Positions 1 through 64,000 of a stretch of 64,000 nt of DNA are shown here, piece after piece; positions within the stretch are counted from its first letter, which is position 1; every line of letters begins with the position of its first letter. The notes under the pieces were generated by a model. That model was not told the origin of the DNA. It saw nothing but the letters and a program-made list of their open reading frames with translations, and ran no database searches. Both the position numbers and the translations under genes were made by a program. The stretch comes from Cordylochernes scorpioides (Eukaryota > Arthropoda > Arachnida > Pseudoscorpiones > Chernetidae): NCBI GenBank assembly GCA_030710605.1, contig CP092865.1, positions 140,265,282 to 140,329,281 of the forward strand. The letters are read 5' to 3'.

Positions 1-633
1 CAAATGGGAACCATACTCTCCAGACATCGCTCTTCATCAGATTAGCACTTCTTCCAGTCAATGGCACTTGATCTGGCTGACAAGAGAGAACATTCCAGAA
101 TTGAGAAGAAGTTGAAAATCGACTTGATGAATAGATTGTCTCAAAGTCAATTCTTTTTTTTTTTCATGATGGCATCCATAAACTACCCAAATTATTGGTG
201 AATGCTGTATAAATTACAAAGAAAAAATTATTTGTGAAAAATTTCAAAAGTACAAGTTTGTTTTCATATTTCTCTCTCTCTCTCCTAAAATTTTAACTAA
301 TCAGAAAAATAGTGTATAGAGAGTCATACTTGTACATCTAATAGATATTGAATTTTTTATTTTTTTTTATTTTAAGATATTTTACATTTTTGATTGCATT
401 TTTTATAATAATTTTTTCATGCACAAATTTCTCCCACCTACTCTGTATTTTAATTGATTTCAACTGTGATATTACAACACTATGCAGCGCTGAGTTTGTG
501 TATACAAAAATGTAATGCCTCGATAAAGGTTGGCGTTCAGCCAGCCGAAATATTGGCAAAATGAATATTTTATTAAATCCAATATATGCCTTTTATTATC
601 TAAGATATTGAATAGTTAGAGATTTATATCCTC
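1..633. other. AT-rich intronic stretch, no gene
   Basis: No supportable gene. Mostly AT-rich sequence with short homopolymers. Around 510-560 there is a short GC-stemmed motif, a TTGGC/GCCGA stem followed by GAAAT, which resembles the stem II plus GAAA part of the hammerhead-like repeats found elsewhere in the window. It is too degenerate to call a ribozyme. If exons 8 and 9 belong to one gene, this is intron 8 of the ABCC gene. Confidence 0.5.
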
Positions 634-705
634 TAATTGATAAATTTATTCTTTCTTATCTCCACTCAACAATCATATTAGGGTATCAAGCCTGTAGAGC
701 TTGTT
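634..705 (-). repeat. Non-LTR retrotransposon 3'-end fragment
   Basis: Read on the minus strand, this matches the end of the LINE fragments at 41392-41630, 49932-50160 and 53325-53555: the last codons (CTTGATACCC), then a GGAGATAAGAAAGAA tail. It is 5'-truncated to about 70 bp. Only relatedness to the other copies in the window supports it. Confidence 0.6.
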
Positions 706-768
706 GATGGTAGCTGTGGCTGGGGATAAGTCACACAGTCATTGACAAACCTTTCTTTTTTCTATATA

Positions 769-1071
769 TTATCCCTAGTACACGTGGTACAGGCCATGAT
801 AATCCTGGTGGGTAGAAGTTGGTGACTGCTTTTACTGTAAGTACACTACATATCTATACATGTGAAAAGCAGTTTGACTTTTGCACTTACAAATGTGCCA
901 GAGCCTTGTTTGGTTACTTACACTCGCTGGTGGGGTTAGACTTTTGCAAGAATCGGGGGCCAATGGAGCATTTTTTTTTTTATCATAAAAAAAAAGTGCC
1001 TAATGCTGAATTAAATCCTGGGTCGTAGCGGTTGAAAACCAACAGTTTAGATCACACTTCCACCGACCCCC
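769..1071 (-). mobile_element. tRNA-derived SINE (SINE-1), full-length copy
   Basis: Minus-strand SINE of about 300 bp. The 5' end carries a tRNA-like head with a box A-like TGGTCTAAACCG in better copies and a box B-like GGTTCGATTCC. An A-rich stretch follows, then a conserved body, and the end is GGATAAG plus A-run (here the left end). Eight other copies in the window define the family. This copy is diverged in the head. Confidence 0.8.
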
Positions 1072-1171
1072 TATTGATAAACCTAAATTGCACAATTGAA
1101 TTGAAACTCAATGCTTCAACATGGCCATGGAATAAAAGAGTTACTGAATGACCCAGTGGGCAGGTACTCAC

Positions 1172-1321
1172 CTGAGGAGAGCTGGATTAACAAACTGCAG
1201 GAGGTCATACACCAACTTGAGGCCGGACCCCAGGAAGAAGCTAAGTCCGAAGGACATAGCCAGGGCCCTCATCAAGCTGGGGGACCTTTCCTGCTTCTGT
1301 AGCTCCAGGAGGGTGGTGGCA
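1172..1321 (-). CDS. ABCC: ABCC/MRP transporter exon 8 (end of L0 linker, start of TMD1)
   Basis: Exon of 150 bp encoding an ATTLLELQKQERSPSLMRAL-type segment and the first helix of TMD1, ending LQFVNPALLR. In human MRP1 the equivalent stretch begins NPSLFKVLYKTF. It uses acceptor CTCCAG and donor GTGAGT. The start phase (1 nt completing a codon) matches exon 7, and the end (AG, phase 2) is completed by the first base of exon 9. Exon 9 lies 34 kb to the right, which is the wrong side for a minus-strand gene (see findings). No copy of exon 9 is visible between 1 and 1171. Confidence 0.88.
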
Positions 1322-1448
1322 CTGGAGGACTGCAGGGGGGGGATCCTGTAACATCCTCAGTAACATGTGGCAGCTATTATATACAACGGATACACAGACC
1401 AATAAACTTACATGGTTTTCATGGTAAACGGATTGCGGATTTCGACAA

Positions 1449-1624
1449 TTTAGAAAGAGGGAATCATATATCGCCGCAACTCTTTTTATTAACGCGATTA
1501 AGGAAGCTTTCGGGCAAGCCCTTCTATAGGCTACTATAGTTAGCTGAAGAAGGGCTTGCCCGAAAGCTTCCTTAATCGCGTTAATAAAAAGAGTTGCGGC
1601 GATATATGATTCCCTTTTTCTAAA
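1449..1624. repeat. Long near-perfect hairpin (about 77-nt arms)
   Basis: Arms 1449-1525 and 1548-1624 are reverse complements with very few mismatches, separated by a 22-nt spacer. The arm ends nearest the loop contain GAAGGGC..GCCCGAAAGC, similar to hammerhead-derived motifs elsewhere. A 14-bp direct repeat AAACTTACATGGTT occurs near 1405 and again at about 1622, so the hairpin may be an insertion with a target duplication. It lies in ABCC intron 7. Confidence 0.8.
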
Positions 1625-1649
1625 CTTACATGGTTGTTGATAAATCATA

Positions 1650-2130
1650 ATTAGGATTATAGGTTATAATAAAAGAAAATAAGACCTAATCAAAATAATT
1701 TAATAGTGGTTTCGGCAACAGCATTGCTACCATCATCAGACAAAAGAATCTTCTTCTTTCTTATCTCCAAGGTGGGTAGTTAGCGACTGCTTTTACTGTA
1801 AGTACACCGCATGTCTACACATGTGAAAAGCAGTTCGACTTTGCACTTACAAATGTGCCAGAGCGCCATTTGGTTACTTGCACTCGCTGGTGGGGTTGGA
1901 CTTTTGCAAGAATCGGGGGCCATTGGAGCATTTTTTTTTTTTAAACAGAAAAAAAGTGTCCAATGCGGGAATCGAACCCGGGTCCTAGTGGTCGAAACCA
2001 AACGGTTTAACCAGCCTTCCATCAACCCCTAGAGAAATAAAATTTTATTCTTTTGTCTGATGATGGTAATAATGCTATTGCCGAAACATCACACACTATC
2101 AAATTATTTGGTTTAGGTCTTATTTTCTTA
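1650..2130. repeat. Palindromic repeat P1 split by a SINE-1 copy
   Basis: Two inverted arms (1650-1750 and 2030-2130) each carry a CTGATGATGGT...GCCGAAAC motif and an AATAATTTGG/CCAAATTATT-type outer segment. The P1 family recurs at about 3050-3405, 7525-7800, 10245-10520, 13170-13315, 16440-16620, 49480-49622 and 50810-50910. A SINE sits between the arms. Confidence 0.7.
1770..2030 (-). mobile_element. SINE-1 copy, 3'-truncated
   Basis: Minus-strand copy with an intact tRNA-like head (box B GGTTCGATTCC near 1975) and poly-T/A region. The last 40 bp or so of the body and the GGATAAG tail are missing. It lies inside the P1 palindrome. Confidence 0.8.
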
Positions 2131-2142
2131 CATGGTTGATGT

Positions 2143-2590
2143 TTCTTATCTCCTTGTGCACAGATTATACAAATTCCATACAAATCAACATCTTATCTCA
2201 TGGAATGGGGTGTAGGGGTGCAGCTTTCATTGATCATGGCACCATGATCCAGGCACACTTTGGTGAAAGTCTGACTTTGCCTGTAATTTGAGGCCGTTCT
2301 TAACATGGAAGCAGCCACCTTTGCTGCTTACTCTAACCTTAGTACAGACACAGCTCCTCTGTATCCCTGGAGAGGGACCCTTGCTGAGGTCTATCAACTC
2401 AGGATTTTTAAAGAGGTCTTTCTCCTCTTTCTTAGAATGCTGCTGTTGTGGTCTGCGACTGCTTATTCGACAGAGTTGTTTCACAGTTGGTCTTTCTATC
2501 TGAAGGTAGTTCCCCTATCCACCACCTGGGGATGCACTCTGTAGGAATCAGCTCTGCTGAGGGACAACCTTGCTGTTATAAATGAGGCTG
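2143..2590 (-). mobile_element. SINE-like element R2 with LINE-type tail
   Basis: Minus-strand member of a family also seen at 4010-4250, 4516-4935, 13486-13765 and 50190-50625. The body includes conserved blocks around GAGAGGGACCCTTGCTGAGG. The tail (left end here) reads TTTACACAAGGGGATAAGAAAC in better copies and is shared with the LINE fragments at 12680-12915 and 51515-51825. This suggests the SINE borrows that LINE's machinery. ORFs here are fortuitous. Confidence 0.65.
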
Positions 2591-3050
2591 ATTTAACAAG
2601 GTTACACTGTATATAGAATTATAATCAATGAGATATAGCTGGTTCACATGGAGTCTCTTGTACAGCACACCTAGCATAGTTTTATGTCACACCAGCATAC
2701 ACACTGCGATGTTTGCGGTGCACTACTCTAGAATGTAGACAGGTGGAGCTGCGCCCCTACTTCAATGGTGGCCATTGAGACTTGTGAGTTCACCAGCAAA
2801 GCCATCTTGAAGCTGTGGAAGGGCATTCACTATCAATCAGATGGGTAAACCATCCATAATTCACATTTCTATTCTTTGAAAGACATACTACAGTGTCCTA
2901 AAATATCCATACAAGAATTAATTTGGATAGAAAACACAGAATTATTATTTAAAATTGGGTATAACATATTGGATCAATGATCTCCAAGGTCAGCACAAAA
3001 AACAAATTACTACAAACACAAGGTAATAACACCAAATTCAAATAAATAAA
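2591..3050. other. Intronic sequence, nothing recognised
   Basis: No exon, RNA gene or clear repeat family was seen. Splice-like signals are not accompanied by conserved coding sequence on either strand. Confidence 0.4.
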
Positions 3051-3405
3051 TAGTGTGTGACATTTTGATAACAGTCTTGATAAAGCACAATTTGGTTTAT
3101 AGATTATAATAAAAGATGTGTGAAATAATGTGTGACCTTTCGGCAACAGCATTGTCACCATCATCAAGACAAAAGAATAAATGAGAAAAAATATCACAGA
3201 AAGTTCTTAAAGAGTTTTTAAGTTTTAAAAAAAAACCTATTTTTCCTTATCTGTTATCTTGTTTAGACACTTGATAACAGTACTATTTAAGAACTTTATG
3301 TTAATTTTTTCTCATTTATTCTTTTGTCTGATGATGGTGACAATGTTGTTGCCGTCACACACCAATAAATTATTTGGATTAGGTATTATTTTCTTTTATG
3401 ATAAC
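3050..3405. repeat. Palindromic repeat P1
   Basis: Inverted arms at about 3055-3190 and 3300-3400 carry hammerhead-like cores in opposite orientation. The minus arm has GATGATGGTGACAATG..TTGCCGAAA. The plus arm keeps CTGATGATGG but has lost GAAAC. TAATAAGACC and GGATTAGGT outer segments match the other P1 copies. Confidence 0.65.
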
Positions 3406-3501
3406 AGTCTTGTTAAAGAAACCACTATTTATTTGGATTTTGTCTTATTCCCTTTGGATTGATTAAGGAAACAGGATGAGAGTGGGAACAAAGAAAATTA
3501 C

Positions 3502-3636
3502 TTTCTGAGAGTCCTGGCAACTTCCCGACTCCAGACCTGGTCAAAATGATGGGAGACAACGGGGGAGGATAGGGAGGGATGAAGGTCCCAGAGGTCTGAC
3601 AGGGTGAGTGGAGTCCTCCATCCTTTCAGTACAATG
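3502..3636 (-). CDS. ABCC: ABCC/MRP transporter exon 7 (L0 linker)
   Basis: 135-bp exon encoding IVLKGWRTPLTLSDLWDL..., which aligns with the MRP1 L0 segment GYRQPLEGSDLWSL. It covers the linker between TMD0 and TMD1, a region needed for trafficking and transport in MRP1-type proteins. Acceptor TTGGCAG. The donor AAA|GTAATT leaves two bases (AA). Phases fit exon 6 (ends AG) and exon 8 (starts with T) exactly. Confidence 0.88.
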
Positions 3637-3657
3637 CTGCCAACACCTCTCCAATGT

Positions 3658-3969
3658 TTTTTTTTTTTGCTAATCCCTAGTATATATGGTACAGGCCATG
3701 ATAATCATGGTGGGTAGTTAGCGACTGCTTTTTACTGTAAGCGCACCACATGTCTACACATGCGAAAAGCAGTTCGACTTTGCACTTACAAATGCCAGAG
3801 CACTGTTTGGTTACTTGCACTCGCTGGTGGGGTTGAACTTTTGCAAGAATCGGGGGCCATTGGAGCATTTTTTTTTTTTTAAACAGAAAAATGTGTCCAA
3901 TGCGGGAATCGAACCCGGGTCATAGTGGTCGAAAACCAAATGGTTTAACCAGCCTTCCACCGACCCCCC
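3658..3969 (-). mobile_element. SINE-1 copy with target-site duplication
   Basis: Full-length minus-strand SINE. The direct repeat CTCTCCAATGT at 3647-3657 and 3970-3980 flanks it exactly, the mark of target-primed retroposition. The head has box B GGTTCGATTCC near 3908. Confidence 0.88.
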
Positions 3970-4009
3970 CTCTCCAATGTACATACATACAGTAGCTAGC
4001 TGCTGTCAA

Positions 4010-4250
4010 TCAACATCTGATCTCATGGAATGGGGTATAGGGGTGCAGCTTTCGTTGATCATGGCACCATGGCACACTTTGTTGAAAGTCTGACATTGCA
4101 TGTAATTTGAGGCCATTCCTAACATGGAAGCCTTTGCTGCCGACTCTAACATGAGTACAGACACAGCTCCTCTGTATCCCTGGAGAGGAACCCTTGCTGA
4201 GGTCTATCAACCGGGACAGTTGAAGTCAGGATTTTTAAAGAGGTCTCCTC
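4010..4250 (-). mobile_element. R2 element fragment
   Basis: Internal part of the R2 family on the minus strand, without the LINE-type tail. It abuts an R3 element at about 4255. Confidence 0.6.
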
Positions 4251-4254
4251 TTCT

Positions 4255-4515
4255 AACAAAAAGGAGGAGGGGGAGCAGTAACAAGCTCACTAAAAAACCT
4301 GGGTTCAGCTGGCCCGGATGATAGTACCCTGTAAGGGCTCCTAATCCAGGGATACAGGATGAGCAGCGTTTGTACTCCATGTTAGGAGCGGCTGCACATG
4401 GCGTCTGTTCCTTATGTCAGTGGCGGCCATTTCTTTTGGAGCTAAGTCGGCCTGCCACTGAGTAGTGCTCCCAGTCTTAATGACAAAGGCTGACGCATTT
4501 TACTTCACCCAATCA
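4255..4515 (+). mobile_element. SINE-like element R3 fragment
   Basis: Same family as 8171-8505 and 11165-11470, including the block TAGTACCCTGTA and GCCACTGAGTAGTG. The terminal GGAGATAAGAAAGAAG tail is absent here. It sits between two R2 fragments, suggesting nested insertion. Confidence 0.6.
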
Positions 4516-4935
4516 TGATGAACATCTGATCTCATGGAATGGGGTGTAGGGGTGCAGCTTTCGTTGATCATGGCACCATGATCCAGACACAATTTGGTGA
4601 AAGTCTGACTTTGCCTATAGTTTGAGGCCATTCCTAACATGGAAGCAGACATGCTGCCTACTCTAACATGAGTACAGACACAGCTCCTCCATATCCCTGG
4701 AGTGGGACCCTTGCTGAGGTCTATCAACCGGGTCAGTTGAAGTCAGGATTTTTAAAGAGGTCTTCTCCACCAATGCTGCTGTTGTGGTCTACGACTGCTT
4801 ATTCATCAGAGTTATTCTGCTTGTTTCGTAGCTATCCTTCATATCTGAAGGTCGTTCCCCTATCCGCCACCTGGGGACATGCCCTGTCAGCTCTGCCAAG
4901 GAGAAGCCAAGCTTCTGTCATGTTTTACACTGTAC
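4516..4935 (-). mobile_element. R2 element fragment
   Basis: Minus-strand R2 copy, recognisable by GGGTGTAGGGGTGCAGCTTT at its left side and ATCCGCCACCTGGGGA at its right side. It has no host coding content. Confidence 0.6.
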
Positions 4936-5455
4936 AAGAATCCACAAGTTATATTTGTTGAATAAGAAATTTATATTTTAATGTAAATTATATGTTCTAG
5001 AACAAACTACTATGTAAAGTTGTTCATTTTTTGCCTGTAGAAGGGCGGCTCCAGCCCGAAAGCTCGCGCACATCAAAATAAAAGAAACTCATTGCGGAAG
5101 GTTGTAGTTTTATTTTTAAAATTTGTAGCGCAATTTTTTCGTTTACTTCAAAAGTTGACTGCCAGATCACAGTTTTCCCTATATAAACTCATTGTTGTTG
5201 TTTACCTTTGGCCTGTTCAAATCTTTTTGTATATATGTAAATATGTAATATTTTCTTTATTCTTCACTCCATAAATCAGGTATTATATATATACTCTTTC
5301 TTAAATTATTATTTTATCAGAACATTTAAAACAAATTGCGATTAAATTTATTTTTTAATATTTTTTTCCACGACTGCAATACCATAATGCTCATGAATTC
5401 CGAACCCAGCAGCTATAATCCTCTATCCCACACATATCTCAAAAATTTATTATAA
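4936..5455. other. AT-rich intronic stretch
   Basis: No gene seen. At 5030-5070 a GAAGGGC..GCCCGAAAGC motif resembles the loop-proximal part of the hairpin at 1449-1624 and the hammerhead stem II plus GAAA. The upstream CTGATGA is replaced by CTGTAGA, so it cannot be an active hammerhead. Confidence 0.4.
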
Positions 5456-5459
5456 CATA

Positions 5460-5670
5460 TATGCACTCATGGATAAAACTTAGGGAAGTTGTACCTTTTA
5501 GCATGTATATCTTGATTCAGACAATAACTCTGAAAGATATTACAGTGACCTTCATTGAAGACACACAAAATAACCAAGTGTGAACAAAATTGTCTCTACC
5601 TCCTTCAAAAAAATGGACGACGGGCGATATCAAAGACTTTCTACTCTTTCCTAAGTTTTGTCCATTTGTC
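5460..5670 (+). mobile_element. MITE family M1 copy
   Basis: Terminal inverted repeats of the type ACTCATGGACAAAACTTAAG are present at both ends but diverged. Other copies are at 6701-6893, 12970-13040, 21573-21795, 42331-42720 and 48594-48822. The best copy (48594-48822) has about 28-bp inverted repeats and TA at the edges, so a Tc1/mariner-type origin is inferred. Confidence 0.7.
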
Positions 5671-6190
5671 CATCTCAGCATTCTCTTTATGATGTTAAAG
5701 AAAGCCATTATGGAATCGAAGTTTTATAGAATAGGTTCTTAAATAGAATATGTCTATAAATGAAGGAAAGAGCAGGCGTATCCAGTCATAATGAAATGTT
5801 CAAATGACTGTGGAAACAAGGAAGGACATCTTCCATGATAGAAAACCTTCCTCAGTGATCAAATTTTTATAAGAAATAATGGCATAAGCCAAACTCCTGT
5901 CACCCCCTATTTATTTATTTAGAGTCTTATTATCTTGTGTTTCTATTCTATAATCCAAATTGTACCTTATCTAAAAGGAAGACCTGTAAAAAAAAAAAAA
6001 CTTTTTTTTAGGCAATCTATTCTGGAAAAAACTTGTGCTGGAGATTTCAGGATAGGATCAAAGTTCTTTTCAGGGAATAACAATGGAACCTAGTCTGAAG
6101 AAAGAACAACGGAAGCACTGAGGAAAAGACTATACCCAAATGGAGTAGGTGGAAATTAAAGCTATGAAAGATGGACAAGACTATGGTACA
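5671..6190. other. Intronic sequence, nothing recognised
   Basis: AT-rich sequence with no exon or RNA gene seen. A 13-base poly-A tract occurs near 5990. Confidence 0.4.
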
Positions 6191-6195
6191 TGTAC

Positions 6196-6362
6196 AGTAC
6201 AGTAGAACCTTTCTGTAAAGGACACCTAATTGCAGAGTCAAAGTGTCCTCTTACCGGAGAGTTGCTAAATAGTAAAAATGGTAATTTTGTAAATGATAAC
6301 TCTCCTTTATAGAGAGATGTCCTCTAGTGCAGGTGTTCTCTCATGGAGGTTCTACTTAACCT
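6196..6362. mobile_element. MITE family M2 copy (pogo/Tigger-like termini)
   Basis: Begins CAGTAGAACCT and ends AGGTTCTACTTA, with internal TGTCCTCTTA / AGAGAGATGTCC segments in inverted relation. Other copies: 13796-13974, 40072-40535 (interrupted) and 48161-48300. CAGTRRAACCTC-type ends are typical of pogo/Tigger elements. No transposase is present. Confidence 0.7.
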
Positions 6363-6700
6363 CACTGCTGTAGAAGAGCTCCAAGGCCTGAAAGCTCATG
6401 AGTCAATTAAATTATATTTTTTGCAAGAAACTTTTCCCCCTTGTGATGGATTTTTTTAAAATCTCAAATGGAATTATACACAAGGGATTATTATTTTGGG
6501 AATTAAAGAAGTTTATGTTTAACAAGTGACAACAAGTTATCCTATACACATCATCCTAAATTAAATTTCCCCTTATAAAATAGAGACTGTTGAAATTTTG
6601 ACCCTTCAAACAAATCTCTTGGAAAAAGAGGATGACAAACATCTATTGGAAAAGTGTCAGGAATCCCATTCAGAAATGATCACAAGTAACGGACAAATAC

Positions 6701-6893
6701 ACTCATGGACAAAACTAAAGAAAGTTTAATATTTTGATGTCACCAGTCATCTTTTTTTTTTTATGGAGACAGAGGCAATTTTGTTCACATTTGGTTATCT
6801 CATGTATCTTCAATAAAGGTCACTGTGTATCAAATATCTTTCAGAGTTATTGTCTCAATCCCAATATACATGAGGTACAACTTCCCTAAGTAG
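6701..6893 (-). mobile_element. MITE family M1 copy
   Basis: Inverted relative to most copies. The left end reads ACTCATGGACAAAAC and the right end reads AACTTCCCTAAGT. It lies just downstream of ABCC exon 6. Confidence 0.7.
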
Positions 6894-6954
6894 TGCCCAG
6901 GAGTGTAATCCAGCTCCTGTGCTAATCCACAACCAGCTATGATGATGCACTGAC

Positions 6955-7019
6955 CTATTGAACCACCAGAAAAGAATCTTGGAAGGGAAAGAAGCGTAGG
7001 ACTCTGGACATTCCTTGGT
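6955..7019 (-). CDS. ABCC: ABCC/MRP transporter exon 6 (TMD0-L0 junction)
   Basis: 65-bp exon encoding TKECPESYASFPSKILFWW plus FN, aligning with MRP1 CPESSASFLSRITFWW. This motif marks the beginning of the L0 region next to the membrane. Acceptor GTGGCAG, donor AG|GTCAGT. Start phase 0 follows exon 5. The two bases left at the end are completed by C from exon 7. The intron to exon 5 is only 53 bp. Confidence 0.88.
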
Positions 7020-7072
7020 CTGCCACACAGTCCGGTGAGTCCCATGGTGAAGTCCTGGAGAAGTCAGTCTAC

Positions 7073-7189
7073 CTGCCCCTTGAGAACAGCCGGCTTGCCA
7101 TCGGACCTCCAGGCCAGGATGAACTGCAGCAGAATGATGGGGACCAGGATGTTGTTCATGGCAAAGTCATACTCATCCCTCGGATTGGT
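7073..7189 (-). CDS. ABCC: ABCC/MRP transporter exon 5 (TMD0, last helix)
   Basis: 117-bp exon (39 codons, phase 0 at both ends) encoding TNPRDEYDFAMNNILVPIILLQ and FILAWRSDGKPAVLKGQ. The hydrophobic run fits the fifth TMD0 helix of MRP-type transporters. Acceptor TTGCAG, donor GTAGAC. Confidence 0.85.
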
Positions 7190-7259
7190 CTGCAACATCA
7201 TCTCTGCCATTGATGGTGTGATCTGGACATCAAAATTCTGGAAATTCTAATGGGCCAGT

Positions 7260-7320
7260 TAGAAACATAAGGTTGTTGTTTCTTATCCCCTTGTGTAAAG
7301 ATTACACAAATTCCATGATA
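7260..7320 (-). repeat. R2/LINE tail fragment
   Basis: GTTGTTGTTTCTTATCCCCT followed by TGTGTAAAGATTACAC is the tail shared by R2 SINEs and the LINE ends at 12915 and 51515. Only the tail is present. Confidence 0.6.
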
Positions 7321-7524
7321 GAAACAAGGTGGTGGTGGTGTCTTGTCCATCTCCATGGAAAGGGAGAGGTGCCATTGCCCCGTTAGTCAGCCACATTTCA
7401 TAGTTCCCTGTTCACGGTTACCGTAGCGGCTCACGACACCGTACTTCACCCTACAGGACAGTCCCTTACTTGTGCTGCTTCTCCTGCCCACCACGTAGAG
7501 GAGGACTTCTGAGAGGGAGAAAAT

Positions 7525-7800
7525 AAGGTAAAAAGAACAAATCAATAAATTGTGTACGACATTTTGGTAACAAAAGAGTACTAAATGATTATAATCGTTC
7601 AGAGATTATTGGGTATTTACCTAATGATGATTTGGAGCTTTGTTACCTATGTTTCTAATCTATGATCTAAATTGTACCTTTTCATAATGGGTCAGTTAGT
7701 AACAAGATAAAAAGACTAAATCAATAAATTGTGTGCTGTTGCCAAAATTTCATGCACAATTTATTCATTTGAATTTGGTCTTGTTACCTTATGTTTATAG
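7525..7800. repeat. P1-type palindromic fragments
   Basis: Two AATCAATAAATTGTG segments with inverted partners (ACAATTTATTCATTTG and GGTCTTGTTACC). They are degenerate, and the hammerhead-like core is mostly lost. Confidence 0.5.
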
Positions 7801-7969
7801 TGAACCTTCCCTTATAACAATGAACCTAAATTAATCCCCACAATATTAGTGATACCATATAGTGAACCCAATGGGGTTTTCGCTTACTAAGATTTTACTC
7901 TCTTATAGAGTCTCTACCATCACAGATTCAATTGATTTAAAACACCCAACCAGAGCAGTAAGAACCCAC

Positions 7970-8107
7970 CTTGCTAAAGACATCGCCCGCCTGCTCCACA
8001 AACACCAGCAGCTGGGATCCTGAGAGCAAGAGCCAGAAGAAAAAGAGAGAGCCGGAGGTGTGGGAGCCTTTGAAATGTCCACAGATCATCAGGAGGAAGG
8101 CCAAGAT
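7970..8107 (-). CDS. ABCC: ABCC/MRP transporter exon 4 (TMD0 helices 3-4)
   Basis: 138-bp exon (46 codons, phase 0 at both ends) encoding ILAFLLMICGHFKGSHTSG and SLFFFWLLLSGSQLLVFVEQ. Two hydrophobic helices are separated by a short polar loop, as in MRP1 TMD0. Acceptor TTTCTGCAG, donor AAG|GTGGGT. A plus-strand ORF across this region is a shadow. Confidence 0.87.
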
Positions 8108-8170
8108 CTGCAGAAAACAGCAGGTGTCAGTATAGGGAGATTTGACAACAAGTTTTCCTTGTTATTATTA

Positions 8171-8505
8171 ATGTTCTCCTCTTCTTTCTTATCTCCACTC
8201 AATCATATTAGGGTATCAAGCTTGTTTGACAACCATTATGACTGTGTGAAGTATAATGCGTCTGCCTTTGTCATTAAGTCTGGGAGCACTACTCAGTGGC
8301 AGGCCGACTTAGCTCCAAAAGAAATGGCCGCCTCTGACATGAGGAACAGATGCCATGTGCAGCCGCTCCTAACATGGAATACAAATGCTGCTCATCCCTG
8401 GATTAGGAGCCCTTACAGGGTACTATCAGCCGGGCCAGCTGAGCCCAGGTTTTTTAGTGAGCTTGTTACTGCTCCCCCTCCTCCTTTTTCATCCGGGCTT
8501 GGAAC
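8171..8505 (-). mobile_element. SINE-like element R3 with LINE-type tail
   Basis: Minus-strand copy. The left end reads CTTCTTTCTTATCTCCACTC, the complement of the tail on the LINE fragments at 41630, 50155 and 53550. It also includes the last LINE codons (CTTGATACCC). The R3 body follows. This is direct evidence that R3 and that LINE share a 3' end. Confidence 0.7.
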
Positions 8506-8509
8506 TGTT

Positions 8510-10240
8510 GGGGCACGTTTTTGTAACCATACCCCAACAGAAGGCGTATGTATAATCAAATCAAATGGATACATGGCTTCCCTCCCACATAGACTTACAG
8601 ACCTTTTTTTTTTTTGCCCAGAAACTTAGACACTTGGTGACACCAGACTTCCATGCCGAAAGCTGATGCCTGGTAAAGAAGAAGACATCCAGAGACATCC
8701 GAGCTGGAAACTGTTGTTTCATATGTACATATATTCCCCTCACCAAAAATTTAGGTAAAGGTGACCAGAAAAAAAAAAAAAAAAGAGAAAAATGGAGAAG
8801 GAAGATCTCTAAAGACTGAAACTTATAAAATATCCTTCCAGAGAAAGGAAAGCATCACATTACAGTCCAGGTAAAAAGGGCCTGGGTCAATTTTAGCCAA
8901 GACGGGGGGGCGATATATATACCATCCCGAGAAAAAGGGAGGATTGTATTTCAACCCATGTGGAAAGGGGGGGGGGCCTGGGGTCTGAAATTTTACACTA
9001 TCGCCGCAGTTGTTGCTCTCTTTAGATTTTTTTGTTTTGGTAATACTATATGTTCTATTTTGATGAGGCCTGGGGCGTCTATGAAATTGATACTGGAGCG
9101 TTGGCCATTTTGATTGGTGTTTTTTTTCGGCGAATGAAAATGGAGAGAGAGATGAATAAAAGAAGGTTCTCTGCCAAAAGGAGGATTCGATCGGAGTCGC
9201 TCAGTGAGAAGGACGATTTTTAGACGGGCCTGAGACGTAGAGGAGACGAGACCTTGCCGCCGCTTTCGAGAGAAGGTAAGCCCCTCGCCATTATGGTTTA
9301 GCCTCCCCCCCCCTTTTATTTTTCGAACAGAAGCTAATCTATTTAGATTCTGAATGGGCCCTAAAGGGCTTTAAGTGACTTAAAAAGGAGTGTTAGGGTT
9401 CGTATATTTTGTCCCGCTAGAATAGATGGAGATCTAGGTTCCCCCCCCTTTTGTGTAGTAGCCAACCTAGATTTCGCATGGGCCCTAAAGGGCTATAAAG
9501 TAACTTCAGGTCACCTCTATCTAAATTTTACTATGTAAATAGCATATCTCGTCAGTATATACATGTTCCCAAATTTTAAGATATTTAAATAAATATCTAG
9601 AGAAATTTTCTTGTTTCCTCTGTTACCTATTTCATACATAATTTGCCTTATGGTGCTATTCCCACTGTTTAAATGAAATGTTGTATGTTTCTTACCTATT
9701 TGAAGGGAATGTTACTAATAATCAAGTCTCCCATAAATTATCGGCCACATACATTGCCGCGAGTGTCTGTGTTTCAGTGTTTTATAGATTGCCCAATTTA
9801 ATAACGATTTCATGGGTTGTCTGATGAAATTGTATAATAGTGTCGCGGCTGTTTCCATCTTTAGACCATTGTTCTGACAATATTATATGCTCGATCCTTG
9901 CTTTAGCTCAACTCTTAATCAATTACAGAGTTTTTCCCCCCTTTTCTTTTTTATTTATTTTATTTATCCTGTTTGCACAAATTGTATTACATGTGATGAT
10001 GTAAAGACATATGCCGATAGTGCATCACTGACAGCTGTGCTGCTATTATACAACATTAAGGTCTTGCTGCGGGTTATATACATGGGGTTGTTGGCCTAAA
10101 TTGCTATATATATATATACTTAAGTAAGTAAACCTTTAATAAGACACATCGTGTATCCTCCCTTTTCAACTATCCAAACCAGGGGAACCCATCAGAACCA
10201 GCAAAGGCGGAGTTATTAATGTTCTAAGAGTGGTGAATAT
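8510..10240. other. Intronic or intergenic stretch with a small tandem duplication
   Basis: No gene can be supported. A GC-richer segment at about 9040-9300 ends with AGAGAAGGTAAG, which looks like a splice donor, but no conserved coding sequence precedes it. A direct duplication of GGGCCCTAAAGGGCT occurs at 9356 and 9482, each about 45 bp downstream of a poly-C/T4 run (unit about 126 bp). The rest is AT-rich. Confidence 0.4.
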
Positions 10241-10244
10241 AAAG

Positions 10245-10520
10245 AAACAAATAAAGTCTGTGATAAAGGACAATTTGGATTATAGATTATAAACACAAGG
10301 TAATTAGACCAAATCCAAATAAATAAATAGTGCATGACGTTTCAGTGTTGTTACCATCTTCAGACAAAAGTACTGAATGAGAAATTTTACCACAGCATGT
10401 TTTAAATAGTTACTGTTATCAAGTGTATAAACAAGATAGCAGATAAGAATTCATCGAAATTCAATAAGAAACGTCACACACTATTTATTTATTTGGATTT
10501 GGTCTTATTACCTTGTGTAA
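10245..10520. repeat. Palindromic repeat P1
   Basis: Arms AATAAATAGTG...GACGTTTC and GAAACGTCACACACTATTTA are inverted. The left arm contains, on the minus strand, CTGAAGATGGTAACAACACTG and AAACGTC, a mutated hammerhead-like core. Confidence 0.65.
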
Positions 10521-10619
10521 ATAAAGTCTGTATGTGAAAGCAAAGAGAGAAGGAAAAGACTTGATCACTAAGGTTTATTATGCTAATATTGTGGCTCAAA
10601 AAAAAATTGTGTAAAATTG

Positions 10620-11040
10620 TCCAATATTTATTTATGTGAAAAAATAGTACAAATGTTATATTGTACTGGAATAAGGTGCATAATTATGAAAAAAGGCATC
10701 TCCTTATCGTGCAACTGAAAGTTGCTGATGGCTTGCGCCATCTATCGGAATAAATATCAACTATTCTCGTTGATTTTTAATTATTCCAGAATTGGCCAAA
10801 TACCCATTCTTGATTAATCAAGAAAAGCTAACCACGGACGCGTTTCGGGCTGTTGGCCCTCATCAGCGTGGTGCAAGCTATACCTCAATGACCAAAAAAT
10901 TGGTCATTCAAGGCATCCTTAAAAATCATGAAACGGGTAGTTGTGAGGCCAGAATTGCGTGAGACCACGACACAATGTGAAAAAATAGTACAAATGTGAC
11001 ATTGTACTGGGATAATAATACTTTCATAATATTTATTTAG
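10620..11040 (-). mobile_element. Retrozyme/Penelope-like repeat carrying a hammerhead
   Basis: A unit bounded by direct repeats (ATGTGAAAAAATAGTACAAA at about 10635 and 10976). Between them lie GATGGCGCAAGCC-type sequence, a hammerhead motif (10827-10878) and flanking inverted segments. Related copies are at 18060-18400 and 43055-43740. The hammerhead with a very short helix III is typical of Penelope-like elements and metazoan retrozymes. No reverse transcriptase is encoded. Confidence 0.65.
10827..10878 (-). ncRNA. Hammerhead ribozyme motif, type I with minimal helix III
   Basis: On the minus strand the core reads CTGATGA, then stem II GGGC/GCCC with loop CAACA, then GAAAC, GC, GTC and a stem I strand CGTGGT that pairs with ACCACG just before CTGATGA. 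All invariant core bases are present. Predicted cleavage is after the C at 10837. Helix III would be only A-U and C-G around GC, or the palindrome ACGCGU could pair between two copies in a dimer. Whether it is transcribed is not visible from sequence. Confidence 0.75.
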
Positions 11041-11164
11041 TTTGATTTTCATATAACCAAATCCCAATTTTTTCAAATTTTAATATATCTAGATGATTTT
11101 GTAAAAATCAGTCGAATTATCGATAGTGTCAAATTATCATTATATCAAATTAATGTTTGCCTGC

Positions 11165-11470
11165 CTTTGCCGGTCCCAAGCCAGGATGAAAAAGGAGGAG
11201 GGGGAGCAGTAACAAGCTCAGTAAAAAACCTGGGCTCAGCTGGCCTGGCTGATAGTACCCTGTATGGACTCCTAATCCAGGAATACAGGATGAGCAGCGT
11301 TTGTACTCCATGTTAGGAGCGGGCCGCACATGGTGTCTGTACCTCATGTCAGAGGCAGCCATTTCTTTTGGAGCTAAGTCGGCCTGCCACTGAGTAGTGT
11401 TCCCAGTCTTAATGATAAAGGCAGACACATTCTACTTCACCCAGTGTGGAGATAAGAAAGAAGAAGAAGA
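11165..11470 (+). mobile_element. SINE-like element R3, full-length-looking
   Basis: Plus-strand R3 copy from GCCGGTCCCAAGCCAGGATG to the tail GTGGAGATAAGAAAGAAG. The tail matches the LINE fragments at 50150 and 53545. No coding function. Confidence 0.7.
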
Positions 11471-11479
11471 TCATTATGT

Positions 11480-12110
11480 CAAATTAATGTTTGCGACGCC
11501 CTGGCCATCCTGGCGTCTGCCAAGACGTGTCTCTATAAGTATCATCTCAACATAGAACTGAGAGATCCTGTCCTTGTCTGGAGGAGGACAAGATGGAGGA
11601 GTCTCCCTTCCTGAGAACAGCTTTTTATATTTTATCACCACAAATTGTAAATTCTCATTAATTTTTGTATTAATTGACTAAGGGTGTCAATAAAATATTT
11701 TTGAATTTCTCGAATTAATTTTTGCTATTTGATAGGCTTGAAGTCGGGACATGAAAAGATGGTTAAATTACATCAAGTGTCAAGTGTTAACAAGGTTATA
11801 CTGTACATATATTTGTGTGTGTGTGGAAGGTACTGGAATTTAGAGATGGCTTCATCCCTGAAGTTCACATGGGAAGAATAACTTTGTAAGGACCATTGTG
11901 ACATATGTAAAGAGTACACACTAGCTTGAAGATGGTCTCAATGCTGTTACAAGATCACCATCTATTTGGAGTTCTTACTATGTGATATTGTTCTGGTGTG
12001 GAACTAACACCTACCCACATATTCTCATGTCTAGCAATGGCCGCAGCCTTGCAGAAAATTGACATGGACCCAGAAAATTAGCTTCACACACCCAAGATAG
12101 AGAAGATTGC
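11480..12110. other. Intronic sequence, nothing recognised
   Basis: No conserved coding or RNA gene was seen. A short GT run occurs near 11815. Confidence 0.4.
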
Positions 12111-12112
12111 AG

Positions 12113-12328
12113 TTTTTTTATTGCTTATTCATAGTACACGTGGTACAGGCCATGATAATCATGGTGGGTAGAAGTTGGCGACTGCTTTTACTATAAGTAC
12201 ACCACATGTCTACACATCTCAAAAGCAGTTCGACTTTGCAATTACAAATGTGCCAGAGCCCCATTTGTTTACATGCACTCGCTGGTGGGGTTGGACTTTT
12301 GCAAGAATCGGGGGCCATTGGAGCATAG
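12113..12328 (-). mobile_element. SINE-1 copy lacking the tRNA head
   Basis: Body and tail of SINE-1 on the minus strand. The tRNA-like head is missing, so this copy is 5'-truncated. Confidence 0.75.
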
Positions 12329-12493
12329 AACATTGCAGTGATAGATATGTATGGAGACATCTGAGGTTCTTCATTGGACACGACAGCAACAACAACAGCA
12401 ACTACGTGATAGATATAAAATGAGAAGATAGGTGGGAATATCCCGGCAGACATAGGACAACAACAGTCATACAGAGCCATGGAGACCACCCAC

Positions 12494-12622
12494 CATGGAG
12501 AGCAGCATGAGGAGACGGCTGTAGTACTCTGCCTGGGACACCGTCTCATGGGGATGGTGGGGGAGGAAGAAGCAGTGGGCCAGGTTCAAGGTGCACACAA
12601 ATATAAGGATGGAAGTCAGAGC
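12494..12622 (-). CDS. ABCC: ABCC/MRP transporter exon 3 (TMD0 helices 2-3)
   Basis: 129-bp exon (43 codons, phase 0 at both ends) encoding ALTSILIFVCTLNLAHCFFL and PHHPHETVSQAEYYSRLLML. One long hydrophobic helix is followed by a polar loop and the start of the next helix, in the position of TMD0 helices 2-3. Acceptor TTCAG, donor ATG|GTGGGT. Assignment rests on position and hydrophobicity more than on motif identity. Confidence 0.78.
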
Positions 12623-12679
12623 CTGAACCACACAAACTAAATATTATTAAACTCTCTCATAGGAGAATTACAACTTTTC

Positions 12680-12915
12680 AACAATTGAAGCCATTTTCTC
12701 AAGCCATTGAAGATAGAAAATAATAACAAAATCTACCCCCACTTGCCCAAAATGTAGCTTGGCACCTGCAGCTCCAGAACACATTTTGGCTTGCATTAGA
12801 TGTACTAAACAGGACCTTTGGGAGAGGCCGCTGCTTATCATAAAACAACTCGAGGAGCATGAACTCATGGAATTCATGTAATATTTACACAAGGGGATAA
12901 GAAACAACAACAACA
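12680..12915 (+). mobile_element. LINE 3'-end fragment (C-terminal zinc-finger region)
   Basis: Broken plus-strand coding remnant related to 51515-51825. The intact version there reads CPKCSLAPAAPEHILACIRC, a C-x2-C...H...C motif usual near the C-terminus of non-LTR retrotransposon pol proteins. The tail TTTACACAAGGGGATAAG is shared with the R2 SINEs. Confidence 0.7.
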
Positions 12916-12969
12916 CAACTATTCAGCACTTTTTTTACAATCAAAGCAACTTTCTAGTGTCTATACTGC

Positions 12970-13060
12970 AATGAGGCAATACACACATGGACAAAACTTA
13001 AGGAAGTTGTAGATTTTAGCATGCATATCGGGATTCGGAAAACAAGAGCTTAAAATAAGA
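12970..13060 (+). mobile_element. MITE M1 partial copy
   Basis: Only the left end, ACACATGGACAAAACTTAAG, and about 60 bp of body are present. Confidence 0.55.
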
Positions 13061-13169
13061 TAAGGTTTACTTGGGGTGAATCAGTCCTTAAGATTAATAT
13101 GTCATCCCAATCAGACTCCTCCAAGGATGTATAGCCCTAAACTGGTGAATCCATTCATTGAGGATTTTC

Positions 13170-13315
13170 ATGGGAGATAATCCATATAAATTGATAGTGT
13201 GTGATATTTTGGTAATAGCATTGTTACCGAAACGTCACACACTATTAATTTATATGGATTAGGTCTTATTTTTTGCAACTATAATCAATAATCCAAATTG
13301 TGCTTTATGATTTTT
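13170..13315. repeat. Palindromic repeat P1, compact copy
   Basis: Nearly self-complementary. The left arm has AGTGTGTGATATTTTGGTAA and the right arm TTACCGAAACGTCACACACT, followed by GGATTAGGTCTTATT. A good reference for the family's fold-back structure. Confidence 0.7.
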
Positions 13316-13485
13316 ATGGGAAATATAATGCGGTGGTTTCCCCATGTCTTCCGAATACTGTTAACCAAACAACATTCACCTTTAGAAGCCATTTCAAACT
13401 TCAAGTGACAACACAATTTTATTGACATCTTGTCAATACATGCCTAAAGTGCACAGTCTGCATTATTATTTTAAAATGATATTAG

Positions 13486-13765
13486 AATCTTTAAAAATCC
13501 TGACTTCAACTGACCCGGTTGATGGACCTCAGCAATGGTCCCACTCCAGGGATACAGAGGAGCTGCGCCTGTGCTCATGTTAGAGTCGGCAGCAAAGGCT
13601 TCCATGTTAGGAACAGCCTCAAATTACAAGAAAGTCAGACTTTTACCAAAGTGTGCCTGGATCACGGTGCCATGATCAACGAAAGCTGCACCCCTATACC
13701 CCATTCCATGAGATCATGAACTCATGGAATTCGTGTAATCTTTACACAAGGGGATAAGAAACAAC
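13486..13765 (+). mobile_element. R2 element with LINE-type tail
   Basis: Plus-strand copy ending CTTTACACAAGGGGATAAG plus (AAC)n. The tail matches the LINE end at 12890-12915, only about 600 bp away. Confidence 0.7.
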
Positions 13766-13795
13766 AACAACAACAAAATGATATTTATATATAAT

Positions 13796-13974
13796 ACAGT
13801 AGAACCTCCCTGTAAAGGACACCTAATTGCAGATCCAAAGTGTCCTTTAGGGAAAGGTGTCCTCTTACCAGAGAGTTGCAAAAAGGTAAAAATGGTAATT
13901 TTGCAAATGAAAACTGTCCTTTATAGAGAGGTGTCCTCTAGCATAAGTGTACTCTCATGGAGGTTCTACTATAT
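13796..13974. mobile_element. MITE family M2 copy
   Basis: Ends CAGTAGAACCTCCCTGTAAA and TCATGGAGGTTCTACT are inverted repeats. The internal TGTCCT...AGGACA pairs are typical of the family. Confidence 0.75.
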
Positions 13975-13977
13975 ATG

Positions 13978-14248
13978 CCGACCACTACGACCCGGGTTCG
14001 GTTCCCGCATTGGGCACTTTTTTATGTTAAAAAATGCTCCAATGACCTCCAATTCTTGCAAAAATCCAACCCCACCAGCGATTGCAAGTAACCAAACGGG
14101 GCTCTGGCACATTTGTAAGTGCAAAGTCGAACTGCTTTTCACATGTGTAGACATGTGGTGCACTTACAGTAAAAGCAGTCTCCTACTTCTACCCACCATG
14201 AATATCATGGCCTGTACCAGGTATACTAGGGATAAGCAAAAAAAAAAC
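13978..14248 (+). mobile_element. SINE-1 copy, plus strand
   Basis: Plus orientation: box B GGGTTCGGTTCCC, body, then ACTAGGGATAAGC plus A-run. The first part of the tRNA-like head is missing. Confidence 0.8.
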
Positions 14249-14440
14249 TATACAAGCAAAAGTCCACAGTCTGTACTACAAAGGGGGATCAATAAATAAG
14301 GTGAATTATCTTATTTCTTAAGAATTAAAAAAGCAAAAATAATTTAAATCACAGAATATTAAAATATAACATCGAGAGACTATTTAAGGTGTTCTGTTCT
14401 TTTTTCCCACGCGGGGCGCGAGACTTATAAATAAACTAAA

Positions 14441-14665
14441 ATGGAAGCTCCCTTGAAGGATTGCACCACGCTTGAACAACGTGCAGTTATTCGTTTCTTG
14501 AATGCAGAAGGTATTCAAACATCTCAAATATGCCAAAGAATGAAAAATATCTATGGTGAGTCTTGTTTGTCTCAAAAAAACATTTATAAATGGGTTAACG
14601 AGTTCAAAAATGGACGAATTACATGTTCCTCAGGTCTCAACGTTCGGCCAGTAAAGTTTTGTTAA
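14441..14665 (+). pseudogene. mariner transposase, N-terminal fragment
   Basis: 74-residue ORF with a helix-turn-helix of the mariner type: RAVIRFLNAEGIQTSQICQR, then YKWVNEFKNGR. It is the DNA-binding half that recognises the inverted repeats. It ends prematurely shortly before the Helitron insertion. Confidence 0.8.
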
Positions 14666-14868
14666 CAATTTTTTGAGATGTTGATGGACCAATCTGTCTT
14701 GATTTTTTATCCTCAAGGCAACGTATGAACAGCGACCTTTATTGTGACATTCTTGTAAATAAGCAAAAGCCCGGTATCTACTTATATAATTGCCTTATTC
14801 TGTCTGTGTGAAGTTCACTGTGTGAAGTTCACGGATAGATTTTGGTCAGAATGGATAAAATAAAAAAG

Positions 14869-14944
14869 TGTCAAGGGATGGGAATCGAACCCACGACCTT
14901 CCGCTTACCGGGCAGATGTCATGACCACTAGGCTACCCTGGACA
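14869..14944 (-). tRNA. tRNA-like sequence (Thr GGT-like), probably a pseudogene
   Basis: 76 nt on the minus strand fold as a cloverleaf: acceptor TGTCCAG/TTGACA with one mismatch, anticodon stem TCTGC/GCGGA, T arm with GGTTCGATTCC. The anticodon loop CCGGTAA gives GGT with C rather than T at position 33, which is unusual for a working tRNA. It recurs as the head of the SINE at 45555-45778, so it may be a SINE head or its source. Confidence 0.55.
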
Positions 14945-15286
14945 TATTTTTCCGTTCATAAAGTTAATATATGATGCCAATATATATAATAATTGTATAA
15001 ACGAATGCAAGACAAAATCACCGCGAATGTTTCTTTTTTTTTTAAGGCAATTTCTTTTTAAGGCAATTATCGTTTTGCACAATTACTTAATCTTTTAAAA
15101 TAAATAACAATACTTAAATGAAAATATGTTTCTTTAAATAAAATAAAATAAACTTTTAAATCGGTAATATTAAATATTTAAATATACAGTTATCAGCGTC
15201 ATAATCAAGCAACAATTCTTAATCAATTCTGTCACTGTTTGCTTTTGTGAATGGAATAAATACCCAAATATGGCCATTTCTCATAA

Positions 15287-15357
15287 CAATCGGTGGTTCA
15301 GTGGTAGAATGCTCGCCTGCCATGCGGGCGGCCCAAGTTCGATTCCTGGCCGATGCA
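15287..15357 (+). tRNA. tRNA-Gly(GCC), probable pseudogene
   Basis: 71 nt closely resembling animal tRNA-Gly: D arm GGTTCAGTGGTAGAATGC, anticodon GCC in loop CTGCCAT, T loop TTCGATT, and a 3' end CCGATGCA followed by a T run. The first two acceptor bases (CA) no longer pair with the 3' end (GC), and the T stem has an A-C mismatch, so function is doubtful. It lies inside a Helitron. Confidence 0.7.
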
Positions 15358-15539
15358 TTTTTTTTTTACAATTTTTAAAACTCATTTATATATTATACAA
15401 GAATGACATCCACGGCGCCAATTTATAATTGTAACGAATAGTATTTGAATATAAGCATTTAATCGGGTAAACCCCGGGCGTTGCCAGGGTCATTCGGCTA
15501 GTAAGAAACAAAAGAAGAGGGAAGCTTAGTAAAGGTGTC

Positions 15540-15857
15540 CTCTTCCTTCATGATAGTGCAAGGCCGCATACATCATGTAAAACTGTATCTACAATCATTA
15601 AATTAGGTTTTGAAGTTTTAGAACACACACACACACATCCTGCATATAGTCCAGACCTAGCTCCCTCTGTTAATTTCCTTTTTGGACTACTAAAGAAGGA
15701 GTTAAAGGGAAAGCGATTTGACTTGGATGAAGATGTCCAGAAAGTGGTGCAAGATTTTTTTCACACGCTTCCTAAGAGTGCCTATAAAGAGGGTATTTAC
15801 AAGTTGCCAGAACGATGGAGACGATGTATAGAAAGCCAAGGTGATTATTTTGAATAA
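15540..15857 (+). pseudogene. mariner transposase, C-terminal fragment
   Basis: Plus-strand remnant with DSARPH-type and YSPDLAP motifs that hold two of the three catalytic acidic residues of mariner transposases. It ends with a stop near 15857, followed by the right inverted repeat. A repeat of CA units (around 15630) and frame breaks interrupt it. Confidence 0.8.
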
Positions 15858-15934
15858 ATCAAGTCCTAATTTTTAATATCGTTTTTATTTTTTTAAATAA
15901 ATTATAATTCACCTTATTTATTGATCCCACCTTG

Positions 15935-16205
15935 TATTATCTTAAATAATAATTAGATATATACAATGAATATGTAAATAGTCTCTGCCATCGCTGCAGA
16001 GTTTGGTGGAGAATCGCCAGTGGGTCTCCAGTGATACCACGCAGTTCGCAATCTACAAATAAAACATGGATTGCGTGCTTTGTTGCTGAGGAGATGGTGA
16101 TGCCGTGATCCCTTCAAGAAAGGTCCAACTTCAAAGAAGAATGATTTCCCTCCTCCATATCATGAAGAAGAGATAAACAGTGTAGAAGTGAAGGGAGAAC
16201 AAGAC
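15935..16205. other. Intron sequence 5' of the mariner, no feature seen
   Basis: No coding or RNA feature was recognised between the mariner's right TA and ABCC exon 2. Confidence 0.4.
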
Positions 16206-16209
16206 TCAC

Positions 16210-16386
16210 CACCTTGGAGAAACTAAGGAGGTTCCAGGACAGGGCTGGTTTAGGCCGGTACAGGATGTAGGCGGCCTCCAGCGGGGCCATGAGCCAGAAC
16301 AATCCGCAGGGGACCCACACCAAGACTGTCTTCTGGAAGCAGGGGCTCAGCTGGGGTGTTGAGGTGTTCCAGCTGACAACTGGGTC
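16210..16386 (-). CDS. ABCC: ABCC/MRP transporter exon 2 (TMD0 first helix)
   Basis: 177-bp exon (59 codons, phase 0 at both ends) encoding DPVVSWNTSTPQLSPCFQKT and VLVWVPCGLFWL. This is the N-terminal signature of full-length MRPs: MRP1 has [24 protein letters not shown]. The first TMD0 helix follows. Acceptor TCACAG, donor GTG|GTGAGT. A short first exon with the start codon is expected upstream (to the right) and was not found. Full-length ABCC proteins export organic anion conjugates across the plasma or basolateral membrane. Confidence 0.92.
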
Positions 16387-16439
16387 CTGTGACATACACC
16401 ATATATGGTAATAATATTTGATGATAATAAGGAACAATT

Positions 16440-16620
16440 TGAATTATAAATCATGACTACAAGGTAAAAGATAAAGTACAATTTGGATTATAGATTATAA
16501 TTTTAAAAAAAGGAAAATAAGACCTAATCCAAATAATTTATTACAGACTAATACATTATTTGGATTAGGTCTTATTTTCTTGTATTATAATCTATAATCC
16601 AAATTGTAAATTATCAGGCT
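16440..16620. repeat. Palindromic repeat P1
   Basis: Inverted arms ATTTGGATTATAGATTATAA / TTATAATCTATAATCCAAAT and AAGACCTAATCCAAATAAT / ATTATTTGGATTAGGTCTT. The hammerhead-like centre is deleted. The segment ATAATCTATAATCC is the uninterrupted version of the Helitron target at 54611-54990. Confidence 0.75.
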
Positions 16621-16639
16621 AATCCAATGTTTAGTTGAT

Positions 16640-16702
16640 TTATTTTCATTAGATAGCACTCTGCCATCTGAAAAGTTCATGTGCTCGTGGTCAGGATATA
16701 CC
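16640..16702. repeat. Left half of a palindromic repeat (copy of 63365-63566)
   Basis: Matches the right-hand part of the inverted-repeat element at 63365-63566 (ATGTGCTC..GTCAGGATAT). Its continuation (TTTAATATAT) appears only after the second gap at about 53155, with the split SINE in between. Confidence 0.7.
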
Positions 16703-16914
16703 TTCTTTGATTTTTTTTTTTTTGCTTATCCCTAGTACAAGTGGTACAGGCCATGATAATCATGGTGAGTAGTGGTAGAAGAATGCTTTTACTGTAAGTG
16801 CAGCACAAGTCTATACATGTGAAAAGCAGTTCGACTTTGCACTTACAAATGTGCCAAGCCCTGTTTGTGCACTCGCAGGTGGGGTTGGACTTTTCAAGAA
16901 TCGGGGGCCATTGG
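16703..16914 (-). mobile_element. SINE-1, left half, cut by assembly gap
   Basis: Tail and body of a minus-strand SINE-1 that stops at CCATTGG exactly where the N run begins. The missing head is found at 53042-53145, right after the second N run. Target duplication TTCTTTGATTTT at 16703-16714 (merging into the T run) and 53146-53157. Confidence 0.9.
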
Positions 16915-17014
16915 NNNNNNNNNNNNNNNNNNNNNNNNNNNNNNNNNNNNNNNNNNNNNNNNNNNNNNNNNNNNNNNNNNNNNNNNNNNNNNNNNNNNNN
17001 NNNNNNNNNNNNNN
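16915..17014. other. Assembly gap of 100 N
   Basis: Round-length N run, normally a scaffold join of unknown size. The right edge does not continue the SINE that the left edge breaks, which questions the join. Confidence 0.98.
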
Positions 17015-17480
17015 TTGTCAATTGAGGTGTGGACTCCAGCTGCCCCCGCTGCCATGTGACAGGCGCTAAAAACAGCATTCCTGTGTGGGGGAGGACAGAG
17101 TCTGGTTACATCTGTGGCAAGGAGAAGACGTGGCGACTTGCCTCCGGGCGTGTGGATGATCCTACAAGGCGGTGTGGGCCAGGCTGCATGTGTAAGTGTG
17201 GGGCGGAACACTTCACAAGATAACATCCACGGCGCCAAGGATTCTTCTGAAGGGGAGGTCGAAGACAAGTCCCACTGTTGTATTCCTTCTGTTAAGTGAG
17301 ACATAATAAAGCGCTAACTTTAGCTGTATCCCTTCGAACTCACATGTGTATCTTTGTGGCATCCTGAGTAGACAAAGTACACGAATAGCGTCTGGGTACG
17401 ACGTAACAATATATATCATTTTAAAATAGTGTATCATTTTTGCATGTATTGACAAGATATCAATAAAATTATTTTAATTG
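17015..17480. other. Contig edge, no gene recognised
   Basis: GC-richer than its surroundings up to about 17300. I looked for the next ABCC exon (start of NBD1 after Walker A) and did not find it. Minus-strand ORFs here show no ABC motif. Confidence 0.4.
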
Positions 17481-17522
17481 TCAATTGTCTATCCAGATAC
17501 AGGTGTGTAGTGAGATACGTAC

Positions 17523-17737
17523 TTGGCAGTAGACGCTGCCCTCGACGCGGTCCGCCTGCCCCACCAGTGCGGCGAGCAGCGTGGACTTGCCACTGCCCAC
17601 CGACCCCAGTACCATGACCAGCTCACCCTGGGGCACTGCCAACGTGACGTCCTGCAGTACGGGGCTCGGCGCCTCGCCCCACTTGAAGGTACCGTTGAGG
17701 ACGTAGAGTGGACAGCCTGCATCGCCAGACATGTCAG
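17523..17737 (-). CDS. ABCC: ABCC/MRP transporter exon 14 (start of NBD1, Walker A)
   Basis: About 215 bp encoding a YVLNGTFKWGEAPSPVLQDV strand and VPQGELVMVLGSVGSGKST, whose GSVGSGKST is the Walker A P-loop that binds ATP. The end DRVEGSVYCQ meets donor GTACGT. The best acceptor (pyrimidine-rich TTACCTAG) gives a start that is one base out of phase with exon 13. An in-phase alternative begins further upstream near 17788, or a micro-exon is missing. Walker B, the signature motif and the second half of the transporter are not in the window. Confidence 0.88.
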
Positions 17738-17820
17738 CTAGGTAACACGACAGCACAATTAGAAAGTGACATCTGTTCTTAAACCTCCCCTGTGAAAACT
17801 CGGCTTCACTTTCAACTATG

Positions 17821-18066
17821 TAGTTTGGTGGATGAATTGTATAAAACGTCTATTTTTGACAGCTACGATCCGAGATTGAATCCCACATTGGACACCTTTT
17901 CTGAATAAAAAAAAACTTGCTCCAATGAGAGACCCCAGATTCTTGAAAAAGTTCAACCCCACCAATGATACGAGTAACCAAAACGGGGTTCAAACACACT
18001 TCTAAGTGTAAAAGTCGAATTGATTTCTACATGTGTAGACATGTGATGTACTTACAGTAAAAATCG
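17821..18066 (+). mobile_element. SINE-1 copy, old and diverged
   Basis: Plus-strand copy with degraded box B (GAGATTGAATCCC) and a recognisable body (CATGTGTAGACATGTG). The tail is replaced by a retrozyme-like repeat. Confidence 0.7.
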
Positions 18067-18390
18067 TTAATTTTTAACTATTCCAGAATTGGGAATATAC
18101 CCTTCCTGACTTAAATATCCGTTCGATGATTTTTCAGAACGCCTCAAAGACCAGATTTTTGGTCGTTGAGATACAGCTTGCAACACGCTGATGAGACGCG
18201 TACGTGTGGCTAGCTCTTCTTGAGTAATCAAGAAGGGTATTGAGACAATACTCTGGAATAATTCAAAACTAACGGTAAGTTGATATTAAATTTCCACACA
18301 GACCATCATCAGAGTTTAGTTTCATCATCAGGAGATGCCATTTTAAAAATATTTATCAACTTGATCCCATTACAATCTCACACTTTTTTT
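18060..18390 (+). mobile_element. Retrozyme/Penelope-like repeat, degenerate hammerhead
   Basis: Related to 10620-11040. At 18177-18216 the CTGATGAG is kept but stem II and GAAAC are deleted, so the ribozyme is dead. Flanking inverted segments (TCTTCTTGAGTAATCAAGAAG) are present. Confidence 0.6.
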
Positions 18391-18409
18391 TACATATGAA
18401 AAATATAGA

Positions 18410-18588
18410 CGGGTTACACTTGCATCGCCCGCTCAAGTCCATCTGGGAACTTTTCCGGGCAAAGGTAATAGCCTACAGCCCCCGGTGTTCCCAGGTGGTC
18501 ACCCTCCCAAGTACTGACCAGGCCCGACATTGCTTAACTTTGGTGATCGGACGAGAACCGGTGTCTTCAATGTGGTATGGCCGTAGGC
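18410..18588 (-). mobile_element. 5S-rRNA-headed retroposon (SINE3-type) with perfect target duplication
   Basis: 179-bp minus-strand insert whose 5' end is exactly the first base of a 118-nt 5S rRNA sequence, followed by a 61-nt body. A perfect 15-bp direct repeat TATGAAAAATATAGA (18395-18409 and 18589-18603) flanks it. This is the hallmark of retroposition, as in 5S-derived SINE3 families. There is no poly-A tail. Confidence 0.85.
18471..18588 (-). rRNA. 5S rRNA-derived sequence (retroposed)
   Basis: 118 nt matching animal 5S rRNA: GGCCATACCAC, ACACCGGTTCTCGTCCGATC, AAGTTAAGCAATGTCGGGCC (internal promoter region) and GGGTGACCACCTGGGAACAC. The first and last bases pair (GCCTAC/GTAGGC). Helix II reads ACATTG/CAATGT, still paired although both strands differ from the usual ACGYTG/CARCGT. 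The 3' side lacks a T4 terminator, and the copy sits inside a retroposon, so it is probably not a working ribosomal gene. Confidence 0.85.
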
Positions 18589-18809
18589 TATGAAAAATAT
18601 AGAGAGAACTCCCTAGATTCGAACTCACACCTTATATTTCAAATAGAATTGTTTTGTTTAATGTGCCTCTGAGCTAAATAAATACTGTGCTAAATGAACT
18701 CAACGCTGATTGGCATATTGATATCACGTGACAGTGAACATCTAATCAGAGTGTGAATTAAACGGACATATCAACCTACATATTAAGGAGTATAGATAGG
18801 TGGTTGTAT

Positions 18810-18893
18810 GTCAGGATGGCCGAGCGGTCTAAGGCGCTGCGTTCAGGTCGCAGTCTACTCTTGTAGGCGTGGGTTCGAATCCCACTTCTGACA
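18810..18893 (+). tRNA. tRNA-Leu(CAG)
   Basis: 84 nt with acceptor GTCAGGA/TTCTGAC, box A GGATGGCCGAGCGGTCTAAG, anticodon loop TTCAGGT (CAG), the long variable arm of leucine tRNAs, T arm GTGGGTTCGAATCCCAC, and a T9 terminator starting two bases after the 3' end. All stems pair. It lies in the intron between ABCC exons 13 and 14, on the opposite strand. It looks functional. Confidence 0.93.
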
Positions 18894-18894
18894 A

Positions 18895-18903
18895 TTTTTT
18901 TTT
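18895..18903 (+). terminator. RNA polymerase III terminator of tRNA-Leu
   Basis: Run of nine T directly after the tRNA, as expected for Pol III termination. Confidence 0.85.
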
Positions 18904-19429
18904 GTGTGTCGTAGGTTGTTGTGTTGTTGTTGCTTATTCCTCAAGTCGTTTAAACTATCTCCAGCATTGTCTCAGCTTTTCTATTATAGTCCTGGGGTTT
19001 TCCCAGAGGTCTTTTTTGGAGGATACAATTCTGTAGATGTTCAGAACTGGCTGGTTGAGAATCGCATTTGGGGAATTTCGGGAATGTTTTGATTTTTTTC
19101 CATTAAATTTGAGCATTCTAAGATGACCTGTTCGTAATCTTGAAATCGCCGTTTGTTCTTCCCTAGTAAGGGTGTGGAAAAAATGAGTCGTAGGTAGAGT
19201 TTGATTAAAGCGAACGATGCATGCGGGAGAAATATTATTTTATTGTAGAGTGTCTTTACAGTTTTATAGAAGTAATTTAAGACCGGCTAACGTCTCTAAT
19301 TATACGGATCAGAATATTCCAGGTTTGAAGGGCAGACTCGTTTTTAATGGTTGCAGAGCTATCTACTCACTTTCCAGACACATTTTCGTGACATATCCTC
19401 GTAACTTACTTTCGAGAAACATTTTGTAA

Positions 19430-20610
19430 CTCAAATTTAGAGACACATTTTGTAACTCAAATTTCATAACACATTTTGTAACTCAAATTTCGTAGCACAT
19501 TTTGTAACTCAAATTTCATAGCACATTTTGTAACTCAAATTTCATAACACATTTTGTAACTCAAATTTCATAACACATTTTGTAACTCAAATTTCATAAC
19601 ACATTTTGTAACTCAAATTTCATAGCACATTTTGTAACTCAAATTTCATAGCACATTTTGTAACTCATATTTAGAGACACATTTTGTAACTCAAATTTAG
19701 AGACACATTTTGTAACTTAAATTTCGAGAAACATTTTGTAACTCAAATTTCATAACACATTTTGTAACTCAAATTTAGAGACACATTTTGTAACTCAAAT
19801 TTGGAGACACATTTTGTAACTCAAATTTGGACACATTTTGTAACTCAAATTTCATAACACATTTTGTAACTTAAATTTAGAGACACATTTTGTAACTCAA
19901 ATTTGGACACATTTTGTAACTCAAATTTCATAACAAATTTTGTAACTCAAATTTGGACACATTTTGTAACTCAAATTTCATAACACATTTTGTAACCCAA
20001 ATTTAGAGACACATTTTGTAACTCAAATTTAGAGACACATTTTGTAACTCAAATTTGGACACATTTTGTAACTCTAATTTCATAAAACATTTTGTAACTC
20101 AAATTTCATAACACATTTTGTAACTCAAATTTCATAACACATTTTGTAAATCAAATTTCAAGAAACATTTTTAACTCAAATTTCATAACACATTTTGTAA
20201 CTCAAATTTAGAGACACATTTTGTAACTCAAATTTAGACACATTTTGTAACTCAAATTTCATAACACATTTTGTAACTCAAATTTCGAGAAACATTTTGT
20301 AACTCAAATTTCATAGCACATTTTGTAACTCAAATTTAGAGACACATTTTGTAACTCAAATTTCATAACACATTTTGTAACTCAAATTTCATAGCACATT
20401 TTGTAACTCAAATTTCGAAACACATTTTGTAACTCAAATTTAGAGACACATTTTGTAACTCAAATTTCATAACACATTTTGTAACTCAAATTTCGAGAAA
20501 CATTTTGTAACTAAAATTTCATAACACATTTTGTAACTCAAATTTCGAGACACATTTTGTAACTCAAATTTCGAGATACATTTTGTAACTCAAATTTCGG
20601 GACACATTTT
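19430..20610. repeat. 26-bp minisatellite (about 45 copies)
   Basis: Tandem units of the form ACATTTTGTAACTCAAATTT plus a variable ATTTCATA/AGAGAC/CGAGAA linker. Units vary mainly in the linker, and some are 21-22 bp. Short copies extend to about 19376. Located in the ABCC exon 13-14 intron. Confidence 0.95.
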
Positions 20611-21570
20611 CGTGGCATATTTTCTTGACCCACTTTCCATGCCCATTTTCGTAGCATAATTTCATTACATGATGACTTTGATATGTTGTTTATCCATTGT
20701 CTCCCTTGTTGTATGTTTGTTAATTTGTATCTCTGTGTGTATATAGTGTCAGGTGAAATTTAATCGGTGCTTGGATTATAAGCCTGACCACTGAACCATC
20801 ATTAATTAATAAGTGTCATCCAAAATTATAACAGTACACACATCACCAGGAGCCAACATTGAACAAGATTAGTTCCCAACTGGTATCTCTCCACAACCCA
20901 AGATAGTTTAAGATAGGGAAGTACAAATACCGCGTTATTCCCATCAAATTGTCATGTCCAATGAAGAGCCTCAGATGTCTCCATGCATCTTTATCACAGC
21001 AGCAGCAATGTCCACTATCTTAGGTGTGTAAAAGATGCTGCTCTGAATCTATGTCAATTTTCTGCAAGGCTGCGGTCATTTCTGGGCATGAGAATATGAG
21101 GGTAGGAGTTAGTTCCACACCGGGACAGTTGTTACATGTCCTATAGGTTCTTGTGCCATCTGGATGTATTGTCATTCCTTTATAGTGTTTTGTTCTAAGT
21201 CTTGCTATAGTTTTCTCTCAGAGTTTATTCCACATATAGTTAGGTCAGTGTTAGGCCAGTATGTGGTAAGATTGAGCCATTGTCAGTTTAAAGTTTTATG
21301 TAGAGAGTTTTATAAATTCTTCGTGTAGAGCTGCCGAACATATAGTTCTACCTTCCCCCTTTCTAGTTACTTCTTTTGCAGAAAAGAGGATCTTCATTAT
21401 AGAAGAAGTTTCAACGTTTCCTTTTCCCCCTCAGCAACAGCAGTTATTGCACAGGACCATCAAATATCATCTCATTGAAGCGGAAAAACCGCTCGGAGGG
21501 TTCACATTGATATAAGATGTCCTTTCTCTTTCAATTTTTATTCATTGTCATATAAGAGGGATCTGTAGAA
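20611..21570. other. Intronic sequence, weak repeat remnants
   Basis: No gene seen. Parts of 20930-21060 and 21100-21210 resemble sequence near 12000-12070 and 12350-12370 (a shared dispersed repeat). A CTCATTGAAGCGG...AACCGCTCGGAGG remnant near 21470 belongs to the inverted-repeat family at 63600. Confidence 0.45.
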
Positions 21571-21572
21571 AT

Positions 21573-21795
21573 ACCCTAATGGTCAAAACTTAAGGAAGTT
21601 GTACCTTTTAGCATGTATATATCGGGATTCAGACAATAAATCTGAAAGATATTTCATACACAGTGACCTTTATTGTGAAGAGACACGGGATAACAAAGTG
21701 TGAACAAAATTGTCTTTGTCTCCTTAAAAAAAAAAATAGACAGCAGGCGACATCAAAGACTTTCCACTTTCCTTAGTTTTGTCCATGAATGTAAC
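21573..21795 (+). mobile_element. MITE family M1 copy
   Basis: Left end GGTCAAAACTTAAGGAAGTT and right end TTTCCTTAGTTTTGTCCATG are inverted repeats. Body as in other copies. Confidence 0.75.
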
Positions 21796-21969
21796 TATAT
21801 ATTTTGAAAGTGGCTCTAAAAATATATTCTAATTTTCAGTATGTAGAATGTTAAAAGGAAGAGTAGCTAATATGGGGAGGGTTATACCAGAGGGGGGCTG
21901 TTTAGGGAACCGACAGGACTTACCAGGGGACTGAGAGAGAAGGAGGAGAACAACTTACTGGGATCGTAC

Positions 21970-22043
21970 CTATCAGGGTGGACGTAGGTCTCGGAGTCCT
22001 CGGACCCCAGGAAGCTGGTCATCCGCTGGATGGACACCCGCGC
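21970..22043 (-). CDS. ABCC: ABCC/MRP transporter exon 13 (end of TMD1)
   Basis: 74-bp exon encoding ARVSIQRMTSFLGSEDSETY and VHPD, matching MRP1 ASVSLKRLRIFLSHEEL. This is the end of the first transmembrane domain, leading into NBD1. Acceptor GTGTAG. Donor GATAG|GTACG leaves two bases. Phase 0 start follows exon 12. Confidence 0.87.
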
Positions 22044-22494
22044 CTACACACACCGGCCATGCTGAGTCTACGGCACCGAACATTAGCTTCGCTTCACTTG
22101 TCGCTCCTTAATCGAACGATGGGGTTGTGATCAAGGCCGTCCCGAGGATTGTGTGCGCGAGATTTCTTGCGATGCCCCCAATCCTACTCGGGATCTCGGG
22201 GGAAAAAATGTTTTTCCCTCTTGCCAAGGCGAACCGGACCACCACCTCTTCATCAGTCCACACACAGCCCAACCTTCCAATACCAAAGTGAGGCTTGTCT
22301 TTCCTAATTTTTTTCTACGTGACAATATTATCAATAAGCGATATATAAAATAACAGAGTTTTTTAAACAAGACGAGGTCAGCACGAGGTTTGGAGCGTGA
22401 CTATCTACTGGTACAACACTAAGAAATGTTTTTCTGTGTTAGTGTTGAACCAGTAGAATGGTACTGTACATCTAGGAGAGAGGGGGAGTCCCAC

Positions 22495-22641
22495 CTGTAC
22501 GATCATAGTGATGATGAGAGGCAGCATGGAGAGCGGGAACCGCAGGATGTTGAAGAGACACAGCGGGATGAAGATGAGGGCGGCGTCCAGGCGGTGGTTG
22601 GGGTCCAGGGCCAGGAAGGCGCTGAAGGTGGACAGCGACAC
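22495..22641 (-). CDS. ABCC: ABCC/MRP transporter exon 12 (TMD1, last helix)
   Basis: 147-bp exon (49 codons) encoding VSLSTFSAFLALDPNHRLDA and LFNILRFPLSMLPLIITMIV. The LFNILRFPL motif is strongly conserved in ABCC TMD1. Acceptor CCCCAG, donor CAG|GTGGGA. Phase 0 at both ends. Confidence 0.93.
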
Positions 22642-22803
22642 CTGGGGAACCATGTGGCTGTATGGCGACTGTATCCACACTCTCAGTCTTCGGTCTAGGT
22701 AGCCCACTATCCAATGGTGTATCTATACTCTTGTATATACGTTACATTCTATCTCCGCTACATCCCAGCTACCTCCCAAAGCTATTCTCCAACGGGAAGT
22801 TAC

Positions 22804-23007
22804 CAGGAATGGGGTGGCCGTCCAGAAGAAGTTGGAGAAGCTGTTGATGTAGGCCATCCTCCGAAGCTTGTGCAGCTCTCTGTCACGCAGAGTGGTCAAC
22901 TTGTCCTCGAAGATCTGCTCCCAGGCGAGGAGCTTGATGGTCTTAATGCCTGATAGGACCTCGTTCATCATTCGGATCCTCTGGTCCTTGAGCTCCATCT
23001 GTCCCAT
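22804..23007 (-). CDS. ABCC: ABCC/MRP transporter exon 11 (TMD1)
   Basis: 204-bp exon (68 codons) encoding LKDQRIRMMNEVLSGIKTIK and LLAWEQIFEDK, the conserved D-R-x-R-x-M-N-E-x-L-x-G-I-K cytoplasmic coupling helix, followed by a helix ending FFWTATPFL. Acceptor GACAG, donor CTG|GTAACT. Phase 0 at both ends. Confidence 0.94.
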
Positions 23008-23036
23008 CTGTCACCACAGTTGGGTCACAGCATGAC

Positions 23037-23960
23037 CTGACCATCAGACAGATTCTCTGTTCTTAAGCCCCATCTACCATTACCTCCATGGTACATTATG
23101 CCCTGGCCTTCAGTCAGATTCTCTGTTCTTAAGCTCCATCTACCATTAAACCTAGGTCGATAACATGTTATAACCTTCAGTCAGATTCTCTGTTCTTAAG
23201 CCCCATCTACCATTAAACCTAGGTAGATAACATGTCATAACCTTCCGTCAGATTCTCTGTTCTTAAGCCCCATCTACCATTAAACCTAGGTCGATAACAT
23301 GTTATAACCTTCAGTCAGATTCTCTGTTCTTAAGCCCCATCTACCATTAAACCTAGGTCGATAACATGTTATAACCTTCAGTCAGATTCTCTGTTCTTAA
23401 GCTCCATATACCATTAAACCTAGGTCGATAACATGTTATAACCTTCAGTCAGATTCTCTGTTCTTAAGCCCCATCTACCATTAAACCTAGGTCGATAACA
23501 TGTCATAACCTTCAGTCAGATTCTTTGTTCTTAAGCCCCATCTACCATTAAACCTAGGTCGATAACATGTCATAACCTTCAGTCAGATTCTCTGTTCTTA
23601 AGCCCCATCTACCATTACAGCCAGGTCACAACATGTGATGACCTTCAGTCAGATCTTCTGACCCTTGTACTCATCTATCATTGCATCCATGGTACATTAT
23701 GTCCTGTCCTTCAGATATATTCTCTGTTCTTAAGCTCTATCTACCACTATAGCCAGCTCAGAAAACATGTCATGATTTTCATGCAGATATTCTGATCTTT
23801 ATATTCTATCTGTCATTACAGCCAGGTCAGAACATGTCATGAATTTCATGTAGATATTCTGATCTTTATATTCTATCTGTCATTACAGCCAGGTCACAGA
23901 GTGTCCTATCTTTCAGACCTATCTCTGTTGCTAAGCTCCATCTGCCATTTTGGCAAGGTC
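23037..23960. repeat. 67-bp minisatellite in intron 10
   Basis: About nine clear tandem copies of a 67-bp unit (CAGATTCTCTGTTCTTAAGC ... ACCTAGGTCGATAACATG) to about 23650, then decaying copies to about 23960. The first unit overlaps sequence just upstream of exon 11 and resembles the exon's own edge (CCTTGAGCTCCATCTGTC vs TCTTAAGCCCCATCTACC), so the array may have grown from the exon 11 splice-acceptor region. Confidence 0.9.
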
Positions 23961-24247
23961 TAGGAATGCTATCCCCTTCAGACAATCTATCTGACAATCT
24001 CCAACTGCCACTTACATTCAGGTTACAGAAAGTCATGATCTTTCATCACAGGCAGATCAGAGCATGCTATTTTATTGAGATAGATCCTTCGACCCTTGTG
24101 CCATATCTTCTATTACAGCAAAGTCATATGCTACCTTTGTCTTGTCACCAACTCTTATATAAATAAAATGGAGTATAAATGTTCTTTATTAAGGTTTACT
24201 AGAGAGAGCAAAATAATAATAACAGAGTTGAAGATCCTAGAAGGTAC

Positions 24248-24502
24248 CTGGAAGATCTTGGAATGGTGGACCACCACACTGTTGACGGGCAGTGTAATGA
24301 GCATCACCAGCAGACCGGCCCCCACGGCAAACCCCAAAATTTTGGAAAGGAAGAAGATGCAGAGGAAGATCTGCAGGGGCGCCGACCACACCAGGTTCAG
24401 GTAGATCAGGAGGTCGGAGCAGCGCTGGATGTCCACGGACATCAAGTTGACCATCTCCCCCAGCGTCGTACGTCGCCGGGCCTCGTTGCTTAGAGTCAGG
24501 CT
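24248..24502 (-). CDS. ABCC: ABCC/MRP transporter exon 10 (TMD1)
   Basis: 255-bp exon (85 codons) encoding SLTLSNEARRRTTLGEMVNL and MSVDIQRCSDLLIYLNLVWS, then APLQIFLCIFFL. The GE-x-VNLMSVD-x-QR motif is diagnostic of ABCC TMD1. Acceptor TCCAG, donor CAG|GTACCT. Phase 0 at both ends, and it follows exon 9 (ending VYKK) exactly as in known MRPs. Confidence 0.95.
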
Positions 24503-24824
24503 CTGGACGTCCGTAACGTACATATAAGATCCTCCTACATACTTTGGTCTTTAAATAGATAATGATCTTCTTATATATGTATAGATTTTGTAATGTGTGG
24601 AGAGAAATAACCACATCACAAGTTGAAAAGGGGCCCAGGCAACCAGAGGGAGAGACGAGACTGGCACAGCCGGGCGGCCGTTCGTGTCGTACACAATCCC
24701 CAACTGTCTTAACTTAATAGTCCCGAGGTGTTAACTAACGGGCCCCAGTGGTCGCCCCTTGAAATGTCGCTGGTGTATCAAGTGACCGGACTTTACCCGC
24801 CCATCTCTGTCTCGGTTGTCTGTA

Positions 24825-25730
24825 CAGAGGGTGTTCACACTTATAGAAAACGAGCGCCCAGTGTGTAAAAAAGGAACTATTACTTTATTTTAAAAAATCA
24901 ACAACGTGGAATTCGAAAAGGCTTAAGCTAATTCTAACACGCTATACATTTCTTTTGTTATTAAAAAAATGCCCTTCAAATACAATAATTTCATAAGAGG
25001 TTATATTTTAGGACTTTCCAGAGCTAATCTTACCTTTTTGGACATATGACGAAGCATGGGTATATTTAACCGATTGCGACAGAAAAAGAGCTATATACTA
25101 TCAAAAAAGGGTGGAAAAATTTAGGCGAATTTGATTGAAGGAATGTGCCGAAAGTTACCCCAAAGGATTTATGGTGGCATGCGGTATATCATATGAAGGA
25201 AAATTAAAAATGAGAAAATTTGAAAAAATGCCAAAATAAACTCGGAGTACTATCAAAACAACATTTTAGAACCTATATTTTTAAATGATATTCCCTCTAT
25301 CTGTCTAAAACAGAGCAACAAAGTCTGGTTTCACCATGATAACGTCACAAGTCATACCTCATCTTCAACCTAAGCTTATTTGGAAGATCTAAGGCAAATA
25401 ACAGGAATCAACACTATTCCAAAGAACAGAACCCCTGTAAAATCTCCTGATTTAGCCCCGAAGAATTTTTGCATTTTTGGATGCCTTAAAAGAGCACTTG
25501 GAAAGAGACACCCTAGGACAATTGAAGGTCTCTGGAAAGTGGTAAAGGAAGATTGGGATCTTTTGAGTATGACCATGATCAGAAAGTGTCTGCTATCGTG
25601 GAAAATCAGGTGCCGTTCTGTAAATAAACAAAAAGGCTTTCAAATAGAACATTTGAAAAATTCCAAATATGGTGTTAATTTTTAATATTTTATAATAAAA
25701 CTTGTTTCCTATAAGTGTGAACACCCTCTG
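24825..25730 (+). mobile_element. IS630-Tc1-mariner element, degenerate
   Basis: Inverted repeats AGAGGGTGTTCACACTTATA at both ends with one mismatch over 29 bp, bounded by TA (823-824 and 731-732 of the 24 and 25 kb lines). Inside, the 3' half of a transposase is readable but has stops. It lies in the intron between exons 9 and 10. Confidence 0.85.
25320..25685 (+). pseudogene. Tc1/mariner-like transposase remnant
   Basis: Readable C-terminal part: W-F-H-H-D-N then a stop, followed by KSPDLAPKNFCIFGCLKRAL, which carries a late catalytic aspartate in the SPDLxP context. The tail ends near 25684. Confidence 0.8.
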
Positions 25731-25734
25731 TAGT

Positions 25735-26225
25735 TTGGCTTTATTTGTTGAAAACAATGTACATGTAGAAGGGGAGGTTTTTATACCACATATATGTTGT
25801 AATGTGTGGAGCCGACAATACGTCGCAGTGATTCCTTATCCAACCTGCAGTCATGGGGCCAGAGTGGGAGCGCACTAGCGTGAAGATAAATGAAGACCAC
25901 AGACATAGGAACATGGTTACTTCAGTTTAGAGGGGGCATCACCCGGGAAGGTGAAGTGGACTATGGAAGTCCTGGGATCGCTTTGGTCAATCGAGCAACA
26001 TGACGACCTAATGCTGTCCTGTCTTCTCCCTATGCTCCTGTGGGCTCAGAAGGAACCCCGCTTATATGCTAATAATGACGTCAGAGAGGGCGGATTTGTT
26101 GTCCAATCAAAGATTGGCATAGCCTGTCCACATCCTTACTAGTCGACCTTACTGGGTGCCGCGCCCTTCTTTTTTCCGCTGGTAGATTTTATTAAACGCC
26201 ATTTTGAGATTATATCAGGTTTGGT
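25735..26225. other. Intronic sequence, nothing recognised
   Basis: Moderately GC-rich stretch without conserved coding content or repeats elsewhere in the window. Confidence 0.4.
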
Positions 26226-26425
26226 GTTTTTATGTAGAATATTCTTATGAAAAAATAATAGAAAAAATAAAAAGCCAAGGTGTTGATATTAAAATAAAAA
26301 AGGCATATCCTGAACAGGAGCACATGTGCTTTACAGGTGGCAGAGCGCCATCTGGTGGAACAGAAATCAACTAAACATTGATTTAGCCTGTTCCTATGTA
26401 TAACTTTGTATAGATACAATAAATA
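26226..26425. repeat. Partial copy of the inverted-repeat element at 63365
   Basis: Shares GGCATATCCT..CAGGAGCACATGTGCTT and AGAGCGCCATCTGGTGGAAC with 63365-63566 and 16640-16702. Disrupted by the Gypsy insertion to the right. Confidence 0.6.
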
Positions 26426-26441
26426 TAATACGACATGTATA

Positions 26442-27084
26442 TGTCATAATTTGTACATAGCTAGATGCAAACCCGACCCAATATGTATGAAATGTATGCT
26501 TTGAAAGATTTAATAAAGAAGAAGGCTTAACAATCTGGAGAGAGAAGGCCTAGAGAGGACAATCATTAGCAGGGTTTTATTATCCCGGAACTCATAAAAG
26601 TTGAGTTCAAGAAACTCGTACTTCCTGGTCAGGTTAAAACAAGTCCAAAAGACAAAGAATTAGCAAAGACCAATCAGGGAGCAGCATTTTAGCCTCGAGC
26701 CTATAGCGAACTTACACGTCACGAATGTTCAGCCAATGAGCAATCAGAAGAGTTTTCCTTTTAAATCAAGAACACAGAATAGTCAGTTGAGAGCTGGACC
26801 GCACCGAGTTAAGTTATCGGCTGGACCTTGGAGCCAATCCCATCTCCCCAAATCTCAGATAAGTCAAATGCTCAATCATGTAATAGAATAGTCGCTAGTC
26901 AATTTCCTTCAACCCCTCGAATCCTTCTCTCCCTCGATTAATCGCCTTATTTCAACCCAATCAACATTGCGTATTCTCGATTATTTTCCCCTGTATGCAT
27001 CACTTCCCACTCAAACGACTGCGCTCAAATCAATCAAATCAATTATCAACCTACATTAAAAGATTTCGTAACGATAGTACGATA
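26442..27084 (+). repeat. Gypsy 5' LTR
   Basis: Starts TGTCATAATTTGTACATAGC and ends near AACGATAGTACGATA, about 643 bp. It differs from the 3' LTR by roughly four substitutions and lacks a 22-bp segment present there (around 34577-34598). Confidence 0.9.
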
Positions 27085-27105
27085 GCTAGTCGACAGGATT
27101 ATACC

Positions 27106-28031
27106 ATGGAAAGTAACCAGAATACGATCGAAGTCAAAAATGACAACCAATCGGGAGGGAAGAGCGAGGCAGCGGGGACTGAAGAAACTGGCCCCCTAGC
27201 GGACGTCATCAGACAGTTCGCAGCGGCGCTCGCCCAAGAAGGTCGTCCGACCTCCCAGGGGCGGCACTACCGGCCTTCGATGGAACCTACAGTGCTCACC
27301 AGTTTTTCCAAGCATTCGACCGGAAAATGGAAGACGCCCACATAGACGACCCCGAAAAATTACTCCGTCTGCCGAGCTACCTGGCGCGACAACCCCTGGA
27401 ACTTTTCAGGAAACTTCGGCTGGCCGGCCAGAACTACTTCCTAGGTGAGGCAAATCCTCTTGGATCTCTATCCTGAGTCCAGCGAAGCGTCCTTCGCGAA
27501 ATATTTCGCCATGAAGCTTACTGGACAAGCAGACCTGGAGACCTACTACCGGGAGAAAACCGCCATGGGGTTACAACTAGGACTCCCGCAGGAGGTGATC
27601 CTCGAGACGCTGACAGAAGGATTGCCATTCTCCGACCAGCGCCTAGTCCGCGTAGTGCCTCCGAGAACCTAGGAGAGTGGTTCCGACTAGCGCAGCGGAT
27701 CCACGGGCCCAGCGTACCGACGACGCGACACCGAGAGGAACAACCGCCCACAATGTCGGGTCCGTACTACAACACACCCCGACGCACAGGTGCATGGAAT
27801 GCGCCTCCTCCGCCGTCCAACTGTAAGTTCTGCGGCGCGCGGCACTGGTACAGCGAATGCCGGCATAGACCAGTCCCGACGACACACGAAAAAGAAAGGG
27901 CAGTGCAAATGGCTCAAAATCGATATCCGAGTGCGAGGACAGTGCAAACGGTCCCAAGTCAACCCTTCCAGAGTTCCAAGCAACCAACCCAAGCCAGAGA
28001 CACCCCAGCAGAGCAGAATTTTCGAGACTGA
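27106..28031 (+). pseudogene. Gypsy gag (frameshifted)
   Basis: Start codon at 27106. The frame breaks near 27280, continues in another frame, and breaks again near 27445 and 27672. A zinc knuckle CKFCGARHWYSEC (C-x2-C-x3-H-x4-C) near 27822-27860 marks the nucleocapsid end. It would package element RNA. Confidence 0.82.
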
Positions 28032-28716
28032 GGTAGGATCCCAACCCTTTACCTTAACCCAACTGACGGTGAAATTATTTCTGGCTCCTAATCTACCATG
28101 CCCCTTTTTAATTGATACAGGCGCCAGTTTGAATATAGTGCCATATAATACCTACAATATTTTAAAAATTCACCTTCCTAATTTAACCCTTAAAAGGCAT
28201 TCCCTAGATCTACAAACCCTAAATGGTTTTGCAAAAACAATAGGTAAATTGACTCTCCCTCTGACAATAGGTAAAATATCCCGAAAGGAGAATGTCCACG
28301 TGGTGGACGCACCGCTGCCATTTGGAATTCTTAGCCTCAATACCCTCCACCAGTTTAAGTTGGTAATAGATTTTAACAACTGCACTATATTCCAGCTTGG
28401 CGCCCCATTATCTACCCCTACCTACCATTTTAACCATGTACCAAATGTATGCACGTACTGGCAATGTCAGGCGATGTCCCAAAGAACTTGCCCTGCACCC
28501 AAACCTTCCGCCTATGACAACCACTGCGTGCATCCATTGATCAAAAAACAATTACCTACATGCCAACAATCTAGTCACGCACCACACAACTTTTTTACTA
28601 AGGCCAATTGCCTTTTTATATGCCCTCAAATAACAAAGCCACAACGGCTTCAACTTGTAACCACAATGCACAAAACATGTCCATACAGCAGGACAACTCG
28701 CATACCGAGCACATAG
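28020..28716 (+). pseudogene. Gypsy protease region
   Basis: Retropepsin-like segment with catalytic motif LIDTGAS near 28108-28128 and a hydrophobic-hydrophobic-G pattern (FGILSLNTL) about 60 residues later. The frame runs to a stop near 28714, before the reverse transcriptase. Confidence 0.82.
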
Positions 28717-28899
28717 GTGATCACACGTCGTCACACAACTGTCACATAACCAACCAACGCGACGAACTCGACACTCACACTAAGACACAACAAAATTATT
28801 CTCCATACGCATGCTACAACACGACAAACAATCCTCCCTATCCATCCCAGTTCACCACACTTTTACAAAAATACAATCACATTTTCACCCAAAACAAAT

Positions 28900-29527
28900 T
28901 CAACGTACCATGCTTAAGGTTTCCACAAGTAAAAATACCCACGAACTCCGACAAAATAATTACCATACGTCCATATCGTGTTCCGATATGTGACCAACAA
29001 GAGATCCGCAATCAGGTCCAACAATGCTAGAGAATGGCATTATAGAGCAATCTTTTTCACCTTTCTCGAGCCCGGTCACACTCGTCACCAAGCGCGACAA
29101 GACCAAAAGGTTTTGTATCGATTATAGAAAGGTGAACGAGCTAATTAGTTCTGATGTCCCGAGAATCGAGGATATTCTCGACCGTCTCGCACAGGCCAAG
29201 TATTTCTCCACGGCCGACATTTCCTCTGCGTATTGGCAGGTCCCAATACACCCCGATTCTCGACCACTGTTGGCCTTTGCCACGCTCGAAGGGTTATACC
29301 AGCCCACTCGATTACCTTTCGGGTTAAAAACCAGCCCTCAGATCTACGAACGAGCCATGAGTCAGGTCCTACAGAGACACGGACTTGACTGTGTGGCACA
29401 TTATTTTGATGACTTCATCATTTTCTCCAACACACTGGAGGAACATCAAAACCACCTGCGACAATTTTTCGCCTTTTGCGAAGCAGAGAAGTTACAACTT
29501 AACTTCGCGAAATGCGAATTTTTTTAA
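28900..29527 (+). pseudogene. Gypsy reverse transcriptase
   Basis: RT fingers and palm: FCIDYRKVNE, ADISSAYWQV, LPFGLKTSPQ and the active-site box YFDD near 29401. There is a frame change near 29022 before the palm and another at the T-run at 29520-29526 just after it. Confidence 0.88.
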
Positions 29528-30200
29528 GCAGTCCATAGATTTCCTAGGTTACACCGTCACAGCTGGTACAACCACACCACTCACACGCAATACAGACATA
29601 ATCCACGCCATTAAACAACCCCACAACCGAAAAACACTACAATCCTTTCTAGGCGCTGTGAACGTCTATAACAAATTCATCCCGGAATACGCTCGCTTGC
29701 GAGCACCACTCAACAACCTTCTCAAAAAGGATGTCGTGTGGATCTGGGATGAAACTTGCCAAAAGGCGTTCATTGACCTGAAAGAGAACCTCACACAACA
29801 TCCCATTTTACACCTTTACAAAGAGGGCCTGCCATGCCAAGTGTATTGTGATGCATCCACCCTCGGTATAGCAGGCATCCTCAAACAGGTTCACACTGAC
29901 GGGAACGTATATCCAGTTCAGTATTTCAGCCGAACTCTGCGCCCACACGAGCGAAACTATACCATCTCTGAACTTGAGTGCTTAGCAATCGTTGAGAGTG
30001 TGGAGAAGTTCGCATCTATCTGATGGGCAGAAAGTTTACTATATTTTCTGACCATCACGCATTGCAGTGGCTGAAGACAATCAAAAACCCGTCAGGCAGA
30101 TTGTTTCGATGGAGTTTACGACTGTCGAGTTACGAGTATGAGGTTCGCTACATAAAGGGAAAACAACAGTATGAGGCAGATCTTTTGTCCCGTAACCCGT
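29520..30200 (+). pseudogene. Gypsy RNase H region
   Basis: Connection domain (LGYTVTAG, FLGAVNVYNKFI) and RNase H with YCDAS (first acidic residue), ELECLA and FSDHHAL motifs. The frame breaks near 30020 between the last two. Confidence 0.86.
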
Positions 30201-30229
30201 TCTGTGGGTTCCTAGACGCGTCCCTTATT

Positions 30230-31572
30230 AAGACACACCAACCTTCTCCATCGAGAGAGTCTAGCCTGACCATTGATCGTAATGGATTACATACCGTTTC
30301 CCGAAAAGGTGTAACAAAAATTATCATCCCAAAGACACTCGTACAACAACTCTTACAGACAGTACACGCACAATACAACCACCCCGGTATTTCACAAATG
30401 TCACGACTCATCTCCACTCAATATTACTGGCAAGGTATGTCAAAGGACATTAAACAAAAGGTTAAGACCTGCCCCACCTGCCAGTTAACAAAACGTCCAT
30501 TGGGACCCACTTACGGGGAGTTAAGTCAACCGCCGGAAGCCAAAGAACCCTTTGACCTACTATCCCTAGACACCATAGCAGGATTTGCCAAATATGGCAA
30601 CACCAAAATATACCTCCATGTTGTAGTCGACCATTTTTCGCGCTACGCGTGGACTTTTCCATCCAAATCCACCAGCATTAACACCTACCAACAGGTACTC
30701 AAGCGAGTGTTACAGGATGGCTCTCCGAAACGCCTTCTTACGGATAGAGCCCCTGCATTCACTTCGCCAAAATTCAGTAGTTTCCTACTTAACAGAAACA
30801 TCCACCCATTACTCACAACTAGCAATAATCCACAAGCCAAAGGTCTATGTGAACGCCTGAACGCTACCCTCACGGGAAAACTTAGGCTATTACATTTAGA
30901 GAATCCTAAGATCGCATGGACAAGCTGGTCAAACGAGTTACAATCATATATAACAACACACCACACTCTACCACAGGTTTTCCACCCATCTACCTAATGT
31001 TTGGCATCCTACCCCCAGAACTCTCTGACCACAGCACACCTTACCCAGATATCGACAGAGCTAGGAAGATTGCACACACACGAACACAAAATAAACACCT
31101 TCAAGACAAAAACATTTATGATCAACGACACAAACAACCACATTTCGAAATAGGTGATCTAGTGTTAGTTAAATTATATCACCACCCCAACACAGGGAAG
31201 CTCGCTCCGTATTTCACAGGGCCCCATACAATATTAGAAATTATCTCACCAAATGTGGTCCGTATAGATAGACCCAATCAACCTCTCCAAAGAGACACTG
31301 ATACGATCCACGTCAACAAGCTTAAACTATATACAGAAAAAGTCCGTTATATAACACCGCCCGCCATTAGAATACATCATATAAGACACAAGCCCGATTA
31401 CACGTTCCCGTTTAAACACTTCACACCCGAATTATTTCCAGCAGAGCCGTTGAGATTCAAACCAACAAACAGCGAACCTTTCAAGCATTTAGATCCTACC
31501 ATTTTTTCAAAAAAAAACGATTTACGCCATTCTTCCCCGATAATAAGAACTGCGAACCTGACAATCATTTAA
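30230..31572 (+). pseudogene. Gypsy integrase
   Basis: H-x4-H...C-x2-C zinc finger near 30380-30480, and catalytic D, D, E residues in LLSLDTI, LLTDRAPAF and GLCERLNATL. A frame change near 30916-30997 precedes the C-terminal domain (GDLVLVKLYHHPNTGKLAPY, a GPY/F-like module). It inserts the cDNA into the genome. Confidence 0.88.
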
Positions 31573-31711
31573 ATCCTACCATTTTGTCCAAAAAACGATC
31601 CACGCCATTCTCCAACGATGACAAGAAGCGCGACATTGAACCGCCACAATTAAAAAATAAGTTCAAACAGGTACTCCAGAGCCACAGTTCATAACACCAA
31701 TATGGGAGAAG

Positions 31712-32140
31712 ATGCGTCGATACCCCATCTTTCACCTGATTTTTGTTATTTGTCTACTATCTCTACCCTATGGGTTCGTCCCAGTCTTATTCATCGTTCA
31801 CATGTTGATTTATACCCTATCCTCTCATAGAATTTTCCAGCTGCAAGAGGCAGTTTTTCATATAGGAAACTCCATCTTAAATTCAGTCTTTCATATAGGA
31901 AACTCCATCTTAAATTCAGTCTTTCATATAGGAAACTCCATCTTAAATTCAGTCTTTCATATAGGAAACTCCATCTTAAATTCAGTCTTTCATATAGGAA
32001 ACTCCAGCTTAAATTCAGTCTTTCATATAGGAAATTCCGTCTTTGAATTACTAAATCTGGTATGGAATATGCTAGAAGAGCTCGTTCCACATCTGAGAGG
32101 AAAATCCCCAAGTCCATTAGGGCACGTACAGAACCATTAG
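31712..32140 (+). CDS. Extra 3' ORF of the Gypsy element with in-frame 33-bp repeats
   Basis: 142 residues. The N-terminus MRRYPIFHLIFVICLLSLPY and the next residues are strongly hydrophobic (signal anchor or two membrane segments). Then comes VFHIGNSILNS repeated about six times, encoded by a 33-bp tandem repeat (about 31855-32040), then a short acidic end. It sits where envelope-like ORFs occur in some Gypsy elements, but no envelope motif is visible. It may be a by-product of the repeat. Confidence 0.45.
   Translation: MRRYPIFHLIFVICLLSLPYGFVPVLFIVHMLIYTLSSHRIFQLQEAVFHIGNSILNSVFHIGNSILNSVFHIGNSILNSVFHIGNSILNSVFHIGNSSLNSVFHIGNSVFELLNLVWNMLEELVPHLRGKSPSPLGHVQNH
31855..32040 (+). repeat. 33-bp minisatellite inside the Gypsy element
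   Basis: Five and a half units of TTTCATATAGGAAACTCC plus ATCTTAAATTCAGTC. The unit length is a multiple of three, so reading frames stay open on both strands. Confidence 0.93.
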
Positions 32141-34193
32141 GAAAAATTCAATTATAAAAAAAAACAATTAGGCGTGCACAAAAGCAATTAGAAGGCAGTT
32201 TTAGAGAAGGACAGCTTCCCCGCGCGACAATAAATACGTACGTCATTACTCCAATTACATGCAAACAGAGGGTGGGTAGATTTAGTTTGGATCTTGTTTC
32301 TCCACACCCCGGGGAGGACTTTGTTCCTCCACATCGCCCCCCTGCTTCCGGTTTCTAATTACCGTGGGGCCCCTCGACCAACAGCTAAATTGAGGTCAAG
32401 CGCTGTGGACCTCTCTAAATGTCGTCCAGTTTCGATTCCAGTACAAGCTACATATCGACTTTTACAAAAAAACATAGTTCAATTATATTATCACAAGAAA
32501 ATTAACACGTTACACACAGACACTCCTAATGAATTCACATTTCAATTCTTATTAATTCTTATTATTCTTTACAGACTTCCAAAATACGTCACCCACGTCA
32601 CACACAGACGCTAGTTTTAAAAACACGTAGATCTCAAGGTCAATTACGAACAAAAAACAGCAAATTACCACTTAAAATGTTAGGAATTTAGGTAACTAAG
32701 CTTTCGAGCTTACGTTTTCTCCCAAAAGGATTAAACAACCTTTTAGAAGGACCGAGGATTCCCCTCGAATCCTGTATTCAAGGTTTTGACTTAGGTACCG
32801 ACACCCAATATAATAAAGTGGATATTGGGCGAGCACATCTTAAGTGCCCTAGGGAATCGCATAAAAATCCCTAGAACGCATTAAGGCTCGAGACACATTA
32901 ACATACAACATTCGGCTTTGAGACCTCAAAATACAACACGACACAAAGACAAAAGGCACACGAAAAGGTTATTTAGATTCCCATGTCTCCTGTATACATA
33001 ATATAATTCGCACTTGGGACAGATCACGTTTCTACCCAAGTGTCGCACAGGGAAAGACAAAAAATCTACGGGGTATAATTAATTGATTGCTAAAACTAGA
33101 TTGTGGAATGTAGATACAAAGCGAGTTGCGAACCTCGCTATACATTTTCTTTATTACATATCATTCATTTACATTATTTTCTTATTTTAAAATCAAAATA
33201 CTTAATCCAATTTATCATTTTTCTAATTCAATTTCTTATCACTTATTTTAGCAATTGTTTACCATTTTATTTACCACCTCTTTATTTTTGTCATATTTCC
33301 ATTTTATCAACGAAAACTCGTTGGTTTTCGGTTAAATTTAGACATTAGGCTATCCTTTAATTTACAAAAACCTTTTTCATTTTTCTTTTTTTTTCTCCAT
33401 GCAACAAAGCATTTTTCTTTTTTTTTTACCATGCAACAAAGCATTTTTTTTCTCACCACGCAACAAGGCATTTTTCTTTTTTTTTGCAACCAAGCCTTCA
33501 CTTTGATTTCGTACAACTTTTATCTTTATTTTATTTTTTGATTTCTCAAAAGACCTAATGAAAACCCCTCGATTTCCATTCCCAATCTCAAGTAGGATAG
33601 TAATTAGGCAACATTTTTTTTTTCACCATGCAACAAAGCATTTTTCTTCTTTTTTTTTTTTTTGTGCAACCAAGCCTTCTCTTTGATTTCGTTCAACTTT
33701 ATTTTATTTTTATTTTGATTTCTCAAAAGACCTCATGAAATTCCCTCGATTTCCTTCCCAATCTCGAGCAGAACATGATTAGGCATTTTTTCATTTTTTT
33801 TTCACCATGCAACAACGCATTTTTCTTTTCTTTTTCCCACCATGCAACCAAGCATTCACTTTATTTCTGTTCAACTTTATATTATTTTGATTTCTCAAAG
33901 ACCTAATAACTTCCCTCGACTTCCATTCCCAATTTCGAGCAGAATTATAATTAGGCATTTCTCTTTTCACTATATCATTTTTATGTCTTACCATTACAAT
34001 TTTTGATTTCTATTAATTATACGCAAGCTATATATCATTAATACCATTCTTTTTTATCTCTTATATCCTTACCAATGCTTGTATATAACCTCCCTATAAC
34101 CAATTAATTTTCACACAAAATTATTTTTTTTCCTTTACAGAACTCACTCAGGCTAAACCCCTTCGTAAATTCTTCACATGTAGGGGGCGCATC
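32141..34193 (+). repeat. Gypsy non-coding 3' region
   Basis: About 2 kb without ORFs. Between 33390 and 33960 pyrimidine-rich units (CATGCAACAAAGCATTTTTC, separated by TTTCTCAAAAGACCTAAT-type blocks) recur three to four times. A purine-rich tract AGGGGGCGC at 34181-34190 immediately precedes the 3' LTR and may prime plus-strand synthesis. Confidence 0.7.
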
Positions 34194-34858
34194 TGTCATA
34201 ATTTGTACATAGCTAGATGCAAACCCGACCCAATATGTATGAAATGTATGCTTTGAAAGATTTAATAAAGAACAAGGCTTAACAATCTGGAGAGAGAAGG
34301 CCTAGAGTGGACAATCATTAGCAGGGTTTTATTATCCCGGAACTCATAAAAGTTGAGTTCAAGAAACTCGTACTTCCTGGTCAGGTTAAAACAAGTCCAA
34401 AAGACAAAGAATTAGCAAAGACCAATCAGGGAGCAGCATTTTAGCCTCGAGCCTATAGCGAACTTACACGTCACGAATGTTCAGCCAATGAGCAATCAGA
34501 AGAGTTTTCCTTTTAAATCAAGAACACAGAATAGTCAGTTGAGAGCTGGACCGCACCGAGTTAAGTTATCGGCTGGACACCATCGAGTTAACACCTGGAC
34601 CTTGGAGCCAATCCCATCTCCCCAAATCTCAGATAAGTCAAATGCTCAATCATGTAATAGAATAGTCGCTAGTCAATTTCCTTCAACCCCTCGAATCCTT
34701 CTCTCCCTCGATTAATTGCCTTATTTCAACCCAATCAACATTGCGTATTCTCGATTATTTTCCCCTGTATGCATCACTTCCCACTCAAACGACTGCGCTC
34801 AAATCAATCAAATCAATTATCAACCCACATTAAAAGATTTCGTAACGATAGTACGATA
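34194..34858 (+). repeat. Gypsy 3' LTR
   Basis: About 665 bp, near-identical to the 5' LTR apart from four or so substitutions and one 22-bp insertion (CACCATCGAGTTAACACC-type). Confidence 0.9.
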
Positions 34859-35114
34859 TATATATAACGGAACATTTATGAGCGAAGGAAAAAAAGTTTC
34901 GTTTTTATTACGATAATGTTAAAACCGAGTTTTCAAACCTCTCTGTTCTTCAACACTGGTTCTAATCTAACTCTTTTTAGAGTTCCATCTTTATAAACCT
35001 TAAGGTGTATATTGTAGAAGATAGATAAACACTATGACACAAAGAAGTTTAGCCTACTGGTTACACGGCAGCTCGAAGCAAGTGGCAATACTACGGCTTG
35101 CGGTAGACCCTGAC

Positions 35115-35292
35115 CTTCTTGTAGACGGCGGAGACCAGGGCGGAACGCATGCGGATGCTGACGAGGTACATCTGCTGGAAGTAGTAGGAGATGATGATGG
35201 ACTGGGCCGAGGCGTTGAAGAACATGAGTGCGGCGATGAGCGCCCCCTGCCACGCTGGGCTGCCCCGGGCCTCCGTTAGCTTGATCAGGAAC
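35115..35292 (-). CDS. ABCC: ABCC/MRP transporter exon 9 (TMD1)
   Basis: 178-bp exon encoding FLIKLTEARGSPAWQGALIA and SYYFQQMYLVSIRMRSALVS, ending AVYKK. It aligns with the MRP1 stretch APDWQGYFYTVLLF and GMRIKTAVIGAVYRK. Acceptor GTCCAG, donor AAG|GTCAGG. Its first base completes the AG left by exon 8, and its end is phase 0 into exon 10. The 5' part of the exon is repeated twice just upstream (35360-35585). Confidence 0.93.
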
Positions 35293-35339
35293 CTGGACGG
35301 TACAACACGCGCTAGGTTATCGCGGCTGATGGTCGAGGA

Positions 35340-35585
35340 AAACAAGCAAATATAGAGCCATGATCGTCCCCTGCCACGCTGGGCTGCCCCAGGCCTCCGT
35401 CAGTTGGATCAGGAACCTGGACGGTACAACACGCGCTGGGTCATAGGGACTGTTGGTTGAGGAAAACAAGCAAATGTAAAGACATGAGCGTCCCCTTCCA
35501 CGCTGGACTCCCCCGGGTCTCCGTTAGCTGGATCAAGAACCTGGACACGCTAGGTTATCGCGGCTGTTGGTTGAGGAAAACATGA
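35340..35585 (-). repeat. Two extra partial copies of exon 9 5' end plus splice acceptor
   Basis: A unit of about 122 bp (first 55 bp of exon 9, its acceptor CCAG, and about 60 bp of upstream intron) occurs at about 35238-35345 (true exon), 35362-35470 and 35487-35585. Copies 2 and 3 are upstream in transcription and keep an AG before GTTCCTGATC or GTTCTTGATC. They lack the rest of the exon and its donor. Confidence 0.9.
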
Positions 35586-36284
35586 TGGGTCTTAGCTCTG
35601 CTGCAAAGATTGGAGAGATGCTTCTGTCCTAAACCACTTGTCGTTATTTTGTGTGTTCCTGTTCCAAATTGGCTTTATTAGGTACTGCTCACAAAAAGAA
35701 CAACCTATGTCAACATATTTACAGTGCTATACAAACGAAATCGTAACATATACAAACGTTTTATAAAATGAAATTTTTTGAATTTAGAATATCTAGTCCC
35801 TTGGAACTTTTCCTCGTTTTTTTTTTATTTGCTTTTGATTTGTTGGAGGGTTTTTCATTTCTTCCATTTTCAGTAATTTTGACAAAGTGTGTTAATGTAA
35901 TGAAGCATCTGTCTGGATCTTAAATTTATTTTGTCTTCGTATTGCTTCAAATATAGCTAGTGCTTGTGATACCATATGTATATATGTTATGATACCACAA
36001 CAACACAACGGCCTTTATTGTGTGTGTTGTGTGAGATTTTAAAAGAAATTTACATCAGTTGGTTAGTTGTTAGTTCAGCTTCTCTCTTCTATATGGAATG
36101 GATCCTTAAGTTAACTATCACATACGTAAAAAATGGGGGGGGGGGGGGGGGAGAAGTCCGACCACACCTCCCTGCGGTCCCCCCTGGACCCTTGGAATAT
36201 TCTACCAAATTCTGGTTTGTTTCCAAGGTAACTAACGTGGCAACGGCACCCATTTTCCAATGAAGAGCAAAGATAGTGGATATT
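35586..36284. other. Intronic sequence, nothing recognised
   Basis: AT-rich, with a G18 run near 36135. No gene or known repeat. Confidence 0.4.
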
Positions 36285-36289
36285 GCTGC

Positions 36290-36659
36290 TGTTGAGATTA
36301 CGAGAGGTTAAGATTGAAGAACCTTCTCCCAACAAGTAAGACCTCTACCTGAAGTCTTGATATTAGTTTGGACTGCCTTGGGTGATCAAGCCAGGAAGGA
36401 AAACAGCGGCTACTACACGCAGAAGATCTCGCTCTAGTAAGACACTCTCAGAAACTCTAAGAAAACTCCAAGAAACTCTTCTACTTAGAAACTCTTTATT
36501 TTGACAACACGGCTTAGTTATATACATTCAAGGAATTTACATAATAACAATTCATTCAAAATATATTTGACATAATAATAATTAATTTAAAAGAAATTTA
36601 CATTCCAGGTTATACACTCAAAAGAGATATTTACATAGTCTATGCCACGACTTTTAACA
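36290..36659 (-). repeat. 3' LTR of the non-autonomous element
   Basis: 370 bp. On the minus strand it begins TGTTAAAAGTCGTGG and ends CTCAACA. Confidence 0.92.
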
Positions 36660-36848
36660 TACCCCCACCTTTCTTTTTTGTAAAAAGAAAAAATCCGGCA
36701 TACTGCGGCACCCTCTCCATACACACCACCGGAGGTTGCCCCTTAAGCGTCCATCTTTCTCCTCCAAAGAAATCGGAGGTAGTCCCAATCATTTTCCTTG
36801 ATGGCCATTACCTGGAAATATCTCCTCATGTCGGCCAAAACTCCGTAC

Positions 36849-37572
36849 TTATTTTTCCGAAGTTTTATCCCCTATTTCCGGGATTCTCCTCAGTAGAATG
36901 GGTCTCCTCCTCAAATACCGTCTTAAGGCGAGTGCGCCGTGTTCTCGACAGGAAGCGTCGCCAAATACTGGCCCCATAGGCGTAGCCCTGGACCCATTCC
37001 TAAACAAAAGGTGACGAGGCCAATAGTATCCTTCCACCTTTGATTCAGTACCTTGTTCTGCATCTAGGTTTTCTTCCACCTTTAAATCAGTACCCTGTTC
37101 GGCATCTATATTTTTCGCTTCATTTCCATCATGATCTGTTCCCTTGTTGTATTTATCGTCCTTACTCTTAGCAAAATCAGATTTATTTATGGTTTTCAAA
37201 TCTTGGGATTCTGTTTCTTTAGATTTATCCTTTATTTTAAATTCCGCATCTCTCGTTGGTCCTACTTTCACCAATTTCCTCGATGCTGGAACTCTGACAA
37301 CTCCTTCCTCATTTTCCTCATTATCATCAATCGATTCAGTTTCATCTGAAATCTTTACTTGGTCAGCGCCTTCAGCTACCGCTAATAAAATTTCCTGGTA
37401 TTGTTCGTTCAATACCACCAGCTCCAAATAGAGAGCTTCCAATCTATCAAATTTGGCATATATGCCACTTTTGTCAATAAGAGGATTCCTTAACTCTGTA
37501 TTCATATCATTTACCACTTCGGTAAAAAACGCCTCTTATCGCCTCTCTACGCCTTCTGCTAACATCCTCCAT
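36849..37572 (-). CDS. Gag-like ORF of the non-autonomous LTR element
   Basis: An open frame of 222 residues runs from 37517 to 36849. An ATG at 37572 (MEDVSRRRREAIRGVF) would extend it if one base of the A6 run near 37525 were miscounted. The N-terminus YAKFDRLEALYLELVVLNEQ is helical, like Bel/Pao or Gypsy gag starts. The middle is highly acidic and lysine-rich, and the end is arginine-rich (RRYLRRRPILLRR). No zinc knuckle. Function as gag is inferred from position. Confidence 0.55.
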
Positions 37573-37639
37573 CTCTCCTTGTAGTTATCCTTTCGCCTTG
37601 TAGGTATCCTTTTTACCTTGTAGGTAGCCTTTCACCTTG

Positions 37640-38757
37640 TAGGTAGGAGCTCTTTTTAACCTTTAACAAAGGACCTTTTGAGCTCCTTTAGCTTTCTTGT
37701 ACCTTGAGCTTCCTTAGCTTTCTTGTACCTTGAGCTTCCCTAGCTTTCTTGTACCTTGAGCTTCCTTAGCTTTCTTGTACCTTGAGCTTCTTTAGCTTCT
37801 TGTACCCTGAGCTTCCTTAGCTTCTTGTATCTTGAGCTTCTTTAGCTTCTTGTACCCTGAGCTTCCCTAGCTTCTTGTACCTTGAGCCTCTTTAGCTTCT
37901 TGTACCCTGAGCCTCCTTAGCTTCTTGTACCTTGAGCTTCTCTAGCTTCTTGTACCCTGAGCCTCCTTAGCTTCTTGTACCTTGAGCTTCTTTAGCTTCT
38001 TGTACCCTGAGCCTCCTTAGCTTCTTGTACCTTGAGCTTCTTTAGCTTCTTGTACCTTGAGCCTCTTTAGCTTCTTGTACCCTGAGCCTCCTTAGCTTCT
38101 TGTACCTTGAGCTTCTTTAGCTTCTTGTACCCTGAGCTTCCCTAGCTTCTTGTACCTTGAGCTTCTTTAGCTTCTTGTACCCTGAGCCTCCTTAGCTTCT
38201 TGTACCTTGAGCTTCTTTAGCTTCTTGTACCCTGAGCTTCCCTAGCTTCTTGTACCTTGAGCTTCCTTAGCTTTCTTGTACCTTGAGCTTCTTTAGCTTC
38301 TTGTACCCTGAGCTTCCTTAGCTTCTTGTATCTTGAGCTTCTTTAGCTTCTTGTACCCTGAGCTTCCCTAGCTTCTTGTACCTTGAGCCTCTTTAGCTTC
38401 CTTGTACCTTGAGCTTCCTTGGCTTTCTTGTACCCTTGAGCTTCCTTAGCTTTCTTGTACCTTGAGCTTCCTTAGCTTTCTTGTACCTTGAGCTTCCTTA
38501 GCTTTCTTGTACCTTGAGCTTCCTTAGCTTTCTTGTACCTTGAGCTTCCCTAGCTTTCTTGTACCTTGAGCTTCCTTAGCTTTCTTGTACCTTGAGCTTC
38601 CTTAGCTTTCTTGTACCTTGAGCTTCCTTAGCTTTCTTGTACCTTGAGCTTCCCTAGCTTTCTTGTACCTTGAGCTTCCTTAGCTTTCTTGTACCTTGAG
38701 CTTCCTTAGCTTTCTTGTACCTTGAGCTTCCTTAGCTTTCTTGTACCTTGAGCTTCC
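37640..38757. repeat. 25/26-bp minisatellite in the element's leader
   Basis: About 43 tandem units of CTTGAGCTTCCTTAGC plus TTTCTTGTAC, in 25- and 26-bp variants with CCTGAGCCTC-type alternation between about 37800 and 38400. Confidence 0.95.
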
Positions 38758-38759
38758 CT

Positions 38760-39130
38760 TGAGCTGCTGTTACTCGGGAGACAGCGCCTACAGGTCTTCC
38801 CGCCTTGTGTTCCTCGGGAGACAGCGCCTACAGGTCTTCCCGCCTTGTGTTCCTCGGGAGACAGCGCCTACAAGTCTTCCCGCCTTGTGTTCCTCGGGAG
38901 ACAGCGCCTACAAGTCTTCCCGCCTTGTGTTCCTCGGGAGACAGCGCCTACAGGTCTTCCCGCCTTGTGTTCCTCGGGAGACAGCGCCTACAGGTCTTCC
39001 CGCCTTGTGTTCCTCGGGAGACAGCGCCTACAGGTCTTCCCGCCTTGTGTTCCTCGGGAGACAGCGCCTACAGGTCTTCCCGCCTTGTGTTCCTCGGGAG
39101 ACAGCGCCTACAGGTCTTCCCGTCTTCCCT
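38760..39130. repeat. 40-bp minisatellite in the element's leader
   Basis: Nine near-identical 40-bp units (GTTCCTCGGGAGACAGCGCC plus TACAGGTCTTCCCGCCTTGT). Because 40 is not a multiple of three, the same peptide cycles through all three plus-strand frames, which explains three overlapping ORFs here. Confidence 0.96.
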
Positions 39131-39171
39131 ACTTGACCAGGCCACGCAGCCCACCCGGGGACGCCACTAAA

Positions 39172-39541
39172 TGTTGAGATTACGAGAGGTTAAGATTGAA
39201 GAACCTTCTCCCAACAAGTAAGACCTCTACCTGAAGTCTTGATATTAGTTTGGACTGCCTTGGGTGATCAAGCCAGGAAGGAAAACAGCGGCTACTACAC
39301 GCAGAAGATCTCGCTCTAGTAAGACACTCTCAGAAACTCTAAGAAAACTCCAAGAAACTCTTCTACTTAGAAACTCTTTATTTTGACAACACGGCTTAGT
39401 TATATACATTCAAGGAATTTACATAATAACAATTCATTCAAAATATATTTGACATAATAATAATTAATTTAAAAGAAATTTACATTCCAGGTTATACACT
39501 CAAAAGAGATATTTACATAGTCTATGCCACGACTTTTAACA
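39172..39541 (-). repeat. 5' LTR of the non-autonomous element
   Basis: 370 bp, identical by eye to 36290-36659. On the minus strand the sequence after it, TTTAGTGGCGTCCCCGGG, would hold the primer-binding site. Confidence 0.92.
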
Positions 39542-39785
39542 GCTGCTGTTGTGTTGGAGATGCATAGAAGACATCTGAGACTCTTCTTTGGACACGACAA
39601 CAACAACATACAAAAATGAGCTTAGCTCGACAGAAATGAACGGAGAGATGTCGTAAAAAGCTTGTCATTCAATATTGACGGATTTAGGATATACTTTCGT
39701 AATGTGCTTCAAACAAAGTATACATACTATTACTTTATTTATGTATAATCTTTCAGGTTATTGGTGTTATACTACAAAAACAAAT

Positions 39786-40072
39786 ACAGTAAAACCTCGC
39801 TTTGCGTCGGGGTTACGTTCCAGAAAAACACGACGCAAATTGAAACGACGCAAAGTGAAATTAAAATTTTGATGGCATGGCGCAATCAAAATTAAAAATG
39901 TTGCCATATTTTAGGGAAAAAAATCAAAAAAAAAATTAAAGACTCGAATCCAAAACAACGCAACTTCGAAAATCTAACGACGCACAGTGAAAATCAGTAA
40001 AAATTAAGCAGCGACGCAACTTCGAAAAAAACGCAAAACGAAACGACGCAAAGCGAGGTATTGGTGTACAGT
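39786..40072. mobile_element. MITE family M3 (pogo-like)
   Basis: Inverted ends ACCTCGCTTTGCGTC and GACGCAAAGCGAGGT, preceded by CAGTAAA. The internal sequence is AT-rich without ORF. Confidence 0.75.
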
Positions 40073-40535
40073 AAAACCTCTCTGTAAAGGACATCTAGTT
40101 GCAGAGCAAAAGTGTCCCTTTATAGAGAGGTGTTCTCTTATCGGAGAGTTGTTACATAGTTTTCCATAGTTTTCTCGAAAACCATTTCTGAGATTCCACC
40201 CTTCGGTGCTGCGTATATAGGCAGAATCGTCCAATACAGTATTAGAGCTCTGAGAAGCGGTCTGGTGGATTAAATTGGCGAAACCGCTGAGAGGGTTCAC
40301 CACTGATGAACCAAGCCCTCCCAATACATATTTTTTCATCGCAGTAAGGGCAGTAGAAGTTTGTATTATGTATAAAAGAAAACATTCGTGCTTTTAAATT
40401 CTTTCATTTTATATGTATAGATGGCGCGTTATTTTTTGTGTTAACATAGTAAAAATGGGAATTTTGACAATGAAAAACTGTCCTTTGTAGAGAGGTGTCT
40501 TCAAGCCGGAGTGTCCTCTTATGGAGGTTTTACTG
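40072..40535. mobile_element. MITE M2 copy carrying an inserted inverted-repeat element
   Basis: M2 ends CAGTAAAACCTCTCTGTAAA and TTATGGAGGTTTTACTGTA flank about 295 bp (40145-40440) that match the inverted-repeat family at 63600-63840 (GGGAGG..TTGGTTCATCAG segment). This is a nested insertion. Confidence 0.7.
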
Positions 40536-40804
40536 TAAATGAGTAATCACATAAACTCTTAGCTCAATCACAAAATAAATAAAAATGTACTTTATTCAAA
40601 CTACAAATTCTTCCAACTTGGAATGTCTTATTCAAGGTCTTGTGAAGTCATTTCATGAAATGTAAAGGACCATATTAACGGCAGTAATACGTATTGCAGG
40701 TATAAAAATAAGCCTTCTAGGAGAAAATTTCAGGATAATTTTATAAATGGGAATTTTTCCTGGATGAAATTGGTCTATAATACAATATAATGCGGCTTGT
40801 GATT

Positions 40805-41102
40805 GTAAAACGACATTTAAAGATTATCCCGCATGAGTTTCTTTTCAACGAAAAATCCAAATTTATTTTAAGGAGAAATAACGATTATTTCTAACCTTAG
40901 GGATGAGGTATGAAAGGATGAATTGTGAAGAGTAATGATAAACGGAAAAATAAAAGTGTCCAGGGATGGGAATCGAACCCACAATTCATCCTTTCATACC
41001 TCATCCCTAAGGTTAGAAATAATCGTTATTTCTCCTTAAAATAAATTTGTATTTTTCGTTGAAAAGAAACTCATGCGGGATAATTTTTAAATGTCGTTTT
41101 AC
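40805..41102. repeat. Fold-back derived from a tRNA-headed SINE (123-bp arms)
   Basis: Arms 40805-40927 and 40980-41102 are near-perfect reverse complements. The 52-nt spacer keeps the 3' end of the tRNA-like head (CAGGGATGGGAATCGAACCC). The single-copy version of the same SINE is at 45555-45778. Confidence 0.85.
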
Positions 41103-41369
41103 GAAATTGGTCTATAAAAATAAAGATCGCGTCTAGTTTTGACGTCAATTTTGATGGAAGATTTATTTTTGCAGATCAATTTCCTCCCAGAAAAATTGTC
41201 ATCTATACACAGATTTAGCCAGGCCACTCTACCAGATAAACACATCTTTGGCAGATTGTGAAGATTTCATTTGATTCCTTGTGTGGATTTTTTTCATGGA
41301 ATAAAGTCCGCCCTAATCAATGCTGCACATGACTGGTACAGAGCAGGAGGGACAAGCACTGGTTCTTGT

Positions 41370-41630
41370 CCTCCCAAGAGAACAATAGTCTTTGATTTCC
41401 AGACTTAAGTCTGGTCATCTACGGACAATGACTTTCCAGAATGGTGTTGCAGGGTTTTCCCACTATGTACTAAGTTCAATTCTCAACCTGCAACCCCCAT
41501 TATTGACTGTATTGACTCATCCATTGATGAGCTCTACTCTTCCCTGGCAGACACCATCAAAAGTCTCAAGCTTTACAAGCTTGATACCTGAGTCTGATTG
41601 AGTGGAGATAAGAAAGGAGAAGAAGAAGTC
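41370..41630 (+). mobile_element. LINE 3'-end fragment
   Basis: Encodes the remains of a C-terminal region also at 49932-50135 and 53325-53525 (SRLKSGHLRTM..., C-x2-C...TP-x-HIIDCID). The tail GGAGATAAGAAAGGAG is shared with the R3 SINEs. Confidence 0.75.
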
Positions 41631-41825
41631 CACCCTGGACTGAAGAGAGCCATTAGCCCGAAACCATGGTCTTGAGGTGGGTGCTTCTCAGTTTGCTAAA
41701 GCTGTTGTTGTGGCTTTGTCACCGACCTGAGGCCGCTGGTTTGTGGAGACGGTCAATAGATGACATCTAATTATGGCGGGAGATGCAGTCTTTATTTTTA
41801 TAGATAAGTCTATGTTATAAAAGCT

Positions 41826-42060
41826 TTTTTTTACTTATCCTTTTATTAGTCTAAATTAGACAAGATCTTGGAGGTCGTGCTCATAAAGAAGTTCAAGAAC
41901 TCTTCTTGGTCCTCTGTACAGGGATCCTTTGTCCTTTCCAATACAATTTAGTATATGTTGGGGAGTGGTCTCTTCGGTTTTGCACCTAGTGCACATGGGG
42001 AAGCTTTTGGCTCCCTCTTTATAGACTAGAGGGCGCATGTGACCAGATTTCTATCTGGCC
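41826..42060 (-). mobile_element. LINE 3'-end fragment, second family
   Basis: 60-residue minus-strand frame with FPMCTRCKTEETTPQHILNC, a C-x2-C...H-x4-C motif of non-LTR pol C-termini, ending near 41856. The tail AGGATAAGTAAAAAA resembles the SINE-1 tail GGGATAAGCAAAAAA. Confidence 0.78.
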
Positions 42061-42330
42061 AACTGTGTCGACTTCTTTCTGTTTAGTTGGAGGGTCTGTT
42101 TTTTGGGGTTTTCTATTTGGTTATAAAAGCTATGATTCTCTTAAACCTCGATCAACTTAAATTTTATGTCGGTTAAGGATATGTTGTAGTATAAAGAACT
42201 CTTGACCTGGGGGGGGGGGGGAGATTATTGTTTAGTTTACCATTACCTTCTTCTAGTACAGCGCTATTTCCTATATGGACCATGAAGGAATACAATTTCA
42301 TCCTGTTCTCATTATCTCTTCCTAGTTTAT

Positions 42331-42720
42331 ACACTCATGGACAAAACTTAAGGAATTTGTACCTTTCAGCATGTATATCGGGATTCAGACAATAATTCTG
42401 AAATATATTTGATACACGGTGACCTTTATACACTCATAGACAAAACTTAAGGAAGATGTACCTTTCAGCAGGTATATCGGGATTCAAACAATAATTCTGA
42501 AATATATTTGATACACGGTGACCTTTATACACTCATAGACAAAACTTAAGGAAGATGTACCTTTCAGCAGGTATATCGGGATTCAAACAATAATTCTGAA
42601 ATATATTTGATACACGGTGACCTTTATACACTCATAGACAAAACTTCTTCATAAAAAAAAAACATGACACCTGGTAACACCAAAGACTTTCCACTTCTTT
42701 AGGTTATGTTCATGAGTGTA
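42331..42720 (+). mobile_element. MITE M1 with internal partial tandem triplication
   Basis: The left 99 bp (ACTCATGGACAAAACTTAAG ... GGTGACCTTTAT) repeat about three times before the right end CATGAGTGTA at 42718. Confidence 0.75.
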
Positions 42721-43208
42721 ATTTCAAATCATTCATCTAATTATTTCTTAGCCTACCTCTTCCTCCAGATATCTTACATTATTATACTTTCATTTAATAC
42801 CTTTTAATCTTTCCTTTCATCCTTCCAGCGATAGTCTAGTTAAAAATGGAATTTTCACAAGTACCATTTTAAATCTTGATCGCCTCTCTTTTGTGTTTGA
42901 CTGCCATATTATAGTCTGTACCACACATACAGCTGCAAGCAAGATGATGATAAAAATAAGAAGTTTATAAACGTTTAGGCACAAGCCTTCAAGCTATATC
43001 CCTTCCACAAGATCTTTAAAAATGGAAAATACGATCGTTGAGCATTAAAACCTAATGCACTAATGTGAAAAAAATAGTACAAAAGTGATATTGTACTATT
43101 TTTTCACATTGTGTCGCGGTCTCACGCAAGTCTGGCCTTAACAACCCGTTTCATGATTTTTCAGGATGCCTGAATGACCAGTTTTTTTCTTTTGGTCATT
43201 GAGGTACA

Positions 43209-43260
43209 GCTTGCACCACGCTGATGAGGGCCAACAGCCCGAAACGCATCCGTGGTTAGC
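43209..43260 (+). ncRNA. Hammerhead ribozyme motif (cleavage context altered)
   Basis: CTGATGAG, stem II GGGC/GCCC, GAAAC and stem I ACCACG/CGTGGT are intact. The cleavage triplet region reads GCATC instead of GCGTC, which removes the C-G pair of the tiny helix III, so activity is uncertain. Confidence 0.65.
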
Positions 43261-43277
43261 TTTTCTTGATTAATCAA

Positions 43278-43593
43278 CAACAACAAAAAGCCTTTATTTA
43301 GGGTCACTGACCCTATACAGGATTCACCAGAGGTATGCATAAGAACAAAGCAGTGAGACAAAGGAAATAACGATATAAACAGAAGAAAAAGAAAAAAAAC
43401 AAGAAAGAGAAAGAGGGAAGCTAGAAAAACAACACAAAAAGAGTAGCAGTAAGAAAGTAAGGGTGATTGTCACTTGGCCTTCTTCTGAGATATGGACTTG
43501 TGGAAATCATAAAACGCCGTAGCAATATACTTATTCTGGGTCATATTGTCAATTATTGATGGAAGTGAAGCACAGAGTTGCCCAGTTTTGAGC
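43278..43593 (-). mobile_element. 5'-truncated LINE insertion with 15-bp target duplication
   Basis: Minus-strand insert ending AATAAAGGCTTTTTGTTGTT (polyadenylation signal and TTG tail). The start has coding remains ending KSISQKKAK. A perfect duplication TTCTTGATTAATCAA at 43263-43277 and 43594-43608 proves target-primed insertion into the hammerhead repeat. Confidence 0.88.
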
Positions 43594-43740
43594 TTCTTGA
43601 TTAATCAAGAATGGGTATTTGGCCAATTCTGTAATAATTAAAAATCAACGAGAATAGTTTATATTTATTCCGATAGATGGCGCAAGACATCAGCAACTTT
43701 CAGTTGCATGATAAGGAGATGCCTTTTTTATAAATAATGC

Positions 43741-44490
43741 ACTAAATTTCTCTGTGTAGTAGTATGTCCATACTACTACAGATTTAGAGGCCTACAAGCG
43801 ATTCATAATATAGTAAATATTTTAATGGTTACCGATTTTAACCATCTTTAGATGTCTTTTTCACTTTCAAATTTGATTTAATCACTTATTACACGCCATA
43901 AGAAATTGATTTGAGTTTGTGGTGTATTTAGGTTGATTTAAAAGTAGAAATATATTTTAGGCTTTATTTATTTAAATGGCTTTTATTATATTAAACTGTA
44001 GTAGATACAAACTCAAGAATTACAAGTCAAGAACAACAGAATGATGATAAGTTATATATTACGATGTATACATCACAGAATAATAATCTGTGGATTTAAA
44101 ATTATTATTGTTGTATAGTTATTATTTAATTTATTAATTAAACATTACTCACCAGATGAAATTATTTTATTACAATTATATATATTTAAAAGGTTACATT
44201 TATTTTATTTTACAATTTTCTTTTTATTCGAATCCAAGGTTTTTTTTTTTTTTCGCTTCACGCGCTCTATGATGATGATATACTCTATCTTCAAACACAG
44301 AATACTACATTCATAATATAAATATACGACAGAGTTAAATTCTGTTTTTTTAACACCTGTATGGAAATAATACTTCTTTTCCCTTACTATTTTCACACAT
44401 TAATGAGGTTTGATATCAAAATGTTTATCTTTTTTATATTGAGATTCTGTAGGAGAACATTTTGGCGTTCGGGATGACTTCTCGCTTATA
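43741..44490. other. AT-rich sequence, nothing recognised
   Basis: Very AT-rich with poly-T tracts. No conserved coding sequence. Confidence 0.4.
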
Positions 44491-44495
44491 TTTAA

Positions 44496-45409
44496 CTAGA
44501 CGAATGGCCCGGGCAACGCCCGCATTTTACCCGAGTGCGGATATGTTTTTAAAACGTTGTCTTGGGTGGTCGCTATAGACAGGGTGGTCTGTATAGACAG
44601 GTGAATGTAACACACAGCTGATAACAGGGTTGTCTAGAGTGGCCGCTATAGACAGGGTGGTCTGTATAGACAGGTAGTTGTATCACACAGCTGATAACAG
44701 GGTTGTCTAGAGTGGCCGCTATAGACAGGTGTATGTATCACACAGCTGATAACAGGGTTATCTGGAATGGCCGCTATATACAGGGTGGTCTGTATAGACA
44801 GGTGGATGTATCACACAGCTGATAACAGGGTTGTCTAGAGTGGCCGCTATAGACAGGGTGGTCTGTATAGACAGGTGGATGTATCACACAGCTGATAGCA
44901 GGGTTGTCTAGAGTGGCCGCTATAGACAGGTGAATGTAACACACAGCTGATAACAGGGTTGCCTAAGGTGACCGCTATAGACAGGGTGGTCTGTATAGAC
45001 AGGTGGATGTATCACACAGCTGATAACAGGGTTGTCTAGAGTGGCCGCTATAGACAGGTGTATGTATCACACAGCTGATAACAGGGTTATCTGGAATGGC
45101 CGCTATATACAGGGTGGTCTGTATAGACAGGTGGATGTATCACACAGCTGATAACAGGGTTGTCTAGAGTGGTCGCTATAGGCAGGGTGGTCAGTGGTCG
45201 CTATAGACAGGGTGGTCTGTATAGACAGGTGGATGTATCACACTGCTGATAACAGGGTTGTCTGGAATGGCGGCTTTAGACAGGTGTATGTATCACACAG
45301 CTGATAACAGGGTTGTCTAGAGGGGGGCAGGGAGGACACGTGTTCGCCGGCAGCCAATGGGCGCGCATTCTATCCGTGAGCTTCAGAATAAGGCAATTAT
45401 ATAAGTAGA
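44496..45409 (-). mobile_element. Non-autonomous Helitron with internal minisatellite
   Basis: On the minus strand it starts TCTACTTATATAATTGCC at 45409 and ends GGGCGTTGCCCGGGCC..CGTCTAG at 44496, flanked by A and T. Both ends match the Helitron at 14777-15501. The interior 44560-45325 is a tandem array. Confidence 0.88.
44560..45325. repeat. Minisatellite inside Helitron (mixed 54/74-bp units)
   Basis: About eleven units with GTGGCCGCTATAGACAGG, an optional GTGGTCTGTATAGACAGG segment, and ATCACACAGCTGATAACAGG. Long and short units alternate irregularly. Confidence 0.9.
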
Positions 45410-45554
45410 TTGTACATGGTTGTGTTTATTGTTTCCCTCATTGTTTCTTACTATATATATATATATATATATATATCTTTTAACTAAGTATGCACACTTT
45501 ACCACTGAAGGAGGTAAAATAATTGTTTAAAAAAACTGAAAAAAATGTATTTGT

Positions 45555-45778
45555 AGCACGACATTTGAAAATTATCCCGCATGTGTTTCTTTTGAACGAA
45601 AAATCTAATTTTATTTTAAGGAGAAATAACGATTATTTCTAACCATAGAGATGAAGTATGAAAGGATGAATTGTGAAGAGTAATGATAAACGGAAAAATA
45701 AGTGTCCAGGGATGGGAATCGAACCCACAGTGTTCCGCTTACCGGGCAGATGCCATGTCCACTAGGCTACCCCAGACA
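45555..45778 (-). mobile_element. tRNA-headed SINE (second SINE family)
   Basis: Minus strand. The head 45703-45778 is a cloverleaf-capable tRNA-like sequence (anticodon loop CCGGTAA), followed by a body with AATAATCGTTATTTCTCC to about 45555. The family also includes the fold-back at 40805-41102, and the head alone is at 14869-14944. Confidence 0.7.
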
Positions 45779-46139
45779 TATTTTTCTGTTCGTAAATATT
45801 ATATAAAGTAATTTATAATAAAATATAATGCGGATTATATTGTATTATACACATTTTATATGTGTTTGAATTAAATGATGCATGTGTCATGTAAGCCTAG
45901 ATTTTATAAAATAAATATTGAGGCGAGATATATTATCACTTTATATAATTATCGAATAACTCTTAATCATTAAGCATAAGTTAAAGTAAAGAAAAAAAGG
46001 GAAAAATCAATAACAATGAACCTAGCTTAACAATAACTTTTGAAATTTCAGCTAAATGTGAATGAAGACAAAGAAGGTCTTCTCAAAAGAATTGTAAAAA
46101 CCTCGCTTGGGGAACGATCACGTTTGGGATTATACTCCG

Positions 46140-47330
46140 GTATCATTTCAGGATGCCTCTTTTTCCCCTGAAGTCTCGGAGATGATGTGGCGGCCTATTC
46201 TTAATTACCCACGAAGTCTCGGAGATGATGGCGGCCTATTCTATATTACCCACGAAGTCTCGGAGATGATGGAGGCTTATTCTATATTACCCACGAAGTC
46301 TCGGAGATGATGGCGGCCTATTCTATATTACCCACGAAGTCTCGGAGATGATGGCGGCCTATTCTATATTACCCACGAAGTCTCGGAGATGATGGCGGCC
46401 TATTCTATATTACCCACGAAGTCTCGAAGATGATGGCGGCCTATTCTATATTACCCACGAAGTCTCGGAGATGATGGCGGCCTATTCTATATTACCCACG
46501 AAGTCTCGAAGATGATGGCGGCCTATTCTATATTACCCACGAAGTCTCGGAGATGATGGCGGCCTATTCTATACTACCCACGAAGTCTCGGAGATGATGG
46601 CGGCCTATTCTATACTACCCACGAAGTCTCGGAGATGATGGCAACCTATTCTATATTACCTACCAAGTCTCGGAGATGATGGCGGCCTATTCTATATTAC
46701 CCATGAAGTCTCGGAGATGATGGCTTATTCTATATTACCCACGAAGTCTCGGAGTTGATGGAGGCCTATTCTATATTACCCACGAAGTCTCGGAGATGAT
46801 GGCGGCCTATTCTATATTACCCACGAAGTCTCGGAGATGATGGCGGCCTATTCTATATTACCCACGAAGTTTCGGAGATGATCGCGGCCTATTCTATATT
46901 ACCCACGAAGTCTCGGAGATGATGGCGGCCTATTCTATATTACCCACGAAGTCTCAGAGATGATGGCGGCCTATTCTATATTACCCACGAAGTCTCGGAG
47001 ATGATCGCGGCCTATTCTATACTACCCACGAAGTCTCGGAGATGATGGCGGCCTATTCTATATAACCCACGAAGTCTCGGAGATGATAACGGCCTATTCT
47101 ACATTACCCACGAAGTCTCGGAGATGATGGCGGCCTATTCTATATTACCCACGAAGTCTCGGAGATGATGGTGGCCTATTCTATATTACCCACGAAGTCT
47201 CGGAGATGATAGCGGCCTATTCTATATAACCCACGAAGTCTCGGAGATGATGGTGGCCTATTCTATATTACACACGAAGTCTAGGAGATGATGGCGGCCT
47301 ATCCTATATTACCCACAAGATCTCGGGAAT
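46140..47330. repeat. 41-bp minisatellite (about 29 copies)
   Basis: Units CTCGGAGATGATGGCGGCCT plus ATTCTATATTACCCACGAAGT, highly uniform in the centre and decaying after about 47300. Not a multiple of three, so the short ORF across it is not meaningful. Confidence 0.96.
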
Positions 47331-48160
47331 GGACTTTTCTATGCTACCAACAAAGTCTCTGAGATGGTCTTTTCAATTTTATCAACGAAATTTCGGAGAT
47401 GAAGGTGGCCAATTCTATTGTATATTACCAAGAAAGTCTCTGAAATCGAGGTCTTCTATTTCACCTAACAAGAGTTAGAGTCGATGGTTAATTCTATATC
47501 AGTGAAGAAATACCTTGATATAAAGACGATGATGTCAAGGGCAGCGAGGATCTAAGTACAAGGTAAGTCTATGTAAAATTCACTTCCTGAACTCACGTAG
47601 CTTGTCTGAGGCATTTCACTAAAGAGAGGCGAGTTAATCGTCGGATTTATAAACATGATTAGAAATATGTTTTAGAACATATAAACAGATGCAACTCCTA
47701 TACACTATCAAAATCAATTTTAAAGACTTTTGCATTTTTAATTCAGCATTTTGCATGCTTTGCAATGTGGGTTCAACAAATACTCAAACAATGAAAACAT
47801 AATTATAAAATATTAATTTTGAAGGTAAATAAAAATTACTTTCATAGTCAATCGGTTGTATCTTAAGAAGATTTTAGATCTTTCTTCTCTAACATCTATC
47901 GATTTATTGCCATCCCCTTTATCCATATTTCTAATTTGTGTGATTCAATGTGATAAGATATCGAAAGAAAACCTTTTAGATTCATAAAAATACTTATATT
48001 TTGTGTTTTTAGTCTCTTTTTTTTTTTCTAAGAAATAAAGACAGCTTTTAATTTAAAACTAACTATGAAATTCTAATTAACAACAACCTATACACTCAGC
48101 TAATCTGTGCAGCTTGTAACAACTTCTTATCCTTATATTTAGATGGTACACTTATGATAC
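47331..48160. other. AT-rich sequence, nothing recognised
   Basis: Decayed 41-bp units to about 47460, then AT-rich DNA without gene or repeat. Confidence 0.4.
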
Positions 48161-48470
48161 AGTAGAGCCTCCATGAGAGGACACCTTTCAACAAAGGACA
48201 GTTTTCATTGGTAAAAGTACCCTCCATTTTTACTTTTTATCATCTCTCCAATGAGAGGACACCTCTCTCTAAAGTACACACTCTGGCTCTGCAACTACAG
48301 TATGACCTCGTTAATTCGACACGCGCCAATTCGACACTCTGCGATAATTCGACCATGTTCTGATGTCCCGACCTCCTGCCTATCAAATAACAAACCGTAA
48401 TTCGACACTATCGATAATACGACACTTACGATAGTTCGACCATTTTAAAATTCGAATTTTGAGTGTGGAA
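48161..48470. mobile_element. MITE M2 copy joined to a pogo-like fragment
   Basis: CAGTAGAGCCTCCATGAGAG (M2, reversed) runs to about 48298, followed directly by CAGTATGACCTCGTTAATTC and repeated AATTCGACA blocks typical of pogo/Tigger ends. The right end of the second element is not found. Confidence 0.65.
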
Positions 48471-48593
48471 TGTTTTTTTTTTTTATATACAGTATATGTT
48501 TTTACAAAGAGGATCTACTGTATTTGATTGTTGTCTTTCCAGCTCTTTTTTTTTTTATCTTTGCTAAAGAGCAATGTTCAAAACAGTACTTGA

Positions 48594-48822
48594 ATATACA
48601 CTCATGGACAAAACTTAAGTAAGTTGTAATTTTTAGCATGCACTATATATAGTATATAGGAACTTAGACAATAACTCTGAAAGATATTTGATACACAGTG
48701 AAGTATTGAAGAAACATCAGATAACCAAGTGTGAACAAAATTGTCTCTGTCTTCTTCATTCAAAAAAAAAACAGATGACCAGCAACATACACTTCCTTAA
48801 GTTTTGTCCATGAGTGTATTTG
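48594..48822 (+). mobile_element. MITE M1, best-preserved copy
   Basis: About 229 bp with roughly 28-bp terminal inverted repeats (ACTCATGGACAAAACTTAAG / CTTAAGTTTTGTCCATGAGT), bounded by TA. It defines the family. Confidence 0.85.
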
Positions 48823-48859
48823 TCCCAAAGCTCTCTCTTACATGTATAATTTTTCCCTA

Positions 48860-49135
48860 AATACACCTATCCCCCGATTTACACGGTACTTGTTTTACAC
48901 GTTTTCACTTTTACAAATAAGTTTTTTTTGTTTGTTTTTATCGCACTATACTAAATGCTACTGTGATTGAACACATGCGCTGTGTACACATCTCACGAGG
49001 AATCCCGAGCTTATGTGCTGACTACATATTTAACCTGTCAATGCATTTTATTTTTATTTCTGTGTACACCTATCCCCCGATTTACACGTTTTTCTCAGGA
49101 ACGTATCTACCGTGAAAATCGGGGGATAGGTGTAC
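48860..49135. mobile_element. MITE family M5
   Basis: Inverted ends ACACCTATCCCCCGATTTAC / ATCGGGGGATAGGTGT. The left end is repeated at 49064, so two copies overlap or are nested. Confidence 0.75.
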
Positions 49136-49175
49136 TGTATTGCCAAGAATTCCTCCAAATTGTTGGCTAAAGAAG

Positions 49176-49320
49176 CAGAATGGGGTCCAACACAATAATA
49201 GAGTGGTATGGTAGATTACACAATCATAACTGCTGGGAAGGTACACCACTGATGAGTCCAGCCCCAACAATATTTTTCTCATTGCAATAAGAGCAGAAAG
49301 GAAATTTTGTTTCATTTGAA
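49176..49320. repeat. Fragment of the inverted-repeat family at 63600
   Basis: Shares the ACCACTGATGAGTCCAGCCC region and the CTCATTGCAATAAGAGCAG end with the elements at 40145-40440 and 63600-63840. Confidence 0.55.
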
Positions 49321-49381
49321 AAAGACACCCCAAAAAAAGTTTATAATTTTTCTTTGGATCAGCTTTATGTGATTAAGAATA

Positions 49382-49470
49382 CAATTAAAGAGTTCTTGAA
49401 CTTCTTTATGAGCATGACCTCCAAGATCTTGTCTAATTTAGACTAATAAAAGGATAAGTAAAAAAAAAAA
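49382..49470 (+). mobile_element. LINE 3' tail fragment, second family
   Basis: Same as 41826-41910 in opposite orientation, ending AAAAGGATAAGTAAAAAAA. Confidence 0.7.
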
Positions 49471-49479
49471 AGCATACAA

Positions 49480-49622
49480 TTTTGAATATAGATTAAAAAC
49501 ACAAGGTAAAATAAGACCAAAAATACAGATAAATAAATTCAGTGTGATGTTTCGGCAAGAGCGTTGTTATCAAAACATCACAGACTATTTATTTATTGTG
49601 ATTTGTACTTATTACCTTGTGT
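49480..49622. repeat. Palindromic repeat P1
   Basis: Inverted AATAAATTCAGTGTGATGTTT and AAACATCACAGACTATTTATT arms around a short centre. Confidence 0.65.
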
Positions 49623-49859
49623 TATAGTAATTATCTTTATATTTTCTCATTACGGTAAAAAATATTTAAAGCTGGTGGGGGTAGAGTATCTTCAAAATTC
49701 TGGTAATAAGTATTAGTGATGGCTTAGATTTAGTTTGCAGATAAAATATTTTAAAAAATGTTTGTTGGGCAAAGTGTTTGTTGGTACTTAAGGGTTTTAA
49801 TACAATTAAACAAACAAACAAGGATTCCAATAAGGCACAATTTGGAAGGAATGGAAATC

Positions 49860-50160
49860 TAATGCTGCACATGACTGGTACAGAGCAGGAGGTGACAAGC
49901 ACCGGTTCTGTCCTCCCAAGAAAACAAGTCTTTGATTTCCAGACTTAAGTCTGGTCATCTACGGACAATGAATTTCCAGAATGGTTGCAGGGTTTTCCTA
50001 CTATGTACTAAGTGTCAACCTGCAACCCCAAGACACATTATTGACTGTATTGACTCATCCATTGATGAGCTCTACTCTTCCCCGGCAGACACCATCAGAA
50101 GTCTCAATCTTTACAAGCTTAATACCTTAGTGTAATTGAGTGGAGATAAGAAAGAAGAAG
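49860..50160 (+). mobile_element. LINE 3'-end fragment
   Basis: 67-residue plus-strand frame (MISRLKSGHLRTMNFQNG, then LCTKCQPATPRHIIDC) ending near 50133, with the GGAGATAAGAAAGAAG tail. Same family as 41370 and 53325. Confidence 0.78.
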
Positions 50161-50189
50161 ACAATTTGGATTATAAGGTAACTACAAGG

Positions 50190-50625
50190 TTGTTGTTTCT
50201 TATCCCCTTGTGTAAAGATTACACAAATTCCATGAGATCACTCATGGAATAGGGTGTAGAGGTGCAGCTTTCGTTGATCATGACACCATGATCCAGGCAC
50301 ACTTTGGGGAAAGTTTGACTTTGCCTGTAGTTTGAGGCCGTTCCTAACATGGAAGCATACGCCTTTGCTGCCGACGCTAACATGAGTACAGACGCAGCTC
50401 CTCCATATTCCTGGAGAGGGACCCTTGCTGAGGTCTATCAACCAGGTCAGCTGAACTCAGGATTCTTAAAGAGGTATTTCTCCTCTTCTAACAATGGTGC
50501 TGTTGGTTCGCAACTGCTCATTCGTCAGAGTTATTCTGCTTGTTTCACAGCTGGCTTCATATCTGAAGGTCATTCCCCTATCCGCCACCTGGGGACGCGC
50601 CCTATAGCAGTCAGCTCTGCCAAGG
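50190..50625 (-). mobile_element. R2 element with LINE-type tail
   Basis: Minus-strand, nearly full-length R2 copy from TTTCTTATCCCCTTGTGTAA (tail) to CCACCTGGGGACGCGCCC. Confidence 0.7.
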
Positions 50626-50671
50626 TAACTACAAGGTAATAAGAAAAAACCCAAATAAAATAACCACATCA

Positions 50672-50778
50672 ACCAATGATTTATTTAACTCCCGAAGTTT
50701 CAGTGACCTGCTGTCACTCTTCTCAGGTGAAGCAAGTCACTGAAAGGTCTGGAGTTAAATAAATCATTGGTTGATGTC
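50672..50778. repeat. Palindrome with hammerhead-like core
   Basis: Arms AACCAATGATTTATTTAACT / AGTTAAATAAATCATTGGTT. On the minus strand the centre reads CCTGAGAAGAGTGAC, GTCACTGAAAC. Stem AGTGAC/GTCACT plus GAAAC resemble stem II and core of a hammerhead with a mutated CTGATGA. Confidence 0.6.
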
Positions 50779-50809
50779 GCTATATTCTTTCTGAATCAAC
50801 TTGCAACCA

Positions 50810-50920
50810 ACAAATGTTCTTTGAAACCAAATAAATTAGTAGTGTGTGATGTTTCAGTAAGAGCTCTGTTAGAGAAACATCACACACTATTAATTTATTT
50901 GGATTTGGTATTATTATCTT
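50810..50920. repeat. Palindromic repeat P1 (SINE-1 inserted in right end)
   Basis: TAGTAGTGTGTGATGTTTC and GAAACATCACACACTATTAA arms. The SINE at 50921-51230 interrupts its ATTATTATCTT end. Confidence 0.7.
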
Positions 50921-51230
50921 TTTTTTTTGCTTATCTCTAGTACACGTGGTACAGGCCATGATAATCATGGTGGGTAGATGTTGGCGACTGCTTTTACTGT
51001 AAGTGCACCACATGTCTACACATGTGAAAAGCAGTTCGACTTTACACTTACAAATGTTCCAGAGTCCCGTTTGGTTACTTGAACTCCCTGGTGGGGTTGG
51101 ACTTTTGCAAGAATCGGGGAACATTGGAGCATTTTTTTTTTATCAGAAAAAAGTGCCCAATGCGGGAATCAAACCCGGGTTGTAGCGGTTGAAAACCAAC
51201 GGTTTAGACCATCCTTCCACCGACCCCCCC
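50921..51230 (-). mobile_element. SINE-1, full-length with target duplication
   Basis: Best SINE-1 copy: head box A TGGTCTAAACCG, box B-like GGTTTGATTCC, body, GATAAGC plus A-run. An 11-bp duplication ATTATTATCTT flanks it at 50910-50920 and 51231-51241. Confidence 0.9.
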
Positions 51231-51514
51231 ATTATTATCTTGTTAAACAAGGGTTACAATAGGGTAATAGAGACATGTACAAGAAGACACACAAGGAGTC
51301 ACACTTATAAACACAATATTTATTTCTTCTCTACATATGAAATAAACAATGTATTCCTACAAAATGGTGCCATACCTCCCAGCAGAGTGTTGTCCATGTT
51401 GTTGACAGAGCAAGTTACAAACACACATTGTATCTTTAAACAATAACAAAGTGTTAGAGCAGCAAATGAAAACATTAAGACGTGAATGTTTCTTTTACAC
51501 ATCAATCAAACTTC

Positions 51515-51825
51515 TACTGTTGTTGTTGTTTCTTATCCCCTTGTGTAAAGATTATACGAATTCCATGAGTTAATGCTCCTCAAGCTGTTTTATGATAAGC
51601 AGTGGCCTCTCCCAAAGGTCCTATTTAGTGCATCTAATGCAAGCCAAAATATGTTCTGGAGCTGCAGGTGCCAAGCTACATTTTGGGCAAGTGGGGTAGA
51701 TTTTGTTATTATTTTCTATCTTCAATGGCTTGAGATGGCCTGTTCTAAATCTTGTTAGTGTTGTTTGATGCTGTCTATTTCTGATGTTCGAATCTCCTCC
51801 TGGGTCCACTCCACTGTACCAACTG
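51515..51825 (-). mobile_element. LINE 3'-end fragment, R2-partner family
   Basis: Minus-strand frame with TTLTRFRTGHLKPLKIENNN and CPKCSLAPAAPEHILACIRC (C-x2-C...H-x4-C), then a tail TTTACACAAGGGGATAAG with (AAC)n. The upstream part joins the 680-bp GC-rich repeat at about 51825. Confidence 0.78.
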
Positions 51826-52941
51826 CGTGGGGAAGAAGTTTTCCCACCCTCTACAATCACTCTAGAGGGGAGTGGAGTGGAGAGGCGACTCTGCGTGTTT
51901 GCCTTACGTCGGAGTGCCACTGGCCGGAGTTAGTGAAGCTGTAAGCTGGCTTCGGCCCTTGGTTAGCTGGCGTGAGACGCACGAGTCTTGAAACTCTTGG
52001 GTCTTCGCTCTGTGTGTGAGTCATTGGGAGCGTCCTTGCCGTGCGCGAAAATTGCACCATGGCTAGGCCTGGTGTTGAAAAACCAAGGGGTGCACACAGC
52101 AGTACCACCCCCCCGCCTTCGCGTTGGTTCCCCGCGTAAACCTCAGAACCTCAGAGGTCCTTGATTCGACGGCAGATTCAGGGAGTACTGTGATCAAAGG
52201 TTCGAGGGCCAAAGGGGGGGGGAGTCCTATTGGAGCGTAGGACGGGGTTTAACTAAGTCCGAACGAGAGGGCTCGGTCAGTAACCTTGCCAATGAACTCT
52301 CGGAGACGCCTGTGGGTGAATGGTCAACCCCATGGAGCCAGACCATAATGGCGGGCGCGAAGGGCCTACCAATGGCCGCTCGGTGCATGGAGAATGCATC
52401 ATTCCCTTTTGGCTGTGTGACCTGGATGTCAGCAAAGGTATTCGGTTTATGGACCTTTGAGGTCTGGGGAACTATTGCTCCTAGAATATACCAACTGTGC
52501 AAGGGGTGCACACAGCAGTACCACCCTCCCGCCTTCGCGTTGGTTCCCTGCGTAAACCTCAGAACCTCAGAGGTCCTTGATTCGTCGGCAGATTCAGGGA
52601 GTACTGTGAACAAAGGGTTCGAGGGCCAAAGGGGGGGGAGTCCTATTGGAGCGTAGGACGGGTTTAACTAAGTCCGAACAGGAGGGCTCAGTCAGCAACC
52701 TTGCCATGAACTCTCGGAGACGCCTGTGGGTTTGATTGGTCGACCCCATGGAGCCAGACCATAATAGCGGGCGCAAGGGGCCAAACAATGGCCCCTCGGT
52801 GCTTGGAGAATGCATCATTCCTTTTGGTTAGGTGACCTAGATACAGCAATGGGTATGCTATCGAATGCCGGTTTATGGACCGAAAGGTCTGGGTGGCCAC
52901 TGCTCCAAGGATATACCAGCTGTGCTTAGGTGGGATCCTTC
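51826..52941. repeat. 680-bp GC-rich repeat, about 1.6 copies, cut by gap
   Basis: Contains CTTGGGTCTTCGCTCTGTGT, AACCAAGGGGTGCACACAGC, GGAGCCAGACCATAATGGCG and CTCGGTGCATGGAGAATGCA blocks, seen again three to four times at 60770-63085. No conserved protein is encoded. The contig ends inside this repeat. Confidence 0.85.
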
Positions 52942-53041
52942 NNNNNNNNNNNNNNNNNNNNNNNNNNNNNNNNNNNNNNNNNNNNNNNNNNNNNNNNNNN
53001 NNNNNNNNNNNNNNNNNNNNNNNNNNNNNNNNNNNNNNNNN
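52942..53041. other. Assembly gap of 100 N
   Basis: Round-length N run. The right edge starts in the middle of a SINE-1 whose other half is left of the first gap. Confidence 0.98.
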
Positions 53042-53145
53042 AGAATTTTTTTTTTTATCAGAAAAAAAGTGTCCAATGCGGGAATCGAACCCAGGTCGTA
53101 GCGGTCAAAAACCAACGGTTTAGACCATCCTTCCACCGACCCCCT
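53042..53145 (-). mobile_element. SINE-1, right half (tRNA head), cut by assembly gap
   Basis: Begins in the poly-T region and contains the head (box B GGTTCGATTCC, GGATGGTCTAAACC). It completes the SINE that stops at 16914. The target duplication TTCTTTGATTTT follows at 53146-53157. Confidence 0.9.
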
Positions 53146-53324
53146 TTCTTTGATTTTAATATATCTAAATATCATTTAAAGACAACTTTGAATCAACCAA
53201 AAGCTTTGATCCCATGGTATGTTGAATTAAAGAAGTTATATTATATTTGATTGATCTTTTGATTACTTGTTCAGCAAGGATTGCTCTGTTCATGCTAGAA
53301 GATATAATCTGCCAATTAGAATAT

Positions 53325-53560
53325 ATTCAAGTACTTAAGTCTGGTCATCTACGGACAATGACTTTCCAGAATGGTTGCAAGGTTTTCCCACTATGTACTA
53401 AGTGCAATTTTCAATCTACAACCCCAAAACACATTATTGACTGTATTGACTCATCCAATGATGAGCTCTACTCATCCCCAGCAGACACCATCAACAAGCT
53501 CTACAAGCTTGATACCCTGATATGATTGAGCGGAGATAAGAAAGAAGAAGCTTTTAAAAA
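53325..53560 (+). mobile_element. LINE 3'-end fragment
   Basis: Plus-strand frame LKSGHLRTMTFQNGCKVFPL, then CTKCNFQSTTPKHIIDCIDS (C-x2-C...H...C), ending near 53523, with tail GGAGATAAGAAAGAAG. Confidence 0.8.
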
Positions 53561-54619
53561 TTGAAGACTTTTGGTTATGACAAATTGCTTTTAGGATATA
53601 GACTAGAATTCATAGATGAGGTATGTATAAGCGAACATCTTTTTGGCAAAAAAAATAATGTTATTTTTATCAAATTTTACCCATTCAATTTTTGGGAAAT
53701 AATCATTTTGGTGGGACACAAGGGATTGGAAGATGTCTTGCAGTGTTTATTATCCCCCAGCCGAAACTTTCATCATATAAAAATGTTTGTTTTAATTGCC
53801 ACACGAACGGTGAACAACACATACTTAAAGTACTATCAATCACAATATTCTGGGTGCGTTTGTTAGATTTAAACCAATATTGTATATATGCATAATATCT
53901 TGGGGCTTTAGATTTTATAAAAAGTTTTCTTTAAAATGATTGCGTTTTTGAAATGGTTTTTGTTTAAAAAGCTTATTAGAAGAAGGATATATTTATATAA
54001 ATCTCTTGATATAGCCCGGTTTCCTGGAGCATACTAAAGATGCCAAATATCCGAGATATTTATTTAAGCTTCTATTCAATTTAAAAATATCTGGATTACC
54101 CAAAATGTCGAGCCACAAAACTCTTCTATCCTTTTAACAATGGACATTTTATAAACAAACTTTCAAAATAATTGCGAAACCATGGTGCCAGATTAAATAT
54201 AAAAATCGCTTGGGCAAATGATTCCCCTCACACACAATTAAAAAAATAATCAAAACCTAAATATATTTTGCATTATATAATATATACTAATTGAATTATC
54301 GATTTAAAGAATATATTAATTGCAATTTTTTTAAAGACTCTAGTATAGAAATTAATATGAAATAAATTAAAGAAATGAGAAATAAATTTGTTAATAGTTA
54401 AAGGTGATTCTTCCTGTATAAAAATTTGCAGTTGATTCCGATAAAATAACTATTATTTCTATCTCATTCTTCAAAAACTCATTCTTGAACTCCCATTCTT
54501 AAACTGCCAAAGCCCTCTGCACAGTTTGAGCCTCGCCTTTTATTTTTCTTTTCACATGAATAAAATTACGCCAGACCTTTATTATAACAACTACTGTATT
54601 ACCTTGTGTTTATAATCTA
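53561..54619. other. AT-rich sequence, nothing recognised
   Basis: No conserved protein or RNA. Short ORFs have no recognisable motif. Confidence 0.4.
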
Positions 54620-54981
54620 CTAGACGGGTGACCCGGGCTTCGCCCCGGGATTGACCCGTGTGCATATCTACCCGAGTGATATATATTTAGATAAGATTTT
54701 TTAAAATAATTGTTTGGTATTAGTATTATCTATTTGTTTGCATCAGCATAATTTAATCTAAGCTTTGATAGAAGGCGCTGTTCATGAGCTAAGTAGAATA
54801 ATTTGAATATATAGTTTTAATGATTGATTTATATATTTTTTAAAAATAGCCTATCGTCTTCCTGTATTTTTTTACCTATGTATGGAAATTTTGGTTTGAA
54901 TTAGTGAACTACTGCGAATTTGTATACCGGAAATACAAACAAACAAACAAACATACAAACATTCATTTTTATATATATAGA
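54620..54981 (-). mobile_element. Non-autonomous Helitron with identifiable empty site
   Basis: 362 bp on the minus strand, starting TCTATATATATAAAAATG at 54981 and ending with hairpin CCCGGGGCGAAGCCCGGG, then TCACCCGTCTAG at 54620. It is flanked by A and T. The flanks join to TATAATCTATAATCCAAATT, which is the uninterrupted sequence in P1 repeats (e.g. near 16597). Confidence 0.92.
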
Positions 54982-55171
54982 TAATCCAAATTGTGCTTTT
55001 TCATACTGTATATAACGTTTTTCTATAATGAAGTTTTATTGAATTCTCAAATGCCCTATATTGACTTTTTTCCTATATATTGGAATAATCTTATATATTG
55101 ATTAAATATATTCTCAACACACATATAAATATTAAAGAAAGGTTTTGTGCAGTTAATTCTTCTATAGATAT

Positions 55172-55342
55172 TGTAGTATTTTTAATAATTACAACTCTCT
55201 TTAAAGCAACAAAAGAATTATTTATTGCATTTAGCAAGACAAGAAAACAAAAGACAAACTCGGGATGCCAAACAAAACTTTTAGGTTAGTTCCTATTCCC
55301 AATCTAGCTTTCACACAGAGTATTGAAAAAAAAAATACGACA
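55172..55342 (-). repeat. Copia 3' LTR
   Basis: 171 bp, TGTCGTA...ACTACA on the minus strand. It differs from the other LTR at about three to four positions. Confidence 0.93.
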
Positions 55343-55541
55343 ATCCCTCCCCTGTGTGGAAGCTTCTATCAAACAAGTCCGAGAGAGTTTATACAGTTTT
55401 TAAGTTTCTCCTTGGGAAGACTCTTTGTTAATAGGTCCGCTTCCATTTCGTCACTCCTAACAAATTCAAGGTCGATTGTTCCTTCTTCCACAGCATCTTT
55501 TACAAAATACAATTTCCGGTTTATATGTTTCGTCTGGGAAG

Positions 55542-56633
55542 TTATTTTTTCAGATTTAATCCACTTGATAGCAGATTGACTATCTGTTTTAAGCGTTGTA
55601 GGAAAGTTCGCATATCCTTACATAGTTCTTCTAAAAATCCTTTAATCCATTTTACTTCGCAGATCCCTTCGCATATCGAAATCAGTTCGGCTTCGCATGT
55701 AGACAGAGCCACCAAACTTTGTTTCTTGCTTCTCCAACTGATCAGGTTGTTTCCCAGTTTAACTGTGTATCCGGAATAAAACTTTGCGTCACTTGTTGAA
55801 CACCAGCTTGCATCTGTGCTGACAAGAATGCTATTTTCTGATGGCTTGTATCTTAACATTTTCCCTCTGGTGCCCTTCAGGTATCTATATATTCTCTTAA
55901 CTCCTGTTAAATGTACTTCTCTTGCATCATTGCAAAATCGGGATAAATTGCTCACATTAAAAGAAATATCTGGACGAGTTCCGGTTGCCAAATACATCAG
56001 GGATTCGATCATCTCTTGATACAATGTTCTGTCTACTGGTTTGGAGTCTTGACATTCATCAAAACTTTGTTTTCGATCTCCCGGAGTTTGTACAATGTTA
56101 CATTCTTCGAGTGCAAATTTCTTCAAGATTTTATCGATATAATGGGCATGTGATAGATCAAAACCGTATTCTGTTTTCTTTATCTCTATACCAATGAAAG
56201 GTTCATTCTCCCCTTTTTCTTTTAAAGCAACAAATCTTCCTATCTCTGATGCTAGTTTTTCATTAAAGGTTTTATCCGTTCCGGCTATTATTTGATCATC
56301 CACGTATAAACCCAATATTCCATATTCCTTTCCTTTTCTAAAAGTGTACACACATGGATCATATAGCGATCTTTCCATTCCCAGTTGTATCAGTATCTCG
56401 TTGATCTTTTTATTCCAACAATGTCCCGATTGTGGAAGTCCATATATACTTTTTAACAATTTGCAAACTTTGTCTTCTTCACCTTTTTCAACAAATCCTT
56501 CCGGCTGTTTCATAAAAATATCTTCCTTCAATTCTCTGTAAAGGTAGACTGTCTTCACATCATATGATGTTATAACCAAATTCAACTGAGCTGCTAGGGC
56601 TACAATTGCACGAAGACTTTCTTTTCTGATCAC
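55542..56633 (-). pseudogene. Copia reverse transcriptase and RNase H
   Basis: 363-residue frame with SIYGLPQSGHCWNK, active-site LYVDDQIIAG, RPDISFNVSNLSRF, and RNase H motifs STDASWCS and ALSTCEAELISI. The N-terminal part of the RT (56634-56890) is in other frames with a deletion, and the C-terminal end shifts frame near 55640. Confidence 0.88.
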
Positions 56634-56901
56634 TGCTGAAAATGATTCCTCATATTCTACGCCATATTTTTTATTACAACCAATAGCAACTAATCTAGCT
56701 TTTCTTCTATAAACACCTTCACTTTATGATCGTCATATTCTTTTCTCTTTGAACGAGAGTCCATACTTTATGCTTGTTGATAGAGTGAAATTCTTCTTTC
56801 ATTGCTTCGAGCCATTCATATTTATTCTCGCAGTTAATCGCCTCCTCATAATTTTCAGGAATACGTTCTTCTGGTTCTAATATAAAATTCACGTTATTTC
56901 T

Positions 56902-58038
56902 TTATTTTATTCTTTGCGAACGTCGAACGCCTTGTTCAAGCAATTTCATTTCTTCTTCTCTCAGTTTTGCTCTGTGTTTTTCCTCTAAAACTTCTTGTGT
57001 ATCTCCCTTTTTGCGACCTGACCTTACAATTCTTTCCTCGTTAGGTTCGTCTAGCGTGGGAATCGTTTCTTCATTTAGTTCTGAGGTTTCTGGACGCGTC
57101 CGATGGTCGATTTCAATATCATCTTCCTCTTTCTTTATATATGAAAAATGGTCGTAATTTGTGTCTTCTTGAAGATTTTTTGCATAATCAATTCCTTTCT
57201 CATTTTCGACAAATTTTACTGATCTTACTTCTTCTATTTTCTTAGTGATTATGTCATACACTCGATAAGCCTTTCTTTTCAGAGAATAGCCTACAAAAAT
57301 ACCTTTTCGACTTTTAGGCATAAATTTACTTCTATGTTGTTGTGTAATGGGCCAAAACGCCAAACAACCGAATATTCTGAAATGTCGAATGGAGGGTTTT
57401 CTTCCTTTCCATTTCTCCATTGGTGTATCAAGCTTGATTGACCTATGTGGAGTACAGTTTTTGACATATGATGCAGTAGCGACTGCCTCCGCCCAGAAAG
57501 CCATGGGTAATCCTGAATCAAACAATAATGTCCTTGCTGTTTCAATTAGGGTTCGGTTTACTCTCTCCGCAACTCCGTTACTTTGTGGCGAGTAGGCGGT
57601 GGAGAGTTGGTGGTGTATTCCATTTTTAATTAAGAAATTCTTGAATCTGTGATTAGTGAACTCTGTGCCATTATCAGTTCGCACATCCTTTATTTTCAGG
57701 TTTAGCTCATTTTCCACTCTTGCCTTAAATTCTTCAAACTTCCCCAAAGTTTCATCTTTGTTTTTCAGAAAGTAGATAAAGGTTCTTCGGCTGAAGTCAT
57801 CAGCCAGAACAAAAAAGTATTCTGATCCACCTAAAGATTGGTATGGCATTGGACCACATAAATCCATATGCACCAATTCAAGGGGTTTGGTTGTAGAGTT
57901 GGTGGTAACGGGATGGTAAAGTTGTCGAGTCAATTTCCCCATTATACAAGCTTCACATTCTGGCAAGTTCTTAAATTTAACATTAAACCCCAATACCACA
58001 TTCCGTTGAATTATCTCTTTCATGTACGCTTCGTTCAA
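56902..58038 (-). pseudogene. Copia integrase
   Basis: 378 residues. The second half of the zinc finger (LPECEACIMGK), then catalytic residues in VHMDLCGPM, VRTDNGTEF and NGVAERVNRTLIETAR (D, D, E). The C-terminal extension is acidic and ends RSQRIK. A one-base loss near 58030 separates it from the protease/GAG-pre-integrase part (LWHRILNH). Confidence 0.88.
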
Positions 58039-58622
58039 TGATTCAGTATTCTATGCCACAAGCTGATATTGTCATTCGAGAAATCATCTTTTGTGGTCAT
58101 GACATTCGCCGTCTTTTCCGAGTATTCATCTCTGGACCTTGTTTCCATTACATACATCCTATCCTGGATTTGAGCCTCTGCAATTAAATCATCCTGTTCA
58201 TTGTAAATCTTTGCTCCATCTCTATTGAAAATTACAGTATTTCCTTTGTTAGTTAATTCGTATATTGATAAAAGATTAGACCTTAAGTTAGGTACATGCA
58301 GAACTCCTTTAATTTGAACATTCTCAATTCCGTTTTCGGTACAAGTAGAAACCTTGATATCACCTTTAGCTGTAGCATGTGTAACTTTACCTTCTTCTGC
58401 CAAATTTATCTCACTTTCATAAGGCATTACATTTTCCATCCAGTCCAAGTGTGGGGATAAGTGCGTAGTACACCCTGAGTCAAGACACCAGGTTTGTATC
58501 TGACTATAATTATTTGAGGAGTTTTCAAAAACTCGATCTGTGCTGGTATTGAAAGTTTGTTCCGCAGGCTTGCTTAAGACGGTATTCGCATTATTTCTGA
58601 AATTTTGTTTGTTATAGTTCAT
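58035..58622 (-). pseudogene. Copia protease and GAG-pre-integrase region
   Basis: Retropepsin motif WCLDSGCTTHL (DSG) near 58455-58490, then VLHVPNLRSNLLSI and the ISLWHRILNH start of the integrase zinc finger. Same frame as gag. Confidence 0.87.
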
Positions 58623-58775
58623 ATTTGAATTTGCATTTCTTCTCCCATGTTGTTCTTGAGTTCGCTTATTTTTGAACCAGCAATCTTTAGCTAAATGTCC
58701 ATTTTTATGGCAAACAAAACACTCCTTTTGTCGATTCTGTTGATAGTGATTTCTTCTGTCTTTACTTCTGTAAGC

Positions 58776-59402
58776 CTATTCATTTTCATCATAATGACTC
58801 CCATTCATCTCAAAATTCATTCGATTCTCTTCCTCTCTAAGTGACTGCCGAATTTCATCAAGAGTTAAGTCTCTTCTAGTTCTCAGTACAACAGCGATCT
58901 TTTCCAATCTTGGATGGATACCTCGCACAATATGAAAAGCTAGTTCTCTTTGGGATATTTGGTGTCCGAGTGAAGAACTTTGAGAGGCAATATTTTTGGC
59001 TCTAGCCATATATTCGTTTATGGATTCGTTATTTTTCATCTTGATATTCTTAAGTTCAAGTCCAATATCAATGATCTTATCTTCTAGGTTGCCCGTGTAG
59101 ATTTTCTTTAATTCATCCCATACTTTCTTTGCTTTAGTTTCATCTAGAAACATTCCTGCTTGTTCATCTGATAGAGTTGTAACTATAATTCCAAAGGCTT
59201 CGTCATTCTTTTCACTCCATATTTGCCAAGCGACTTCATATTTTATATCAGGCTCGGGATCCGAAATTACGCATTTAAATAATTTCTTTCCACGTAAAAG
59301 TGCTCCGACTTTTAAAGCCCAAATCGGATAATTTGTTCCTGTTAAAGGTTCAATTTTTGTCGTTGGCGAAAAATTGCAATCCATTTTAGCCTTGTTTTTC
59401 AA
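58776..59402 (-). CDS. Copia gag
   Basis: 208 residues starting MKNKAKMDCNFSPTTKIEPL and containing TNYPIWALKVGALLRGKKLF and EYMARAKNIASQ, typical of the UBN2-type Copia gag. The frame ends at TAG 58776-58778. Beyond it the same frame continues into a zinc knuckle CFVCHKNGHLAKDC (58675-58724) and protease. It forms the particle shell. Confidence 0.9.
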   Translation of the reverse strand: MKNKAKMDCNFSPTTKIEPLTGTNYPIWALKVGALLRGKKLFKCVISDPEPDIKYEVAWQIWSEKNDEAFGIIVTTLSDEQAGMFLDETKAKKVWDELKKIYTGNLEDKIIDIGLELKNIKMKNNESINEYMARAKNIASQSSSLGHQISQRELAFHIVRGIHPRLEKIAVVLRTRRDLTLDEIRQSLREEENRMNFEMNGSHYDENE

Positions 59403-59650
59403 CTTTTTAAATTAAACAATATAGTTTAAAGGTAGTTTATAATTCAAAAATGTTTTTTTTTCAATCCTTCTATTTAAAACTTTCTTTTATCAATATAATT
59501 CAAATTCTATTGAAACATATTTCAAAATTTACATACCTTGATGCAGAAGAGATCTTTGTTTACCGATTAGAATAAACGTATCAAACTTCTGATAAAATAT
59601 TTTCGCTTTTTCTCAAGTTTTAAATTGAACCGCGCTCTGCTACCATAAAT

Positions 59651-59821
59651 TGTAGTATTTTAAATAATTACAACTCTCTTTAAAGCAACAAAAGAATTAT
59701 TTATTGCATTTAGCAAGACAAGAAAACAAAAGACAAACTCGGGATGCCAAACAAAACTTTTTGGTTAGTTCCTATTCCCAATCTAGCTTTCACACAGAGT
59801 ATTGAAAAATAAAATACGACA
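59651..59821 (-). repeat. Copia 5' LTR
   Basis: 171 bp. The sequence just downstream on the minus strand, ATTTATGGTAGCAGAGC, contains the initiator tRNA primer site. Confidence 0.93.
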
Positions 59822-59826
59822 GATAT

Positions 59827-60500
59827 ATAGCTATGTGTTCGTATAAATTTAAAAATATTAGATGAGTATGCTATTTAATTACAAAAATATTTTTTTAAAA
59901 GGTTGTCATAAAAAAACTAGCAACAAAATAAGGGCTAAATATTTTAAATTAAAGGAATCTTTCTCAGATACTTACTAGAGAGTTAATGATCTTGAAACAA
60001 CAATTTTAGAATGTATAGAAATAGGAGAAATATTGTATACCAAGCCAGGATGAAGTTTTCAAAATCAATTTAAATATGTGCAAAGATCCACGAAAATGAA
60101 TGGGACAACTCTGATGATGCAAAATCTGAACGATCTTTTAGAGGCTGAATATTGCGGTATTAAGATCTTGTTTTAGAGGCGGACACTGCGAAAGCTCAAG
60201 GAAATTATCAATGCGGCACCATTACAAAGTCTTGCCGCTGGTTTGAAAAGATGCCCGTTACGAAGACTCAAATTGACCAGGGCGGCACCATGTCTGCTAA
60301 ATCGGGCTGTTGGTTTTATAAGCCGCACGTTGCGATGGCTTAGGGAATCAGGGTAGCATCAGTCTACAAGATTAAGCATTATTCTAGATTAAATTTAGAT
60401 TAGTAAAGAAAATCCACTCCACAACGCGATCCTTTATTGTTGTGAATAAGAAAATCAACTTCCTGAGCAATATTTTAAGCACTTGTTAACAGCACATGAG
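59827..60500. other. No gene recognised
   Basis: AT-rich to 60050, then a stretch with GCGGCACCAT repeats (60210, 60280) that may be the decayed 5' half of the Tc1 element at 60520. Confidence 0.4.
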
Positions 60501-60745
60501 GGCTGTCTTTCTCTCTCTACGGCTGGCCCTCCATGCGTTATTTCAGCAGGATAATGCACGACAGCATATTGACGGTATTGTACGGACCTTTCTCATGCAG
60601 AAAATATTCGATTGCTGCCCTGGCCAGCGCATTCTCCTGATCTGTCACCAATAGAAATGATGGCGGGGCAACTGGCTCGTCAACACAGACCAGTCACTAC
60701 TGTCGATGAACCGTGGCATCATATTGGAGCTGCATAGGAAGTTAT
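60500..60745 (+). pseudogene. Tc1-like transposase remnant
   Basis: Plus-strand reading gives RYFQQDNARQHIDGIVRTFL, the Tc1 family FQQDNAxxH motif with its catalytic aspartate. It is followed by frame breaks and no intact DDE end. No inverted repeats were found. Confidence 0.8.
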
Positions 60746-60769
60746 ACCTGTCTTTACATTTTTTCCCGT

Positions 60770-63085
60770 ACTCTAGTAGGTGGTTCCGTCTCTAGAGTGG
60801 GTGGAGAGGCGTCTCTACGTGTTGTCCTCCGTGGGGGTGCCACTGACTGATGTCCAGTGAAGCTGTAAGCTGGCCGTCTGTCCTTGGTCGTCTGAGGCGG
60901 CGCACGTGTCTTGAAACTCTTGGGTCTTCGCTCTGTGTGTGCGCCATTGGGAGCGTCCCAGCCGTACGCGAAATTGCACCGGGGACGCCTGGTGTTGAAA
61001 AACCAAGGGGTGCACACAGCAGTAACACCCCCCCGCCTTCTCGTTGGTTCCCTGTGAAAACCTCGTGCCTCAGAGGTCCCTGACTCGTCGGCGGATTCAG
61101 GGAGTACTGGATAAGGGTACGAGGGCTAAAGGGGGGGAGTCCTATGGGAGCGTAGGACGGGTCTTTCTAAGTCCGAACGAGAGGGCTCGGTCAGCAACCT
61201 TGCCAATGAACTCTCGGTGACGCCTGTGGGTGAATGGTCAACCCCATGGAGCCAGACCATAATGGCGGGCGCGAGGGGCCTACCAATGGCCGCTCGGTGC
61301 ATGGAGAATGCATCATTCCTTCTGGCTGTGTGTGGATCTAGATTTCAGCGAAATACAGTGGACGCAAGGGCCACTTTGAGCCCATATCGTCCCAGGCCCT
61401 GCTTCGCAGGGCCGAATTTCCTATCTGTCTTTACATTCCACGGGGAAGAAGTTTTCCCGTCCTCTACAGTCACTCTAGAGGAGTGGGTGGAGAGGCGTCT
61501 CTGCGTGTTGTCCTCCGTAGGGGTGCCACTGACTGATGTCCAGTGAAGCTGTAAGCTGGCCGTCTGTCCTTGGTTGTCTGAGGCGAGGCGCACGTGTCTT
61601 GAAACTCTTGGGTCTTCGCTCTGTGTGTGCGCCATTGGGAGCGTCCTTGCCGTGCGCGAAAATTGCACCAGGGCTAGGCCTGGTGTTGAAAAACCAAGGG
61701 GTGCACACAGCAGTACCACCCCCCCCCCCGCCTTCACGTTGGTTCCCCGTGTAAACCTCGTACCTCAGAGGTCCTTGACTCGACGGCAGATTCAGGGAGT
61801 ACTGGATAAGGGTACGAGGGCTAAAGGGGGGGGAGTCCTATTGGAGCGTAGGACGGGTCTTTCTAAGTCCGAACGAGAGGGCTCGGTCAGCAACCTTGCC
61901 AATGAACTCTCGGTGACGCCTGTGGGTGAATGGTCAACCCCATGGAGCCAGACCATAATGGCGGGCGCGAGGGGCCTACCAATGGCCGCTCGGTGCATGG
62001 AGAATGCATCATTCCTTCTGGCTGTGTGTGGATCTAGATTTCAGCGAAAGCCTGGGATGCAAGGGCCGCTGTGAGCCTATATCATCCCTGTCTCAGTCTG
62101 TGATTGAGCCGAATTTCTATTCTGTCTTTACATTCCGTGGGGAAGAAGTTTTCCCACCCTCAAACTCACTCTAGAGGGGAGTGGAGTGAAGAGGCGTCTC
62201 TGCGTGTTTGCCTTACGTCGGAGTGCCACTGGCCGGAGTTGGTGAAGCTGTAAGCTAGCTTCGGCCCTTGGTTAGCTGGCGTAAGACGCACGAGTCTTGA
62301 AACTCTTGGGTCTTCGCTCTGTGTGTGCGTCATTGGGAGCGTCCTTGCCATGCGCACCATGAAAAACCAAGGGGTGCACACAGTAGTACCACCCCCCCCC
62401 GCCTTCACGTGGCTCCCTGCGTAAACCTCAGTACCTCAGAGGTCCTTGATTCGACGGCAGATTCAGGGAGTACTGGATAAGGGTTCGAGGGCCAAAGGGG
62501 GGGAGTCCTATTGGTTTAACTAAGTCCGAACGAGAGGGCTCGGTCAGCAACCTTGCCAATGAACTCTTGGAGACGCCTGTGGGTGAATGGTCAACCTCAT
62601 GGAGCCAGACCTTAATGGCGGGCGCGAGGGGCCTACCAATGGCCGCTCGGTGCATGGAGAATGCATCATTCTTTTTGGCTGTGTGACCTGGTGGCAGCAA
62701 AGGTATTCGGTTTATGGGCCTTCGAGGTCTGGGGAACTTTTGCTCCTAGAATGTCTTTACATTCCGCGGGGAGAAGCTGACTCCCCGGTCATGTAGGATC
62801 ACTGGCGGTGGGTCAGCCAAGAGTTTTGAACTCTTGGGTCTTCGCTCCGTGTGTGGGCGATTGGGAGCGTCCTTTCTGAACGCGCCATGAAATACCAAGG
62901 TGTACACACGGCAGTAAAGGCGGGCGCGAGGGGCCATACAAATGGCCGCTCAGTGCATGGAGAATGCATCATTCCTTTGGATGGGTGACTGGAGGAGGTA
63001 ACCGGGATGCAAGGACCACAGGAGTCTTTATCATCCCTGGATCTGCTTTTGCAGGGCCGAATCTCTTTTCTGTCTTTACATTCCA
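60770..63085. repeat. 680-bp GC-rich repeat, about 3.4 tandem copies
   Basis: Units begin around 60770, 61435, 62125 and 62750 (the last shortened). Each has CTTTACATTCC..GGGGAAGAAG, CTTGGGTCTTCGCTCTGTGT, GGGGTGCACACAGCAGTA, GGGGGAGTCCTAT..GGAGCG and TGGTCAACCCCATGGAGCC blocks. ORFs on both strands are not conserved in frame between copies. Origin unknown. The same unit lies next to a LINE end at 51825. Confidence 0.9.
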
Positions 63086-63364
63086 TCCAAAAAATCTCTG
63101 TCTGACTCAATTCCAGGAGTATATGTGCTGTTGCAAGAAGTGGTTCTTCTTGGTAGTGATTTCTCACGATCAATGCCTCTAAATTTCTTTATAATTAAAT
63201 TACTTATTGTTTCAAGTATAAAACATTTGTCCACTAAATACCACTTTGATATTTGCATTTCCTTCTGGTGTAGATATTTAAATGGCTAGCAGTATATATA
63301 TATTAAAATCAATTATATTTTTTTTTCATATATATATGGGAAAAAAGCGTAGCTCTGTTTATAT

Positions 63365-63566
63365 TAAAAACAAAGAAGGCATATCCTAACCAGGAGCACA
63401 TGTGCTTTTTCGTGGATCGCTTTTCTTGATTTATCAATAAAATGGGTTGGCCAAATATCAGGGAACAGGCCAAATCAACGTTTGGTTGATTTCTGTTCCA
63501 CTAGATGGCGCTCTGCCACCTAAAAAGCACATGTGCTCCTGGTCAGGATATGCCTTCTTTGTTTTT
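63365..63566. mobile_element. Inverted-repeat element with about 45-bp ends
   Basis: Ends AAGAAGGCATATCCTAACCA.. and ..TCAGGATATGCCTTCTTTGT are inverted repeats including GGAGCACATGTGCTTTTT. The centre holds TAGATGGCGCTCTGCC. Partial copies at 16640-16702 and 26226-26425. Confidence 0.8.
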
Positions 63567-63599
63567 AATATATATAATGTTTATGGCAAATGAAAAATT

Positions 63600-63840
63600 T
63601 AAACGCGAATGTTTCTTTCACACATATAGCAAACTTCTATCTTCCTTACTGCGATGAAAAGATATTGGGAGGGCTTGGTTCATCAGTGGTGAACCCTCCC
63701 AGCGGTTTCACCAATTTAATCTACCAGACCGCTTCTTTAGAGCTCTAATACCGTATTGAATTATTCTGCTTTTATATGTTACACTTCATCGCAGTAAGGA
63801 CAGTAGAAGTTTGATATATGGGTGAAACATTCGCGTTATT
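63600..63840. mobile_element. Inverted-repeat element with about 55-bp ends
   Basis: Ends CGCGAATGTTTCTTTCACAC and TGAAACATTCGCG pair, as do TTACTGCGATGAA and TTCATCGCAGTAA. The core contains on the minus strand TTGGTGAAACCGC...CTGATGAACCAA (63675-63714). Partial copies at 40145-40440 and 49176-49320. Confidence 0.75.
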
Positions 63841-64000
63841 GCTTTATATTAATATATCTTTATGTTTATTTTGTTTATCACATTTAAAAAATGAGGATTG
63901 GAGTTCATTATAAGTTACTATTTTTATTTGCCGTTTATAAATGATATAAACACGCACCTTTATCTCATATCCCATATGGCCAAAAGATATCACAACTTAG

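Follow-up and report, generated by a model that had tools for sequence, protein, structure and literature searches.

Families of tRNA-derived SINEs are short and dispersed, carry a T-rich end and are flanked by target duplications. Gaps written as 100 N are common to many assembly pipelines and are not specific to HiRise. HiRise, according to PMC5411772, breaks input contigs at suspected misassemblies, and PMC5982815 gives its joins as 100 N. Heterotype false duplications, as set out by Ko et al., 2022 (PMC9516828), are cases in which both alleles of a divergent region are present in one haploid sequence, often adjacent to each other and with gaps between them. The same paper reports that false duplications can wrongly place exons inside the neighbourhood of another gene, and gives the heterozygosity of three vertebrates as 0.22-0.95%. 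Here we describe a locus at which a single SINE is split over two gaps with a 35.9-kb block between its halves, an arrangement that is most likely an assembly artefact of known kind and not biology.

The window, a stretch of 64,000 nucleotides (C3:140265282-140329281), belongs to a genome assembly of 2.62 Gb in 24 sequences. It was examined together with 100 kb on each side (264 kb), positions to the left of the window being given as negative numbers and those to its right as numbers above 64000. The longest run of N in the 264 kb lies at -69276 to -62000 (7277 N), and the four others consist of 100 N each. We refer to the sequences between the runs of N as, in order, outer-left, left, block, right 1, right 2 and right 3. 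The features under discussion are collected in Table 1.

Table 1. Features in and around the window, numbered from its first base.
Feature	Position	Strand	Basis or remark
ABCC N-terminal exon, left gene copy	16210-16377	-	single match in genome
Left target-site duplication, TTCTTTGATTTT	16703-16714	+	sequence; cross-pair control
Left part of split SINE	16715-16914	-	positions 1-200 of 304 (read on + strand), ends at contig edge; alignment to other copies
Gap	16915-17014		exactly 100 N
35.9-kb block, most likely misplaced	17015-52941	+	18 colinear pieces match C3:140233166-140256877 (-32115 to -8404) at 90.25%
ABCC exon with first half of NBD1, second copy	17508-17705	-	0 amino-acid differences from left copy over 66 aa
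Three ABCC membrane-domain exon matches, second copy	22492-22641, 22798-23010, 24248-24505	-	within 22492-24505
Further, weaker ABCC membrane-domain exon match, second copy	35115-35240	-
Intact SINE within block, yardstick for the join	50919-51228	-	left-copy partner at -9356 to -9040
Gap	52942-53041		exactly 100 N
Right part of split SINE	53042-53145	-	positions 201-304; tRNA-like head of the first-pass annotation; alignment to other copies
Right target-site duplication, TTCTTTGATTTT	53146-53157	+	sequence
Gaps	64512-64611 and 131556-131655		100 N each

The SINE was severed between two neighbouring bases, such that its left part stops at 16914 and its right part begins at 53042. The sequence across the join reads GG/AGAAT, compared with GGAGCAT in all six of the other copies aligned from the window, and zero bases were missing or repeated. 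When the halves were joined, they aligned with the intact copy in the block at 87.8% over 312 columns, covering all but its last base, and each half alone aligned solely with its own part of that copy. The two parts were therefore exactly complementary, as expected of a single insertion that has been split. The first-pass annotation had proposed one SINE split over both gaps, and the six-copy alignment, in which the halves abut to the base within a 304-bp element, bears this out. Like the tRNA-derived families, the element is short and dispersed and has a T-rich end and target duplications; at least 40 scored matches, out of 5010 first-look candidates, were found on many chromosomes. A tRNA in the head (53042-53145) was reported neither by ARAGORN nor by Rfam at gathering threshold. 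'SINE-1', the label used for the family in the first-pass annotation, has no named family attached to it.

Directly outside both SINE parts lies the same 12-bp sequence, TTCTTTGATTTT, which is identical on the two sides as had been claimed, and as a single insertion predicts. In a control with 19 full-length SINE copies from the sequence examined, we compared the left flank of one copy with the right flank of another (342 pairs). A single pair shared 12 or more flank bases (13 bases, a TA run), and three pairs shared 10 or more. The flanks of the break studied here had at most 8 and 9 bases in common with those of any of the 19 copies.

It had also been claimed that the host sequence is continuous across the site, and this argument is weaker than stated. 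The host repeat at 16615-16714 aligned to 63466-63566 at 82%, but it stops close to the duplication. Beyond the duplication the agreement spans only about seven A+T-rich bases. Because 53158-53300 had no other match in the sequence examined, and because three of the eight other host tails printed (63540, 118080 and 150905) continue exactly as TTTTTAATATAT, the claim that the host reads on rests on these bases. At a locus on C2, a SINE occupies the corresponding place in a related host repeat and is flanked by a different duplication, which therefore indicates insertion preference and not copying. A composite repeat, in which host and SINE are copied as a unit, would weaken the duplication argument; it was set aside on the basis of this C2 copy, the single locus examined.

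The block itself is a second copy of a stretch of the left sequence that lies 25-49 kb leftward of it. The 18 colinear pieces amount to 12.9 kb, or 36% of the block, and the chain that they form covers 17048-51520 of the block on the same strand as the left sequence. This chain had a score of 17116, compared with 2288 for the left sequence on the other strand, 1365 for right 1 and less than 810 for outer-left, right 2 and right 3. Where the block carries a MITE-like repeat (26250-26390), the left sequence shows an empty site, and an 8.4-kb stretch of the block (~26443-34855), with retrotransposon integrase and reverse-transcriptase RNase H domains, is absent from it. The block runs out at its right edge in dispersed repeat sequence (70 matches from the 40 candidates scored out of 3018), and the neighbour of that edge could not be located for this reason. 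For the beginning of right 1, the contig that opens at 53042, a search for another allele gave no further full-length match to 53150-53650 among the 40 candidates scored out of 2804. Contamination was ruled out as the source of the block, since it has repeats and a gene in common with its surroundings, as was a mobile element carrying it, since it has neither terminal repeats in its first and last 500 bases nor a target duplication.

Overlaps of a similar kind were found at other runs of N. Outer-left (-91652 to -69277) matches left (-61999 to -42644) as a dovetail, up to the edge of each sequence, across the 7277-N run, and right 2 (105470-131555) and right 3 (131656-163329) form a like dovetail across a 100-N gap. 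Substitutions per aligned base were 5.0% between outer-left and left, 7.2% between block and left, and 3.9% between right 3 and right 2. MCM and CCT genes are normally single in animals. MCM matches genome-wide fell into 8 loci, of which 3 were repeated locally (twice on C13, three times on C3 near 172.9 Mb, and twice and inverted on C7). CCT/HSP60 matches formed 8 substantial loci, 2 of them repeated (inverted on C2 and on the same strand on C6), in a count that leaves out partial matches on C23, at C17:61.85 Mb and five on C15. Under our own grouping of the matches, 5 of the 16 loci were locally repeated, within ~170 kb. The C7 MCM pair, the sole pair read, is inverted around exactly 100 N, and its longest stretch is 92.5% identical, the others being 84-96% identical. 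As a separate observation, the MCM locus that is present three times would fit more than two haplotypes.

Independent evidence came from an ABCC-type (MRP/SUR-like) transporter gene on the minus strand, an identification on which Pfam and comparison with PDB agree. In a protein search with this gene, all the ABC proteins found, whether of the ABCC type or others, were distant (identity no higher than 67%, over part of the query), and 7 of the 46 proteins from the search were used to map exons, 2 of these for a comparison with the minus strand only. The matches in the left sequence begin with the N-terminal exon (16377), end with the C-terminal exon (-58951) and include both halves of NBD1 as well as NBD2. 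Between 16377 and -19386 there are no clear ABCC exons and one weak match, at 8107; order and strand are the grounds for assigning the N-terminal exon to this gene. In the block, TMD1 exons and the first half of NBD1 are present for a second time; in outer-left, so is the TMD2 and NBD2 part, that is, the 3' part of the gene. Where the block now stands, its left-hand neighbour is the N-terminal exon, in the position that the block's own downstream exons should occupy. Two exons that would be expected twice are present once, namely this N-terminal exon and the second half of NBD1, which has one copy in the genome and one distant match of 72% on C8. Two block regions, 17480-17985 and 24179-24824, have two near full-length copies each (block and left), plus shorter repeat matches to part of the query.

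Coding differences between block and left were 31 synonymous and 1 non-synonymous over 5 exon pairs (pS 0.135, pN 0.0014). Those between outer-left and left were 22 synonymous and 3 non-synonymous over 3 exon pairs (pS 0.110, pN 0.0053), with the omission of two exon regions that contain an in-frame stop and are probably introns. The copies of the gene encode nearly the same protein.

The exact abutment of the SINE halves, the target duplication and the independent evidence from the ABCC gene support the earlier proposal that 1-16914 and 53042 onward adjoin and that 17015-52941 is misplaced. We put the probability at roughly 0.8 that the block is a contig of the second haplotype, retained as a heterotype false duplication and inserted by a scaffolder into a contig that had been broken. 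The haplotype reading is favoured because the dovetails reach the edges of the sequences, as two overlapping haplotype contigs would give. Further features of heterotype false duplication found here are a colinear second copy in the same haploid sequence, gaps between the copies, and the local repeats of MCM and CCT genes. Several findings count against it: alignment to the left copy covers only 36% of the block, two insertions accounting for part of the rest; the second copy of the ABCC gene is incomplete in the assembly; and synonymous differences of 11-13% are very high for two alleles. The two copies are probably alleles. We consider the odds to be even that they are true alleles of one animal or pool, with haplotypes that differ by 4-7% in aligned substitutions and by 11-13% at synonymous sites in one gene, as in a hyperdiverse species, a hybrid or a mix of cryptic species.

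A retained haplotype contig could have come to its present place as follows. The contigs 1-16914 and 53042-64511 would originally have been one piece of DNA with one SINE. A scaffolding program, presumably of the proximity-ligation type, would have broken this piece inside the SINE and inserted the 35.9-kb contig there, with a 100-N gap on either side. That the contig was broken after assembly is suggested by the cut, which loses and repeats no base, although assemblers that emit abutting contigs could do likewise. The inserted contig would represent the second haplotype of the region 25-49 kb leftward, and may have been retained because of the divergence between the haplotypes, which amounts to 4-7% substitutions with insertions in addition. 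A diverged allele would be expected to show contacts in the vicinity of its partner, and a scaffolder might insert it at a break of this kind.

The main rival accepts that the block is misplaced, but takes it for a true tandem paralogue: the ABCC gene would have been duplicated head to tail, and the block would belong around the 7277-N run, next to -69277, where the second gene has its 3' part. The 3' part in outer-left and the more 5' part in the block are on the same strand, about 10.5 kb would separate them in left-copy coordinates, which is of the same order as the 7277-N run, and a duplication would account more easily for the high synonymous divergence. Against this, the homology extends to the edges of both sequences, as it does with overlapping alleles, and a second gap nearby is alike, such that the boundaries of the duplication would have to coincide with breaks twice. 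Moreover, neither the N-terminal exon nor the second half of NBD1 has a second copy, and the locally repeated MCM and CCT genes give a like pattern elsewhere. We therefore regard a tandem paralogue as unlikely.

A real 36-kb insertion inside the SINE in the animal, by duplicative transposition or segmental duplication, would agree with the clean cut and with the fact that the inserted sequence copies nearby sequence. It would, however, require each junction to fall on a 100-N gap with single-base precision. The SINE shows no duplicated base, the first and last 500 bases of the block share no long common repeat (best match 16 bp, 87.5%, E = 0.1), and a further part of the second copy sits in outer-left, which together make such an insertion very improbable. 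That two separate SINEs were cut, one per gap, and resemble the halves of one by chance is scarcely credible: the family is abundant (5010 first-look candidates, 40 scored) and can enter the T-rich tail of related host repeats repeatedly, as the C2 copy with its different duplication illustrates, but the halves meet exactly and have a 12-bp duplication in common, and neither side has more than 9 flank bases in common with any of the 19 other copies.

The locus indicates that alternative copies have been wrongly placed in this chromosome, and gene counts, synteny and apparent tandem duplications in this genome call for caution until haplotigs are removed. A mobile element split over two gaps, together with its target duplication, provides a cheap, read-free test for the adjacency of contigs. 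The point of interest that remains is the large divergence between the presumed haplotypes.

In its presumably broken contig and 100-N joins the locus is like a HiRise-type break-and-join, a likeness of procedure that identifies no program behind this genome. As in the cases described in PMC9516828, a second copy lies nearby, there are gaps between the copies, and exons are wrongly placed. Unlike those cases, the copy sits inside the contig of the other and splits a SINE, and substitutions between the copies amount to 4-7%, compared with the heterozygosity of 0.22-0.95% given there.

To the right of the window, two neighbouring contigs separated by a 100-N gap (105470-131555 and 131656-163329 in window coordinates) overlap as diverged copies, with an identity of 92.75% over 20 kb in seven pieces. 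These contigs are probably a further retained haplotype pair, both alleles having been kept in one haploid sequence. To the left, a run of 7277 Ns at -69276 to -62000 differs from the 100-N gaps, and may be a sized gap. Locally repeated copies of MCM and CCT genes, the families used as a copy-number check, are listed in the table.

Features within the window and elsewhere in the assembly
Feature	Location	Strand or arrangement	Details
5S rRNA match	window 18470-18588	minus	107 bits
Ty1/copia-type retrotransposon open frames	window 55542-59411	minus	RVT_2 match and inspection by eye
Contig pair	C3:140370751-140396836 and C3:140396937-140428610
MCM gene	C3 near 172.9 Mb		3 copies, short distances apart
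MCM gene	C13 near 86.0 Mb		2 copies, short distance apart
MCM gene	C7:85711975-85726342	inverted pair	2 copies, short distance apart, 100-N gap between
CCT-family gene	C2 near 3.73-3.84 Mb	inverted pair	2 copies
CCT-family gene	C6 near 94.50-94.67 Mb	same-strand pair	2 copies

Within the misplaced block, identical 300-base direct repeats lie 2882 bases apart (36290-36589 and 39172-39471), and are perhaps the two ends of a single element. A plus-strand tRNA-Leu was seen 220 bases away from the 5S rRNA match. The RVT_2 domain of the retrotransposon was detected in the open frame at 55542-56723 (1.4e-50), and the remaining frames were assessed by eye.

A SINE of the same family as the split element was also observed at C2:196338083-196339083. 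It occupies the matching place, the T-rich tail, in a host repeat related to the one at the split, and its target duplication differs from that of the split SINE. Occupation of a corresponding site with a different target duplication points to an insertion preference of this family for the T-rich tail of such host repeats.
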